In this document: positions 1-64,000 of the stretch, piece by piece | Position numbering within the stretch: position 1 is the stretch's first letter | How the letters are laid out: each line of letters starts with the position of its first letter | DNA from: Eutreptiella sp. 'Long Island Sound 2002' | Taxonomy: Eukaryota; Euglenozoa; Euglenophyceae; Eutreptiales; Eutreptiaceae | Assembly: GCA_964036045.1 (NCBI GenBank) | Contig: OZ038378.1 | Location: 182,306,944 to 182,370,943 of the forward strand | DNA: 64,000 nt | Direction of reading: 5' to 3' | Translations under genes and position numbers: made by a program | Notes under the pieces: model-generated | Database searches by the model: none | What the model was told of the DNA's origin: nothing | The model's input: the letters and a program-made list of their open reading frames with translations, nothing else

Positions 1-130
1 TAGTGGCTTCTGGACGGTTGCTACTAATTCTTGGTGGCTTCTGAATGGCTTCTGTTTCTTTCTATTGTCTTCTAGATGGTTGCTATTATTTCTTAGTGGG
101 CTCTGGATGGTTGATGTTAATTCCCACTGG
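1..130. repeat. Degenerate ~30-bp tandem repeat
   Basis: About four imperfect copies of a unit built on TTCTTGGTGGCTTCTGGATG follow one another from the window edge. The array may continue to the left. No coding sense is apparent. Confidence 0.6.
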
Positions 131-184
131 GCTCAGGCTTCTTCGGGCTCCGGTGCAATATTACTCTTCAGCCCCCTCAGCTTA

Positions 185-255
185 TGCCCCACCTGGGACT
201 CGAACTGGGGAGCCCTGCTGCAGGCGTCATTCGCCACATGGCAGCTCAGCCACGT
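185..255 (-). other. tRNA-like sequence, possible SINE head
   Basis: On the minus strand a box-A-like TGGCTGAGCTGCC (about 252-240) is followed by a box-B-like AGTTCGAGTCC (about 208-197) at roughly tRNA spacing. I could not fold a full cloverleaf with a paired acceptor stem. A tRNA-derived SINE fragment is more likely than a working tRNA gene. Confidence 0.25.
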
Positions 256-441
256 GACCTCGTCTGCTGTGTTTGGTTTCGGGCGGATTGAAGAACACAG
301 GGTCAACTCAATATTCGCATGCACAATGCCTATGGCTCTGATCACAAACATGAGACTCGAACGAAGGGTGCCCGGATGGTCCGTGCCCATTCAATGGCAA
401 CTGCACAGTACACGGCACATGCCCAAAGCCTTGACGCATAC

Positions 442-854
442 CTCCAGCGCTGCCACACTGCGACCACGGCCACTGTGAACACCCCTGCAAACGCCCACAG
501 CGCCGTTGGGATGGCGCCGAGCCCAACAGCGTCGCTGACCACACGGGGGGTGGAAGCGCCAGGGGTCTCTGGCAGCCCCCCCAGGGCCGCAATGCTCTGG
601 GGCCTGCCAGGCTGGGCATGGGGGCCAGCACGGAGGTGCACGGGATTCCGGACGGCGGGCGTGAGCATCGAGGCTGAAGCCGTGACCGTGGGCTGGACGT
701 AGGCAAAACTGGCGGGGCTGGAGCTGCCCAAGTACAGCGCCGTGCAGCAGAACGAGAGGGTGACGAGTGCCAGGGCACCGCATGTTGCGGGGCTGTATGG
801 GGCATGGCCCTGGGGCAGGGGCTGCAGGGGGAGGAGCCGCTCCTGGGAGGCCAT
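442..854 (-). CDS. Candidate exon of a membrane or plastid-targeted protein
   Basis: I do not recognise this protein. An open frame from an ATG at 854 contains a hydrophobic stretch (ALALVTLSFCCTALYLG) ending in SFAYVQPT, which resembles a signal peptide followed by a phenylalanine-led plastid transit start, as in complex-plastid algae. A Pro/Gly-rich middle follows, then one strong membrane segment (GAIPTALWAFAGVFTVAVVAV) capped by WQRWR. A GT donor (TGGAG|GTATGC) follows at 441; read through, the frame stops at 342. Two other long frames overlap this GC-rich stretch, so the frame is only modestly supported. It would be the next minus-strand gene after PRMT7. Single-pass thylakoid proteins have this shape, but I cannot name a family. 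Confidence 0.33.
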
Positions 855-1924
855 GCAAAAGATCTGGAGAGGCATGTGCGAGGGGCCGAGAGGGGGCAAA
901 GGCGACAAAAGCCGGTAAACACAGGCAGGCCCCGGAACTGTGTTTGTTCACGGTAGTTCAGGACTGCTGACCGTGGAGGCCTATTGGTGCAGAACGCAAC
1001 CTCTGAAAGCGTGTTGCCGGGGTCCACATCAGACGGGGCAATGAGGCAACTCGTAACACCCCCCATCCCCCTTGCGCATGCACGGGCAAAGTCAGTAGAA
1101 CGGCTCAGACCGCGTATGTGGCAGAGGGGGGGGAGGCGGGGCACACCATTCAACTGCTAGGCCCAGACTAATATGCAGCAGACAGAGGTTCCTATTCCAG
1201 TGATTTGCTGCCTGGCACAGTGGCCCTTGGGCAATGGGGTTGATCATTGAGTTGGGTGGGATCAGGGAAAGGGACTTGTCAATACCAAACATGAGTAGAG
1301 TAGTGAGCCAAGCGATGGGATAGTGCTTTGACCAAAACGGCCCCGTGAAGCGCTTGATGCTGCTTGTTGCTTATACACGATGTATGGGGATGGCGTGCAA
1401 ACCCCTCTCTCTTGTACAACGGCCCGCAATGCCTTGCCTTTTGCCCTGGCTGCGGGGAGGAGGGGGTTGCTGGGTGTTTTGAAGGTGACAAAGCGCCTTT
1501 TGCCCAGAGGGCTGTAGTTCGACAAGACCCTGGTTGAGGCAAAAGAAACAGACTTCCGGCGCGTTGCACCACTGGCCTGCCCGATGACACGCCCACTGAC
1601 AGAACAAGATACATTGACACATTGCCAAAGGAAAGCCTGAAATCTACCATCCACAGGTACCAAAAAGGGCCCAATCCTCCACAGGTTCCAAAAGGCCCTT
1701 CCACACCGGCCATTGGCATTGCATTGGCTATCATACACAAATACGGACAAATGTGCTGCATCCAGCCAAATGCCTCCCATGCACCAGAGGGTTGTCGCAG
1801 TTACCCCAAGGCCCGTCCTACATGCCTTCAATCCTATCTTCTGTGCCCTCGTTTTCGTCTTGCAGCTGTCATAATACGGGGCATGTACACCATGTTTCCT
1901 TCCGAGGGGACAAATCAAAACAGG

Positions 1925-2480
1925 CCACATAACCCCTGCTGTCTCAGGGTCCCAAGAGCATGGAGGAATAAACAACTCAACATAACTCCTGAGGTCTCGC
2001 GGTCCCGGGAGCCGGGAGGAACCAACAAAGCCTACATAACCCTTGTCGTCTGGGTACGTGTTTGGGAACGAACCTGGGTATGCATCTTGGTATGCATTTG
2101 GGACCATGCCTGGGTGCGCGTCTGGGTACGTGCTTGGGTACGCACCTGGGTCGTCCCAAGAGCATGGAGGAATCGAAAAAGGCTGCGTAACCCCTGCTGT
2201 CTTTGAGTCCCCAAAGGGGGCAGGAATCCAAGAAGACTACATCACCCTTGCCGTCCTGGGGTCCCTAGAGGAGGGAGGAATAAAAAATGGTCAAATGACC
2301 CACCACGTCTCGGCGTCCTGGGAATGGGAAGGAATCTAAAACGGCAACACAACCCCACTGGCTGAAGGTCCCCAGGGCAGGGAGGAATCAAAAAAGGCGA
2401 CAGGACCTTGCCATCTCGGGGTCCCCACAGGGAGGAACCAAAAAACGGTGCAAAACCCCTGCAGGTCCCCAATGCTGGGA
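1925..2480. repeat. 72-bp satellite array (family R7)
   Basis: About seven degenerate units of roughly 55-75 bp. Each has the pattern GGTCCC...AGGGAGGAATCAAAAA, then CTACATAACCCCTGC and GTCTCGGGGTCCC. Related units occur at 13,340-13,560 (reverse orientation), 22,785-22,850 (a single unit) and more distantly at 8,845-8,960. Confidence 0.7.
2048..2150. repeat. 12-bp minisatellite inside the R7 array
   Basis: Around eight imperfect copies of TGGGTACGTGCT interrupt the 72-bp satellite. In frame this reads as a meaningless Trp-Val-Arg repeat. Confidence 0.65.
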
Positions 2481-2809
2481 TGAAAGGTCTTACTATTTTC
2501 AAGGACACTTGCCCAAACACTCAAAGCCAAATGTTATACTCGTGTGATACTCACAAAAAACCATACCCAAGAAAAACATACTCAAGAAAAAAATATGCTT
2601 TTTCCAAATATTTCATTTTGTGCTCACGTAAAACTAGAAAAGAGACGGTCGAAAATATCTTTCCTCTTTTTCAGTTGCATGACTCTACCGCCCACACACA
2701 CAAAAGCTGCACACCTAGAACAGTGCACACTACGCCACTACAGAGAACGCACACTGCGTAGTGCAAAATCTGAGGGGAGCGCAATTGGCAACACCCCCCC
2801 CCCGATTCC

Positions 2810-2810
<1 letters not shown>

Positions 2811-2846
<36 letters not shown>

Positions 2847-2874
2847 TCTCTCTCTCTCTCTCTCTCTGTTTTTC
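2811..2874. repeat. (TC)n(AC)n(TC)n microsatellite
   Basis: A compound dinucleotide tract. The purine/pyrimidine strand asymmetry is complete over the TC parts. Confidence 0.9.
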
Positions 2875-3315
2875 TCTCTAGCAGTTGTTGCAATTTGGAG
2901 AGAAACCACCTTGCATTGATGTAATTGTCACAAGGGTCTTCATATCCTTGGTGGTTGGTGACCGTGGCCAAGTGCAATCTGCGGTTGCGTGATTGTGTTG
3001 GAAAATGGTGGCAGCCTTCTGGGGACATAGGCATTTTGCCTTGACTTGATTGGGGCCCAACTTGTAGCAATATGCAGCACTATGTGGGCCGTTACTAATA
3101 AGCCATACTACTGATTCGCAATGAGCTGGCTCATAACGCGAATCCACAAAGGACGTTGTTTCTTGGAGATAGCAAGGCAATGGCCATGAAGGTTGGAATC
3201 CGCTTTGGAGTGTGTAAGAACCCATTTGCCGATGTGTTGCACTGTGAATGTACACAACGGCCGGTGATTCCCCACCATCATAATACACCATCCACCTATA
3301 ACAAAGAGCGTGCAG

Positions 3316-3500
3316 TAAAACCAGGTGAAAATGGGCTAAAATGGCTAAAAATGGGTGAAAACGGGTGGCAATTGAAATGTGCCACATCCTCAACGCACAA
3401 GAAGCGTAACAAAAACCTATTATGGAACAACAGACTTGTGAAAAAGGGCCAACACTCAGGTTCAACTAGTTGCCAACATACAACAGTTTGCACTATGTGC
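3316..3500. repeat. Dispersed repeat R5, copy a
   Basis: Shares with 43,125-43,310 an ordered set of blocks: GAAAATGGGC, a GGTTGACAATTCAAAT-like block, GCCACATCCT, AAGAAGC, TGTGAAAA, GGCCAA and a terminal TTGCACT. Divergence is substantial, so the copies are old. Confidence 0.65.
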
Positions 3501-4204
3501 AGAGCATTCCCCAACACCTGCTGCTTGTAAGGGGTTATCACTAGATCACAGTGTGCACCGTGCAAAGTGCCCTCGGTGCAAAATGTTGAGCATTTGGGGT
3601 GTTGTGCAGTGTGCAGAGTGCGCGGTGTGTAAAATGTGCATGCAAATGGTGTGCACCAAGCTGCTTGCAAAACCAAAAAGGCCATATGTTGACTTGACCT
3701 CCCCCACGCTTGGGGGGACAACAAGGAAAACACTGAAAATGATGGAAAACTTCCTATTGTACCCACAAACAAACTTGTATCTGTTTTTTTTGCATGCACA
3801 AACACAAGCAAGACACAAGCAGTGATAGCACTTGAAAACAATACCTCGTGTTGTTATGTCAAATTGTTCTCGCAAAGGGAGGGGGTGTGGGCTATGTTGA
3901 CCTACTAGGCTTCTTTTGCTTCTGAACAGAACACATTCAAAACACTCTGTAGACTGCTCATTATGTAGACCGCAAAGTTTGCTATGGGACTCACATGGTC
4001 AAACCCAAACGACCCCATTATGTGGATTCGCACAGTCAAGCGAACTGTTGAATTCTCCTTTCATTTGCAGTCATTTTGAGGAGAGACAACACACTGACAA
4101 AGCATTGAAAACGGATGCATGAATCTTATGCTACTGGGTACCCCATGTTTGGGCACTTCCAGGCTCATGTGGCACTTACGAAATCAAATGGTATTGTGCA
4201 CTCG

Positions 4205-4455
4205 GCGTGGGGAATGTGTCCTGCGCGCCGCAGGCGCACCGCAGGGTAAGGGTAATTTGCTGTGGCATAATCAGCACCGCATCAATTTTCCTCACTTTTG
4301 GGTGAAGGAAGTAGGTCAAACGGGCACAATGATGAGGCACAATACTCAAAACGGACAAAACTCTCGTAATAACCACTCCCCATTCAAAAGTATGGTTCAT
4401 TTTCCCCGTTCCATGATAATTACCCAAAAGGTTAGCAGGATTAGTGTTCCCGTGC
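4205..4455. repeat. Dispersed repeat R6, copy a
   Basis: About 250 bp shared with 14,195-14,455, including GCAGGGTAAGGGTAATT, CAATTTTCCTCA, GGGTGAAGGAAGTAGGTCAA, ACTCAAAACGGACAAAA and a terminal AGGATTAGTGTTC. No coding frame is retained in both copies. Confidence 0.75.
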
Positions 4456-6075
4456 ACTAGCGAGAAGTCTTGAGGGGCGAAAAAAAGGTGCCCGGCAATG
4501 CTTACAAAAATATAAGGGCCCATTTTGCAGACAAATCAAATGGTCCCAAACACTGTGGCATCATGGTTCCCCGCTGTTCGCAAAACTTCGGCGCCGTGTG
4601 GAACGCAGTACGACCCAAAACGCCCCCGGCCTTTGGAACCAAGTCCTTCGGCCTGCTGCACGTGGACCCTGCCACCACCGCCCATGCTGTGGCCTAAACT
4701 TAGTGCGATTCATCTTCACATGTCAAGGCATCATCCACGGAACTGTGGGCGAACACCCGCGATCATCAGCGCAGAGGTCTGATTCCTTCCGATATCGCGG
4801 TCTGTGACAATGGCAAGGGAGGCAGAGGAGGCGGGGGTTCACCAACCCCCTCGTGGAGGGACAGAGGAGCGAGGGGGCACAGCCCTCCAGGAGACCCTTT
4901 CGTGGGCCTTCACGGCCTGACCTGATCTACGGAAAGTGGCAACGACGTTTGCAGCGATACACCACCTGCCCCTTCACGCATGACCTGATATCTCCGGCCT
5001 CCTTCAGCAGGTGTACACTGATGACCCGCCCCCCCCCCCCCGTCCTCCTCAGATACCCTTTCCTGTACCCCTGTGTGCGGCAATATAACGGGAGCTCTAC
5101 GCAGGAACGCACAGGTACACGCACAGCAGCGGCATTCCTGTGCCGCGGTGACGAAAAAAGTGAGGAAGAAAATTTCCGTCTCATTTGAACGCGATCGTTG
5201 CTTCGATTCACACATTCGCATCCCAAACACCCACCCAATCGCGATATCATGGCCCCTTCTGAGTGGCATCCACTTGGTCTAGCAGGTGGCTAGGGATCAC
5301 TACGTATCGGTACACATTTCCCCCAATGAACAGGAACTGCTGTCCTTGACTTCTGTGTACCCCCCTCCTTTCCGGAGAGACGACGGGGTGTGGGTGCACG
5401 CCGTCCCCAACTGGTCAAAGGAACTCTGTGGATGCTCCGCGCCCAATGTGGGAATGTGTGGGAGGCGGGGCCTCATGAGGTTTAGGGCATTGCATGGGCC
5501 CCGTCGCCTGCGCCGCTGGCGCAAGACTCTGGGCAGATCGTCAGGGTCAACAGGAGTAGTAAAGAGGTGCTGAGCAGCCCCGACGACCCTGGGCTGTGTG
5601 TCAATAGAAAAGGTGCACTGGCGCATGGCAGTGATCCTCAGCCGCGACGGCGGAGGGCAAGTGCCCGCCACACTGCCACACGACCGCCACGGAGGTGCTC
5701 GGAGTGGCCGTTGCTGGTACGCGATGCGGCGGTGGCCTTTGCATATATAATGAGGCGTTGGTTATCTCTGCCCCCCCTCCCGCAGCACTTGTGAACACCG
5801 CTTTCGGGATCGGCAGGCAATGTGCCACACTCCATTCGTAGGGCCCCTGGCCGTATCCCGCGGTTATGTCCAGCGCTGTAACTAAGAGGGGTGTGGTCCC
5901 CCTCGGCCGCCGCCCCTCCCCCGTCCCACTCACCCCCTCTTGTCCCGTCCACGGATGTGTGTCCACGGTGTCCCCAGACAGGGACGAGCACTCATCCACT
6001 GCATCCATGTCCACACGGTGACAGACAACCGTGGGCATCTACCCTGGGGCATGTCTGTCCACGGATCGCCAACCC

Positions 6076-6410
6076 CCTGTGTGACATTCCGTCTGGTTGT
6101 TGTTCCTTTACGGGGCCCTGGACAGTCACCCGTTCTTCCCTTCGCATGTTGCGTCGGGTCGCTACTTTCTGTCGGCCGCTGCGGCCGGTGCTCTTGCTGG
6201 TGTCGTTTCCGCGTTCGCGGAGCCCAGTAGTTGGTGTGTTGGGACTGTGCTGAATGTGGCATGGTGTGCCGTTTGCGTGTCAGCGGCGCCCAATAGTTGG
6301 CGTATTGAGGATGTGCTGGTTGTTGCCGGGGTCGTTTGACTGTGTTTGCTGTCCACACACCTCTGTCCACAGGCCGTCCATTGCCTGCCTCGCTGTGTTT
6401 CTGTGCGGCC
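6076..6410. repeat. Dispersed repeat R1, copy a
   Basis: One of three similar copies (also 11,033 and 23,363) starting TGTGTGACATTCCGTC and ending GCCTCGCTGTGTTTCTG. It contains a ~63-bp internal tandem duplication. On the minus strand the duplicated part reads as a repeated YANYWAPLTRKRH-like motif, open in all three copies. Confidence 0.8.
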
Positions 6411-7310
6411 CACCCCCACCCCCCACCCCCACCCCGAGCCTGGTGCGATTCTTATTGACAGCCTTGGTTGTGTCTCACTACAGAGCGGGGGAGGGGGGGG
6501 GATGGCCCGCCTTGAAATACCTGAAGCTTGCACAGTGTGCCGGGCCTGAGCAGGGGCACTGCGCCGCCCCCCCCCCCCCCCGCCCCCACCCACCCACATC
6601 AAGTCGCGGGAAGAACGGTGGCAGAATCCCCCGCCGCCGTATGACAGACCGCTAAATGGGCCATCATTCGTCGACAGACCAAACGAATGTTCGGATGCGC
6701 CATGCCCCCCTCCCTCTCCCTCCCTCCCAAGCCCCCAGTCGGCGGCCAACGGACCGTGGTCAATGGCCACCCAACGGCCATCAGCTGGTGACCGGGTGAT
6801 CGGGGCATGTTCTGTTTGATGTTCCGCGGTTCAGCTCCAAGACTTTGGGGGGAAGGGCGTCCAGAAGCGCCCTGTGTCCCACTTGACATGCAGCGGGGCA
6901 GAGCAGTGCTGTCGGGCTCTGGGGTCAAGTCGTGCGGTGGGATGCGTGTTCCATAACGCCGCTGACGGTGCGCAACCCGTTGCACTGGCGCTTTCCGTTG
7001 TTCTAAGACTACCGCTGGGGCAGAAAGGGCGAAGGCTCTGGCGGAGCACAGGATCTGTGTTTGGTGGTGCAGAGCCGTACCCTCGGAGGAGTTGTGTCTC
7101 ACTCCGAGTGAAACTGGGGGACGTTCGTGTCCGCGGTCGTCAGTCACCGTTGTGGAATGCGGTCCCCCCAGCCACAACCGCCGGCTGTCCTCCGCAGAAA
7201 ACCACATCCCCCAAGGGACGGCTCTTATCCCACGCCTCAAAGCGGTTGCAGCGGCCCAACTGCCCGCCTCCGGGAGTGACAGCGCGACACAGCGCATGCA
7301 GCGCAGGCCG

Positions 7311-7483
7311 TCAGGCGGGGCCGGGGCTGCACGGCCGATTGTTGGAGGCGTCGATGCAGAACGACGTGAGCACTGCCGAGGCCTTCAGGTCCAGCGACGC
7401 TGTGGCGCACAGCTGGTGGTCATCGGGCACCACCGCCGTGTACTCGGGCAGCCACTCTACACTTTGCCTTGACCAATGCACCC
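7311..7483 (-). CDS. PRMT7 terminal exon
   Basis: Acceptor CCAG|GGGTG; encodes HWSRQSVEWLPEYTAVV and ends in TGA. It matches the second-core THW-region strand (human HCKQAVYFF) and the final beta strands of PRMT7. It starts with two bases of a split codon. Confidence 0.55.
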
Positions 7484-10400
7484 CTGGACACGACGAAGAC
7501 ACCAGCCGGAGCCAAGCGGGCACGAACCGTGCGGCAGAAGCGGCGGCGGGTACACACAAAACGAGGAGAGGCTGCGACGCACTGCGAAAGGTTGGCGGGA
7601 AAAAATGGCAAAATGGCCAATGTCACGGGCTCACTTGGGGCACAAAAGCCGTGACCTGAAGATGGAGGGTGGGAGGGGGGGCCAGGGGAACGGACGGAGG
7701 TATTGGTTGTGCCCGATATCACAATGCAAACAGCACGCGCACTGTGGCCCATGCACGTGAACACCCAATGACAATCCTTCGCATGCAGCATCGCATCTGC
7801 GCGCAGTATGCGACCCCTACTGCAAAGCGATCGAGCCTGCAGAGATTGGAAAGGCCGCGCACGTGAACGGACTAACACAAAAGCACGACCGTGATTGCAG
7901 ACGCCGCGAACGCCTTACACAGCCGCACAGCGCACCGTTGCATCCGCCCCGCTCCGCCCCTCCACACACACACAAACGGTGTAAACCCCCAGTTCGCCCC
8001 AAGCCGTCGGATGCAACTTAGAGTTTACAAGTCTGCCACAATGCGCACAACATATACAGAGTGGCGTACCCATATAATATGAACCCTGAGCATGCAGCGC
8101 CACATTTGGGGTTTCCTTACAGCCCCTGCCGCCTCTCCCCCTTCCCCCCCCTAACCCGTCTACGTACAAACATAGCCACAGGCATCTTACCCTCCTGGCA
8201 CAAAACACAGGACCTCCAACGACGTAACCAATCGTAGAGCTGTGCCACGTGAGCTGTGCCATCTGCTACAGTCGGTCAGCCGCCCCCCTATACCCACACA
8301 TACTGCGCAGACAGGCCGGGCTCTTCCGTGACGGGACCGTAGAGACTGGCCTCTGATGCCCGGCAGCGGCACGAGTGATCACCCGGTAGCACGGGGGCGG
8401 CCGCCAGCCAATGTGTGACCCCGAGGGGTGTTCGACAGTTTGGGGGGCTGTAGGGGGGGGGGGGGGACCCCCACCCCCCTCCGAAGGGGGGGGGGGGGGA
8501 CCCCTCCCCCCCCCCTTGGTTGACCCAAACCCAGCACCTTTTCCGGCAGGCCCCGTCCAAGCGCGCAAACACACAAAGCTAACAAGATGCACTGTGAATG
8601 GTCATTGTTTTGCTGCACTGCAGCACTTTCAGAGTAGTATTGAATGTTGCCTTGAGTTCGCCCAAAGGCCTTTCCTTCCCCTTGTCACAAACCACAGACA
8701 TATATGTAGAGAAGCGAAGGGAGCCACAGACATATAGAGAGAGAGAGAGAGAGAGAGAAGCGAAGGGAGGGGAGGGGCCTCAAGCTTCGGGCTGACGTTT
8801 GCAGTTAACATGTCTGGGTCAAACAAACAAGTGGAACACCCCACATTTCACACGGGGGGCAAAATCAGAAGTGGCCCACAAAGTGGGCAAATTGGCTACC
8901 TCCGCTTCAAAGCGGGGGACTAAATCAGAAGTGGCCCACAAAGTGGGCAAGGTGGCTACATAACCTTTTTTGTGCTTTTCAGCCATTTTTGAATTCTCCA
9001 CAAAATTCTGAGTATTTTGAGGATAGACACATAGGGTGGAACAAGAAAAATTCCCCCTGCCGTATGCCTAAAACAAAATCTCCGGCGCCTCCGGCGCCGA
9101 CAAAGCACCTTGTTCCGTGCGACAATTTTGGGGTCCGTAGAGGGGGGGGGGGGTCCCCCCCCCCCCCCCCTTTGGGGTCGGGTCCTGACCAGGGGCGGCC
9201 CCCGTGCCCGGTAGCCCAAGTCACATGGCGCCGTCCAGGTTCCACTACCACAGGGACGGAGGACAACCGCGAGCGCTATGCCCAGCGTTTGCCCTGGTGG
9301 CCGGGGCTCCGGGATGCCATCAAAGCGGAGGGCCCAACGAGGTCTTGCTCGCCCTCCCACCGCCGGTCACCGGTGCAGTGCGGTGACGCCGCCTCTTGTG
9401 GGAGATGGCCGCTGCGCTCCGCCACGGCGCATGTGCCAGTGGCACTGCTTGCGTCACGCTGGCATCGCTGCGGGATTGCGGCGGCGGCGGGCGGGTGCCA
9501 ACTTCTCACCAAATCCCAAGAAGGGGGTAAAAAAGCTTTGCGGGCAGAACGGGACACCGTTACTGGCCACGTCATCCCCAACCCCTTCCCCTCCTCGCAG
9601 GCCAGCCAAGGGCCATTTTGGCACCACTCGGGGAAATCGCGGGGAACACCCCTGACCCATAATTTCAAATGTACGTTCCCCCCCATTTTTATTAAGAAAG
9701 CCGAATGCACCCAAATTTGTTCCCGACGAAGCATTTCCGCGCGTCGTGCCGCGCGTGTTACCAAAATTAGTTCCGGCTCTCCCTCAGCAGCTACTGGGAC
9801 GCATGTCAGCAGGAGGGCACAGCTAATCGCCATTTGCAGGGGTCGCCTGGGCCCTGAGGGCGTGCATGCCATTTCACGCCGGGGTGCTCCTCGAGTTGCA
9901 GACCGGGAGTGTCTGTGTGTGTGCGCACCGCACCTCTTTAGGCCTGCGTGCAGCACTGGAGGTGTGGTGTCAGATGCGCAGGTCATGACCCCTGGGCCCA
10001 GATTGGCACGCACCACTGATGCCACAGGGTAGTGGTGAGTGAACAGCAAATGCGAGCCAGCAGGCAATTGCTTGCGGTCATTTCAGCGCCTGGCCAGCCC
10101 CGGCTGGCCCACCCACCCACCCATCCGGACGTACCTGGGAGGGGGGGGGGTCCTGCTCAGGTCTGCCCAAAGGCGGGGCTGGGCTTGAGCTTGCCGCGTG
10201 CCCCCCTTGAGTTCAAAATGCTCCTGTTTGGCATTTGGCCCATGCCCCACATGAGCACACAGGTGCTGCCATGGTGCAGAAGAATGAGGGATAAAGCAGC
10301 ACAAAAAGTGTCCATAAGGCGCGGAGACAGACCAAGGACGGCGAACAGTTGGCATCGTCTGCAAAAGCTACAGCCAACACCTGAGCTTCTGTGGTGACCA

Positions 10401-13400
10401 TTTCCAGTTTTCCACCACCCAACACCCCCAAAAAGCGGGAAATGGCCCAAAAAAATGGTTCGAATCAGCTATGACCTGCTGGCCAGCCAGCCTTGGGGCC
10501 AGGGTGCCTCCCTGCCTCTATCCCTCACTCCATCCCTCCCTCAACCCCAAGGTTCGAGGCAAATCTGGCACTGATTGGTCCACACACCAGCATTTGGCAA
10601 AGGGTACCCACGGAGTGTGTACTCGGAAGGCCACGGGCCCGGACGAAGGTCGACATCCACCCACATCAGAATGGCATGTGCGGTACCTGCAAACATCACA
10701 CGAGACTACATCGGTCCAGGTGCCACGGAAGAGCCCATGCCGATTCGCCTTTTGCATTCCCCCGACCAAACGCTCCCTGCCAGGCCTCCGGTGTTCCCCC
10801 GAAGACCAGCCTCAACCAGCACAAGGCACCTCGAACCGTGCTTCCCACCCACCCATCCGCTGTGGGGGCGGGGCCCCCCTGAGCGGGACCCCCACGTCCT
10901 CCATGGTGCCCCCTGCCACGGGGAGCAGGCCTCATGTGCAACCGAGCCCAAGGCTGTGGTTTGGAGGGGACTTGGGGATCCTGTGACACAGCGTCCAGGG
11001 TAGGGGTGCATTGGGAGGGGGGCAGGCACCCCCCTGTGTGACATTCCGTCGGGTTGCTGTTTCTTTACGGGGCCCTGGACAGTCACCCGTTCTTCCCTTC
11101 GCATGCTGCGTCGGGTTGCTGCGTTCTGTCGGCCGCTGCCGCCTACGTTCCTGCTGCTGTCGTTTTCGCGTTGGCGGAGTCCCGTAGTTGGCGTACCGGG
11201 GTTGTGCTGATTGCTGCGGGGGTTGTGCTGATTGCTGCGGGGGTTGTGCTGATTGCTGCGGGGGTTGTGCTGATTGCTGCGGGGGTCGTTTCTCGGCCGT
11301 TGCCGCCCACTCCCCTCCGCATTCTGGTCGTCCACCACCTGCCTCGCTGTGTTTCTGTGGGCATGTGGTCCATCGGGTTGCTGTTTCTTCACCCACCTGC
11401 CCCCTCCAGGGCGCCCAGCTTACGCCCAGCCACTGTCTCCCTGACGGCAAGTGCCAGCTTCAATGACATTTGTAACCCACAGTAACCGCCCCCAACCGCA
11501 TTGGCAACATCCTCCGACTGCCTGTCTAACCCCTTCCCTTCTAATGCATCCCTGGCCCAGGGGCTCTGTATGGCCAACCGTCACACGTCAGACTTGTGCG
11601 GCAGACGTTCAGCAGTCGGCCCCCCCGGCAGTCGGTTGTGCGACACCGCAATCCGCAGCGCGTGTTCCCCGGTGCACTTCTGCGTCCGGATTGCCCAGGC
11701 GCACCCGCACGCACCGCCGCACCCACGTCGGTGGCGCACTTCCGGCGCTGCGGTCGATTTGGCTGCTGCCCGTCCAGACCACCCCCCGCCCCCCGCCCCA
11801 CCGCAACGGAGGGGCCATTCAGGTGGTGTGCCCTCTGTGCTGGGTGGCGTGATGGACGCCCTGGGGGCCCTGTAGGGCAGGGCAGCAGCGCTTGACGCGC
11901 CCTGGGGCCCGTCCAGCAGCTGTCGGTATGACCTCCCGCCAAGCGTCCCCTTCCACACGGATGACACCCACACGCGGACCTTGCGGTGTACAGATCGAGA
12001 GGGACCCCAACACTGGACACACGAAGCTACCCCCATGTGTGCGTGCGCGCACACACACGTCCCGCACGCAAGACAACCTCCAGCACCATGACTAGAGAAA
12101 CGGGCGCACAGGCGCGGGACACCCATGTGACCCGGCGTGCCCCCCGTGGCATGTGCACACACACGAGGCATGGGGTCTGGGGGCTATCGCCCACAATGTG
12201 GGTGTCTTGCGGGTTGCATGGCCCAGAATGGCCAAACATGGCGTGAAAGGGGCCACAAGTAGTAAAAAACCTGGCGAGAGGGGGGATTGTCGGAGAGTGA
12301 GAGTTGCTAGTTTGTAAGGTGGTGAGGTGGAAAAAGGTTTGTATTTTTGGAGTCTACGGGTTTGCCCCAGGTTACTAAAGAAAGAACATGGTGTAACTGA
12401 ATGGTATGGGGCTGCATCTCTGCCCACAAAATGGGTGTTTGGCGGGTTGCATGGCCCAGGATGGCCAAACATGGCGATGATAGCCACTTCAATCGGAGAG
12501 GAAGATGTGACCCTTTTGACGCCAATTGGACGATTCTCCAACATATCGTCTTGTTCAGGTTGAACTCTTGCTTTTATGGTTTCCGGACATCAAAATGCAC
12601 AAATTTATATCCCCCCTATTGTCGTCCCCGAAATGATATGTTGGAGATGTAGGCCTGGCCGGTTGTTGATTGTAGCCTGCTAGGGACACCATCGTTTTTC
12701 GTGAAAACCGGCCAACTTCCCTACTTCGCACAGCCCCGCCACTGTTTTGTTTGGCCATGGGACCTTGATTTTCGAACTCCACATATCCAAAGTTGGTGGG
12801 TACCAACTTGTCAACAAAATCCATCCCTACCTCGAGAAAATCCAAAAACGGCCAACAAACCCCGACTTTGCGTCAAAAAAGCCTTAATCACCCACCCACC
12901 CCACACCCCTCAAACGCCCATATATATAGCATATTGAGAGTGTAACTCGTCTGATTCCTAAATGGAGTCTGGGGCAGATTCACTTGCACAGGAGGAGCTA
13001 CTATCCCAATCATCTTGTGGAGGCATTGGATGAGGGTTTTGATCTTGTAGGATTAGAAGCCACTTGTCGTCAAATAGTAAGAAGCGGCTGTACCCTGGGC
13101 TGCATGGTTCAAATCACAACAGGCCGGCCGGCCTTGTGACGGGGCACTTTGATTCTCTCTCCGTCGTGTCAGGCAGGGGCAGGCGCCCAGACCGCGCGAG
13201 ATGATAGTTTTGAAGAGGCCTTGACCCACCCCAGCCCCGCCACACGACAATCAGAGTACACCTGCTTTGATGATGGGCACACGGCTGTCGCTCTTCCGAT
13301 AAATGCCATCTGCAAGACGACACCGAGGCGTGTTCCGGGGTGAAGAGAGGGGGTGGTTGCATAGCCACTTTGCTTTCTTCGCCCTCTTTGGGGCCTCAAG

Positions 13401-16400
13401 CTGAAATGGGGTTGCATGACCACTTTGAATCGTTCCTCCTTTCTGGGGCCGCCGAGATGGCAGTCGTTAATTCGTCAATTTGATCCCTTCGACCTCTGTG
13501 GAGTCCCCAGGGTGGTAGGGGTTACGTAGGGACTTTGATTTCTTCCCCGTCTTTGGGGTACATGCCTCTATTCCCATGCAAGCCCCATGGATACCGGCAT
13601 ATCCAAAGAGCCTGCCTGATCGTACAGTGTGGAGACCGCAGCATCTACGCCCCGCTGCCCCTCTTGAGCAAGTCCGTTGACCTTCGAAGGGTCGACTGTC
13701 AGAAGCGACAGCGTGCTCTCCCCCGCCCTTCAGCCTTTCGCATCGAGTTGGACGTTGGGCCACCACTGCTCTGTGTTTCGTGGGCGTCTTAAACCCACTG
13801 CCTGTGCCCCTGCTGCGGTCCCACTGTACTTCATACCGCGGTCTACCACCTTGGCACCGACAGAGAATCGATGCATTGGCCCACAGAGAACCTTCCAATA
13901 CAAATCGCTCTGACGCTCATTTGCCACAAGGAACCCGCACAGCAAAAACCCAGCAAGGCGGATGCGGACAGGCACACAAAGAGCACAGCAGTCCCATTTT
14001 CCGGTGTGGTGGGCTCTGCAGTGCCGACGACATGGGGCGTGACCTGCAGCGGCGGCCTTGATGTGGTCAATGGGCTCACTGAAATTGAAATGCAACAGTG
14101 GCACCGGATTGGTGAGCAGAGTGTGTTCGTATTCCCAGACGCAGAGCGGCAGATGGGCGTCCTCACCTGAGGGACATGCGGCACATGTGGGGGGTGCCAA
14201 GGGGAATGCTTCCTGCGGGCTGCAGGCGCAGCAGGGTAAGGGTAATTAGCTTTAGGGTAATTGGACCCGCATTAATTTTCCTCAATTTTGGGTGAAGGAA
14301 GTAGGTCAAAAAAGGAACAATGGTGAGGCACTATACTCAAAACGGACAAAAGCGTTGCGATAACCACTGCCCACGGTTCACAAAGTGTACAATTTCCCCT
14401 GTTCCAGGATAATTACTTAAGTTGCGCGCTGCAGGCGCCGCAGAATTAGCGTTCACAAGGAGGGTTGAACGACGAAGGAGCAGAACGTTGCGTACGCCCC
14501 TGACTCATCGTTGTGGCCGCGGTCGTGGCAGTGGCAGTAGCAGTTGCCTGATGGGTGGGTTTAAGCAGTCACGCGTTGGTAACCGAAGGGCCACTGCACG
14601 CCACCCCATGCGCGTGGCACACGTTCCAGTGACCGCATGTGGAGCCGCGTGCCAAGCAGAGGACGATGCACAAAGCGACGCGCAAGTGAGCCAAAGATCG
14701 AGGGCAGAGATGTCGACAGCACATGTCAATGCTTTTACCTGCGCAACCTGATGGCCCTTGCTTCGTCTTGTGTGAACAGCAGCCGCGTTTTGGCCGCGTT
14801 TGGGTACCACTGCACTTTGCAGGAATGGGACGTGGGGTCGGGGCCTCGCCCACCACCAATTTATGTGTGCCCGTAAACCGGAAGGTCGAGCGCATGTTTG
14901 CGTCATGTGCGCTCTGTTGTGCTGTTTTCACGTAGAAAAGGTACCTGATTGCCTTCCACATAAGTTCGCTTGTGACTGAGACTGAACCACGTGGACTCAC
15001 TTGTTCGGCCTTTGTTAATGACAGCTACCTCTCTTCCCTCGCAGCAGACGCGCCCCACCCGCCATTCTCCCCCTGTCGTAGCACACCAGTGGGGTTACAA
15101 GTGGGGGATGGGTCCGAGGGGGTGTGGGGCATCCAACCACCCAGAACACCCCTTTCCAAAACAACGATGCACCCTCTGGGGGTCTATTAGGAGTGTGGGG
15201 ATGCATTGACCTGGACCCGAGGACAAGGGGAACCTGTAAACCCTGCGGCAGCGTGGCAAACGTTGTACTTGTGGTGCTCCACAAGCCCAAGTGGCGGGTG
15301 CAAGCAATGGCTGGGGGTTTCAGACCCACTCACCCATGGACTCAGGGCTAAATTATAAAGGGGGAAGCGGGAGGTCTGGGATTTTTCAGCCACCCACCCG
15401 AACTGAGAGCCCCCCCAAGACCCACAAAGCAAAAAAAAAAAAATCCGGATAAACGGAGCCTCTCCGCGGTATACCCCCGTGTCATCCCCTCTTTCCTCCG
15501 CCCAACGACAGAGCGCAGCTGAACAGGGCGTTCACGCCTGTTGGAGGTGCTTGTGCACAAATTTGCCACGAGGAGTGTATCGTTCCGTGTTGGTGTTGAA
15601 TGGGCTTGTGAGCGTTGCTTGGGGCACGGCCCCTGAGGTGAGAACCGAACGCAACAACACGCCTCACCATACCACGGCCACGCAGGAAGCCCCTCAGACA
15701 TGGACGCGTTCGGACATTAGATATTCGCACAAACCTGTGGCCAGCCTTTGGGCTTCTGCAAACGGGGTGTGATCAAAGCCATGGACGCTGGATATAAACC
15801 CGTGAGCCGAGGCCAAATGCTTAAATTGCACCAACGCGGCCATGAGGCGAGCCTACGTCGCACGGCATTGATGAGGGACAAGGGACAAAAATAGCAACCA
15901 AAACACGTGCGTTCAGCAAGTGCACGTGGCAAATGAGCCCCCCGGAACAGCATTCCACCCCTTTTCCTATGGGCCGTTCCCCTGAATGACTCACATGGTC
16001 TCCCTTGTACTGTTCCTTCCCTTTCTACTATGATCTCTTTAGGGTCTTGGTGTTGTATTTCAGACAACAATGCCCATAAGTCATGCGGGGCTGCAATTGG
16101 ACAGCCCCCTCCCTTCCCCGGGGTGGCTCCCGTGACGGGAGCCCCAGACAGGCCCACAGGGTGTGGGGGGTGGGGGATCCGGGATACCCCAACATATATC
16201 CCTCAAAATGATCGCCACGACGCGCTGATCATTTTGAGGTACATATCATGGGGAATATTTTTCCAAACTTTTTCGTTCGGGCCGCTTTGCAGCCCGATTT
16301 CTGAGCCAGGACTGGTTCTCAGACTGCCACTTGAGAAGGGCTCTCTCATGGCTGCCCCTTTCCCTGCCCCCCCCCCCCCCCGGGGTAAGGGGGCTCGAAC

Positions 16401-17695
16401 TGCCACCCCTGCAAACCCGAGTAATGTTTTTTGAAACGTTTTAATGCGAGTAATTTTGTATTTTTGTTATGTTGTAATCGAAGTACAATTTTTTCACACC
16501 CCACTGTGCGTGACTTTAAAACATTCTACTTGCATTACAACGCGAAGAACAAATTGGTACTTGTGTTTCAGCAAAAACAATCAATTGTGTCACAATGTAT
16601 TTGTACTTGACTTACTTTTCCTCCACCTAAGAGCCCCCCCCGCAAAACCTCGAGAGGTTTACTGGTTTGCAACGGACAGAGTCCTCCAGGGACATCCACG
16701 CGGCCTCGACACTCAGGCCACTCACGACTTAGCTCCAGCTGCGCCTGCCTTCACACGACTTCATGCTTTCTCCATTCGAACAGCACACGGATGTGTAATG
16801 TACTTCTGGGTCTCTGTCCTCCCTCAAATTCCAATTCTTCAACATCAAACAAGAGACCCTCTTGGAGAACGTGTGCAAAAGACACGAGAATGATTCGATG
16901 GGGAGCGTGGCCTACCCAGACCGAACAAAGATAATGCGGATGAGCAATCACAGCCAATGTAATTCAATCATCATGATGATCATAATTATGAATTGTATAA
17001 TTGTATGTACTGAATGAATCATAATTATGAAGTGTATCAAACCGACTCAATGTATTGTGCTAGACTGGTTTGGGTGAGGGCATTGCCTTGTATGCACCTC
17101 TACCCACGGAGGCATTGCGTGGAAACTAGGCGGGAGGTGTTGGATGCGTTGGGAAAATTCAGGGGCAGTGAAAGGCGGAGTATTCATAGCAGTGCAGGGC
17201 CAAGGACTTTGGGTGTGCGTGGAGGGGGTGGGGAAGAACCTGATTTGGCACGACCACAGCCTCCGAATGAAGCTTGGGCTGCATCGCCGTCCTCAAGTAC
17301 CAAAAGTTCAAGTAATTCCAAACGGGCCGATTGCACATGGACTGGGAAGAGAACAAGGGGCTGTGACACGGGCCCATTATCAGTGCCGCCACCGGAACTC
17401 AGGGGCAGTGGAACAGCAGAGCGGGTGGAAGAGCAGGAGGGGACTGTGACACAGGAGGGAGGGAGGCCACCGGGACCCGCTGGTGCGTGCAGGGCGCTGC
17501 ACTCTGGGGGGCAATATGTGGGTATGAGGGAACAGAAAAGGGAAATGGAAGCTGATATGGCGCACGAGGAGGACACGTGGGACGTAGATTCTCCGCAGAA
17601 ACTGTCCCGATTCGTTAACCGCTTGGCACCACAGGCCAACCGGGCAGGGGTCGGCAGGCGTCAGGCAGCTTGATACATGCACGTGCACGCGCGCG

Positions 17696-17775
<80 letters not shown>

Positions 17776-18330
17776 GAGAACCGCGAACAAAACAAAGCAA
17801 AACAAAGCAAGAAAGCGGTATGGAGAAAGCTTCTCAGGAACTGCAGAGCAGGCCTAGACGTTTTCGGTCTGTTGAAGAGCCTGCAGTTCGCAGGGCAACG
17901 AATTTGCAGGCAGTGGGGAATCCACCCTTCCCCAGACCTCAATAAATCCTTCGAGGATTTCGAGGTCCCCAATTGCCGCAGCCATTAAACACAATCAGTG
18001 CTGGGAGCCACCACCCAACCGCACACCCACAAGGGGGTAGGAATGCACAGGAACCAGGGGGCGGTCAGTGCATGAAGCAAATGAATGTCCTCGCACAATG
18101 CCGATATATATCCCTCCGGCTGGAAGACAGGGGAGATGTCAGTATCAGTACATCGGTCCCCCTCCCAGACTGCATGGCGGCAGAGCCAGCGGAACTACCT
18201 GGAGCATGCCCGATGCCGCCCGCAAGGCTAGTAGTGAGCCACCGCATATACCGCGCGCATAATGTTCTCCACGCGCCATGGAGGCGCACAGCTTTATGGA
18301 GCGCTCGCAGCACCGTCATGCGTGCATAAT

Positions 18331-18368
<38 letters not shown>

Positions 18369-21300
18369 TGTTACGACCAAAACGGAAGGGTAAAAGACAT
18401 GGAGTCGATGCCTTGGAGTACAGGAGACGCAGTCAGCAGCTGCGAGAACCCAAACAGAACAGGGCGAAGCTCAGCCCTGACACATACACTTACATGCACT
18501 CAGCTGGCGGCAAGAAACACCGACAAAACAACCTGCACTGAATCAGGGCGGGGGGTTCTCAGTCGGCGTACATAACCGCCCCCCCTCCTTCCCCTTGGGG
18601 GGGGTAGACGGCGTGTCATGCAAGGAGAAGATACTGCCCGGCAAAACACCCTCAGACAAGAATGGGGGGCGGAACGCAATGGGACACACGGCGACGACCT
18701 GATAGAAGCAATCGCCAACAACGGCGCGGACCTGACCCCACTCCTCTTTCCAAGGCTCGGACTGTGCGCCGGCCCAGACATCAAAATTGGTCAGCCCGTT
18801 GAGGCGGGCGGTCTCCAGCGGCAGCCGACGATTTCTCGGATTGAGCCCAACGACCCGCACTACAGACACAATGCGCCGCAGGCACACGACGGCTCCGCAG
18901 GGGCAAGCACTTCGCTCCCCCCCAAAAGGGGCGCCTCAAGGCGGACGGCAACAGCGCCCTGGGGCGCCCGCGTCGTCCACGCACACAGGCCTCAGGGCAC
19001 GGGGGCCACACCATCGGGCAATGCCTTCGCCACGAGCAGCCCAGCGAAGGACCCGTCACAAATGTCCAAAACGGTGCCTTCCGTCAGCGTCCCCGTTGCC
19101 GCCTGCGGAGCAACAGCGCAGCGCCGGCGCCATGCCAAGGCCCGAGGAGGCCCGCGGGAACACGCACGTCCCGCGCCCTTTGACAGAGGAGTGCGAGCGA
19201 GAGCGAAACCCGGGGCTGCACACCTCCAAGGCCTGACGCAGGAGCTGTCCTCTTGAGGCATCGTTGAGGGCAAGAATGCGGTGTGTTGGCAGCAACTGCC
19301 ATCCACAAGCACACGATGATGGGGCCGGAGGGGGCGGTGGACTCGTTCCCTGTGCCACGGGAAGGTGGGGTACAGGCGATGGAGGGGGTCTGGGGCTCGA
19401 CTACGGGGCGGAGTGCCGGGAGTTGAGACAGGGGGCGCGGTCTTAGCCCCCCCCCCCCCCCTGTCCAAGCAACGGTGAATGCCCAGGGCCCGGTGTTGCT
19501 TGGACAAGGGTGTTGCCTACGCGTTACGCTGTGCATGGAACATGCGCAAAGACATTGTGTACTATTCTGAAAACCAAGAGGCAAAACATGCCACGCTAGG
19601 CCATCATGCCCAAATCAGCTTCCTTGACACCAAATATGAACATCGTGCACCTCAAAACCAAGGCATCAGACAGCACACACAGCACAGAGTGGGACCAATT
19701 GAACAATGCACCGCCAAAATCCACGCTGCGAAAATTGACAGAGCCAACGCCTAGTGCTGCTTGGACATGGGCGTTGTTGCTTGGACGGGGGGGGGGGGTA
19801 AATGCTGCCCCACAAGTGCTCTGGGAAATGTGCGGGCCGACAGAGGGTCTCCCAACAGGTCCATGGGGCCCATGAATTGTTACGCTCAGATTTCGCAATT
19901 GATGTGCATTGCACGCCTCTGTCATGTTTCCCTTCGGTGCGTGAAACAGCCGTTGTGTACGTCCGCGCGGCAGCTGACAGTCCCGCGACGGCAATCGAAG
20001 GTTCAATGAGTGGAGGGTGCCGACGCTCAGTCAGTCGCCGTGGGCTGTGGGGCGGTTAGCAGCTGCTGCCCAACCGCGGCTTTCTTGCAGTGCAGGCATG
20101 AGATGTCTCGGAAGTATGGAATCATTCTGCTTCCGTCTGCAACATCTGCCTTCATCAGCCGCGTCCGGCCGGTCCGTGGCCCAACCTGAGCTCGCCCAAT
20201 GGGATGAGGCTGCCTCTTTGTACAATGGTACCATCGAAGTGAACACCACGGACTGACGGCCGCGGCCTTGTATTTACAAGAAAAATGTGTCCCGGAGGTT
20301 TTTGTTGCGGTGCTTGATAATGAACACGGAGACGATACACAGAGGCACACCGAAAGACGCAGCCAGATGTCGAAATCATTGTGGGCAGCAGACAACTTCA
20401 CTTCCTGTCCGTTTGTCACCTGAACAACAAACATACATGACCTTTGTACGGGACCCCCGGGGCTGGGGGGTCTGTAATAACCCCCCCCCTCCTCCAGAAT
20501 GTTTCCCCTGCGATACTAATTTTCGCCAAATGCATGGGGCAAGGGAGGGATTGGGGCTGAGAGCGTAAACCCCAGTCCGGGGGGCGCTGCATGTTGCAGA
20601 TGTCGTGGTGAGGTTGTCAGCCTCCGCTCGCAGACTACAAGTTTGATCAAGATGAACATTTTGAGGATGCATGTGTTACACTTGCTGCAGCGTCTTCTCC
20701 AGCTGCTGCACGCCACTGCTGCTGTTTCCAACGCGAAGAAGCATGCCAAACCTACTTCTTTCTTCAAGTGACTGGGGCAGGCCTGTGGCACTGTGGCTGC
20801 CAGTTGTTCATGCTCGGCGTGCTCTCGGGTGGCTCAAAGGGGGATGGGTTTTGGCAAAGCCCTCATTAAGGCAAGCGGATACATTTGCGGGGGGCGGAAA
20901 TTCTGGGGATCGGGGTTTTGGGTTGGTGATACTGCATAACGCCGTTACCCGAGAGGAGTCCCCGATCAGCAACGAAAAGGCGCAAAGAAGGGCAAAGTCC
21001 ACGTGACAGAACTCCCGTTCTGCGGCGCTTGCGGGGCCAGCAGTGTTCTCCAAAATCTCAGATTGCAGAGAGGCGGGTACGGGAATTTTTGGGGGTCTGG
21101 AGGGGGGGGGGGTCTGGATGGATGGATGACCGGCCGCCCCCCTTGTCCCGGGTGGTGAAGTGCGTATGGAGGAGCGCACATGTCTGAGCCTACGTCAACG
21201 GATCAGGGACGCACCTGTGAGACGTTCGCGAATGGCCAAATTGCCTGGTGCCAGTGGTCTTGCCAATGCCTGAGGAGGATACGGAGCCCTGTGAGTCAGT

Positions 21301-24300
21301 ACACCTCCACCGAAACATCCGTGTCACAGTCACGGACATGCGCTGTTTGACACTACACATCGAGCACCCTGTGGAATGGTTCGTTTTTTTTTGGGGGGGG
21401 GGGGTGAGATGCAATGTTTTGGGGGAGAGTGGAACGGCGGTCACGGTGCTCAGGCCGGTAGCATTCTACCCGCGTGAGGAGGGAGGATTTGCTGGTTGCC
21501 GACAGTTTGGTTATACTGAGTAAACGATGAGACAAAACATGAGAAATAATGGAGTAAAAACTGAGTCAAAAACCCCGTTTTTGGACTCGGTTTTGACTGA
21601 GGAAAAAGAAGCCCTTTTCTCAGTTTCGGAACTTAGTAAAAAAAAAACGTTTCTAAAACAAAACAATCAGTTTTACTGCAGACCGCGGCATAGCCCTCCA
21701 GGTCTGGGCAAGCACAGTACTTGAGCGTACGGAAGGGTGCCGCAAGCGCTTCTCTTGATGCGTTGGTGCACCTGCCCACCAAAGTTTGCCACAGCCCCTT
21801 CGAGCCAACCGCAACTGCAGTCTTTTTGTCGTGAACGCCAACACTCAACGTCCCCCGATGGCTCATTACCTAAACTGCGGAGCTTTGTGCGCTTCAGCAT
21901 CGCGCAGCAAAAGCAAAAGCCGTGTTACAGGAGTGTTCCATGGAGGCGGGTGGGGGTTACTGTGATTCACGTCAGTTATCGGAAGTTGAGGCCACACGGC
22001 GGAGGTGGGGTTGGGTGTGAGGGGGGCAAGTGTGCGCACTCGTGCCTTCGGTACGTATTCGGCCCAGCACCGCCACAGCAGCCGCGGACGGAGGAGGCAG
22101 CGCAGCGCAGCGCATTAACGCCGGGCCGGTCCTGGCGACCACATGCACACCCCATTGGGCGTGCGTTGCCCCGCCGATCCCGTGGGCTGCCTGGCATTTG
22201 TCTCCGCGCGCGCGCGCGTGTGTGTGTGGAGGGGGTCGGGTATGCAGACCGTGCCCTTAGCCATGGCCGACACGCACCACTTTTTAATGACAGGCCCACG
22301 TGCGGACCGTTGGCCGAGGTCAGGCACAGGCCCGTTCGCGGGAATCTTGGCTCAGTGCATCTGGATTTTGCTGGTCCACAGTACTTTGGGGTCGGAGGGG
22401 GGCTATGTCGGGGGGCTGAGGCCGGTAAAAAAGGGGGGGGGGGGCGTCACTCCAGGGCATCCACCCAACCGCAACAGTGGATTCCTTGACCTTGTGACCC
22501 AAAATGGGGTGTTCCCGCCAGCCGCTCCTTTTAATGGGGGGGGGGGTCCAGCCCCCCCCGCCGCCCGTGGTGCTTAGTCTTTAGAGGCGCCGAAGGCGTC
22601 GAAGACAATTTTTGGTCTAAGCTCATTGGCGCCGAAGGTGCCATAGAAAATTTTTGATTGGCCAAAGGCCCGGAAGCAAATTTGGCCCAAGGGGGTGTGT
22701 GTGTGCCCCCCCGCCGAAGTGGTGCTGAGTACTTAAAAGGGGCCCTGTGGTTGGCATGTGTGCGTTTGCAATCCCCCATTGCAAAGCGGAGGCAGAGGAA
22801 TCAAAGTGGCTACATCACCCACGCCGTCTCGGGGTCCCCACGTTGGCGAGGAGGTGACCCAGTGGTCTGGGCCACGTACGTGGCACTATCTTGGGCCCCG
22901 ATGCGGGGGGGGCGGGGGGTCCTTGGGTTGGCTGAACCAGGGCTCCCGGGAGGCCCGTCGGTCACACGGGGGGACTGGCAGGGGCCCAAGGTCAGACCCC
23001 CCGGGACCAGGTCAGACATCGGGCGAAAGGTCCGGCACAGCACCGTCCCCGACGGCGTCGAGGCCGCGCGACGCCTTCTTGCAGCGGCGGTGAGACACCG
23101 CACACACGCGCTCACACCGGCGGCCGGGCACAGACCATGTGAACGTGCGTTGGTGCGGCTCGGCCCAGTGATCAGACGTGCGGGGGTAGCAGACTGCCTG
23201 AGAGGGTCCCCCCGCGAGCAAAGGGCGTACTCCTACCCACTTGTGGTACTCGCAACAAACCCACATCCCTCTGCATGCATCATTCTCTGTGCGGGAAGCA
23301 TGGGGCGGAATGGGGCAAGAGATGTGCAAGACCGGGGACACACGCACCTGCCCCCCCCCCCCCCTGTGTGACATTCCGTCTGGTTGTTGTTTCTTTACGG
23401 GGCCATGGACAGTCACCCGTTCTTCCCTTCGCATGTTGCGTCGGGTCGCTGCTTTCTGCCGGCCGCTGCGGCCGGTGCTGTTGCTGGTGTCGTTTCCGCG
23501 TTCGCGGAGCCCAGTAGTTGGTGTGTTGGGGCTGTGCTGAATGTGGCTTGGTGTGCCGTTTGCGCGTCAGCGGCGCCCAATAGTTGGCGTATTGAGGATG
23601 TGCGGGTTGTTGCCGGGGTCGTTTGACTGTTTTTGCTGTCCATGCGCCTCTGTCCACAGGCCGTCCATAGCCTGCCTCGCTGTATTTCTGTGTGCGTGAG
23701 GCCCAGGTGCCCTGTTCCTCCACGCGCTGTCCGGCCGTCCACCATATGTCCTTTTCCCCCTCACGGCTGGTCTGCCCCTGATGGGCTCCCGCTCCTTTTG
23801 CGCAAACAGCCCATCTGGGCTGCGGGAGACACCCCCCACCTGATGCCGGTTGAGCAGGGGTTGCCCTGGCACCCGGTAGCGACGGGGCTGGCTGGCCATC
23901 CCCTTTGTTGTCGCTGCCTCCCATGCGCACGCTCTCCCATCCGCTCCATTCTGGTTCCCGGTTCCCGCTGTTCTGGTTGCCTCCCCTGCCTCGCTGTGCT
24001 CCTCCTCCTTGTCTGCTGTGCTCGCCCTTGTCCCTCCTGGTGCGGCTCCCGCGTCCTGCCCCATTCCCAGCACAATTAACAAAAAGCCAATCAACCAAAA
24101 TATGCGAAAAAAAATGCGGGAAAATGCGGAAGTATGTGAAGCGCATAACCCCCCCCCCCTGAGCAGAGGGACATACCCACTGTCCGGGTCCGTCGTGTAC
24201 GGGGCCACGCCGGGCCACAACTGCAGGGTCCAGTGCATCAGGACCCCGTCCACTGTGCCGTCATGGACCGCGGGGACCGACAGGTCCGCGGCCCCAGTGC

Positions 24301-27300
24301 CGGGGCACGACTGCGTGAAGTCCACGTCGAACACCGGAAACGGATCGCTGCGACAAGTCCGAACGGTGCGTCAAAAGGATCGGCGGACGGACGGACGCAT
24401 TCGGGGACGGCTACCGAAGGACGTGCCCCGGCGCTGGTTCGAGATGTACGCAAATGAGGGGGACAATGGGCCTTTGGTTGGAGAGCGGGAGAGAGCGGGA
24501 GAGCGACGAATTGTAAGTGGCGGAGGGACAGGGACGTCCCTCCGCCTTGAGGCACAGGCAGACACGGGGTGAGTCATGCAGGGAGGCAGGTGGTTGGGGG
24601 GGGGGGTGGAGACAGCAACGGAGCGAGGGGTGGCGGAAGGGGCGTGGGGGATCAGCGAACGCGGACTGGGGAGGCGCTACCGGGGGGTTTGCCGCAGAGG
24701 CGGAGGCAGTGTGCCGATTGGTACTGCCGGGTGTACGCAGTGGTGTGACTTGTCACGAGGAAATTCTTCGCGTGGCTTGTCCCAAGCCCCTGGGGACATG
24801 TATCTCCACCGGGTCAGAGTGGGACCGTTATCCCTCTGCTCACAAGTGCTGCTTCTGCCCCTGGGCGACCCTCCCACGCCGGCGCTGGTATTGCTTCACA
24901 TGCCCATCACATTGGAGTCCGGAGGGCGCTCACCACCGCCGATGTGGGAAAGGTACCACAGCGTTCCGGATCACCAAATGCTACCCATCGGTACCCATCG
25001 GGGGGGCGCAGCATTTCCAGGCGTTGTTGCCCTCGGGCTTTTGGGCGGCGGCGGCGGGGGGGGCGGGGCTTGGGTTCTGAAGTGTCGAATGATTTGAACG
25101 ATTTTGAGGCCGTTGGATGTCTGCGCCTTCGACGCCGGGCTTCACCACAACAGATGTACAGTGATGAAGCACCACTTCCGTAAATACCCCCAATTGACCA
25201 ACGGAAAAGGCCAGCAGCCCAGGCTGCACTTGAAAAGGAATTACGCGGGGGAAATGACTTCGTGTGAGGCGTTGCCGGTGCCTCGGATGGAGGGATGCCA
25301 CGAGGCTGCGGCGGCACCTGCCCACTGTCCTACTGTCTCGGCGTCTGTGGACACCCTCGTGGGCCCAGTGCAGCCCCACCGGCACCCCTACTGACCACCC
25401 CATTCCCCCATTGCGTACCTGAGGTTCACTGCGTCGGGGATCATAGGCGAGTGCACCGGAATGATCTTCCTTCCTCCGGAACACGCGGCAAACTTCAAAG
25501 CCCCGGCCTGACGCCACAAGCAAACGAGAGATTGGGGCGTGCGCATGCGTCAGCCCGCGCTTCTGACGCATTGCAATGAGGAAGCTTTGGGCACATGTAG
25601 CGGGGCATGCCCGGGACAATCCCGCGCTGCACGGCCCAGCGCGTGCCGGTGCAGGCCGCAACGGGCGTACTCCCACGGCACATGCGACGACCCCCAGATC
25701 GGTCACTCACTACGGACTGCAGCCCAGTGCTCATGCCGCCGAGTGGATGAGGCAGTGCACCGTGCTACATAACAACACGTCAAGACGATGAATGCCCGTC
25801 TCTTCATTGCCCCATTGAACGTGCATATCAAGAAGAACCGGACTGTTACAAAGGGGAAACAAGCGGAGGAGTTGTGGTACGTTCAGGCCCCGGCACTTCA
25901 TGACATCGAGTAGCAATGCACCGCCATGCTGCAACGGTCTCTCTGCCCACCGCCGCACAGGGCACTCACCAATCCTCTACACAGGGGTCGGGGGGTGGGT
26001 AAGACCTAAGTAAGGTGCGCGAAGCGGCAGACTAACCTTGTTTAACACAGGGGTCGGCGGGGGGTGGGGGGTCGGGACAATGCCCAAATGTTGCTGCTCT
26101 CCTGGCAGCTGGCGGCGTCAATCGACTGCTCGCCACTCACGAGGATCCACAAAGCCGCTGTGTTGGCCCACCGTTGCTATCTTTCTATCGGTGGCGGGTC
26201 GTGGCACCGACACATGAAAGATCCACACGGCAATACCGTTCGGTGCGGAGTGTAAACACGGCAGAATGGCCCGGGGGGTGGGGGCGGGGCAGGGGCGGCA
26301 GTAGGCCTGCCTCTTGCCTTTACCTCTGCGCTTGGCCTTGTCCGTCCCACCCGCGAGACACGTCGCGCGCGCCCCCCTGGCCCTGCCGCCCGGGAGCACG
26401 GGACGCGTACCGCGGCACTGCCCGCGAGGTTGTGCATCGCGCGGACGGACGGGCTTTGGATCAATCGCCCGAAGATCGTGGCGGAATAGGGGACAGTGGG
26501 AGCGGACGGCATCAGCAGGCGCTCCCGGGCGTCCCTGAGGGACGGGAGCACCCCTTCTCCGATCAGGTGACTGTCCAAGATCTCGGACACCACCATATCG
26601 CACTGAGAGAGAGCGACGGGTGAAGCGCAGAGTGGACATTCAGGTGGAGGGTGGTCAGGGGGGCGGCGGGTCCTCATCGTGCATGACCGTATCTGTGTGT
26701 GACGGGACGGTGGATCCTGCGAGGGGCACCAGGACATCTGACCGACAGAGGCAGACGGTGTTGTCTCGTGGAACGTGATGGGCTCTACTGCACGCAGTTG
26801 ACGACCAGCGAGTCTCCCTTGACCACCAACCGCCAGTGCCACTGCAGCACAGGACCAGTGCGCACCGCAACTTTGCACGCACTTCGCTCTCAAGACTTCT
26901 ACGGCGTGGAATACCGCCGAAATCAGGTTCGTGCGGTCCCGAAAAATATGGGCATTGAGGTGGTACCCAACCGTTTTGAAACTGAAAGTGTGTCACGTGT
27001 TTGTGGTCCAGTTTCGGTCGTTTGCCACGTATTTGTGACCCGATTTCAGTCACACCGTCGCATCCGGGGCATTCTGGGGTTTCACCAGGACACAAACCGG
27101 CCCGACGGGGGCAGTCCTGGAGCCAAAAAAGGTGTTCTAAACCTCCTGCGGAGGGGGCGTACCTGGCGCAGTGCACTCGCGGTGGAGGAATCAATGCGTG
27201 CCGGGGCTGAGGCAGCCAGCGGTTTCAAGGGTTCCTAGTTCCAAGCCATCAACTCCGTGGGACTGTGTGTTGGTATTTGGGATTTGGTATCAGGGAGGGG

Positions 27301-30300
27301 GTTGGGTCGGGTTAAGGCCTCTCCCGGTCGCTTACCACCCACGGCCTGCGCTGCGGTCCCTGCGCGACTCGACTGGGAGAGACGAACCTGCTGGCCCGGG
27401 AACAAGGCCTGCCGGGCTGGTGACAGCCCCCTGACTCCGGGATGGCGCTTGCGGGCGGGAGACACCGCCGTGCCTGTGTGTGCGTGCGGGCTACCGTGTG
27501 GGATGGGGGGGGGCACGCCACGCCTGGCCCGGCCTCACTGTCCGGTGTCCTGGCGGTGTGTCGGTGGCGGGGGTCGTTCTTACCGCGGGCGCACCGTGGC
27601 GTTGGCGCCGGGAAGGGGTCTGCGGGGGTGTTGGTGTGTGGGGGCACTCAGTCAAACCTCTGCCTGGACCCCCTGACATGCAATGACGAGGGAGGGGGAG
27701 GGGGGCTGGTCAGGAAGAGGGTGAATCGCAGCAAAGGGCACATGTGGCGACCACCCTACCACTGAGTGGTCGGCACTCCGGACTGTCACACACGCGAGCG
27801 CGGCCTGCAGGCCGAGGCCTGTGCGTTCAGGATTTTATAGGATCGACCAACGAGTCGGCAAACCGCATGTGCTCATGATTACAAGATGACTTGGGGCGGG
27901 GAGGAGGAGGAGGAGGAGGAGAGAATGCAGCTGTTCCGGGCAGCCCAATAGCCCATGAGCGCGCCCGGGCAGTGGTTTCACGCACACATGTCATGTGTGC
28001 GGTACCTCCTCATGCCCCTCCTCACTTGGCTACCTCCGGGCCCGAAAATAGGGGGAGCCGGGCTCCACTCCCAGCCCCCGGAGGGAGGGGGCGATCGCGG
28101 TTCGTGGGGCAGATGTGGATGACATTGTCACGTGGACGAGGGCATTCACAGACCACATACTTTGTCAGGGATGTCAACCCCCACCACAACGGATGTGCTC
28201 CGCCTGGGCAGTACCGTAACTCGCGACTTGAGGCCGGATAACTCAAGTATCTGTTGGCTCAGCACGACAAGCGACTGAAAGCCTTCGCAGGCGTAGACGT
28301 GTGCAGCGCCAGCCCTGTGCGACATGACCAGAACAGTTATCACCTTCCGGCACGCGGCGAGTGAGGGAGCGCGTGCGGAATTCGTCTGCACACGTTGAAG
28401 AAGACGGGGAAATGCGAATGTTCGGCACGTGCTTTGCATGTGTTCGGTAGGTCCTTGGCCAGGCATGGTACGTTGGTGTTGGAGCACCAATGCGCACCCA
28501 GAGAGTCCGTTCGGAGAGGCGGACGAGGTGCTGGAAGTGGCTGGTGCACTGCCAATATGTGACGAAGAAGGCAGGATACCCAAAGACGAGCGGAGAGGAA
28601 TAACAACCGCTACATGACCCATGCTGCCTCCCCTGCTCTTGAAATTGCACACACAGACAAACAGACGCACCCACATCCACACCCACACCCACACCCACAC
28701 CCACACCCACACCCACACCCACACACAGAGATATATATGGGCGTTTGACCGGGGGAGGGGGGGTGGATTCCGATGCAAGATCGGAGTTTTTTCAGTTCTC
28801 GCCGTTTTTCTCAAAAATATTGTTCCGGAGGGGGGGGGGGGGGGGGGCATGTTATAACTTTTTGAAAGAAAGAAGAAAAGGTCGTTTCGGAAAGGTAGGG
28901 TCATGGGGGGGTAGGTGACCATATTTTTTCGCCCCGGGCCGCCGAACTTGGGCGTTTCGGCATCCGCTTGTGAACCTTGGTCTACACTGCATGCAAGGTT
29001 TTCAAGGCGCTCGGCCCGGTCCTCCAACATATCGTTTCAATGACGAGAAAAGGGGGTATATAAATTTGTGCATTTTGATGCGCCGAATTCAAAAATGCAA
29101 GAGTTTCGGCTCAACAAGACAATATGCTGGAGAATTGCCCTGTTTACTGCCCTGATGTCCACCACCATGCTGATCACAGCCAGTTTAGTCGGAGAGGAAA
29201 ATGTGACCGTTTTGACGCTACTTGGCCGATTCTCCAACATATTGTCTTGTTGAGGCTGAACTCTTGCGTTTTTCAATTCAGCACATCAAAATGCACAAAT
29301 ACATCTTCCCCCCTTTTTCGGCACCAAAGGGATATGTTGGATATGTAGGCCCGGCCGGTTGTTGCCTGTGGCTTGCTATTGAGGGACACCAGCGTTTTTC
29401 CTGAAAACCAGCCAACTTCCCTACTTCGCCCAGCCCAGCCACTGTCTCGTTTGGACATGGGACCTTGATTTTTGGATTCTCCATGTCCAAAAATAGGGGG
29501 GGTACCTTATCCCATATGACATATCCCCAGTATCATGACAAAAATCCAAAAAAAAAAACGGCTGAAAAAACTCCGACTTTGCGTCAAAATGGCCATTATC
29601 ACCCCCGCCCCCCGGCCAAACGCCCATATATATCCACCCGCCCGCACGCACGCACGCATGCACGCGCACACACACACACATGCACGCACACGCACCGTGC
29701 AGCCATCATTGCAAGCAGTCCACTGCCCGTTCCAATGTCAAGAACGGTGGGCGGGCGCCCGTGAGTGTCGGTAAATTGTTGCACAGCCAATCGGATCGCT
29801 TCGTCATAAAGGTCGTTGCGCACGGAGTCCCGCAGCATCGGAGGAAACCAGAGCCTGTGCGAAACACGCAGACAGCCTCCTTTGTCACTTTCCCATGCCC
29901 CCGAACGTGGCGTACATACAGTTGGCGGTATGTTGAAGAATGGGGAGGGAAATGGGGTCAAGAAGCAGACGCTCGATTCTAGCGATGCTTTTGAGCCCCA
30001 TCCCTGTGCCCTTGCCAGCCATGTTACTTCCTGAAGGACTCTGGGGGGTTGCCGTTAAAACCCAATAATTGCGAAAATTGAAAACGGGCCCAACAACGGA
30101 AGAGGGGTGCGGCACAAACAAAACGAATACCTCCATTTCTACATTGTATGGCAGTGAGGCAAAGAGCGGTAAGCAGCACAGCAAGACGTGCAGATCTGGG
30201 GGGGGGGGCTTAGTGCCTGGGAACCAGAGTCGTGTTTTGTGCGGATGTGTCGCAGACTGGGTGAGGGAGAAAGTAGATGATTGCGTCGTGGATGGGAAGA

Positions 30301-31075
30301 GTACAAGGTCTGAACGCTGTCTGCCTTGGGCAGCCTTTGGTCTGTACCATGCAAGCTTTGATGATTTGCGAAAACCATTGATTCTCAGCACGTGTCAAAA
30401 CACAGAAATCCAAAAAATGCAACGATTTCTGTTCCGTCCACAAATCGCGAAAAAGGAACAATCATTTGGATCTGCACGTCTTGTGCAGGTCAGCTCCCGA
30501 GGCTGACACTCCCAGGGCTGGCACTGCCACCAGAGGCTCAGCCGCACTGGTGCTTAATGCGCACGTTCTGCACTGTCTGATAATGGGCATCCTGGGGCTT
30601 CCTGTGGCTCATGCCGCACGGCCCCTGTTCCGCCGATTGCGCGAGGACGGGGCCCTTCCCTTCTCTCTCCTTCCCTCACACCGAACAGAATACGCCTGCG
30701 CACAGACACAGCGCTGGTCCCACTGTGCGCCCCCCCGCGATCCCGGACCCCACTGGCAACGCCACGGCACGGCGCACTGCAAGACGCCGCGGCAATGCGA
30801 AGAGGAGCCGCGAGTCTCGACCTGAGCATACTGATGGTCTTTGGGTCGCGCTGCCCCTCGCTCTCCATCGGGACCCACTCAAGACCTCCATTTTGAGGGT
30901 CGAGCCGCGCCCGCAGCTGCACTTCTTTCGTGGTGCCATCCTCTTGGTCAGCCTCGGCCACGAGGATCTCGTCTGCGTTGGCCTCCGTAAACGGATCGGT
31001 CGCCTGCGCAATGGGGGGGCGGTCCACGACGGCTGGTGGCGTACCGCGTAGTGGAACGGGTATCTCGCATGTAAC
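7311..31075 (-). CDS. PRMT7-type protein arginine methyltransferase (multi-exon; possibly fused to RMT2 upstream)
   Basis: PRMT7 enzymes methylate arginine in proteins using SAM and are built from two tandem PRMT cores. Sixteen minus-strand exons were found: 30822-31075, 29696-29854, 28161-28314, 26411-26602, 25419-25507, 24177-24347, 21215-21269, 20351-20419, 19224-19295, 19012-19102, 18699-18859, 14857-14968, 14634-14738, 14044-14166, 13978-14015 and 7311-7483 (stop). The first eleven splice in phase to exactly 489 codons. Core 1 keeps motif I (VLDIGTGSGLLAMMA), the post-I acid (VYACE), the double-E loop (SEILDSHLIGEG) and the THW-equivalent (QDHWHQAIW). Core 2 is degenerate, as is usual for PRMT7. 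Probably one exon is missing between the 13th and 14th and one or more between the 15th and 16th. Introns hold R1-R10 repeats and a foldback element. No start codon lies in the first exon, which suggests an upstream exon or fusion. Confidence 0.85.
8735..8758. repeat. (GA)n microsatellite
   Basis: Pure GA dinucleotides between two copies of GAAGCGAAGGGAG, inside a PRMT7 intron. Confidence 0.9.
8845..8960. repeat. Two-unit tandem repeat related to R7
   Basis: The block AAATCAGAAGTGGCCCACAA plus GTGGGCAA...GGCTAC occurs twice in a row, about 65 bp apart. It resembles the R7 satellite unit. Confidence 0.6.
8985..9190. repeat. R3 element, right part, copy a
   Basis: Shares TTGAATTCTCCACAAAATTC, TGAGTATTTTGAGGATAGAC and a GGCGCCTCCGGCGCC palindrome with 39,608-39,760 and 33,777-33,895, then a G/C homopolymer block. 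It lies in the last PRMT7 intron. Confidence 0.75.
11033..11362. repeat. Dispersed repeat R1, copy b with 21-bp expansion
   Basis: Same ends as the copies at 6,076 and 23,363, but the middle has expanded into four perfect copies of GGTTGTGCTGATTGCTGCGGG (about 11,203-11,286). The sequence near 11,366 restarts the R1 head, as if a second copy were nested. Confidence 0.8.
12190..12479. repeat. Local direct repeat pair
   Basis: A ~56-bp block (CCCACAA..TGGGTGT, GCGGGTTGCATGGCCCAG, ATGGCCAAACATGGCG) occurs at 12,190-12,245 and again at 12,424-12,479. The second copy abuts the R2 half-element. Confidence 0.7.
12482..12931. repeat. R2 foldback element, right half only
   Basis: Collinear with 29,178-29,639: GTCGGAGAGGAA-like start, ATTCTCCAACATAT, CATCAAAATGCACAAAT, GACCTTGATTTT, GACTTTGCGTCAAAA and the end AAACGCCCATATATAT. 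The left half present at 28.7 kb is missing here. Confidence 0.8.
13340..13560 (-). repeat. R7 satellite, reverse-oriented units
   Basis: About three units of the 72-bp satellite in reverse orientation (GAATCAAAGT...CTACGTAACCCC on the minus strand), inside the last PRMT7 intron. Confidence 0.6.
13978..14015 (-). CDS. PRMT7 exon 15
   Basis: A 38-bp exon, CTGCAG|AGCCC to CTCTTT|GTGTGC, encoding PTTPENGTAVLF. It corresponds to the human stretch before the conserved HAAVLWMEY strand. The phase fits exon 14. Confidence 0.5.
14044..14166 (-). CDS. PRMT7 exon 14
   Basis: Acceptor CCTCAG|GTGAGG, donor CTGCAG|GTCACG. Encodes LPLCVWEYEHTLLTNPVPLL, matching the PRMT7 second-core PLWEYPCRSLSEP region followed by a hydrophobic strand (LHFNFSEP for human LTFDFQQP). 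Confidence 0.8.
14195..14455. repeat. Dispersed repeat R6, copy b
   Basis: Second copy of the 250-bp R6 repeat (see 4,205). It sits between PRMT7 exons 13 and 14, in the gap where an exon appears to be missing from my model. Confidence 0.75.
14634..14738 (-). CDS. PRMT7 exon 13
   Basis: GCGCAG|GTAAAA to CATGCG|GTCACT, 35 codons. VKALTCAVDISALDLW aligns residue for residue with the human second-core QAASLHAVVVEFRDLW. The downstream part is less similar, so the true donor may be earlier. Confidence 0.65.
14857..14968 (-). CDS. PRMT7 exon 12
   Basis: Encodes ELMWKAIRYLFYVKTA, the counterpart of human LLPWHNLYFWYVRTA. The acceptor ACAAG|CGAAC and donor TTG|GTGGTG are the best phase-compatible choices but are not certain. 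An acceptor two to six bases away is possible. Confidence 0.6.
16175..16330. repeat. R3 element, left part, copy b
   Basis: Contains a hairpin, CCTCAAAATGATCGCC / CTGATCATTTTGAGG, and the downstream blocks seen at 33,605-33,700 and 39,445-39,560. It lies in a PRMT7 intron. Confidence 0.75.
17687..17773. repeat. (GC)n(AC)n microsatellite
   Basis: About 7 GC dinucleotides followed by some 35 AC dinucleotides. Repeat R10 starts directly after it. Confidence 0.95.
17775..17945. repeat. Dispersed repeat R10, copy a
   Basis: Matches 56,945-57,105: AACAAAGCAAA, GAAAGCGGT, CTCAGGAACTGCAGAGCAG, CCTAGACGTTTTCGGTCTGT, GCAGGGCAA and CCAGACCTCAAT. Both copies directly follow an (AC) tract. Confidence 0.8.
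18333..18364. repeat. (CA)n microsatellite
   Basis: About 13 CA dinucleotides in the PRMT7 intron 3' of exon 11. Confidence 0.9.
18699..18859 (-). CDS. PRMT7 exon 11
   Basis: CTGTAG|TGCGGG to TATCAG|GTCGTC. Encodes VRVVGLNPRNRRLP...ARLNGLTNFDVW and ends VRAVVGDCFYQ, the degenerate second-core motif II / double-E position (human VSLLLGEPFF). An alternative donor at 18,687 (GCCGT|GTGTCC) would adjust the phase for exon 12. Confidence 0.8.
19012..19102 (-). CDS. PRMT7 exon 10
   Basis: CCGCAG|GCGGCA to GATG|GTGTGG. Encodes TVLDICDGSFAGLLVAKAL, the second-core counterpart of SAM motif I (human VCLCVSDGSLLSVLAHHLG), without the canonical GxGxG. Confidence 0.85.
19224..19295 (-). CDS. PRMT7 exon 9
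   Basis: GGCAG|TTGCTG to TTGGAG|GTGTGC, 24 codons. HRILALNDASRGQLLRQALE matches the start of the second core (human PRFGEINDQDRTDRYVQAL). Confidence 0.75.
20351..20419 (-). CDS. PRMT7 exon 8
   Basis: GTTCAG|GTGACA to CTTTCG|GTGTGC, 23 codons. VTNGQEVKLSAAHNDFDIW matches the closing strands of core 1 (human LVAHHDDYCVWYSL). Confidence 0.85.
20860..21150. repeat. R3 element end, copy e
   Basis: GGGTACGGGAATTTTTGGGGGTCTGGAGG at about 21,074, a G run, GTCTGGATGG and ACCGGCCGCCCCCCTT match the right end of the R3 element at 39.8 kb. The left limit is unclear. Confidence 0.5.
21215..21269 (-). CDS. PRMT7 exon 7
   Basis: CCTCAG|GCATTG to CTCACAG|GTGCGT, 55 bp. HWQDHWHQAIWPFANVSQ corresponds to human QWRDHWMQCVYFLP, the THW-loop region of core 1. 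The phase fits both neighbours. Confidence 0.9.
22207..22228. repeat. (CG)n(TG)n microsatellite
   Basis: A short alternating purine-pyrimidine tract, a potential Z-DNA former, in a PRMT7 intron. Confidence 0.85.
22785..22850. repeat. Single R7 satellite unit
   Basis: GAGGAATCAAAGTGGCTACA, then CACCCACGCCGTCTCGGGGT. This is one monomer of the 1.9-kb satellite standing alone. Confidence 0.6.
23363..23698. repeat. Dispersed repeat R1, copy c
   Basis: Nearly collinear with copy a at 6,076, down to the internal ~63-bp duplication and the CCACAGGCCGTCCAT block. It follows a 15-C run and sits in the intron after PRMT7 exon 6. Confidence 0.85.
24100..24160. mobile_element. hAT-type terminus (R8) next to PRMT7 exon 6
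   Basis: Copies of AAAATGCGG lead into GCGCATAACCCCCCCCCCCT. Read in reverse this is AGGGGGGGGGGTTATGCGC, the same terminus as the hAT element at 48,986-50,163. It ends 16 bp from the donor of exon 6. I did not find a matching opposite end. Confidence 0.55.
24177..24347 (-). CDS. PRMT7 exon 6
   Basis: CGCAG|CGATCC to AGTGG|GTATGT. With the preceding split codon it reads LSDPFPVFDVDF and continues to GVLMHWTLQLWPGVAPYTT, the PRMT7 core-1 beta-barrel (plant LSEPFKVFEFDF, human VVLSWWDIEMDPEG). Confidence 0.9.
24830..25025. repeat. Dispersed repeat R9, copy a
   Basis: Matches 56,505-56,690 in order: TCACAAGTGCTGCTTCTGCC, CTCCCACGCCGGCGC-like, GGAGGGCGCTCACCACC, CGTTCCGGATCACCAAATG, TACCCATC and CATTTCCAGG. 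Confidence 0.8.
25419..25507 (-). CDS. PRMT7 exon 5
   Basis: GTCAG|GCCGGG to CTCAG|GTACGC, 89 bp. Encodes KFAACSGGRKIIPVHSPMI. Sequence similarity is weak, but position and phase are exact: its last two bases plus the first base of exon 6 make the Ser of LSDPF. Confidence 0.6.
26411..26602 (-). CDS. PRMT7 exon 4
   Basis: TCTCAG|TGCGAT to GCCGCG|GTACGC, 64 codons. Carries SEILDSHLIGEGVLPSLRDA, the double-E loop (E-x8-E) and following helix. Human has ELFDTELIGEG, so DTE is DSH here. Confidence 0.95.
27897..27925. repeat. (GGA)n tract
   Basis: A short GGA/GAG trinucleotide run on the plus strand within a PRMT7 intron. Confidence 0.7.
28161..28314 (-). CDS. PRMT7 exon 3
   Basis: GCACAG|GGCTGG to GACAAA|GTATGT. 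Encodes AGAAHVYACEGFQSLVVLSQ and VTVLPRRSTSVVVG; VYACE holds the SAM ribose-binding acid. The phase joins both neighbours. Confidence 0.95.
28672..28725. repeat. (CACACC)n / (CA)n array
   Basis: Nine to ten hexamers ACCCAC, ending six bases before the left inverted end of the R2 foldback element. Confidence 0.9.
28731..29639. mobile_element. R2 foldback / MITE-like element
   Basis: Outer inverted ends: GATATATATGGGCGTTTGAC at 28,731 and its reverse complement at 29,639, with similarity running inward about 95 bp. Inner foldback: arms 29,021-29,140 and 29,226-29,345 are inverted copies (CATTTTGATG, GCAAGAGTT, CAACAAGACAATATG). No open frame shared between copies was seen, so it is probably non-autonomous. 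Both flanks are microsatellites and no target duplication can be read. It sits between PRMT7 exons 2 and 3. Confidence 0.75.
29640..29695. repeat. (CGCA)n/(CA)n array adjoining exon 2
   Basis: Imperfect CGCACGCA and CACACA repeats run right up to the donor site of PRMT7 exon 2, so the first intron bases are microsatellite. Confidence 0.85.
29696..29854 (-). CDS. PRMT7 exon 2
   Basis: GCACAG|GCTCTG to GCACG|GTGCGT. Encodes LWFPPMLRDSVRNDLYDEAI, then VLDIGTGSGLLAMMAAR, SAM motif I of core 1 (human VLDIGTGTGLLSMMA). Confidence 0.97.
30822..31075 (-). CDS. First recognisable PRMT7 exon
   Basis: Acceptor CCGTAG|GTTACA, donor CTCAG|GTCGAG; 84 codons plus two bases. An acidic, Pro-rich lead precedes VQLRARLDPQNGGLEWVPME, the canonical PRMT7 N-terminal strand (human RANPTTGSVEWLEED). 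There is no in-frame ATG before this motif, and an in-frame TAG lies on the acceptor. The exon is therefore internal. Confidence 0.85.
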
Positions 31076-32864
31076 CTACGGCCCTGGGCTCGAGCCTCTG
31101 GAGCCTTGCAGAGCCCCAAGAATTGCGTACTCATCGAAAGTGAACCTGCGAATGGCTGTTGCAGCGGGGGGAGAGGGGGGGGGGGTCTTCCTCAAGGGCT
31201 GGGGGGGTGCCGTGCAGTACAACCGGTGTTCAGGGCCATGCCTTTTGTGTGATCCGCTTTTGTTCGTGAGCTCATTTGTGAGGGGCATTGCGGTGGGGGA
31301 GGGGGGGGGGGCGTGCCGTTTTGTGGGTGGGCGTGGGCCACAAAGCAACTACGCGTGTTGGGTGTAGACTGCCCGCTTGCAAGTGCGTGCCGCCGTGTGT
31401 ACAGGAGGGGGCCTGGGAGGGCGGCGGGGGGGGGGTCCCACAAAGGCTGTGGGTGGGTGGGTGTAGTACAGCCGGTGTCCAGTGCCATGTCTTCTGTGTG
31501 GTCTGCTTTGGTTGAGCGAGGGCGTTTGTGCGGGGCGGGGGGGGCGGTGCGGAGGAGGGGGGGCGGTCGCAGGTTTGTGTACCAGGGTCGAATGTCTGTC
31601 CCACTGTCCACGGCTGCAGCATTCCGCCCCTGCGGAGTCCATTCCCCCCGCCATCGCTGACACGCTACACGTTCCCGAGCCGCGCCCTGTCGGGGGGGGG
31701 GGGCGGGGCGGAGGGTACTGCCGCTTGAAATGGGCGGGGGGGGGGGGTCAGCCATCGCACTCCAGCGCGTGCGCTCAGGGACAGTGTCGTGTTGCAGACT
31801 AAAACGCCAGCCCTTTGTACGTCTGCCACAGCCCCTGCGCACGGGCACACCTCTTCCTCCGGAGCAGAAGCAGGACTTTGTTTGGCCGCTGCGGATGTGG
31901 GCCCCTGCACACAAACGAAGGAAGCGAGTGCCCTCCGCAGTGCTCGCGGAGGAGGGCCCTACGCAGTGCCCGAGACACGGCACGGGCCGGCACGGGGCCG
32001 CAGGAGACGGCCGCGGCCGGTGTCGTAACGGTGGGTGTGGGTGCGGGCACGACGAGCCATCAAAGCAACGGCAAACGGACGTGCCACTGGGCGGTGGAGC
32101 ATGGGACCGTTCTCATTGGACGGCCTCCTCGTTCGGGGCTTTGGCTTGGCCTCTTGTGCGTGTTTGGCGGGGCGGGGGGGGGGGCTTAGAGGCTGAACAG
32201 GTGTCCGGGTGGGGGGTGGGGGCGGGGGCCCGGCCAGCACCCCCTCCCCCGGGGGTGAGGGGTGAGGGGGGGGGGGGGGCGTGCCTCTTGTGTGTGGCGA
32301 GGGCGGGAGAAAATAGGGAGGAGTGAGTCTGGAGGCGCATGGCAACCGCGCCGAGGAGGTGTGGGGGTAGGGGCCAAGCAATCAAGGCAACACAAACGAC
32401 TCTTTCGTGTGTACAGAGCGTACGTGGCCGAACGATGCATAGGGCCTGCGGACGCGGCCCTGATTGACGGCGCCGTGCGCCCGGGGACTCTGGACGTGCT
32501 TCACTCACCCAACGCCTCTCATACGGCGTGTGTGGGGGGGGGGGGGGGGGGGATAGCAGGTGGTGGAGTAGGATCGATGTCCTGCACCATGTCTTTTGTA
32601 GGACCTGATTTTGTTGGTGGAGTTCCATCTTGTGGGGCAGTTTGTAGGGAGGAGCGGACGGATTGGCGGGGGGGGTGTGTAGGGAAGGGAGGATTCCACA
32701 CATCCTGGTTGGGGGCCCGTGTGTTTGCAACGGGGGACCCCAGACCAACAACAACCGGGGCACTGTCGAGGGGTCCCAGCGATACGACCCACTGGCCCCT
32801 CCCCGTGCCTCAGGAGGCTGCCTTCGACGCCTGCCCTGACCCCCGGCACGAGGTCGCATCGTAC
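31076..32864. other. Interval between last RMT2 exon and first PRMT7 exon
   Basis: 1.8 kb with G runs and three copies of repeat R13 (31,215-31,300; 31,460-31,545; 32,570-32,645; core GTGTCCAGTGCCATGTCTTC). On the minus strand it offers only proline-rich low-complexity frames. I see neither an obvious RMT2 stop exon nor a PRMT7 start exon. Confidence 0.6.
31215..32645. repeat. Repeat R13, three copies
   Basis: Copies at 31,215-31,300, 31,460-31,545 and 32,570-32,645 share CCGGTGTTCAGGGCCATG..CTTTTGTGTG..CTGCTTTTGTT and end at a G run. Confidence 0.7.
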
Positions 32865-33002
32865 CTCATCGTTGTCAGACTCCTCCTCAGGGTAGTAAAT
32901 GGCCGTGGGGAGGAAATACTCTTTGCGGTCGTGCCAGTACTTGCGTCGGACCCCGTCCCAAGTCTTGTCGTCGACGTCAATAGGCACCGTTTGGAAATCA
33001 AC
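32865..33002 (-). CDS. RMT2 exon 10
   Basis: ACTCAG|GTTGAT to GATGAG|GTACGA, 46 codons, phase 0 at both ends. Encodes TWDGVRRKYWHDRKEYFLP, the RMT2 C-terminal motif (WxGVxxRYW...YYLP), then an acidic tail YYPEEESDNDE. If unspliced, the frame runs on through proline-rich sequence to a stop at 32,505. Confidence 0.93.
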
Positions 33003-36000
33003 CTGAGTGTGTCACGCCACATCATACACTACATCCCAGGCTATTGCACGGGACAGTGCACTGTACCACACCACACCACACTACAAAACGGCACAGCACA
33101 GCACAGCACAGCACAGCACAGCACAGCACAGCACAGCAGGAGCTACGCCTGCACCAGCATGCGGAGCGAGAGGGGGTACAGCGGGAACTCCTGGAGTAAG
33201 GACGGTCGCCAGGGGGGTGACGACCAGGTCTTCCCGGCTCCCCCTCCCTCCGCCAGAATCCCCACACTTACACACGGCGCGCACACGACACACACAGCCC
33301 CGCCCGTTTACCTGTACCCGTGGGTAGACATCCCGGCCATTGCCTTCTGGTAACAGCGCCTTCGGCACAGCACAGCACAGCACAGCACAGCACAGCACAG
33401 CACAGCACAGCACAGCACAGCACAGCACAGCACAGCGCACCATCATTACCACGACAGTACATCTTCCCCATGGGGGGCACTCAGGCTCAGACGCTGACAC
33501 CAACACCCACCCTAACCTTTTGGGCCCTGTGGGGTGGGGGTGTGGGTGGGTGGAAGGGTCCTGGGGGGGGGGGGCGCCGGGCTGCAGTCCCGGGTACCCC
33601 AACAGACATACCTCAAAATGCCTCGTCGCACTGATCATTTTTGAAAACACATATTTGGGGGTTTTGAAAAAACAATTTCAGCCCTCTGGGGGGGTCTGGT
33701 CCCAGCAGCCAAGTGTTGGGGGCTGGATGGGGGAGGGCAGGGGTCTGAACAAATATTCATGTTTTGCATACGTATTTGGATTCCCCAAGAAATTCTGAGC
33801 ATTTTGAGTGTGCACACATGGGGTAACAACGCAGGCTTACCCCTCACCATATGCTGAAAATTTCCGGCGCCTTCGGCGCCAAATTTGAGCCAGATGTGGT
33901 CCCGACCTCCTCAACGTTTTGGACCTCTGGGGAAATTGGTAGTGGTAGTGGTAGTGAGCCCGGGCGTGTACGGGCACCGCATAACAGTTGCGACCAGCCC
34001 CCGGCCCCGACCTTCCGGGACGGCAGCTGTGACCCGATTCCCTAGCAGACATGTACACGGGCCGGGGCATGCCTTGAGGACTTCCGGGCGTTTGCCACAT
34101 GCGTGGTACAACATGTGCTCCCTGATGCCGGGTGAGAAAGGATGGTAGGGGGCTGGACAAAGAACTGGGATTTCCATGTGTTTGTCTCAGGTGGGGTACA
34201 ACTTGTGCTCCCAGGATTCGTACTGGGGGTTCCTGGATGCGTGGCTGGATGCATAACCACTCAACCACTGGGACCCGTGCTAGAAAATAGCGCGGGGTAA
34301 ACCGGGACTTCCTGGCGTTTGTCTCGGGGTGGGGTTTTACTTGTGATCCTGGGACCGGTCGAGGCCTTGTTGCTGGGGGGGGGGGGGGGCACCCATCCTT
34401 TCTCCCTGGCCTCCTCTTTTCCCCGGGGGGGGGGGGGGGCAAAAGCCTGCCGCCCCGTTTCCTGGCTCCCAACCGGGGGCCAGCCCACGGCCTGCACCCT
34501 CGCTTTGTGGTGGCTTAAATTTGGGCTGACAGAGCTCTGGGGAAATTGGGAGACGGGTGGGGGGTGGGGGTGTCAGGTCTGAGCCCGAGTGCCCCCCATG
34601 ATCTTCCCCAAACAGCATCAGAAGGCCATGGTCGTGCCACAACATGCTCAAACAACGACCTGCGCATGGCGGAGCTAGCCCTCTGGTTCAATGCACCATA
34701 TCACCAACACAAAGCACGGCACACGGCTGCTTCGCATGCCCGGCGTCTTAAGAAGTACACACGGTGGCAGCGCAGCCTCACAGCGCGGGTGCCCATCAAA
34801 AGTCGATTGAACGGTCCAATGGGACAGTTCTCTGAAGTCTGTGACACCTTTCCTCTGCCGTAGCGGCGACAGCCTCAAGACAGTATGCACCGCACAGTGC
34901 CTTGCTTTGACCTTGCAATGCATCCGCCATCTGCAGCAAATCTGACGCTGCAAATGGGGCGATGAATTGTTTCTTGGCCCTTTGGGCTCATAAACGCCGG
35001 CTGCTTGGGTGCCACTTAGACAATCGCATCCATGCAGAGATCCCTTGAGCCACGACCACAACCAATGCCACCACATGAGGCCACATGACACCTCGAACTC
35101 CAAGCGTTGAAGCTCCAATTGTACGCTTTGGCAGGCCACGGCATGGAAGAAGACATTCTTGGGAGCAAGGCCGTTGAAGAAGGAATACATTCCACCGGGT
35201 CGCAAAATGTCCGGCAGGATATCATGGAAGTCCTAGGCGCATGCGGCAGGTGCGGGGTTGCACATTAGGCTGGCTGCAGTGCTGACTCCATGCCATACCC
35301 CTGTGTGTACATATCCCTCACTTGGTGGGTTCCATACCGAAACATCCTTCTGCCGTTCTGGCACACCCCTGCTGCCCTGGAAAAAAAAGCAAACCGAACC
35401 AGCAGCAGTACGTTCACACGGTGTTGCTTGCTGAATGCTGATGCTGCTTCTGCAAAGGATGTGAAGACGTGGGGCTGGGGGGGGGGGGGGGCTCATTTGC
35501 TCTGCGGTGTGCTGATAAGACCGGTACGTTAACGTGTAGTACATAATGCGTCCAGTTTCATGTCCAGCGTCAGTGATTTTGTTTGAATCTGCTTGTAATT
35601 GGTCCGTCCTCGGGGTGTTTGGTGAGTCTTAGACGAGTTCAGGGCGTAATATTGTGAGCAATAGTGCGACATATGTCGTGCTGCTCACATTTGCCCACTT
35701 GCAAATGCACTCCTCTGCCAGCGCTGACAGGCTTCACAGCCATTCCCAAACTGGAAGGTTGCATCACCGGAGGTGTGCTGCTCCACGCATTTTGCCGCAG
35801 GTCAGGTGCTTCCAGACGGTGCGCTGAGGATCGCTGGACCCTGGATCCCAGGTGCAGCACAGTAAGCGACCAGGGTTGTTTGATGCTGATCCATGCCTGC
35901 AGAGCATGGTGGTGACCTGGTTTTCCTGTGCCCATTCCTGTAGCCATAATCCCACCCTGAACCCTGGGGGCCTGAGACTCCGGTTGTTGCAAAGGCTGAG

Positions 36001-39000
36001 GGTCCAGACACTCAGGACGGATGTAAAATAGAGCCCATTGCATTTGCCATCCGCTCCGTGGGTGTGTACACCTGCCCGCAATGTTGTTGGGATGCACAGC
36101 TGTACACTTCTTCATCCCGTGCCACGCACACGGACGGGGGAGGTTCCGGGCGTGGGCAAGGCACGCCAACTGTGTACGTCGCTCCCCCTCAACAGGCATC
36201 AACACAGCCTGTCTATGAACCCCCTGCACACAAATTGTGATGACACGGATGGCAGCAATACACTTCAACCCACTTTGCACCCAACAAACTGGGTACATTG
36301 TGCGAAAGCAGGAATAATGACTGGGGTTCGACGTGTTTGGCAAACTACAAAACTGTGCACTGCATGTGCACAGTTTTTTTTCGGGGGGGGGGGGGGGGGT
36401 AAGACACAGCTGGGAATGGGGGAGGGGGCTTGATCAGTCACCCACCGGAGCCACATAACGAGTTTGCTCGCCAAGGTGCCCACAGAGGAGTTTGCTTTGG
36501 GCACTCCCCTGTCTTTTTTGGGACATGCCCGGGATTTTGGAGGGTAAGATTCCCCAACAGCGAGGGGCCAGAGATCCATTTGAAGGATCTACAGGTCAGG
36601 GAGGGCGTTCGAGCCCACTTTCTGGACCCCCCCCCCTTCGCAAACGTGCCACGTGATCGAAGCCTAAAACAAGCCCCAGAGAGCGATCCCGCAGCGGGTG
36701 TGGGCACGTCACACACGTCCCTTGTTCTCGCAGCGCAGAGATAATGTCGAGGTATGTGTGGACGTGATACCATGTTCCGGATGTTCAGATTTGTATTCAT
36801 TGGCCGTGGCGTCTCCCACCCCTCGACCCATGCCGTGGCAACCTGCGACACTTGTTTTAGAGGCTGGGCGTTCCGGTTCCTCAACCCACGAAAAAGACAT
36901 CAAATAGATAAAAAGTGCTCAGGCTTCCGAGAGACGGCACGGTGTGCCCAGATTCGGGTTTTCCAGCCCTCAATGTGCCCCATGGACTCCCCTGGGGCAC
37001 ACATGCTCGTGGGACCTTCAAGCACTCTGGAGGGTTCCGGTGCGGCCGTCGCGATCCGGGGGTCGCGGCTTGGGACAGCCCCCCACACTCCGCGAGGGGA
37101 CCAATGTCCTCCCGCTCCCGTGCCCTGCTGCGGGACCGAACAAAGCGGTTCGTGTTCCCCATTCAACTCCGTCTTGGACACGGGGCCCAACGCCCGGTCC
37201 CCATCCACAAAATAGCGCATTCTGGCAGATGCACGAATGGACTGCGGCGGCGTGTGAACCTGACAAACCTGCTCCTGCCCATTGGCGGAGGTCTGGGGTC
37301 TGAAGGGGGGCGGGGCGGTGTCCGGGCCCGGCCCTACACTGTGTGTCTGCCGGCGGGTGCGTCACGAACTGAACACGGTCGTCCCGGGGGTGTGCACCCA
37401 CACATCGATGAGCCCTTGCCCTGGCCCAGACCTGCATGTCCGTGTAATGCTCCGCATACGTGTCATAGAAGATGGCGTCGAAGGGCCCCAATGTACGGAT
37501 GACGTCCTGCCATCGGCCGAACGCAATGCGCACCCCGGGCTTTCTGTCCCACCCTGAGGCAGATGCGGAGACACTCCTTGGGCCCTTTGGACCTCTGCCT
37601 CAGCCCCCGAGCAGCCATGTGCTTGCAGCAAACACCCCGACCCAACAGCCTTTGGTTCTTCAGCGAGAGTGCGGCGAGTACCCGCCGGAGTCGGTGGCGC
37701 GTCAGATGACCTTGCAATGCGACGTGGCACGCTGTTTCTACTCCCGGGCGTCTGAGGGAATGACGTGGAGGGGGGGGGAAGTGTCCTGCTTCTTCCGCCG
37801 GTTCATCTGTTGGAGGGCTACTGGCGGACCGTTGCGGGAGAGTCAGCAACCCTCAGGGGCTCGGACGGACGCAGAGGCACGCTCTCCGACTGCCGCATGC
37901 GGGACAAAGAGCTTTGGAGCCGCGTTTCTGGGCGGCGTTGGGTGCAGAGGACAGGGATAGGGCTACGGTCCACCATCCCCACGTAGTGCCTGCCCACGAT
38001 CTGCTCGACAGCGAAGAGGCAGAGGTTGCCAGGCGCTACTGACCACTCGCATTCACAAAGTTTGCATCTCTTCAGCGCTTTGCTACGACCGCCGTTGCTG
38101 CCCCTGCGGCTTCCGGGCAAACGCAACGTGCAGAGACACGCCATTCTCTATTTTGCCCCGGCCCTCCTTCCCTTTGAGTTACAACGCTGCACCCTTTGGG
38201 ACCATCAATGTCCCAAATCTCCATAACACTCGAGCCCAGGGCACACCGTCCTCGAGCATTTTGCGGTGGACATCAGGATGGGCCTCAATGATGGTATGCG
38301 TCTTACAGCCCACGCTTTGAATGAATGTGTCTATGATCCCCATACCAAAGCCTAGGAGAATGGAGGTGAAGATGGAGTTGTGGTGCAGATTGTGGTGATG
38401 GGGTCAGGGCTCAATAGTGGGATTGAAATTGAAATTTGGACAACTCGGATGTGGCGACGTTCTCAACTGTTTTGTTTTGTTGCAAACAAAAGTAAACCGG
38501 ACTGCACCGACATTGGGGGTTAAATGGGATGAAACTGAAGGAGGCAGCTCGCCGCAAAAGACCGTGGGGGCAGTGTGCATTTCGGCTCGGCGTACAGTTG
38601 GGCTTGGCGCATATGTAATCAGCCGGCCAAATGTATGGCCGTACATTCGGCCGGCTGGCCGGCTGGCCGAATGGCGATGCCTGACTTTCGGTGGACGTTA
38701 CTCGGCTGTTGGCGCGTGCAGCACAAGATTCTGTGGATGGCCCCGTAACACTTGGGGGTTCCAGAAAGGGGACTATTTTGGCCGGCCCTTTGTACCCCCG
38801 AATGGTGACGTGTGAGGGGTCACGTGTGGGTTGTTGTTTGAGACGACGTCAGCAACAAATCAGCACATGCAGATCACAAGAAGGAGGCAAAAGCTTATCA
38901 AGGGCCGAAAACGACCCTAGGCGCCTTTCGCAAAAAGTCGAAAAAAAATAGACACTCAGAACCCCCCCCCCCCCCCCCCCGGTGTCCAACGAACAATTTT

Positions 39001-42000
39001 GTCCAAAAAAATATGGTCCAAACAGGAGTGTCCGTTGGACACGCCGTTCGGCGCGCGTGACAAAATTGCAAAACGGCGGTAACCCATCCCCAGGCATAAG
39101 ACACCCAGCCCATCCAAATTACAAAGCGATGGAGGCCTCCAATGAGCACTTTTCAGTGTAGAAGCCCTTGTTGCAGCCCCGCTCCATGCGGAAAAGCTGA
39201 ACATGCCCCCGGGCTTGGGGCCCTCCTTGTTCTTGGCACAGGCAGAAATGGCAGCCTGATCTGGCTTAGGGACCTTTGGGACGGACACCGCTTGTATAGC
39301 ACCTCCTGGTCAGATGCAAGGGGGGCGACCTGTTCAAATTCTAGACCCCAACCGGGTGCGAAAACTTTTGGGGGTCTGGGGGGTAGGTGGGTCGGCCGGT
39401 CAGCCGCCGGGGTCCCTAGAGGGGGGTCAGTGGGTACCCCAAAATACAAACCTCAAAATGATCCCCATGAGGCGCTGATCAATTTCAACATACACAATGG
39501 GGTAAAAATTTTTTTCAGAAAAAATTTGCCCATTGGCTCAGGCTCCTATCAGCCAAGGTCAGACCTGGAGGTCAGGTCAAGGGTCAAAACATTTTCTGCG
39601 TTTTTCAAACATTTCTGAATTCTCCACAAAATTCTGAGTATTTTGAGTATAGTAGACACATAGGGTGAAAAAAAATATACCCCCTCAGGAAAGGCAAAAA
39701 AAAAAATTTCGGCGCCTTTGGCGCCGACCCTTTCCCCCAAATCTCAAATTGGAGAAGGATGGGTTCGAAAACTTTGGGGGGGTCTGGAGGGGGGGGGAGG
39801 GGGGGGGGGTCTGGAATTCGAACAGGCCGCTCCCCTTGGCCATGTGCAAGCAGAGAATCAGTCATGAGGTCCTGTAGTTGAGGGACACAATTCCCTCACA
39901 TCCTGCTTTACAACTTTACCCACAGTTACTCACTACAACCCCTCATTCCCCAAATCCTTTGGCCTGAAACCTCGATTCTGAAGCCTGGTACATAATTAAG
40001 TACGTAATTAATCATGTCGTCAAAAAATACGGTCCAAATGGAAGTGTTCGTTGGACACGGCATTCGTTGGACACGGGGGGGGGGGGGGGTAACACTCCTT
40101 TTTTGCCTCCATTATGTGAAAAAATAGGTTAGAGGAATCCGTTGATTGGCATACAGAATGTTGCCTGCCCACCTTCCATGCCAGGACGAGCTTTTTCTTT
40201 TGAGTGCTTGATGGCCCTCGCCTCCAACAATGAAGCAACACCCCTCCAGCAATGAACCATTCCCCGTCTACGTCCCATTTCTGGCACCCCAGAACCCCAT
40301 GCAACTCTTTCCACAGTTTTGGGTTGACAACAACGTTTGCACCAATAATTTTCCAAGAATTGTTGTCCGGAAAATCATTGGTGTAAAAATTTAAAAGGGC
40401 ATTCTGTGAGCACTGGCCAAAAGAGCTCCTGCCAATGGTGGGGAGGTTGGAAATGACTGACATCTAAAATTTCACCCACGGACGGACATCCCACTCTCAC
40501 CCACAACCTCCCCCGAAGAACGTCTGTTTTAAAGTACTGTGCACAAGCGGTGATCAGCACATAACGCAGAAGAAAAATTGGTTCTGTCGCAAAGTGGGAC
40601 AAGGGAAAGGTGACCTGTGGTGTGGACACCATGCCATCACCACAGCTGCGGCCTTTTTACCGTGACAGAACTCCCACTGTCCAACACAGTATGGCAGCTG
40701 GTGGTTGTTTGGCGAAAGCACTTCTTCCCCCCAAACATTTCCCCAAAAAATTTGAAGACCGCTGGGGGGAGGGGTGTCTCCCCCTCCCCCAGAAGTGCAA
40801 CTCTTCGAACCCCCAGACAAGGCAAGGACTGTCGTCGCGCAGCGGTGGGCACGTGTGCGGTCACCATGCTGCGGCCCCTGGACCATCATACCACACAATG
40901 AGTTCACGGATAGGGGACGACGGGATGGAAGGAACCACAGCACAGGGAGCATGGGGACCCCCTGCCGACGGGCCAGTGGCCCAGGGATGCGCTGGTGGGG
41001 CTCTGGGGGGGGGGGGGGGGGGCTCGTAGAAGAGACGTCAGCATGGGAACGTCGTGACACCACTCGGCACAGTGGTCGGAAAACGCCGGGGGATGAGGCA
41101 TGTGCCACGAAGCAGATGCCTCGCGGGACAAAACGGCTGTTTGGAGTGCCCCCCCCCCCCCCCCGGGGCCCTCCGGCCCCGGTGCACCCTGTCCCTGTAG
41201 CGCCAATTCCCTGAAGAGGGCAGCCCCTGGTCCCCTGGAGGGGGGGTGGGGCTGGTGGTCTCCGCTTGCCCCGCCCCCGCAACCCCATGCGTCCCTACCC
41301 CTTACCCCCCACTCCCTCAGTCCGTACCGCCGGGGGGGAGGGGGGTTCCGAGGCAAGGGAGGCCAATCCATGTAACCCCCGAGTCAGGGGGAGCGAGACC
41401 GGGCCAGAGAGGGTGTGAGGGCTGCGCATGATCGGGGGGGGGGGGCGCGAGACACACGCGCACACCGACGTTCAGCACGTCCCGATCCGCGTCCGTCCCG
41501 CACAGCAGCTCCGCGTGGGCCTTCATGATGGGGGTCTCCCACTCCATCATCACGCCATCGTCCGCATGATCCAGCAACTTGTCGCCTTCGTACCGAACGT
41601 TGCGCCCTGAGACACGGGGCTTGCGGCGCGTCCGGGCACGGCACAGCACTCTCCCCAACAGAAGGTCCATCCACATCAGGAGGCGCTGCCTCATGCGTTC
41701 AACGTCAGATGCATCACTGGGCACACGAGCACATGCCATAATGCCCTTGTGCAGATGTCACTGCTTCAGGGCAGTTCCATTTTCATTACTGGGGGTCGGG
41801 TGAGAGGGCCAGGGTATGTGGGGGGGTCCTGGTGGTTTGGGCCTGGGAGCGAAGGCCAAAGAGGAACACCAAGCAGCAAGGCCCGCAGGTACTCGGTCGT
41901 GTGTTCGGGAGGGGAGTCAGATGGGGACTAACACGCACACACACCTCCGACCTGCACCCCCACACACCTCAGACCTCTACCCCAGCTATTACTCCAGAAC

Positions 42001-45000
42001 ACTGGTTTTGGCCTGTTTTTGTGAGTATGATTTTCTTCTGTCCTGCAAAACAACACACCCAAAGTTTGCACTCGAGCACACTGCAATTGCACGACGGGCA
42101 ACTCACCCGCATTGAGTGGAGCATTGCTGGTGGTTGTGTAGGCGGACCTGCATGACCTCCCCAGCACTAGAGAAGGTGCCGACGTGCCTTGCAAATGGTA
42201 TGCTGAAACACACCCAAGTATTCCGATGAGTCCTCCAAATTACCCCCTTTAACTTGGCGCTCATCTGCAAGCTGCTTGCGTTCCAGGTACCTGCGGCGAG
42301 GTGGAAGTGGCAGTGGCAGTGGCACGGTCCGGAGGGGGACAAGCAGGTTGCCCTGACTGCAGTGCTCATGAATAACGAGTAAGAGCCTTGAAGCTTGACA
42401 GGCGCCGGCGACCACGATCTAGTCATCGCGGGCGAGAGCTGGCTCGGTGCGGGTCCACACCATCCATAGACCCAGTCCATCACAGTAGCCAGGGTCCAGT
42501 TCACCTGGGTGGCCGGGTAAAGCTCAGGGAAGGTCTTCTGGCGCAGTGCTATCACTTTATGAATGGCTGAGCCACTTCCTGGGCCTGCAGGAGCTTCACA
42601 GCAGGAAGAGTCTCAACTCACCTCACCTCAGGCCAAGTTCTTGCACTGCGTGCGCACTGCGTGCATACTGCGCACGCAGAGGCTGAGATACTCACCCAAG
42701 AATACCTGTCACCTGTCTAGTAGCACGGCGAAGCAGCAAAGCCCACATGAGAACAACGAAACTGCCTTCAACTTGCCCACTCTGAACATGTCCTTCTTCC
42801 ATAAAGTCCAATTTTGACAAACCCAAAATCCATGCTTCTTGACCCCACTTCCATGCTTTGTTCAGTGGCAAAGGAAAGCCCACATGCCCACTCTGAACAT
42901 GCCCTTCTTCCACAAAGTCCAACTTGTACAAACCCCGGATCCATGATTCTTGACCCCACTTCAATGCTTTGTTCAGCAGCAAGGGAAAGCCCACTTGGCC
43001 GCACAACAAAGCATGGATTGAATAATTGGCCCGGTCTCCTCAATAGCACCGGAAGGTTGAAAGCCCAAAATAACGCTCCCTCAAAGATGCCCGGCGCGCA
43101 CCCCGTGCGCTAACGCCGATGCGGGGGAGGAAATAGGGGGAAATGGTTGAAAATGGGCAAAAGTGGTTGACAATTCAAATATGCCACATCCTAAATGCTT
43201 AGGAAGCTAAAAAAAACCCTGGTACGGAACCAAAAACGTGTGAAAAGTGGCCAAAACTAGGGTTCGAGTATTTGCCGACATCCAAAACTTCGCACTGCGT
43301 GCGCACTGCGTGCATGGCATTCCCTCAGACCTCTGCGGCAGCATAGCTCAGAGCTCCCTTGCCACCCACCTCAGACCACCAGCCCCACACACCTCACAAT
43401 TGAACCCCCACACACCTGAGACCTTCACTCCCACACACCTCAGACCACCACCCCCACGCACATCAAGGAGCACCACTCACTCCACCAACTGCCTCCGCTT
43501 TCAGCGGGGGCCTGTGGGGGCATGGGAGGACGAGCACAACCACACGTCTTGGAAACCAGAGGACAGGATGGAGACTGGAAGAGGGCCATACCCAAGCAAC
43601 TGCTCCACGATCACTGCGTGGTTGACGATGATGTCGATGATGGGCTGATGCCCGGCGTCCATGGCATATTCACCTGCAGAAGCCGTGAGGGAATCACCAG
43701 AATACGGACCGAGCAGGCAGCAGGCAGCTACAAGCCGTCGCTTGCAGATAAAAGGCGGGGGGTCGCTACCAGATTCACACTGTAGCCCTCGCTCTGCCTC
43801 TATGACACCCACTTTGCCTCTAGCCGTCCCTTCGGTCAGTTGCTCAGCCATATGACGCGTTCAGCGCGGAAGACTCTGCTACGGTACATTCCGCGACTAC
43901 CCATGACTTCACCCATGAACAGGAGGGTGGGGGTGCCATACCTGCACATCGTCCATATCGATCAAGGGCATTCCATGGAGCGCCCGCGTTCAACAATAGC
44001 GAGACCGCCTCCTGATTCCCTGGGCAATGGGAGGACAAGGGTAAGAGGATGCAGTGGTCGTGTGTGTGTGTGTGTGTGTGTGCAGACGCGTGTGTGTGCC
44101 TGTGTATGTTGAGGAATCATCGTATTGGGGAGGGCAGCAGCCCTTTAAATTCCTGTACTCATGCAAAAGGTGGGGTCAGTGGTTAGTGGAATAGGGCTTG
44201 CTCCATCCCACGCGCCCCCCGTGCTTTGCGTCGCGGCAGAAGGCCCCGGTCTGCACAATCGCCTTGGGTCCTCCTGGCCCTGCCTCGTACTACGGAGGGC
44301 CAGCGACTGTTACGGTCCAACCCGCAAGTCGTGACACAGGTTGCAGCTGTTGTGCCATCATGCCCAGCCTGGGCCGCAGGCAACCGTATCCGCTGACCCT
44401 GGTGGAACCGCGACCAGGCATCATACACGACGCACACACACCCCTCGAAGCAAAGAGGAGAAAGAATTCACAGAAGGGGAAAACCGCCCACAGCTGCACC
44501 CTGATGCACACTGTGACAAAGACCAAACGCCCACACCAAAATGAAAAAGCGTTGCTGGTGGGGTGGAGGGGGGGGGGACCACGCCAAAGGTAAAGGACCG
44601 CAGTGGATCCAGAAAGATTTCCAGAAACTCTGCGAGGGGGCAAATGGGATCGTCTCCGCGCCTGCACGCGTTATATGTGGTAGGGGGAACTTGTAATCAC
44701 CCTCCCCCCGTGCAATACAATATCCGTCCTCTTGCCCTGACCCATCCAGGCCAGAGGAAGAAGAACGAGAACAAAATGGCGTGGGGGCAGAAGGAAAATA
44801 TGATCATCCCCTCCTGAACCCCCAGCACCACGTCCCCCACCTTCAGCTGACCCCGCTCAGGGGGAAGCTCCCACTGAATTGCCCACTGAGACTCGAGAGT
44901 CGGCCCGCTTTATGGCTGTGGTCAACCTCTTTGTGGAACCACAACCTCTATAAAGGCAACTGGCTGACATGTGTGCTACGCGCCGCCCAGCCGTGCCCGC

Positions 45001-45804
45001 TGACAAAAGAGGACGTGGGGTGAAACTTCTGGCTCCACATCGTCGCACAGCATGCGCTGAGGGAGGGGGTCTAGAAAAAAGGGGAACCAGTGGAACGCGT
45101 TTGGTGCGTGCAGGATTTGGAGAGCCCCTGGCGCAAACATTGGTGCGGTTGCCGTTGCCGCAAGCGACATCTTGTAAGGGGCTTATGACCTTGGGTTGTG
45201 CCCTCCCGTCGCATGTGCTGCATACCTCGCTACTGGACAATACAAGGGGAAGGCTGTGCATCGAGCATCGGAAAGTGGTGGTATGGACGTGTATCCATCT
45301 TCATGCCCTTTTAAAGCCGCACATGGCTGCTATGTGTAACAGCCTCTCCTTCCTGCATCGCGTGTGTACGGTGTGTGTGCTACACAACCGTCTCCCACAA
45401 TCGGGTACAAATCGTTCACAAATGAGGTGCTTCCTGCCCCTCCTATTGCCAAAACTGCTATCCGGCCTGACGAGCCCGGTGGTAAGTGTGCCGCAGAGTG
45501 CACGCCGCGCCTTGTGGACACATGGTCTGTGTGCCGGTTCGCGTGCAAATGTGCATGTGCACCGATTTGTTTCACAATATGCGACATGAGGTGGATGCTG
45601 AATTGTATGATGTCAGGGCACATCTGCAAGAAAATACAGCCGCGTACTCAGGTCTGCCCTCGGGGATGAGAGAGTTGCACCGAGAGGTGCTGCTGCGAGA
45701 CAGGGATCTTGTTCTGCCCACTGGGGTTCTGCTCTGACCAGCTTCTGTAGTGTGGAGAGCGGCACAATTTGTGGGTCAGAATGCGGGTCGGAATGTGTGT
45801 GTGT

Positions 45805-45899
<95 letters not shown>

Positions 45900-46996
45900 C
45901 GTGCGTGTGTGTGTGTGTGCGTGGGTGCGTGCACCTGTGTGCGGGTGTGTGGCTGAACAGTCATGACAAACACCCCATGGCGCCCGTCCCAGAACCCTTC
46001 ACCAGGACAACACCTGAGTTTGCAGCGTGCATCAGCACAGAAGAGCCCTTGACTTCCTCCTGGACGGAAAGCACACCAGTGTTTGGCATCAACCCCCATC
46101 CCCCTTGCCCCTTGAATACCCCCCCGCAATGCACGATGGCGCCCCACACACCCCTGGGGCCCTGTGAGCTGCGGTAGATGTGATGACCTCTGGCAAGCCT
46201 CACCAGTCTCAAGACCTACAAGGCATAGCCCGTCCTGCGGTCTGGTGGCTAGGCCCCGACCTCTTGCATCATGTCTCGGGCTGTGCACCAGTGCCCAGGT
46301 GTCTCCAACACATGGGCACTCAATATGACATCGGAGCCTGTCGTGTCAACTGCAGTGGCCGCAACTGCGTGTGGGTGAGCGCAGATACCCCACGAGGGGG
46401 GGCCGCTTTGAGCAGGTCCCCTGTGCCACTGGTCAGGACCATGACTTGACATGGTCGTGTGTGGGTGTGAGTCAGCGGTGGGCAAGAGTCAACGTGTTCA
46501 GAGTGTAGAGGGCATCACTGCGCCAGGGTCGCCCAGGGTCAGCGGGTGGCCCCGATGGCCCAGTACTAGCACAAGTGCACTGTTCCCGGGGTGGGCTGGG
46601 TTGGGTGTGTCTTGACGTAGCCTGAAGCGCTTCCATTGTCATGAGATGGCGACCTGTCAGGGCGTCTCAGGCTGCCGTGCGTCGGACTCTGTGGAGGCGA
46701 CACCTTTTAGTAAAAGTGTGCAAGTGACGATGCCCCCCCCCGCAATGCAAAGGGGTTGACCCCCCTTGGGGTAGGTACCCCCCTCTTTGGGGTCTTTCAG
46801 GCCACAAGAACCGGATACACCGGCATGCCCCAGCCCACTCCTGATCCACAGGACTGCGCCTCACCCCAAGCGTGACCTGATAACATGCTTCTGCTCCAGC
46901 ATCCAACAACTCTTGTATCCGCACGGCATTGCCTTCTTTGGCCGCCTCAAGCAATTCAGCGTTAAGATCGTCGCAATGCCCCGGATCTTTCGCCAT
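32865..46996 (-). CDS. RMT2-type protein arginine methyltransferase (ankyrin + methyltransferase)
   Basis: RMT2 (type IV) enzymes put one methyl group on the delta nitrogen of arginine. They combine N-terminal ankyrin repeats with a GAMT-like SAM domain. Ten minus-strand exons: 46877-46996 (ATG), 44323-44368, 43942-44019, 43592-43673, 42214-42290, 41466-41606, 38247-38351, 37432-37553, 35092-35232 and 32865-33002; total 1,050 bp, 350 codons, no internal stop. Landmarks: ankyrin units (LLEAAKEGN, EAVSLLLNAGAPWNALD, AGEYAMDAGH), DGVMMEWETPIMKAHAELL, SAM motif VGFGMGIIDTF, HTIIEAHPDVHRKML, GRWQDVI, FDAIFYDTYAEHYTDM, RPGGMYSFFNGLAP and DGVRRKYW. The upstream frame is open to 47,266, so a longer N-terminus is possible. 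No stop codon follows directly: the last exon ends in a GT donor and may splice into PRMT7. All junctions are GT-AG except exon 2 to 3. Confidence 0.93.
33093..33137. repeat. (GCACA)n array 1
   Basis: About nine pentamers. A second, longer array of the same pentamer lies 230 bp away. Confidence 0.95.
33366..33435. repeat. (GCACA)n array 2
   Basis: About fourteen perfect pentamers in RMT2 intron 9. Confidence 0.95.
33590..33940. repeat. R3 element, copy c
   Basis: Contains both R3 halves in order: GGGTACCCCAACAGACATAC + CCTCAAAATG, then AAATTCTGAGCATTTTGAGT and CGGCGCCTTCGGCGCC. More diverged than the copy at 39.3 kb. It lies in RMT2 intron 9. Confidence 0.75.
34070..34350 (-). repeat. Module array with tRNA-like promoter boxes
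   Basis: Three modules of GGGAGCACAAGTTGTACCCC ... GAGACAAACGCCCGGAAGTCC (34,070-34,125; 34,163-34,215; 34,290-34,345). Between two of them the minus strand has a box-A-like AGTGGTTGAGTGG and a box-B-like AGTACGAATCC about 40 bp apart (34,270-34,205). This suggests a tRNA-derived SINE with a tandem tail. Only one cluster is in the window. Confidence 0.4.
35092..35232 (-). CDS. RMT2 exon 9
   Basis: GCCTAG|GACTTC to TTCGAG|GTGTCA, 47 codons. DFHDILPDILRPGGMYSFFN and GLAPKNVFFHAVACQSVQLE form the conserved RMT2 catalytic-domain core. Confidence 0.97.
35639..36343 (-). pseudogene. Intronic ORF with SNF2-helicase-like Walker A
   Basis: A 234-codon open frame in RMT2 intron 8. It contains QWALFYIRPECLD followed by GGIMATGMGTGKPGHHHALQ, the arrangement of a SNF2/DEAD-like helicase start (Q motif-like aromatic region, then GGILADEMGLGKT). 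The rest has no recognisable helicase motifs, the DE of DEMG is TG, and the frame is short, so I read it as a decayed mobile or viral-type helicase fragment. Chance similarity is possible. Confidence 0.35.
36351..36381 (+). other. Perfect hairpin followed by a T run
   Basis: Arms AACTGTGCAC and GTGCACAGTT around TGCAT, then eight T and a long G run. Resembles a Pol III or intrinsic-terminator shape, but no transcript ending here is supported. Confidence 0.4.
37432..37553 (-). CDS. RMT2 exon 8
   Basis: CCTCAG|GGTGGG to ATGCAG|GTCTGG. With the split Gly codon it reads GWDRKPGVRIAFGRWQDVI, then GPFDAIFYDTYAEHYTDMQ, a near-perfect match to RMT2 (GWDKKPNVRI, FDGIFFDTYGEYYEDM). Confidence 0.97.
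38247..38351 (-). CDS. RMT2 exon 7
   Basis: CTCCTAG|GCTTTG to GAGGACG|GTGTGC. FGMGIIDTFIQSVGCKTH and TIIEAHPDVHRKMLEDG: SAM-binding motif I and post-I of the RMT2 family. Confidence 0.97.
38622..38655. repeat. 34-bp imperfect palindrome
   Basis: GCCGGCCAAATGTATGGCC and its near reverse complement meet at the central GGCC, followed by GGCTGGCC repeats. Could extrude a hairpin. It is in RMT2 intron 6. Confidence 0.6.
38964..39070. repeat. Repeat R4, copy a, with 20-C run
   Basis: The C run is followed by GGTGTCCAACGAAC, AAAAAATATGGTCCAAAC and GTGTCCGTTGGACACG. The last block recurs at 40,014-40,095 beside a G run. Confidence 0.7.
39318..39837. mobile_element. R3 MITE-like element, complete copy d
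   Basis: Inverted ends AAGGGGGGCGACCTGTTCAA (39,318) and its counterpart ending at 39,837 match at 23 of 27 positions. Direct copies of GGGTGCGAAAACTTTTGGGG lie just inside both ends. The interior has the CCTCAAAATG hairpin block and the GGCGCC palindrome shared with four other loci. No coding frame is common to the copies, and no clear target duplication is seen. Confidence 0.75.
40014..40095. repeat. Repeat R4, copy b
   Basis: AAAAAATACGGTCCAAATGG and two copies of CGTTGGACACGG, ending in a 14-G run. Confidence 0.7.
41025..41126 (-). other. Exon-like block R16, copy b
   Basis: Reads EASASWHMPHPPAFSDHCAE on the minus strand. The block at 51,850-51,955 reads AYASWHMPHAAACSPFCADW; the codons differ mostly at third positions, which is a protein-level signature. 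It lies in RMT2 intron 6, is flanked by homopolymers, and has no clear donor. Probably a captured exon or part of an unknown element. Confidence 0.4.
41466..41606 (-). CDS. RMT2 exon 6
   Basis: TCTCAG|GGCGCA to GTCG|GTGTGC. RNVRYEGDKLLDHADDGVMM, then EWETPIMKAHAELLC and DVLNVG, the RMT2 linker and entry to the SAM domain. Confidence 0.97.
42214..42290 (-). CDS. RMT2 exon 5
   Basis: CCGCAG|GTACCT to TTGG|GTGTGT, 77 bp. YLERKQLADERQVKGG...EDSSEYLG, the charged linker that precedes the methyltransferase domain in RMT2. Both phases are exact. Confidence 0.88.
42644..42680. repeat. CACTGCGTGCG 11-bp repeat
   Basis: Three imperfect copies. The same sequence recurs at 43,292-43,316 at the end of R5 copy b. 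Confidence 0.7.
42780..43010. repeat. 111-bp tandem duplication, open on minus strand
   Basis: Two full units and a partial third. On the minus strand each reads as one continuous frame with FPLLLNKALKWGQESW and LDFVEEGHVQSG, differing mainly by conservative changes. It sits in the intron between RMT2 exons 4 and 5. Function unknown. Confidence 0.65.
43125..43310. repeat. Dispersed repeat R5, copy b
   Basis: See 3,316. It ends in the CACTGCGTGCG repeat. Confidence 0.65.
43592..43673 (-). CDS. RMT2 exon 4
   Basis: TCTGCAG|GTGAAT to CTTGG|GTATGG. EYAMDAGHQPIIDIIVNHAV, the last ankyrin helix pair of RMT2 (family: AGDYAIxxGHxxVxxLLL). Confidence 0.95.
43942..44019 (-). CDS. RMT2 exon 3
   Basis: GCCCAG|GGAATC to GTGCAG|GTATGG. 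NQEAVSLLLNAGAPWNALDR, ankyrin repeat. Confidence 0.95.
44060..44083. repeat. (TG)n microsatellite
   Basis: About eleven TG dinucleotides, 40 bp upstream of exon 3 in transcript sense. Confidence 0.9.
44323..44368 (-). CDS. RMT2 exon 2
   Basis: GGCCCAG|GCTGGG start, phase 0. HDGTTAATCVTTCG plus N from exon 3 gives the ankyrin consensus DGTTxLHxAAxxGN at exact length. The 46-bp length keeps the ten-exon frame, but the donor would be G|GG or, shifted one base, GG|GT paired with AGG|: not canonical GT-AG. Confidence 0.8.
45797..45960. repeat. Long (TG)n microsatellite
   Basis: More than 50 TG dinucleotides with a few interruptions, in RMT2 intron 1. Confidence 0.97.
46877..46996 (-). CDS. RMT2 exon 1
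   Basis: ATG at 46,996 in AAAATGG context; 40 codons to TATCAG|GTCACG. Encodes AELLEAAKEGNAVRIQELLD, the first ankyrin helices. An in-frame upstream ATG near 47,090 is possible. Confidence 0.9.
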
Positions 46997-48975
46997 TTTG
47001 TATTGTAAGACGGAGCCTTGGGGAAGGGCGGAGGGGTCTTGAACTAACCCCGCCCCCCGCGCGTGCAAATGGAGACATGTGGGAGACATATCATACAACC
47101 GCTGATGCTGCGAGACCGCCTTTGCGTGAGGCGTCCCATTGCACAACCGGTATCCACGTCTCAACCCATGCCCAAAACAAAAGCCGGATGCAACTCCCCA
47201 TTCGCAGTGCGGCCCCCATTGTAACGAAGCGCCCGGCGCCTTCAGGCAGCGCCTGTTGAGGACCACTTCGCTGCATCTTAGAGGCCACTTTTTGCTTCAG
47301 TGTGTCACCTTCAGAGGCACTGCTGTGTGATCTCTCCCGGGGCTTATCGCTTCCACCCAATGCCTTCGGCGTGCTCCTGCTTTCGGTAGCGACCTCAGCC
47401 ACTGAATCTTGGAGGACGGGCCGAGGCCATTGTTGTCAGTCCCCTTCAATCCCCGACACACACATCTTTGTCACCGCCCTGAAGTTGTCTATGAAAGTCT
47501 GGGCTGGATTGTTTTATGACCCCTGCCACACATTGAGGCTGTGCATGCTGGCTCAATAGGAAGATTGGGGCTGCTGTGTTGTTTACCCTTGGTCCTCCTT
47601 GAAGGTTCCATAACAAACACATTACATTTCGAAGACCCTCGTGGGCGAATCCACCGGTGTTCGGCCCCTCAGCAGCGCAGTTGCACTATCACACAAGATG
47701 ACGTAAGGTACAGCAGAAGCAGGCAGTACTCGGTAAGAGAAAGAGAACTTCCCTGCGAATGTTGGGTTTACTTCGGTGGCTCCTTCCCCAGGGGCGTAGC
47801 GCCTCCAATTGTGTACACTTCCGTTTCAGCCGCCGAATATGTACCCCACAACCCAAAAGAAGAGCGCCAAACTGCTAATTCCATTGTTGTCAACTTTGGA
47901 TAACATGGGGTTGTGCCACCTAGGCACACGGGCGGGGGGGGGGGGGGCAACTACAACCGGTCCTAATGCGACAACCCCCCCCCCCCCAGCTATCTGTCAA
48001 AACTTGGGGGGGGGGGGTGGGGGGGCAGTTTGGGGGGTCGGCTGGAGGGTTTGTGGGGGGGGGGGGTTCGGCCGCGGGGGGGGGGGTTCCAAGGTGGGGG
48101 GGCCTGCGCGCAACCCACTACTACCACATGCATACCTCCAGGGGGGATGTGTGTCTGGGGGGTTGGGGGTACGGAGGTATGTATGTGATAACAGTGCTTT
48201 CTCGTCTTTGCCGGGAAGAAAGTCTTAAGGGTCGCATGGAGGATGCAGGATCTTCACTTCGCAACAAACGACATTTGTATAGCGCCTCATCTTGCTAATC
48301 TGGCGCTCAAAACATGGATGGTTTGATGAAACGGAAGCATGCACAACAAAACTTCGGTGCCGTTGGCTCCATGGCCCCGACACCACTATCTCTCAAAACC
48401 CGGGGGGTGGGGGGTGGGGGGTGTCGCACACACGGACCGGGCCCGGCTGCCCCCTCAGGCCTAGGCACAGATTCATGTATTTCTGTTTTCTATTTCTATT
48501 TCTTTCATAGTTGACTGCGGGTGGTGTGCAATCTATTTTGTTTTTTTTTGTTGCTGTGTTTATATATGCAATCAGATGTAGATTGTGTTCTCTGTGGGCT
48601 GCCACACCTTTTTGCCAAGCCAATTGTGCTTTTAAGCACGCTCTCATCAATCAGGCATCTCGCACCAATACCCACACCGTGTATAATTTCTGTTTTTTGC
48701 ACTTACAAAAAAGAGCTCTGATTTCCTCATTGGTGTTAAATTGGCACTTGATTTCTAATTGATTCCCCTGTCATACCATTCGGCCATTCTCTTGACAGTG
48801 CACAGGAGAGCATCTTTTGCATTTGCAGCCCTGCGCCCACCAAGAATATGCTGCCTCCATAATTATGCTGGATTCTTCCCCCAATTGAATCCACACTGCA
48901 TCTCCCTTTAGGTTTGGCAACATGAGCCGAGCATGCCTAGACAGGGCATGGGGCCAGTTGTTGTGTGAATTCAGA
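46997..48975. other. Upstream region of RMT2
   Basis: A minus frame (47,091-47,402) is open with a hydrophilic SSASEGDTLKQKVASK-type sequence and could be an untranslated or alternative leader. From 47.9 to 48.1 kb it is mostly G and C homopolymers. Around 48,262-48,300, TTGTATAGCGCC and GGCGCTCAAA resemble a widespread SINE tail. No TATA box or other promoter is recognisable. Confidence 0.4.
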
Positions 48976-48985
48976 TGGCATAGGC

Positions 48986-50163
48986 AGGGGGGGGGGAAAA
49001 ATGCGGTCGCCGGGATTGGAAAAAAATGCGGAAAAATGCGGAAAAAATGCGGAAAATGCGAGAAAAAATGCGGCATAAAATGCGGTTTTGCTACAATGCT
49101 ATAGGACTCCCAAAACCCCTATGTTTATCAAGACGCATGTTGATCTGTTGACACCATCGCTCCATCAATGTGAAGACTACGGCCCCGGCTCAACATGCAA
49201 AGCGTGGTAGGGAAGTCTCACCCTTCTACTGTGGTTTAGGAGGAGGGGCGTTACACCCTCGGCAAGAAGCAGCAGAGCCCCATCATCTGTCCACTCATCA
49301 AAAAGTAGTGTGGTGTTGCGGTCGGCAGTCTTCTTGTGAATTGCTCCTCGGTGCCCGTCAAGCACACGCTGGCCGTTGACTTTGGGGAAGTCAGAGCTGC
49401 CTTGCGGCAAGCAACCGGCAATGGTGGTGTACTTCTGCAACCAAGCACGCACAAGGGGGTGATCCAGCTTGTCCAACGGGATGCCGGCACCGGCGAAGGC
49501 AAAGACCGTATCATCAGCGGCCTTGTTCTTGTCGTTGCATGACGCCACAACGGATTGTAGGCTGGGCTGCCTCATTGCGGCTTTATGAGGTAGAGCATCT
49601 GCCTCTGCCTCTAGGCGGCGCTCGACCCGTGCCTTCTCCCTCTTCTGCATAGTCTCAACGGCCACCTGGTGCTTTTTGGAGTCCAAATGACATTGGACTG
49701 TGCTCTTCGTTGTGTGGCTCACGGGGCATCCACACGCATCGCACCATAGTACTTCAATACCAAGATCATTGGTGCGGAGACTCAGGGGATGGCCAGGGAA
49801 TTGTTCCTTCCGCTTCCCAGGGCCCATGGTGCAATACTTTGCGCCGGCACCACCTCTCCCCTTACCACGTACTTTGCGGCGGGGTGGGCTATTTCCATCA
49901 TCAGATGTGGGCTCAGAAGGAGGGCAATGGGAGGGCATAGCATGTGACATGTCTAAGGGAAAAGGAGCCATGTAACAAACAAAAGTGGCGGTGTTGGGAA
50001 GGTATGCAAACACTGACTTGACTACAAAACTACCCTTTAGTTGAACTACACAATGCCACTTGAATGTATCCTCTTGAACATTACACTAAGGGACCTGCCC
50101 AGAAAATGCGAAAAAAAATGCGGAAAATGCGAAAAAATGCGAATCGCATTTCCCCCCCCCCCT
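48986..50163 (-). mobile_element. Complete hAT element with 8-bp target duplication
   Basis: The element starts AGGGGGGGGGGAAAAATGCG and ends in the inverse of AGGGGGGGGGGGAAATGCG. It is flanked on both sides by the identical octamer GCATAGGC (48,978-48,985 and 50,164-50,171). Eight-base duplications and short (C)AGGG ends are hallmarks of hAT elements. Subterminal AAAATGCGG arrays (49,000-49,087; 50,101-50,145) are typical transposase-binding repeats. Inside is one minus-strand ORF for the N-terminal half of a transposase. At 1.18 kb it is too short to encode a full transposase, so it is a deletion derivative. Confidence 0.92.
49177..49971 (-). CDS. N-terminal half of hAT transposase (BED/CGGBP1-like zinc finger)
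   Basis: An uninterrupted frame; ATG at 49,971 or, if the TTAG acceptor at 49,955 is used, at 49,950. A basic lead (RRKVRGKGRGGAG) is followed by a zinc finger, LWCDACGCPVSHTTKSTVQC then HLDSKKH, as in CGGBP1 and BED fingers. A KR-rich helix comes next, then AFAGAGIPLDKLDHPLVRAW and TTLLFDEWTDD, the hAT signature (IPLxKLxxP..., VDETTD-like). It stops at 49,177, before the remaining catalytic residues and the hATC dimerisation domain. It could bind element ends without cutting; whether it is expressed is unknown. Confidence 0.8.
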   Translation of the reverse strand: MAPFPLDMSHAMPSHCPPSEPTSDDGNSPPRRKVRGKGRGGAGAKYCTMGPGKRKEQFPGHPLSLRTNDLGIEVLWCDACGCPVSHTTKSTVQCHLDSKKHQVAVETMQKREKARVERRLEAEADALPHKAAMRQPSLQSVVASCNDKNKAADDTVFAFAGAGIPLDKLDHPLVRAWLQKYTTIAGCLPQGSSDFPKVNGQRVLDGHRGAIHKKTADRNTTLLFDEWTDDGALLLLAEGVTPLLLNHSRRVRLPYHALHVEPGP

Positions 50164-50171
50164 GCATAGGC

Positions 50172-51754
50172 CAGGTGTTCAGTTGCTCGGACCTTTTCCA
50201 GCACTTGTCGGCTCCGAAGATAGAACGTTGTGCCCCCCCCCCCCCTCCCCCAACGCGGGGGCTCCCTACATGAAACCACCATGGACTACATGCCCAGCAA
50301 CACATGAGGCCCCCGTGCTGGACCGCTGCCACAAGCAATATGCCACCCCATGCCACAAAACACCGAGACGTCCCTGTGCACCTGACGATGCCATGTTCAC
50401 CTCAATGTTGAGGGTTGGATGCTTGATCACCGCAGGGGTTTGGATTTGGGGGCCCCTTGGGGCCTGGGACTCGGGTGCCTACGGGTCTGGGGTCCAGCAA
50501 ACAGTGATGACCGGCGCAGAGTAGGCCCTCAAGTGCAATGCCAATGGGATCCGTACCACAAACGAGACTCCTCATCAATGCGGGCCTCTCTCTGCGGGGG
50601 AGCGCATCAGTGAACAATGCCTTTGCGTTGGGTCAGCCATGTGCCTCGGACAAAGAAGGGGGTGCCCATGATGCGCTGGGGGTGGGAGCGGGGGGGGGGG
50701 GGGGCAGAGGGTGATTGCCAGAGCGGCTGCAAACACGGTTATGGGCGGTTGGACAAGCGCTTGCGTGGCAGGCACGGGCAGTTGAACAACTGTTGGAGGG
50801 CAGCTGGCAGCAGTCAAAGGCAGTTAGAACGGAATGGCCCCACAGCCTGAAGGAGGAGGGGGGGGTACCCAACCCCTTCAAGCGCATCTTTGGCGGGGTG
50901 CTGCAAGGCAGCAGCGCAGGCAGAGGGCAGCAGATCTGGGGGGTTGAGTGTGCATGTGGGGGCGGGGAGGGGTGCCCCTCTGCATCTGCCCCTTTGTGCC
51001 TTGGACACGGCCGTGCCTTGCACAGGTCCCATGGGACATCAACCACAGGAACGTGTCCCCCTCACGCCATTCCCGGGTGCGAATACGCAGCACATCCGGG
51101 CCATGATCGGCTCTTGCCGCCGGCTCACACTGAACAGAGGGCACCCTGATGCTTGGGACAGCGCCCAGCTCCACCTGGGGCTCGATCACAGTACCCCCTG
51201 ATCGGCGGCATGCGCCGCGCCACGTGGCCTCTTACCTCTCCCCATACCCCACACCCGCTCCACACGGCGCTCTCTCTCAAACTGCACTTGGAAGCGCCAT
51301 GGATGCTTTGTCTAGGCATTGCTTGTCCGCCAGAACGAGCTGAGGCGCCGCGGGATGATGGGCTGGCGATTGCCAAGTGGCTGAATTCCACCCACGAACC
51401 CCTTGACTGTACGAGATGACCCGCACGCCGACCATACCTCGGGGAAACTCTGGCAGGGGCATCGAGAGCCATCTGCTTGAGAGTGCCCAAAGCCCACGGT
51501 GGGCTGGACTGTCCAGTTAGTGACGCAGACTTCCCCCGCAGGAGGAACTCGGGCTATTGCACGTGTGCACGAGCGGCAGTCAGCACAAAGCCCAGAAAGA
51601 ACATTGGCTTGTCAGTGGCCTAGAAGACCATAGGTACCTTTCTGTCACAAAGAGTGAGACACGAAGACGCCAGTGGACAGGCTACTAACAAGCAAAGCGG
51701 TAGTGGTGCAGCGGCACATCGTTGACCACTGCTAGGCAGCAGCCATCGGATCTG
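50172..51754. other. Region between hAT element and candidate exon
   Basis: Two G/C runs (50,232 and 50,690). A minus frame near 51,190-51,000 (PDVLRIRTREWREGDTFLW) looks protein-like and begins after a CTGTTCAG acceptor, but I cannot assign it. Otherwise nothing recognisable. Confidence 0.35.
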
Positions 51755-51955
51755 TCAGTCAATTACTGGGTTCACAACTTCTGCAAAGACAGCCGCCCCC
51801 TCCCCCGGGGGGTAAAGCCCCAAGCGGATGGTTTTGGACGGATCCAGGAGGGGAGTTCGGGAGGATAATACAGGGAAATCGTGCCACCAGTCAGCACAAA
51901 ATGGGCTGCAAGCGGCTGCATGAGGCATGTGCCAGGAGGCGTAGGCACCTGCAGA
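51755..51955 (-). CDS. Candidate terminal exon of unknown gene (R16 copy a)
   Basis: After acceptor GTTCTGCAG|GTGCC the frame reads AYASWHMPHAAACSPFCADW, then WHDFPVLSSRTPLLD, and stops at 51,755. The first 33 residues recur at the protein level at 41,025-41,126. Family not recognised. It lies between ALPH and RMT2 on the same strand. Confidence 0.35.
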   Translation of the reverse strand, partial: SAGAYASWHMPHAAACSPFCADWWHDFPVLSSRTPLLDPSKTIRLGLYPPGEGAAVFAEVVNPVID

Positions 51956-52454
51956 ACAGACAACATTAAGCTGCATCCACCGATGCAATCGAAAGAAAAT
52001 AGTGTCACCGGTGGGGGGCAAGCAATATACTGCTTGCTGACACCAGCGAAGGGTGTCAACGTCCCGAACCGTGAAACTGATAATGCGGGACACTACGGAG
52101 TGCAACACGCGCAGAACGGTCGACTGAGGGCACCCAGATAAACAAACGATTCGGGTTCAGGTCGCGATGCTGAGCAAACACGACATCCATGAGTGGAGAA
52201 CAGGTTGGACATTCAAAACGGCACTGACAATGATGCTTGATATGTGTTTGTGGGCATCTACGTGGAGTGTCTGGAGGGTCACAGTATATTTCAAATGCCA
52301 TGTGGATGTCAGCCCAGAGGGCTGAGCGTAGACCACTGGGGTGTGTGATCCATGGGCATGCACAGTGAAGCCCATAGATGTGGGGGGGTTTAGCACAAGG
52401 CCTCGGTATCTGATTGTTTGCCTTTGGCGGCGCCTATTGGCCTCTCGCCGCTGC

Positions 52455-52874
52455 TCATTCTGACCCTCTGTGGGCCCGAACGTGTTTTGGTTGTGTCAAC
52501 GGAGCCCCTGGATGACTTGTCCTGTGTGTGGGGGGGGGGATCATGCAAGTGCCTTTGCAAACCCGTATTCCATCAGTCATGCAGTCGCACAAGACGGGCA
52601 ACTGCCAGGTCTCCGATAGGACGTCACAGACCTGCTGCATCTCTGTCGCTGCTGTGGAGCAGCGGGCACCCACCCACACGTTGTCCCAGAAGTGGGCGAG
52701 GGACACGGTGTTGCCCCAAGGGGTCGACCACGGGGGGTGAGCGCAGCGTGAAAAATTGAGGCGGCCGATACAGCGCCCCACATGGAGCGAAGGTCTGCGC
52801 TCTGGGCGCTGAAGGGGCCGCCCACAGGTACTGCTCCCGTGAAACTCCATATCACCCCTGATGCTCATGTGCAT
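52455..52874 (-). pseudogene. Possible reverse-transcriptase fragment
   Basis: An open minus frame with SLAHFWDNVWVGARCSTAAT followed by EMQQVCDVLSETWQLPV. The spacing of an aromatic/acid pair (the YxDD-like loop, here FWDN) and the following EM...L...W.L resembles non-LTR reverse transcriptases. No other RT motif is visible, so this is tentative. Confidence 0.25.
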
Positions 52875-53211
52875 GTGTCTGTGAGTAGGGGGAAATAAAT
52901 GAGGCTTTCAGGTCGGAATGATGCAGGTGGCAAAAGGGGTTCAAGGTGCCCATGCCTGCGCGATCAAGGTTCTTGTTGTCCCTATGGATTGCCCCCCCCC
53001 CCCCCCTCCCAAAGTACGTAGGACCCCACGAAGAGCCACTGCATCACTGGCGCCTGAGAAGGAAGGGGAGGGGGGGCTGCCATAAAGGCTGAGTCACGGC
53101 CTTCAAGCGGTGACCCCTCCAGTGAGCACCGCTGTTCTGATCCGCGCTGTGTCTGCTTCTGGGGCCACGTTCGCTCGGTGACGCAGCAATTGCGAAGGAC
53201 GGGACACTTGT

Positions 53212-53315
53212 TTACGTAGGAGCACGGCTCTTCAAAGACTGCACGTGATGTATGGTCATGGACGGCAGAATGCAGCACGTCAGCTGGCCTCCGTAGCAAC
53301 AGCCAGTGTCGAGTC
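53212..53315 (-). CDS. ALPH last exon
   Basis: CTGCAG|GACTCG; reads [20 protein letters not shown] to a TAA. The GLDTGCxYGGxLT signature closes ALPH/ApaH catalytic domains. Confidence 0.92.
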
Positions 53316-56300
53316 CTGCAGCAACGAAGTGCACGCTTTGAGGGGGTGGGGGTTTGGGGCTTGCTTCTGCCGCCCTCTTCCGGTGCACTCTGGGTGGTGA
53401 GTCCAGCCTACTCTTCCCCAAGGGGCACCGATAGAAATGTGCAGTAACGCACCCGTTGTACCAACTGCAACTACCACACCCCTGGGCCAGGGGCATGTTG
53501 GTACTGATAGTGGGCAAACTGCCCAGGGACTACCCACAGCAGATGCAACGGTCGAGTGCATTGCGCCGACCCGGAACCACCACCGGGGGCTCTTAGCAAG
53601 GAGAAGAGAGGAGGGTGGGGGGTCTGGAGCCCAAAATTTTGTGTACCAAAAATTGCCTGATAAATATTTCCTTTTGCAAATTTCATTTTTTCCTACTTTA
53701 TGAAATCTGCGTACAGGCAGGGGGGGGGGGGCAGGGGGCTCCTCCTATGGTTGTCAGCCGTTCTATTACATCCTTGGCTCTCCGAGTGTCCTCTTCAGGG
53801 GGCTGCCTCTTCAGAGGCGCCCAAGCCACAGGGTCTGCGCAGTGGACCAGCCCACAAACCAAATCCGTCTTTATGGGTTGCCCCCCCCCCCCCCCAAGTC
53901 ACACACAGACACAGCGCCACCCAGGGGGGGGGGCACCAGCCAGGAGCGCAAGCCAATGGGTAGGCCCAAGAGACCTCCACAGGGGGGATCGGTGGTGGAT
54001 TCCAGGGGGGGAGGGGGGATTCGCGGCACCTGCTGCCACTGACAGGCAGAACCAGCGGTCCGATGCGTTGCGGGGCGCAGCTATCATTTGTGAAAACCCT
54101 TCGACAACAATACCCCTGCAAGTGTACGCCCTAACCCCGCAGCCCCCAACTGGCACACTTCCTCAGTATTTATGGCAAGCCACCCCACACACCCCGCCAT
54201 CTCGGAGAAAAACCGTCCACGATCCAACCCATATCCTGGTATCAACCTGCTGCAGGGCTGAGGCACTACTGGGTGTGAAGGCCCACCCATTTGAAAGGCA
54301 GAATGCCTGGACAGACTGTGCACCAGTGACATGCAGCACTTGGCGGACACTGCAAAGCCCGGAGCACCACCTAACTAAAATACAGAACTCCTTACGGCCC
54401 ACGGCAGAGCGCTAGCGCAACAAACACCAAAAGTACACGGTCAGGTAGGCCCCAGTGCAGGACCATGTTGCCTCATCTCGCCTCCGGCCATTCCAGTAAC
54501 CAACTCTGTGCCATCGCACTTACAACAGCCGAAGGTTACCCTGGGTGTGGATGCCTGTTTCCCTTCACAAATGAGACTGGAATGCTGTGCGACTCATGTG
54601 CTGACTTCTGGCTGACCCGGTCCGACCTGAAAAGGAGCTCTCGGCCGGTTGGCTTCGGTAGCAGGATCCCGCAATGCGCATTGTTGTTTGCATTGGTCAG
54701 GGAAAGCAAAGGCCAAAATGGGCTGATGCAGTTCCCTCCCCAAAGGTCATCCGTAACACAACCAGCAAGATCAGTCATGGGAGTCCCTCATGGCCACCGC
54801 ACTGCCCCTGCACAGTACCCCCCTTGCGCAAGCACTAGGAACGTCAGGCAAAGGACGGTCAGACCAGGTCCCGGTGCTTGGACAAGGCGGTGCTTCCGCG
54901 CAACGTATGTCACCAAAAAAAGCACAATTGTTGTAACAGGGCCCTAGAACACAATGTGCAGGCAAATTTCAGCAAGTTCGGGAGGTCCTCACTGCCCATC
55001 AGGGGCATCAGGAGCTGTGGAATAGAAGCTCTTTCCAACGTTGCGCCTCATCTTGAACAATTGCATATGCTTGCCCTTTGGGGCAGGCTTTGGAGCAGGC
55101 TTGGCTTCAGGTTTTGGAATGGGTTTGGGCTTCCTATTCCTCTGCTTCTCTGATGGCGATGGGGATGGGCTACCGATTGAGAAGAGGACACAGTCAAGAG
55201 GGGCATGATGCTCAACCTCATGCCCATTCCTCATGTATTTGAGATGAATGAAATCATCCCGACGAGTAGAACGACCAATAATAGTGGCAGGCACCTGCTC
55301 ACCGGTGGACCGGATGTACATGACAGCCAAGCTAGGAGGAACAACAGTAGTCATAGCTGAAAATCACATCAAAACAAACAGCAGTCAGTTGCAGTACCAA
55401 GCATAATGTTGTTATGAGAACTCATCCCAAACATGACACAGCCCTTGTTTCCCTCGACAATCGGCACACAATCACGTTCTGCTAAATTTCTGACCCTAAA
55501 AACTGTGGTCAGAAAAACGATGGTCAGACCGGGTCCCAGTGCTTAGACAAGGCAGTGCTTCCGCAGGGGGGGTGGGGAGGGTACCTATGGCATATGGGTG
55601 GTGCTGCAGGCCTCGCTTGGCATCATGTCCAAATACGACGGTTTGGGGGCCCGGCCACAGACTGGCCCAGGGGACACCTGCACACGTGGCAGACCGCCAG
55701 GGCGCTGCACTCTTTACACCAACGCAGACGAGGCACCGGTCGCTGCATCCGCAACAGGACCCTGGGAGCACGTGATCGTATTTGTCAGGGGAGGACGCTG
55801 GTGTCAGTGCGTAAGCGACGGTAATGGCCGGTGATTGTGGAGCAGGAGAAGTGGCGCACGGCACATGGCCTCGCGGACAGGCATGGCCCGAGCCCCAGAA
55901 ATGGAATGCGAGCGGACAGACATGGCGACAGGACCTGAATTGCCGTCCGTGGGCTCCGCGCCCACGAGCGTCCGCATGTGCATCGCGTCGTACGAGTTCT
56001 GCTCGTCAATCGGGCACTGCGGCACGAGCCCTGAGAGTGCGAAGACGCCGCCACGCAGCCGTAGTGGCCGCCACGATGGGGTCGTCTGGGGCCTCGAGAC
56101 CGCACGGCGCGGGAGGAGGGGGGGAGGGGGGGGTGTTGTGGTCCCGTCCTCGGGGGCTTTGGACACCAGATCCGGTGAAGCGACGTGGCCGTGTTTGTGA
56201 GCGCATGCCTTTGCGCAGTCTTGTAAGGCTGTAGTGGCGGGAGGGCGGCAGGCTCCGCCCCGCATATGCACCGGTACCTGCGTACCCTCAACACCGCCCC

Positions 56301-57132
56301 ATCAACAATGCCAAAGGCACTTTGTTGCTCGGACTTGTCACGACTGGCGTTGTTCCCAGAGGTCTTTCCCCGAGGGCTTTGCCATAAAAGCCGAGTAAGT
56401 GTGCTGGTTGGTACTTCCATGCGTGACCACTGGTTGGAAATTTTGGAAATAAATTGCTGACACTGCTTGTCCCATGCCACAGTCCGATAGGTGAAAATGT
56501 CACTCTACTCTCAAGTGCTGCTTCTGCCCCTTGGCATCCCTCCCATGCCCGCGCCGGCTTCACATTCAGTCATTTCCATGACAGTGAAGTTCGGAGGGTG
56601 CTCACGACCACCGAGGCAGGAGTAACACGACGTCCCGGATCACCAAATGTTACCCCTCAGGGCTGCACACCACTTCCAGGTACTGTGACGTTAATTCCGC
56701 GGGGCCAGGCATTGCTGACTGCGAAAAGAGCGACAGGCCATTTGGCATCTACCTGGTCATTGAGCCACTCCGCAAGCGACTGAAGGCGAGCCCTGAGATT
56801 CCCCCGGCCCCCTGCCAATGGCGGCGACGCCAGCGCTCCCTGGGCCGTCCACGACCCTGATCCCTCTCCAACAACAGCGCCAACGATCATCCCTCCGGTC
56901 GAATTCACAGAACTGCACACAAGCCCCAGTGAACCCTGCCCCCCCCACACACACGAACCGTGAGACAAGAACAGAGCAAAGAAAAGCGGTTGAAGAAAAC
57001 TCCTCAGGAATTGCAGAGCAGTCCTAGATGTCTTTCGGTCTGTCGATGAAAGCACAGGGCAATGCTTTGCAAGCAGATTGGTTGTTCACCAGACCTCAAT
57101 TCAATTCAATTCAATTCAATTTCAAGTCACCA

Positions 57133-57164
<32 letters not shown>

Positions 57165-57914
57165 AGCATGCACTGCTATCACATTGTACTGCGGGATGTC
57201 AAGAACGTGTGGGGCATTTCGTAGGTATTCCAAAGCATCAGGAGGAATGGACCTGCACAACAAAATACGTCACATCTGACGCCCACATCTGCTGTCCCGG
57301 TCCGTGGTCTGCAGTGCCACAGTCCTCGTAGACCGGGGGTCCTCTGAAGCCTGCCTCTTCCGACCCAAACCAACCCAAACTCGCGGCCTCCGGACACACC
57401 GAGCGAGGGATGCATGCTCCGACGAGGGTTTGGAGAAAGAGACGGTGGCGTCGGGCCCTGCTGTCCGTAGAGCCTCGGACCAGCGTAGCACGAGCCAGTC
57501 GTGGTTGCCCAGTACTGTGACAGCCCCCAGCTCCAGGCATTTGCGGATCACGTCCCACGGCTTTGGCCCCTACACAAAAGTGATGCCCATGGAATGGGCA
57601 AAAACTAGCGGCAAAAAAAAAACCGGTATATTTTGCCCTCCTTTGAAACAGTGCCTTCTGAAGAAGGGGAGAGCTTCGCACTTCCCACTGCGCTCTTTCC
57701 GGTCCTGCCGGGCTGTCCCCGGTTGCCCTCCTAGACACGCTGCACGCGGGCCGAGTGCTCCAAGCAACGCAGGGGCACCTTAGCAACTAGATCCCCCAGC
57801 ATCACTAACGTATCCACGTCCGGCACAAAAGAGACCGCATCCAACAGCAGCTGAAGCTCATCGGCACAACCATGCGCATCCCCGACCAACACGATACGCC
57901 CCTGTTTGTTGCGG
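53212..57914 (-). CDS. ApaH-like metallophosphatase (ALPH)
   Basis: ALPH proteins are PPP-family phosphatases related to bacterial ApaH; known members hydrolyse dinucleoside polyphosphates or mRNA caps. Six minus-strand exons: 57779-57914, 57400-57569, 56753-56792, 55935-56030, 55585-55677 and 53212-53315 (TAA). All fit in phase except that one short exon carrying the HAG motif is missing between the third and fourth. Motifs: GDAHG (usually GDxHG), GDLVAK|GP (the ALPH-specific form of GDxxDRG), [22 protein letters not shown]...[24 protein letters not shown] and [13 protein letters not shown]. Metal ligands D, H, D, N, H and H are in place where visible. The start exon, upstream of 57,914, was not found. 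The last intron (55,584-53,316) holds a separate small ORF between direct repeats. Confidence 0.92.
54850..55568 (-). mobile_element. Small-ORF unit bracketed by direct repeats R11
   Basis: A ~50-bp block (GGTCAGACCAGGTCCCGGTG, CTTGGACAAGGCGGTGCTTC, CGC) at 54,853-54,902 recurs in the same orientation at 55,520-55,567. Between them lies the 54,989-55,354 ORF. A similar arrangement occurs at 59.66-60.40 kb with a different flanking repeat. Confidence 0.5.
54989..55354 (-). CDS. Small Tudor/SH3-like ORF with PK-rich tail
   Basis: ATG at 55,354, 121 codons, just after a TTTTCAG acceptor. The N-terminal half ([35 protein letters not shown]) has the strand pattern of a small beta-barrel reader domain. 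The C-terminal half is Lys/Pro repeats ([20 protein letters not shown]) and a basic end with FYSTAP. A decayed relative is at 59,871-60,195. It lies inside the last ALPH intron, same strand. Domain assignment is inference. Confidence 0.5.
   Translation of the reverse strand: MTTVVPPSLAVMYIRSTGEQVPATIIGRSTRRDDFIHLKYMRNGHEVEHHAPLDCVLFSIGSPSPSPSEKQRNRKPKPIPKPEAKPAPKPAPKGKHMQLFKMRRNVGKSFYSTAPDAPDGQ
55585..55677 (-). CDS. ALPH exon: GHD motif
   Basis: GTGCAG|GTGTCC to [33 protein letters not shown] and GLQHHPYAI; the GH is a metal-binding histidine of the PPP family. Confidence 0.95.
   Translation of the reverse strand: MSPGPVCGRAPKPSYLDMMPSEACSTTHMP
55935..56030 (-). CDS. ALPH exon: GLVP motif
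   Basis: CTCTCAG|GGCTCG to [31 protein letters not shown], matching the family's HAGLxPGxPLxxQ...MxMR. Confidence 0.9.
56505..56690. repeat. Dispersed repeat R9, copy b
   Basis: See 24,830. Lies in an ALPH intron. Confidence 0.8.
56753..56792 (-). CDS. ALPH micro-exon
   Basis: TCTCAG|GGCTCG to GACCAG|GTAGAT, 40 bp: [14 protein letters not shown]. The phase completes the split Arg of the previous exon. It fits the helix before the LPxxI strand. Confidence 0.6.
56945..57121. repeat. R10 copy b plus (AATTC)n
   Basis: R10 (see 17,775) ends in CCAGACCTC and runs into five AATTC pentamers (57,099-57,121). Confidence 0.8.
57135..57162. repeat. (CA)n microsatellite
   Basis: About 14 CA dinucleotides. 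Confidence 0.9.
57400..57569 (-). CDS. ALPH exon: GNHD motif
   Basis: GTGTAG|GGGCCA to [31 protein letters not shown], then [14 protein letters not shown]: the second half of the GDLVxKGP motif and the metal-binding GNHD. Confidence 0.96.
57779..57914 (-). CDS. ALPH first recognisable exon
   Basis: [20 protein letters not shown], then [18 protein letters not shown]. Carries the first metal ligands. The acceptor TTTGTAG|CCGC at 57,914 is tentative and no ATG is present. Confidence 0.93.
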
Positions 57915-59659
57915 CTACAAAGAGGCGCGGGTGGCGGTCGGCGGGCACAATCAGGGCGCGCTGTTCCCCATGCCGGTCGCTGCGATTGGGGTCATGGCGC
58001 TGATGAGAGAGGTTTTTTTCGCACCCCTCTTTACGCCCTTGTAGACCCCCCCCACCCTCGCCAAGCCTGAGTTTGAAGGCCAAGAAGGCCAGGGCCCCAG
58101 GTCAAGTGCCAGCGATCAATGGCCAACGGCTGGCGGCCCACCATCAATTGAATTAACGTCCCTCTTAAAAGGGACTTGCGCCGAGTTGATGTCCTCGTGT
58201 GATCCGGTGTAACCACAAGCCCCAGTTTCAGGTCAGGCTAGACATGTGCGGCTGACCGGCAAACAGTATGGAGGGAAAGAGAGAAACTTGTGCCCTACGG
58301 CGCCTGACTTGTTGCAGTATCGACAGCGAAGCAGCAGGGGATGGAGGGTGGGGGGCGCACCGACCTGCGGCGGGCATTACAAGTTGATGAGAGAGGAGTT
58401 CGTATGCAAGTGCCGGATTGCACGTACACAGCGGAACAGCTGCATCACAACGCCGCATGCTGCATAAACACTAAATTGCATAATAGAATTCAGGTGGCTG
58501 CACGAGCCTCTTCAGGTCCAAATTGCTGCTGACCTTGCCCACTCCCTTACACAATAGCGGCCTGTACCGTAATAGGCGTCTGCCCTCCTGAATACACGAC
58601 GGTGTGCTCCCTCTCTCGCCCCATAGGCCATTGTGAGTGCCTCACATCAACAGATACATATCTGGCAAACGAACATAACAACAACTCCCACCACTACACA
58701 GAAACGCAGGGGAAAGGGACACTTACTTGGGGTCAGGGTAGGGATAGGCGAAACCCGGACTCAATCAAGAATGAATATTGGGACCAAGCTGGTCAGGGAA
58801 CATCCGTAAAAGGGGCTCAAGAAGGACGTCTGCTGACGGATCCCATGAACGCTTCATCCCACCACAACATCCCCCAGCAAAACCCCATGAAGGACCCTAA
58901 GGACCCTAAGGACAAATACCCCCTTGCTCCCACTAAGAGACCTGTCCTATATGATCCAGGGGGCAAGAATGGTTCAAGGATAGCTGAAAATAGCTTAAAA
59001 CTAACTGTTTGAACGTCCCAAATGATCCAGGATCACTTTTGGCAAAATGCTTTTTCCAACCCCCTTTTGCCCCCTTTTTGGTCCAAAAATGGCACTTTTC
59101 AAGGCTTTTTGGGAACATGCAGGGGTCTCTATGAGTCGAAAACAACTCAAAACTGCCTAAAACCACTTGTTTGGTCACCCCAGGTGGTTTATCAACAACT
59201 TTGGGAAAAGGCATTTGGGACCACTTTTTGACCCATGTGGTGCCATGCATGCTCATGCACATTTTTAAGGAAGGCCACCATTGACAAATTTTCCTACTAG
59301 CGCCTTCATTGAAAATGGATGTAATGGTCTGTATCGATTGAGCCCTTGTCCCTAACCCCACTGCCCCAGTTTTCAGGGGCTCTAGTGACCGGTGAAAATG
59401 CGACTTCCCCTTCCCGGCACAACAGACCCACCCCAACTTGGGGTCCCGATGCAGTGGTTTTGCAGACTATGGGATTGAGCAAAAGAAATGTCCGGTGTTG
59501 TTATGAGGCATTTAGACGTGCAATTGTGCCACTAGACTAAACCGGTTTCATGAGCACATGTGCCCCTTGCAGGCGCAACACTGCATCTTTTGCTACCAGA
59601 TCCTTGTCCAGGAGTGTAGGGGTTAGCATAAGAGCACTCAGCAGACCTGTAACCCTATG
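57915..59659. other. Region upstream of ALPH
   Basis: No gene recognised. 58,960-59,230 is a pair of degenerate ~150-bp repeats (AAAACTAACTGTTTG.. / AAAACCACTTGTTTG..) that produces a long but repetitive minus frame. The rest is unremarkable. Confidence 0.45.
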
Positions 59660-60400
59660 ACAACCCCCCCGCCCCTTGTCGTTCCCCACCCCAGGGAAGA
59701 CAGTCCCCCACCACCCCCTGGGGGACGGTCACCAAGTGACGGTCCCCCACCCCCCCCTGGGGGACCGCACTACCACCGTACACGCACATTTGCAGGCACA
59801 GAAATTGCAGCATAAAACGAATGAATTCAGCATAAGATACGTTCAAAGGGCCGCCAATGTACGGAGACCTACTCCTTGACCGGCTCGGTGTAAAATTTCT
59901 TGGTCCTGCTCCACTTCACCTTGAACTCTTGCACATGCTCCCACTTTCCACTGGAATGCTTTGGGCAGCACTCTTGAGTGGTTGTTTTGCCTTCTTGGTA
60001 GGAGGCTTGGCAAGCGCAAGCAGATTTTTGGGAACCCATTTCCCTTCGGGAATGTCCCTTGTAAAATACAACTTGTTCCCAAAACTGTGTCCCATACCTC
60101 ATACACCACGGGCACTCTTCACCCACAAAACCTCCGTGTCAGAATTCAGGTCACTATCATCATCCGTCACATCTGTCTGCTCCCCGGGGAAAACATGGTT
60201 GTGCTGTCACGTTCCATTTCAGCGCAAGTAAGCAAAATGTCCCGCCATGAGTGCAAGGATACAAGTGGCAGTGCCCCACAACACAGTCACCCACACAACA
60301 ACACAATGAGCAGCAACGAAAATTTCTGGGTTGACCAAGTGACGGTCCCCCACCCCCCCCCTGGGGAACGACAAGGGGTGGGGAACGACAAGGGGGGGGG
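59660..60400 (-). mobile_element. Second small-ORF unit bracketed by direct repeats R12
   Basis: ACCAAGTGACGGTCCCCCAC plus a C run and CTGGGG occurs at 59,732-59,766 and 60,338-60,372 in the same orientation. It flanks the decayed ORF at 59,871-60,195. Confidence 0.45.
59871..60195 (-). pseudogene. Decayed relative of the 55.0-kb small ORF
   Basis: One minus frame reads an acidic lead (TDVTDDDSDLNSDTEVLWVK), a TGA stop, then NKLYFTRDIPEGKWVPKNLL and a Lys/Pro-rich tail. A one-base shift continues as GKWEHVQEFKVKWSRTKKFY, resembling the end of the 55.0-kb ORF ([18 protein letters not shown]). Stop and shift mark it as broken. Confidence 0.45.
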
Positions 60401-61094
60401 AAGGTACTACAAACAGCAAAACATTCACCAAGGATTCTCAAGCCCCCTATCGTCGCTCCACCACCCTCTCACCAGCTGCTGTCACGCCAATGCAAGACGG
60501 CAGGCACACCTCAAAGTTCGACGCACCACCGGTGGGGCCTTGGGACGGAGCGCTGCCTCCTTGTTGGAGCGCATCAGGGACTGCGTAGTAAGACGTGAAA
60601 GGGTGCATGGGCATACCAAGCGACGTGCATCCAGTGCACCGATGCGGGAGTTGAGATGTGCATGTGACACCCGGATGCGAATGAGAACATTTTGCTGAGG
60701 CTTGAAATCCCAAAGCTTACAATGATGGCGGGGGAGGCCATGCATTCATGCCCCAAAGTGTAGTGACTATCCCCTCCCCCCCAAAAAAAACCATGTGTGG
60801 CTGTTGACCAGGAGGGTGGCGTCGTTCGTCAGCCTTTGTTCCACATGCATGAGCCGGTCCCAGCACCGACTGATCAGGGGGGGTGGTCGTTGCACAAGGT
60901 GCATTTCACGCAATTTTGCATTTTTTGCATTTGGAGGCAGGTTTGTCACCCTCCGTATGGACCATGGGACCATGTCCCGCCTCGTGCTTGGACTGATAAA
61001 AGCAACTGAGCTGCCACGCAAGATGAAGGAGAGGATGAGGCACAGGTGTGTGCTTTGTGTTGTCACAAGCGCTCCACCATCACAGTTTGTGGTG

Positions 61095-62570
61095 AGTGTG
61101 AGGAGCATTATTGTGTACAATGTATTGATACCCACATTTGGGGACTAAGCAGTGCCCAGTGTGTGGAGTGGAGGAGTCGGTAGAGGATGCCCTGCATGAG
61201 TGTCGTTTTTATGCTGTGATCAAGCATGCGTTGGTGCTGGAGCAAATCTCCTTGGTGGTTTCCCAGGGTTTCCAGCCCATATGCACAGACGGTTCCTTGA
61301 AGAGAACAAAATCATGCAAATTGCCTGAGATAGGTGGGGTGGGGGTTTATGCCCCCCCCTTGTCCCCCCCTCAGATTGTTGTATAGAAATCCAGGTCTCC
61401 AAACCTCTGGACGAGGAGGAGCGCCAAACAACGCGGCAGAGCTTGTTGCTTCTATCTCAGTGCTCCGTTTGTTTGAAGCCCACACCTGCAAAGTCTGTGT
61501 TGTTACCGATTCTGAGTATGTTTTTTCGGGGCTACGGGGAAGCGCTGAAGTGTGAGGAGCATTATTGTGCCCACATTCGGGGACTAAGCAGTTCCCAGTG
61601 TGTGGAGTGGAGGAGTCGGTAGAGCATGCCCTGCATGAGCGTCGTTTTTATGCTGTGATCAAGCATGCGTTGGCGATTTTCTGGCCCGGTGGGGCCCATG
61701 GAGTGGCAGTGGCAGATCTGTTCATGCCAGCGAACATGGAATTGTCCTTGAATTCGCTTCTGGGGGTCATGGTGTGGCTCTCGAGAAAAGACTTTTGGAA
61801 GTTTCGGTGGGTGGTGAAGGAGGGGGCCACAGCATCCCTTGACCTCCTTCTGGCGATTAGGATTGAGGTTGTGTCCAGGTGGCCACTCGGGTGGTGGGAA
61901 GTCGGTGATCAAAGCCCAACAGTTCCTGCTTGTGCTTCGGCAGTTACTGGAAACGGGAGTATTGCCGCCCAAGGTACGGCGTGGCTTGGTGGTCTCTCCC
62001 GGGCGTGTGGAGTCCGTGCATAGTGAACCAGAGGAGGTAGCCATGCGCGTGAAACGCCACAAGGTGGTTTCGGAGTTGGTGCAGTCGGTGCTGGAGCAAA
62101 TCTCCTTGGTGGTTTCCCAGGGTTTCCAGCCCATATGCACAGACGGTTCCTCCAAGAGAACAAAATCATGCAAGCTGCCTGAGATAGGTGGGGTGGGGGT
62201 TTATGCCCCCCCCTTGTCCCCCCCTCAGATTGTTGTATAGAAATCCAGGTCTCCAAACCTCTGGACGAGGAGGAGCGCCAAACAACGCGGCAGAGCTTGT
62301 TGCTTCTATCTCAGTGCTCCGTTTGTTTGAAGCCCACACCTGCAAAGTCTGTGTTGTTACCGATTCTGAGTATGTTTTTTCGGGGCTACGGGGAAGCGCT
62401 GAAGTGGCAGTTGAATGGGTGGGTGGGTTCACGGGCACCGCTGTCCAATGTGCGGCTGTGGGTTGAGCTGGTTGGGTTGCTTCCTGGCCCCTGCCCACAT
62501 GGGTTTGGACGGCAATGAAATTGCCAATAACTTGGCGGTTGCAGGCATGTGCCAGAGCCCTCTTTGGGGG
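61095..62570 (+). mobile_element. LINE 3' fragment (zinc knuckle + RNase H), tandemly duplicated
   Basis: Copy 1 (61,095-61,552) and copy 2 (61,550-62,407, continuing to about 62,570) are nearly identical where they overlap. Each has a C-terminal zinc knuckle (CPVCGVEESVEDALHE), then an RNase H domain with TDGSS, NNAAELVA, VVTDSEYVFSGL and, in copy 2 only, AHMGLDGNEIANNLAVAG. Copy 1 lacks the ~415 bp (61,673-62,087) between knuckle and RNase H. Both share a stop and frameshift after PPQIVV, so neither is functional. The RNase H fold cleaves RNA in RNA-DNA hybrids during retrotransposition. Confidence 0.8.
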
Positions 62571-64000
62571 GTGGTGAGTGGGAGGGCGCCCCCCCCCCCC
62601 CCCGTCCCCCCTTTGGTGGGTGTGATTTTTGGAGCCAAAATTGGTGTCACCATCAGTTTCCTTGTATGAAGGTAGCGAGACTGTGTTGCTCTCGGAATTT
62701 GGGTTTGACACAGCGGGAGGGGACAGTTGGGACAAGGTGGACACGGCTTCGGGATCCATTGGCTCCAGCAAAGTGTCCGGGGCAGGATCATGCGCCTTAT
62801 GCGGGCCTGGTAAGTGGGCACTCCAACGGGGAGCTCTCACAGCCAAGTGCGGAGGTAAGTGATGCGGAGGCTTACCACAGAAGTAAGTGTGCACGCAAGT
62901 TTTTAGGGTAGGGTGCTCGACGATCGGTGCTGTGGTGGTGGCGGGTTTGGTCTGGCAGGGTGCATTCTGCTACAACAGGAGGTGGGGTGGGCATAGAAGG
63001 CGTCGGGACAAAGAGTCGAGGTGTTGCAGTGCAGCAGAACAGCACATATGTTGAGCTGTGACCGTTCACCTGTGTCACGGGGGTGTCTGGTAGCTAGGTA
63101 TCCGTAGCTTCATGGCCCAGGGGGGGGGCGTCACATCATGACCGCCCGCGCGGGGGGGGGGGGGGGTCACGACCAAGGGTTGGGGATTTCAAGGGGGGGG
63201 AGTACTTGGTGGCCTTGCTAGCAGTTTCTGCCCCAACACCACACACCCCAAAGGAACGCAAGGGCCATCGCCCACTTGCTGCCCAGGGACGGACCGTAGA
63301 GGGGCGGCAATGCCATGGACCCAGTCATGCCTTGCGCCCGACCAGCAAACACACCCTCCCCACACGCCCGATGGCACATTCTGCCCCCGCCCCCTGTACC
63401 CCAATTTTAAGGCAGTCGCTCCCTGAGACTAGCACTCATACGCCACCCTCCAATCCACAATCCAGAGCGTGGTATGTGTGCTGCTTCCTTGCCCCCTTCC
63501 CAGGAAGAGTGAGGTGGTGCATCCAACCCCACGCCGGAGGGGCCCCAATTCGGCCCCTCAAATGGGTTCTTGCCCAAACCTCAGACCCCCTTACTTGGGA
63601 TGGCCATCCGCCCCCCCCCCCCTGAAAAGCCCATAACCACCCTCCTCCTTCTTCAAAGTGGAAAGGACTGATGTTGGGATTTATCGTATCAAGCCATCAG
63701 GCACGTCACAGCACGATGTTAGGCACATCAGAAGTAACATGTATTGATGTTGAATTCAGTTGATTCACCTTATGCTGATGTACTTTGTGTGGAAGGCTTG
63801 CAGTCCACTCTGGTCTACTTGCGGGGCTTTTGTAGGGGAGGGTAAATCTGAGGTTAAAGGTCGGGAAACTTGTTACAAAAGTAGCGCGCTGGAGGTGTGC
63901 CAGGCAAACTTTCCTCCCGTGATTGGCACTATTTTTGGTTACTTTTACTTTTACGTTTCCCTTGGCATGACGGTCTCCTCAATGAAAGATAGCCTTTACA
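62571..64000. other. Right end of window
   Basis: G and C runs at 62,590, 63,120, 63,150 and 63,610. Base composition turns more AT-rich after 63,650. No conserved domain, RNA gene or repeat recognised. Confidence 0.5.

What the first reader, a model, noticed from the sequence alone, without database searches (positions are those of the whole stretch)
7311..46996. Possible fusion of two arginine methyltransferases: ankyrin-RMT2 joined to tandem-core PRMT7
Seen: RMT2 exon 10 ends in a phase-0 GT donor (32,864) with no stop. The first PRMT7 exon starts at a phase-0 acceptor (31,075), has no in-frame ATG before its conserved N-terminal motif, and has an in-frame TAG on the acceptor. The joined frame is open: 350 codons plus 489 codons to exon 11. 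Known: RMT2 makes delta-monomethylarginine and PRMT7 makes omega-monomethylarginine; I know of no fusion of the two. Inference: one bifunctional enzyme. Alternatives are an unseen PRMT7 start exon or trans-splicing at 31,075.
Basis: partly seen in the sequence, partly recalled or inferred. Interest (0 to 1): 0.92.

Follow-up and report, generated by a model that had tools for sequence, protein, structure and literature searches.

The report
Two arginine methyltransferases fused in euglenids
In this euglenid alga, two enzymes that put different single methyl marks on the amino acid arginine, usually separate proteins, appear to be built as one protein, which suggests that the two marks may be made together on shared targets.

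Summary
On the minus strand, 10 exons encode a complete ankyrin-RMT2 (type IV) arginine methyltransferase; 17 more encode a complete tandem-core PRMT7 (type III) ending at 7311. Best model: 28 exons, 1,063 codons, no stop. Two other sequences show the same join: a Euglena gracilis transcript ORF (P0012) runs from the RMT2 C-terminus through an acidic linker into PRMT7, and a 1,206-aa ORF of unnamed origin (P0001) is ankyrin + RMT2 + tandem PRMT7. A 54-base cassette (31,904-31,851) probably adds to the linker: 54 residues against 53 in Euglena. Signature residues of both enzymes are intact. Against: Eutreptiella RMT2 is deposited free-standing, P0012 is a fragment, P0001 has no organism, and there is no RNA from the window's species. 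Best reading: one bifunctional monomethylarginine enzyme, two modules on a flexible tether; its substrates (perhaps ribosomal protein uL11) are inference.

The parts
46877..46996 (-). Exon R1: start ATG, ankyrin part of RMT2
   Evidence: Ank_2 Pfam match residues 15-100
46014..46059 (-). Exon R2 (ankyrin)
   Evidence: aligned to P0079 and P0001
43942..44019 (-). Exon R3 (ankyrin)
43592..43673 (-). Exon R4 (end of ankyrin)
42214..42290 (-). Exon R5
41466..41606 (-). Exon R6: RMT2 core, VMMEWE
38247..38351 (-). Exon R7: RMT2 NVGFGMG motif (begins at the R6/R7 join) and EAHPDV
37432..37553 (-). Exon R8: RMT2 GRWQDV, FYDTYAEH
35092..35232 (-). Exon R9: RMT2 YSFFNG
   Evidence: colinear with the start of P0012
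32865..33002 (-). Exon R10: end of RMT2 core (RRKYWHDRKEYFLPTAIYY) and acidic tail PEEESDNDE; phase-0 donor GT at 32864
31851..31904 (-). Probable linker exon L1 (54 nt, GPTSAAAKQSPASAPEEE, phase 0/0); inferred, not shown by RNA
   Evidence: acceptor 12.6 and donor 8.3 bits; no other phase-0 open cassette of 30-200 nt outside known exons reaches both scores on either strand, though one comes close; brings linker to 54 aa against 53 in P0012
30822..31003 (-). Exon P1: PRMT7 N-terminal extension and QLRARLDPQNGGLEW motif (acceptor 31,003 preferred over 31,075)
29696..29854 (-). Exon P2: PRMT7 motif I VLDIGTGSG
28161..28314 (-). Exon P3: PRMT7 post-I YACEGF
26411..26602 (-). Exon P4: PRMT7 double-E loop SEILDSHLIGEG
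25419..25507 (-). Exon P5
24177..24347 (-). Exon P6
21215..21269 (-). Exon P7: THW-like WQDHWHQAIW
20351..20419 (-). Exon P8
19224..19349 (-). Exon P9: CxC (SCACGW) region and start of second core
19012..19102 (-). Exon P10: second core VLDICDGS
18699..18859 (-). Exon P11
17240..17341 (-). Exon P12: YLNFWYLRTA
15735..15852 (-). Exon P13
14044..14166 (-). Exon P15 (next after P13; a draft exon P14 was dropped): LCVWEYEH
   Evidence: alignment to P0012 and P0199
13262..13309 (-). Exon P16
10612..10686 (-). Exon P17 (donor weak, -1.9 bits; boundary uncertain)
7311..7483 (-). Exon P18: last exon, TGA stop ending at 7311

Best explanation
One nuclear gene of a euglenid (46,996 to 7,311, minus strand) encodes a single protein of about 1,045-1,063 aa: ankyrin repeats, a complete RMT2-type (type IV) arginine methyltransferase, an acidic linker of 36-54 residues, and a complete tandem-core PRMT7 (type III) with an intact-looking N-core and a degenerate second core. 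Shown: the open, spliceable frame; the same domain order in a Euglena gracilis transcript ORF (a fragment) and in a full-length ORF of another, unnamed organism; intact signature residues in both enzymes. Inferred: that the protein is made in this species, that both halves are active, and that tethering brings delta-N- and omega-N-monomethylation to the same or neighbouring substrates. The RMT2 substrate in yeast is ribosomal protein Rpl12 (uL11). A second RMT2 fusion found here joins RMT2 to a PF05891 proline methyltransferase; yeast Tae1, also a proline methyltransferase, modifies the same Rpl12. Fusion partners of RMT2 may thus share uL11 or the translation machinery as target.
For: P0012 (EG_transcript_4355) reads RMT2 exons 9-10, linker and PRMT7 in one ORF; P0001 has all domains in 1,206 aa. 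Identical/aligned residues with the window, RMT2: P0001 196/339, P0012 73/90; PRMT7: P0001 255/690, P0012 289/572. RMT2 tree: window + Eutreptiella 100, with P0001 91 SH-aLRT. PRMT7 tree: window + P0012 + P0199 95/96, with P0001 and P0200 96/94. RMT2 near-invariant residues kept 63/63. PRMT7: best solved-structure match mouse PRMT7 4C4A, E 7.4e-61; double-E, DHW and CxC kept. Model of P0012: residues 89-127, inside the linker, below pLDDT 50; PRMT7 N-core blocks 181-280 at 91-98; best PDB match 4C4A. Donors: 13 of 27 begin GTG and 7 of 27 GTGTG, the published E. gracilis consensus being GTGTG with C-rich pyrimidine tracts (PMC11170887, abstract and passages; donors).
Against: Eutreptiella P0079 (79% identical) is deposited as a 378-aa free-standing RMT2. 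P0012 lacks about the first 257 of 350 RMT2 residues and the PRMT7 C-terminus, so it is a fragment. P0001 has no named organism and may be a gene prediction. P0200, named complete by its source, is a free-standing PRMT7 in the same clade. The intron between the halves could hold other exons. All GT-AG boundaries were chosen as such by me, with homology. No RNA or activity data were available for the window's species, and its genome search did not complete.
Confidence: 0.87

Rival explanations
1. Two separate neighbouring genes: RMT2 has a short unseen terminal exon and PRMT7 a short unseen first exon in the 1.86 kb between them.
For: 14 possible terminal exons and 7 possible initial exons exist by simple scan; Eutreptiella RMT2 is deposited free-standing; P0200, named complete by its source, is a free-standing PRMT7 of the same PRMT7 clade.
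Against: The E. gracilis transcript ORF and P0001 are fused in the same order with acidic linkers.
Confidence: 0.05
2. The fused mRNA exists, but a second mRNA trans-spliced to the spliced leader at or near 31,003 also makes PRMT7 alone.
For: Outron and intron acceptors share the C-rich tract and CAG in E. gracilis (PMC11170887, passages), and 31,003 is a strong acceptor.
Against: There is no in-frame ATG between 31,003 and the conserved PRMT7 start motif, so such an mRNA would start inside the conserved region.
Confidence: 0.06
3. The gene fusion is real but only one half is catalytically active; the other serves as scaffold or substrate adaptor.
For: Annelid PRMT6 fusions are reported as likely catalytically dead enzymes (PMC12153100, passages). 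In P0001 the third glycine of PRMT7 motif I is a serine (VLDIGTGTSLL).
Against: In the window all 63 near-invariant RMT2 residues and the PRMT7 motif I, double-E, DHW and CxC signatures are intact.
Confidence: 0.15
4. The relatives are artefacts: P0012 a chimeric transcript assembly and P0001 a mis-merged gene prediction.
For: P0012 is a fragment with an assembly-style name; P0001 has no name or organism.
Against: Window, P0012 and P0001 give the same order, frame and kind of linker; the same in-frame chimera arising separately is very unlikely.
Confidence: 0.02

Closest known systems
RMT2 / type IV protein arginine N-methyltransferase 2 (yeast Rmt2; Eutreptiella gymnastica P0079)
   Same: Ankyrin repeats plus RMT2 core; 63/63 near-invariant residues; 79% identity to P0079.
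   Different: The 120 RMT2 relatives listed are 292-492 aa (the tool passes at most 1.75 times the query); here the chain runs on into a second methyltransferase.
PRMT7 / type III arginine methyltransferase (mouse PRMT7, 4C4A)
   Same: Tandem core, motif I, double-E loop, DHW, CxC region; fold match shown on P0012.
   Different: N-terminus is fused to RMT2 instead of starting with its own methionine. T. brucei PRMT7 structures are shorter chains of 343 and 390 aa that match only the first core.
P0001, 1,206-aa ankyrin-RMT2-PRMT7 ORF of unnamed origin
   Same: Same full architecture and order.
   Different: 54% identity over 97% of the RMT2 region, longer linker (66 aa) and insertions in PRMT7.
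RMT2 fused to a PF05891 proline methyltransferase (P0002-P0010)
   Same: RMT2 joined to another protein methyltransferase.
   Different: Different partner enzyme; 693-888 aa.

Membership tests
RMT2 (type IV PRMT) | Ankyrin repeats before the core | tested here: met
   Ank_2 residues 15-100, E 1.2e-9
RMT2 (type IV PRMT) | Near-invariant core residues of RMT2 (63 columns at >= 95% among 120 relatives, columns filled in at least 110) | tested here: met
   63/63 in the window protein; 61/63 in P0001; 14/14 covered in P0012
RMT2 (type IV PRMT) | Makes delta-N-monomethylarginine | not testable with these tools
   needs enzyme assay with mass spectrometry
PRMT7 (type III PRMT) | Two tandem PRMT modules in one chain | tested here: met
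   Aligned to mouse PRMT7 4C4A over query residues 32-631 of 695; fold match of the relative P0012
PRMT7 (type III PRMT) | Motif I, double-E loop and DHW (THW-like) in the N-core; zinc-finger CxC between cores | tested here: met
   VLDIGTGSG, SEILDSHLIGEG, WQDHWHQAIW, SSCACGW; that CxC belongs to the zinc finger is recalled
PRMT7 (type III PRMT) | Makes only omega-N-monomethylarginine | not testable with these tools
   needs enzyme assay
RMT2-PRMT7 fusion protein | Both enzymes in one open reading frame in at least one RNA-derived sequence | tested here: met
   P0012, E. gracilis EG_transcript_4355, with the RMT2 C-terminal part only
RMT2-PRMT7 fusion protein | RNA joining 32,865 to 31,003 (directly or via 31,904-31,851) in the window's species | not testable with these tools
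   no reads held; search of the own genome not answered

The most novel reading that the evidence does not exclude
A euglenid-type bifunctional monomethylarginine synthase: one polypeptide installs delta-N-monomethylarginine (RMT2 half) and omega-N-monomethylarginine (PRMT7 half) on the same substrate, most likely uL11/Rpl12 or neighbouring ribosomal proteins, with the ankyrin repeats as common docking site. RMT2 would then be a recurrent fusion hub for enzymes that modify uL11, as the RMT2-PF05891 fusion also suggests.
Probability: 0.3. Interest if true: 0.82.

Novelty: new variant of a known kind. Interest (0 to 1): 0.68.

Why it matters
My searches of the held paper library showed no report of an RMT2-PRMT7 fusion (judged from listings and a few passages). 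A 2026 review says that type IV enzymes occur only in fungi and probably plants (PMC12925635, passages). A 2021 review says that PRMT7 was duplicated in metazoans, while adding that the origin of the duplication needs more study (PMC8399567, passages). A euglenid gene with RMT2 and tandem PRMT7 sits awkwardly with both statements. Gene fusion is a classical hint that two enzymes share a substrate or pathway. Yeast RMT2 has one well-known target, Rpl12 (PMC3020972, passages), so the fusion makes a concrete test possible: does PRMT7 act on uL11 or the ribosome in euglenids?

Tried and rejected
Rejected: the 31,075 acceptor (weak; 31,003 scores better in the same frame). Rejected: draft exon P14 and the longer P15, absent from relatives. 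Rejected: an ATG at 31,070 as PRMT7 start, because it is in another frame; I altered no base. Considered: polycistronic pre-mRNA as origin of P0012; rejected because the ORF is open through the junction and P0001 shows the same join. The splice-score argument for L1 is not decisive alone: the cut-offs were L1's own scores, a cassette of nearly equal strength (35,376-35,338; 12.5/9.1 bits) lies in an RMT2 intron without support from relatives, and looser cut-offs give 7 cassettes on the minus strand against 2 on the plus strand (8/6 bits) or 39 against 23 (5/5 bits).

Led nowhere: tRNA and Rfam scans (none at the default thresholds). P0001 against viral contigs (no relative) and genome contigs (two weak matches in bacterial genomes, L001 and L002, not used). 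Paper search for EGtranscript4355 (0 papers). Pfam on four further coding-like stretches matched 1 of 4.

Limits of counts: one search lists all 78 hits among 3,164 candidates; one search lists 120 of 622; one search lists 120 of 435, and only the 7,996 candidates sharing most words were scored (P0001 is not among those listed). The RMT2 tree (quick method) has 132 rows: the window, P0001-P0011 and P0079-P0198, the long ones cut to their first 385 or 400 residues; P0012 was left out (95 RMT2 residues). The PRMT7 tree has 15 rows: the window, P0001, P0012, P0199 and the hits of 640-900 aa; shorter, mostly bacterial TPR-bearing hits were dropped by that length rule. The P0001 grouping in the RMT2 tree (91) is below the 95 mark, and the order of P0001, P0200 and the euglenids in the PRMT7 tree is unresolved. 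The tail lengths (n = 119) include rows not checked for completeness.
Full report
What was claimed.

Check of the observation. I read the sequence and assembled the exons by script. Exons R1-R10 give 350 codons of RMT2 from the ATG at 46,996. Exon R10 ends PEEESDNDE at a phase-0 GT. The PRMT7 exons give an open frame in the same phase down to a TGA ending at 7311. The total is 1,045 codons with the acceptor at 31,003, or 1,063 with the probable linker exon. There is no in-frame ATG before the conserved PRMT7 start motif, and there is a TAG on the 31,075 acceptor, as stated. All introns of the model are GT-AG, because I chose the boundaries so, guided by homology. Of 27 donors, 13 begin GTG and 7 GTGTG; GTGTG and C-rich pyrimidine tracts are the published pattern of Euglena gracilis (PMC11170887, abstract and passages). 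The donor of exon P17 is poor (-1.9 bits).

The junction. Scored with a matrix trained on the other introns of the draft model, the 31,075 acceptor gets 2.6 bits and 31,003 gets 8.2. After retraining on the final model without the disputed intron (24 donors, 25 acceptors) they get 4.4 and 9.6. Splicing at 31,003 also yields DE|AT, like DEAT in P0001, EEAT in P0012 and DEAA in P0079, a weak resemblance in acidic sequence. Between the halves lies a 54-base open phase-0 cassette, 31,904-31,851, GPTSAAAKQSPASAPEEE, with acceptor 12.6 and donor 8.3 bits. No other cassette of 30-200 bases outside known exons reaches both scores on the minus strand, and none does on the plus strand. But a near equal (35,376-35,338; 12.5/9.1) exists in an RMT2 intron, and looser cut-offs give 7 against 2 or 39 against 23. 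With the cassette, the stretch from the end of the RMT2 core to VQLRARL is 54 residues against 53 in E. gracilis and 66 in P0001; without it, 36. I take it as a probable linker exon, not as shown.

What the window alone cannot show. In the gap I count 14 possible RMT2 terminal exons with an acceptor of at least 2.6 bits and 7 possible PRMT7 first exons with a donor of at least 4 bits. The RMT2 relatives often have C-terminal tails (median 25 residues, n = 119). So the missing stop and missing start are not proof by themselves.

Evidence from relatives. I searched the protein database with the joined protein but scored only the RMT2 half, so that only long proteins containing that half could appear (78 hits among 3,164 candidates). 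Of the 78, 12 (P0001-P0012) match the RMT2 methyltransferase part; the other 66 are ankyrin-repeat proteins by their listed domains. Two of the 12 are the predicted fusion. P0012, Euglena gracilis EG_transcript_4355, 689 aa, begins at the last codons of RMT2 exon 8, runs through exons 9 and 10 and an acidic linker into PRMT7, and breaks off at WEYE. The name style EG_transcript is that of the published E. gracilis transcriptome (PMC6366073, passages). P0001, 1,206 aa from a 29,941-base contig without a name, has ankyrin, RMT2, acidic linker and tandem PRMT7 from methionine to end. Nine others (P0002-P0010) join RMT2 to a different enzyme, PF05891 (precomputed for 9 of 9; I scanned 2 of 9). One (P0011, a chytrid) has another tail.

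Kinship. The best free-standing RMT2 hit is that of the euglenid Eutreptiella gymnastica (P0079, 79% identity over 97%; lineage). I conclude that the window is euglenid DNA. It does not look like E. gracilis itself (81% in the shared RMT2 part, 73/90; 51% in PRMT7, 289/572). In the RMT2 tree of 132 rows, window and Eutreptiella join at 100 and P0001 joins them at 91 SH-aLRT. In the PRMT7 tree of 15 rows, window, P0012 and P0199 (a second E. gracilis PRMT7-like transcript) join at 95/96, and P0001 and P0200 join them at 96/94. Both halves of P0001 therefore go with both halves of the euglenid protein, which fits one fusion event. But P0200, a free-standing PRMT7 that its source calls complete and whose organism is not given, lies in the same PRMT7 clade, and its order relative to P0001 is unresolved.

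Are both enzymes intact? Of 63 RMT2 columns that are at least 95% conserved in 120 relatives, the window keeps 63, P0001 61 and P0012 14 of the 14 it covers. PRMT7 aligns to mouse PRMT7 4C4A with E 7.4e-61 over query residues 32-631. Motif I VLDIGTGSG, the double-E loop SEILDSHLIGEG, the DHW motif and the CxC between the cores are present. In animal PRMT7 the C-module is held to be inactive (PMC8399567, passages); the second core here is diverged too. An AlphaFold model of P0012 (20-row alignment, mean pLDDT 75.6, pTM 0.70) gives the PRMT7 fold (best PDB match 4C4A, E 6.1e-41) and a linker without structure (residues 89-127 below 50). The RMT2 fragment at its N-terminus is poorly modelled (blocks of 37-69), as expected for a part of a domain. 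The window's own protein was not folded.

How it most likely works. Two catalytic modules on one chain, joined by a flexible acidic tether, with ankyrin repeats at the N-terminus. The RMT2 half would put a methyl on the delta nitrogen and the PRMT7 half on an omega nitrogen of arginine (types summarised in PMC12925635, passages). Yeast Rmt2 methylates Rpl12 (uL11) on Arg67, and yeast Tae1 dimethylates the N-terminal proline of Rpl12 and Rps25 (both from the table of PMC3020972, passages). That Tae1 belongs to PF05891 is recalled; the Pfam description of PF05891 is AdoMet-dependent proline di-methyltransferase. RMT2 is thus fused in other organisms to an enzyme of a kind that shares its yeast substrate. 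By the same logic the PRMT7 partner may act on uL11 or its neighbours. Yeast rmt2 and ntm1 deletions are both cited as deficient in 60S subunits (PMC11248248, passages). This shared-substrate step is inference.

Evidence against. Eutreptiella RMT2 (P0079) is deposited as a 378-aa protein without a fragment mark in the listed name. Its last residues (SGDEADLMAAPSGQV) could be a truncated linker or a true end. P0012 is a fragment. P0001 has no organism, and in it the third glycine of PRMT7 motif I is a serine. The window's own genome could not be searched: ten requests did not complete.

Novelty. Paper searches: PRMT7 with RMT2, ankyrin and fusion (0 papers); Euglena with arginine methyltransferase (4, none on topic by listing); RMT2 with ankyrin and evolution (3, by listing); PRMT7 with type III, type IV and delta-monomethylarginine (30 papers with at least three of the four terms, 15 listed); PRMT7 with domain fusion (1, on annelid PRMT6, passages); PRMT7 with Euglenozoa and evolution (261 papers with at least three of four terms, 12 listed). 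None showed such a fusion, as far as listings and passages tell. Both enzyme families are known; the join is a new architecture. I rate it a new variant of a known kind, interest 0.68.

Noticed in passing
proteins P0002-P0010: A second RMT2 fusion: RMT2 (with ankyrin matches in most) + PF05891 AdoMet-dependent proline methyltransferase, 693-888 aa; precomputed PF05891 in 9 of 9, confirmed by Pfam in the 2 of 9 scanned. In yeast Rmt2 and the proline methyltransferase Tae1 both modify Rpl12 (PMC3020972, passages).
   Followed up: partly
protein P0199: A second E. gracilis PRMT7-like transcript (EG_transcript_5763, 625 aa) that starts after the N-terminal motif; whether it too is fused cannot be told.
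   Followed up: partly
window 6119-6139, 11076-11096, 23406-23426 (-): Dispersed repeat with identical 21-base core GGAAGAACGGGTGACTGTCCA, 3 copies against 0 expected, two of them inside introns of this gene.
   Followed up: partly
window 16185-16210, 33595-33620, 39435-39460 (-): Another dispersed repeat (CATTTTGAGG..TTGGGGTA), 3 copies against 0 expected, all three in introns of this gene; by eye it lies beside an imperfect palindrome around TGATCAGCG.
   Followed up: no
window 57776-57895 (-): Exon-like stretch with a calcineurin-like phosphoesterase match (PF00149, E 5.6e-5), same strand as the fusion gene.
   Followed up: no
window 49420-49554 (-), 55915-56049 (-), 61156-61275 (+), 61607-61696 (+): Coding-like stretches by codon use; the first three were sent to Pfam without a match, the last was not sent. 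The two plus-strand ones resemble each other (VEESVE.ALHE.RFYAVIKHAL), perhaps a transposon-derived repeat.
   Followed up: partly
one search hit list: RMT2 homologues are listed from green algae, diatoms, Thecamonas and Monosiga (for example P0081, P0160, P0150, P0145), wider than the fungi-and-probably-plants range given in the review PMC12925635 (passages).
   Followed up: no
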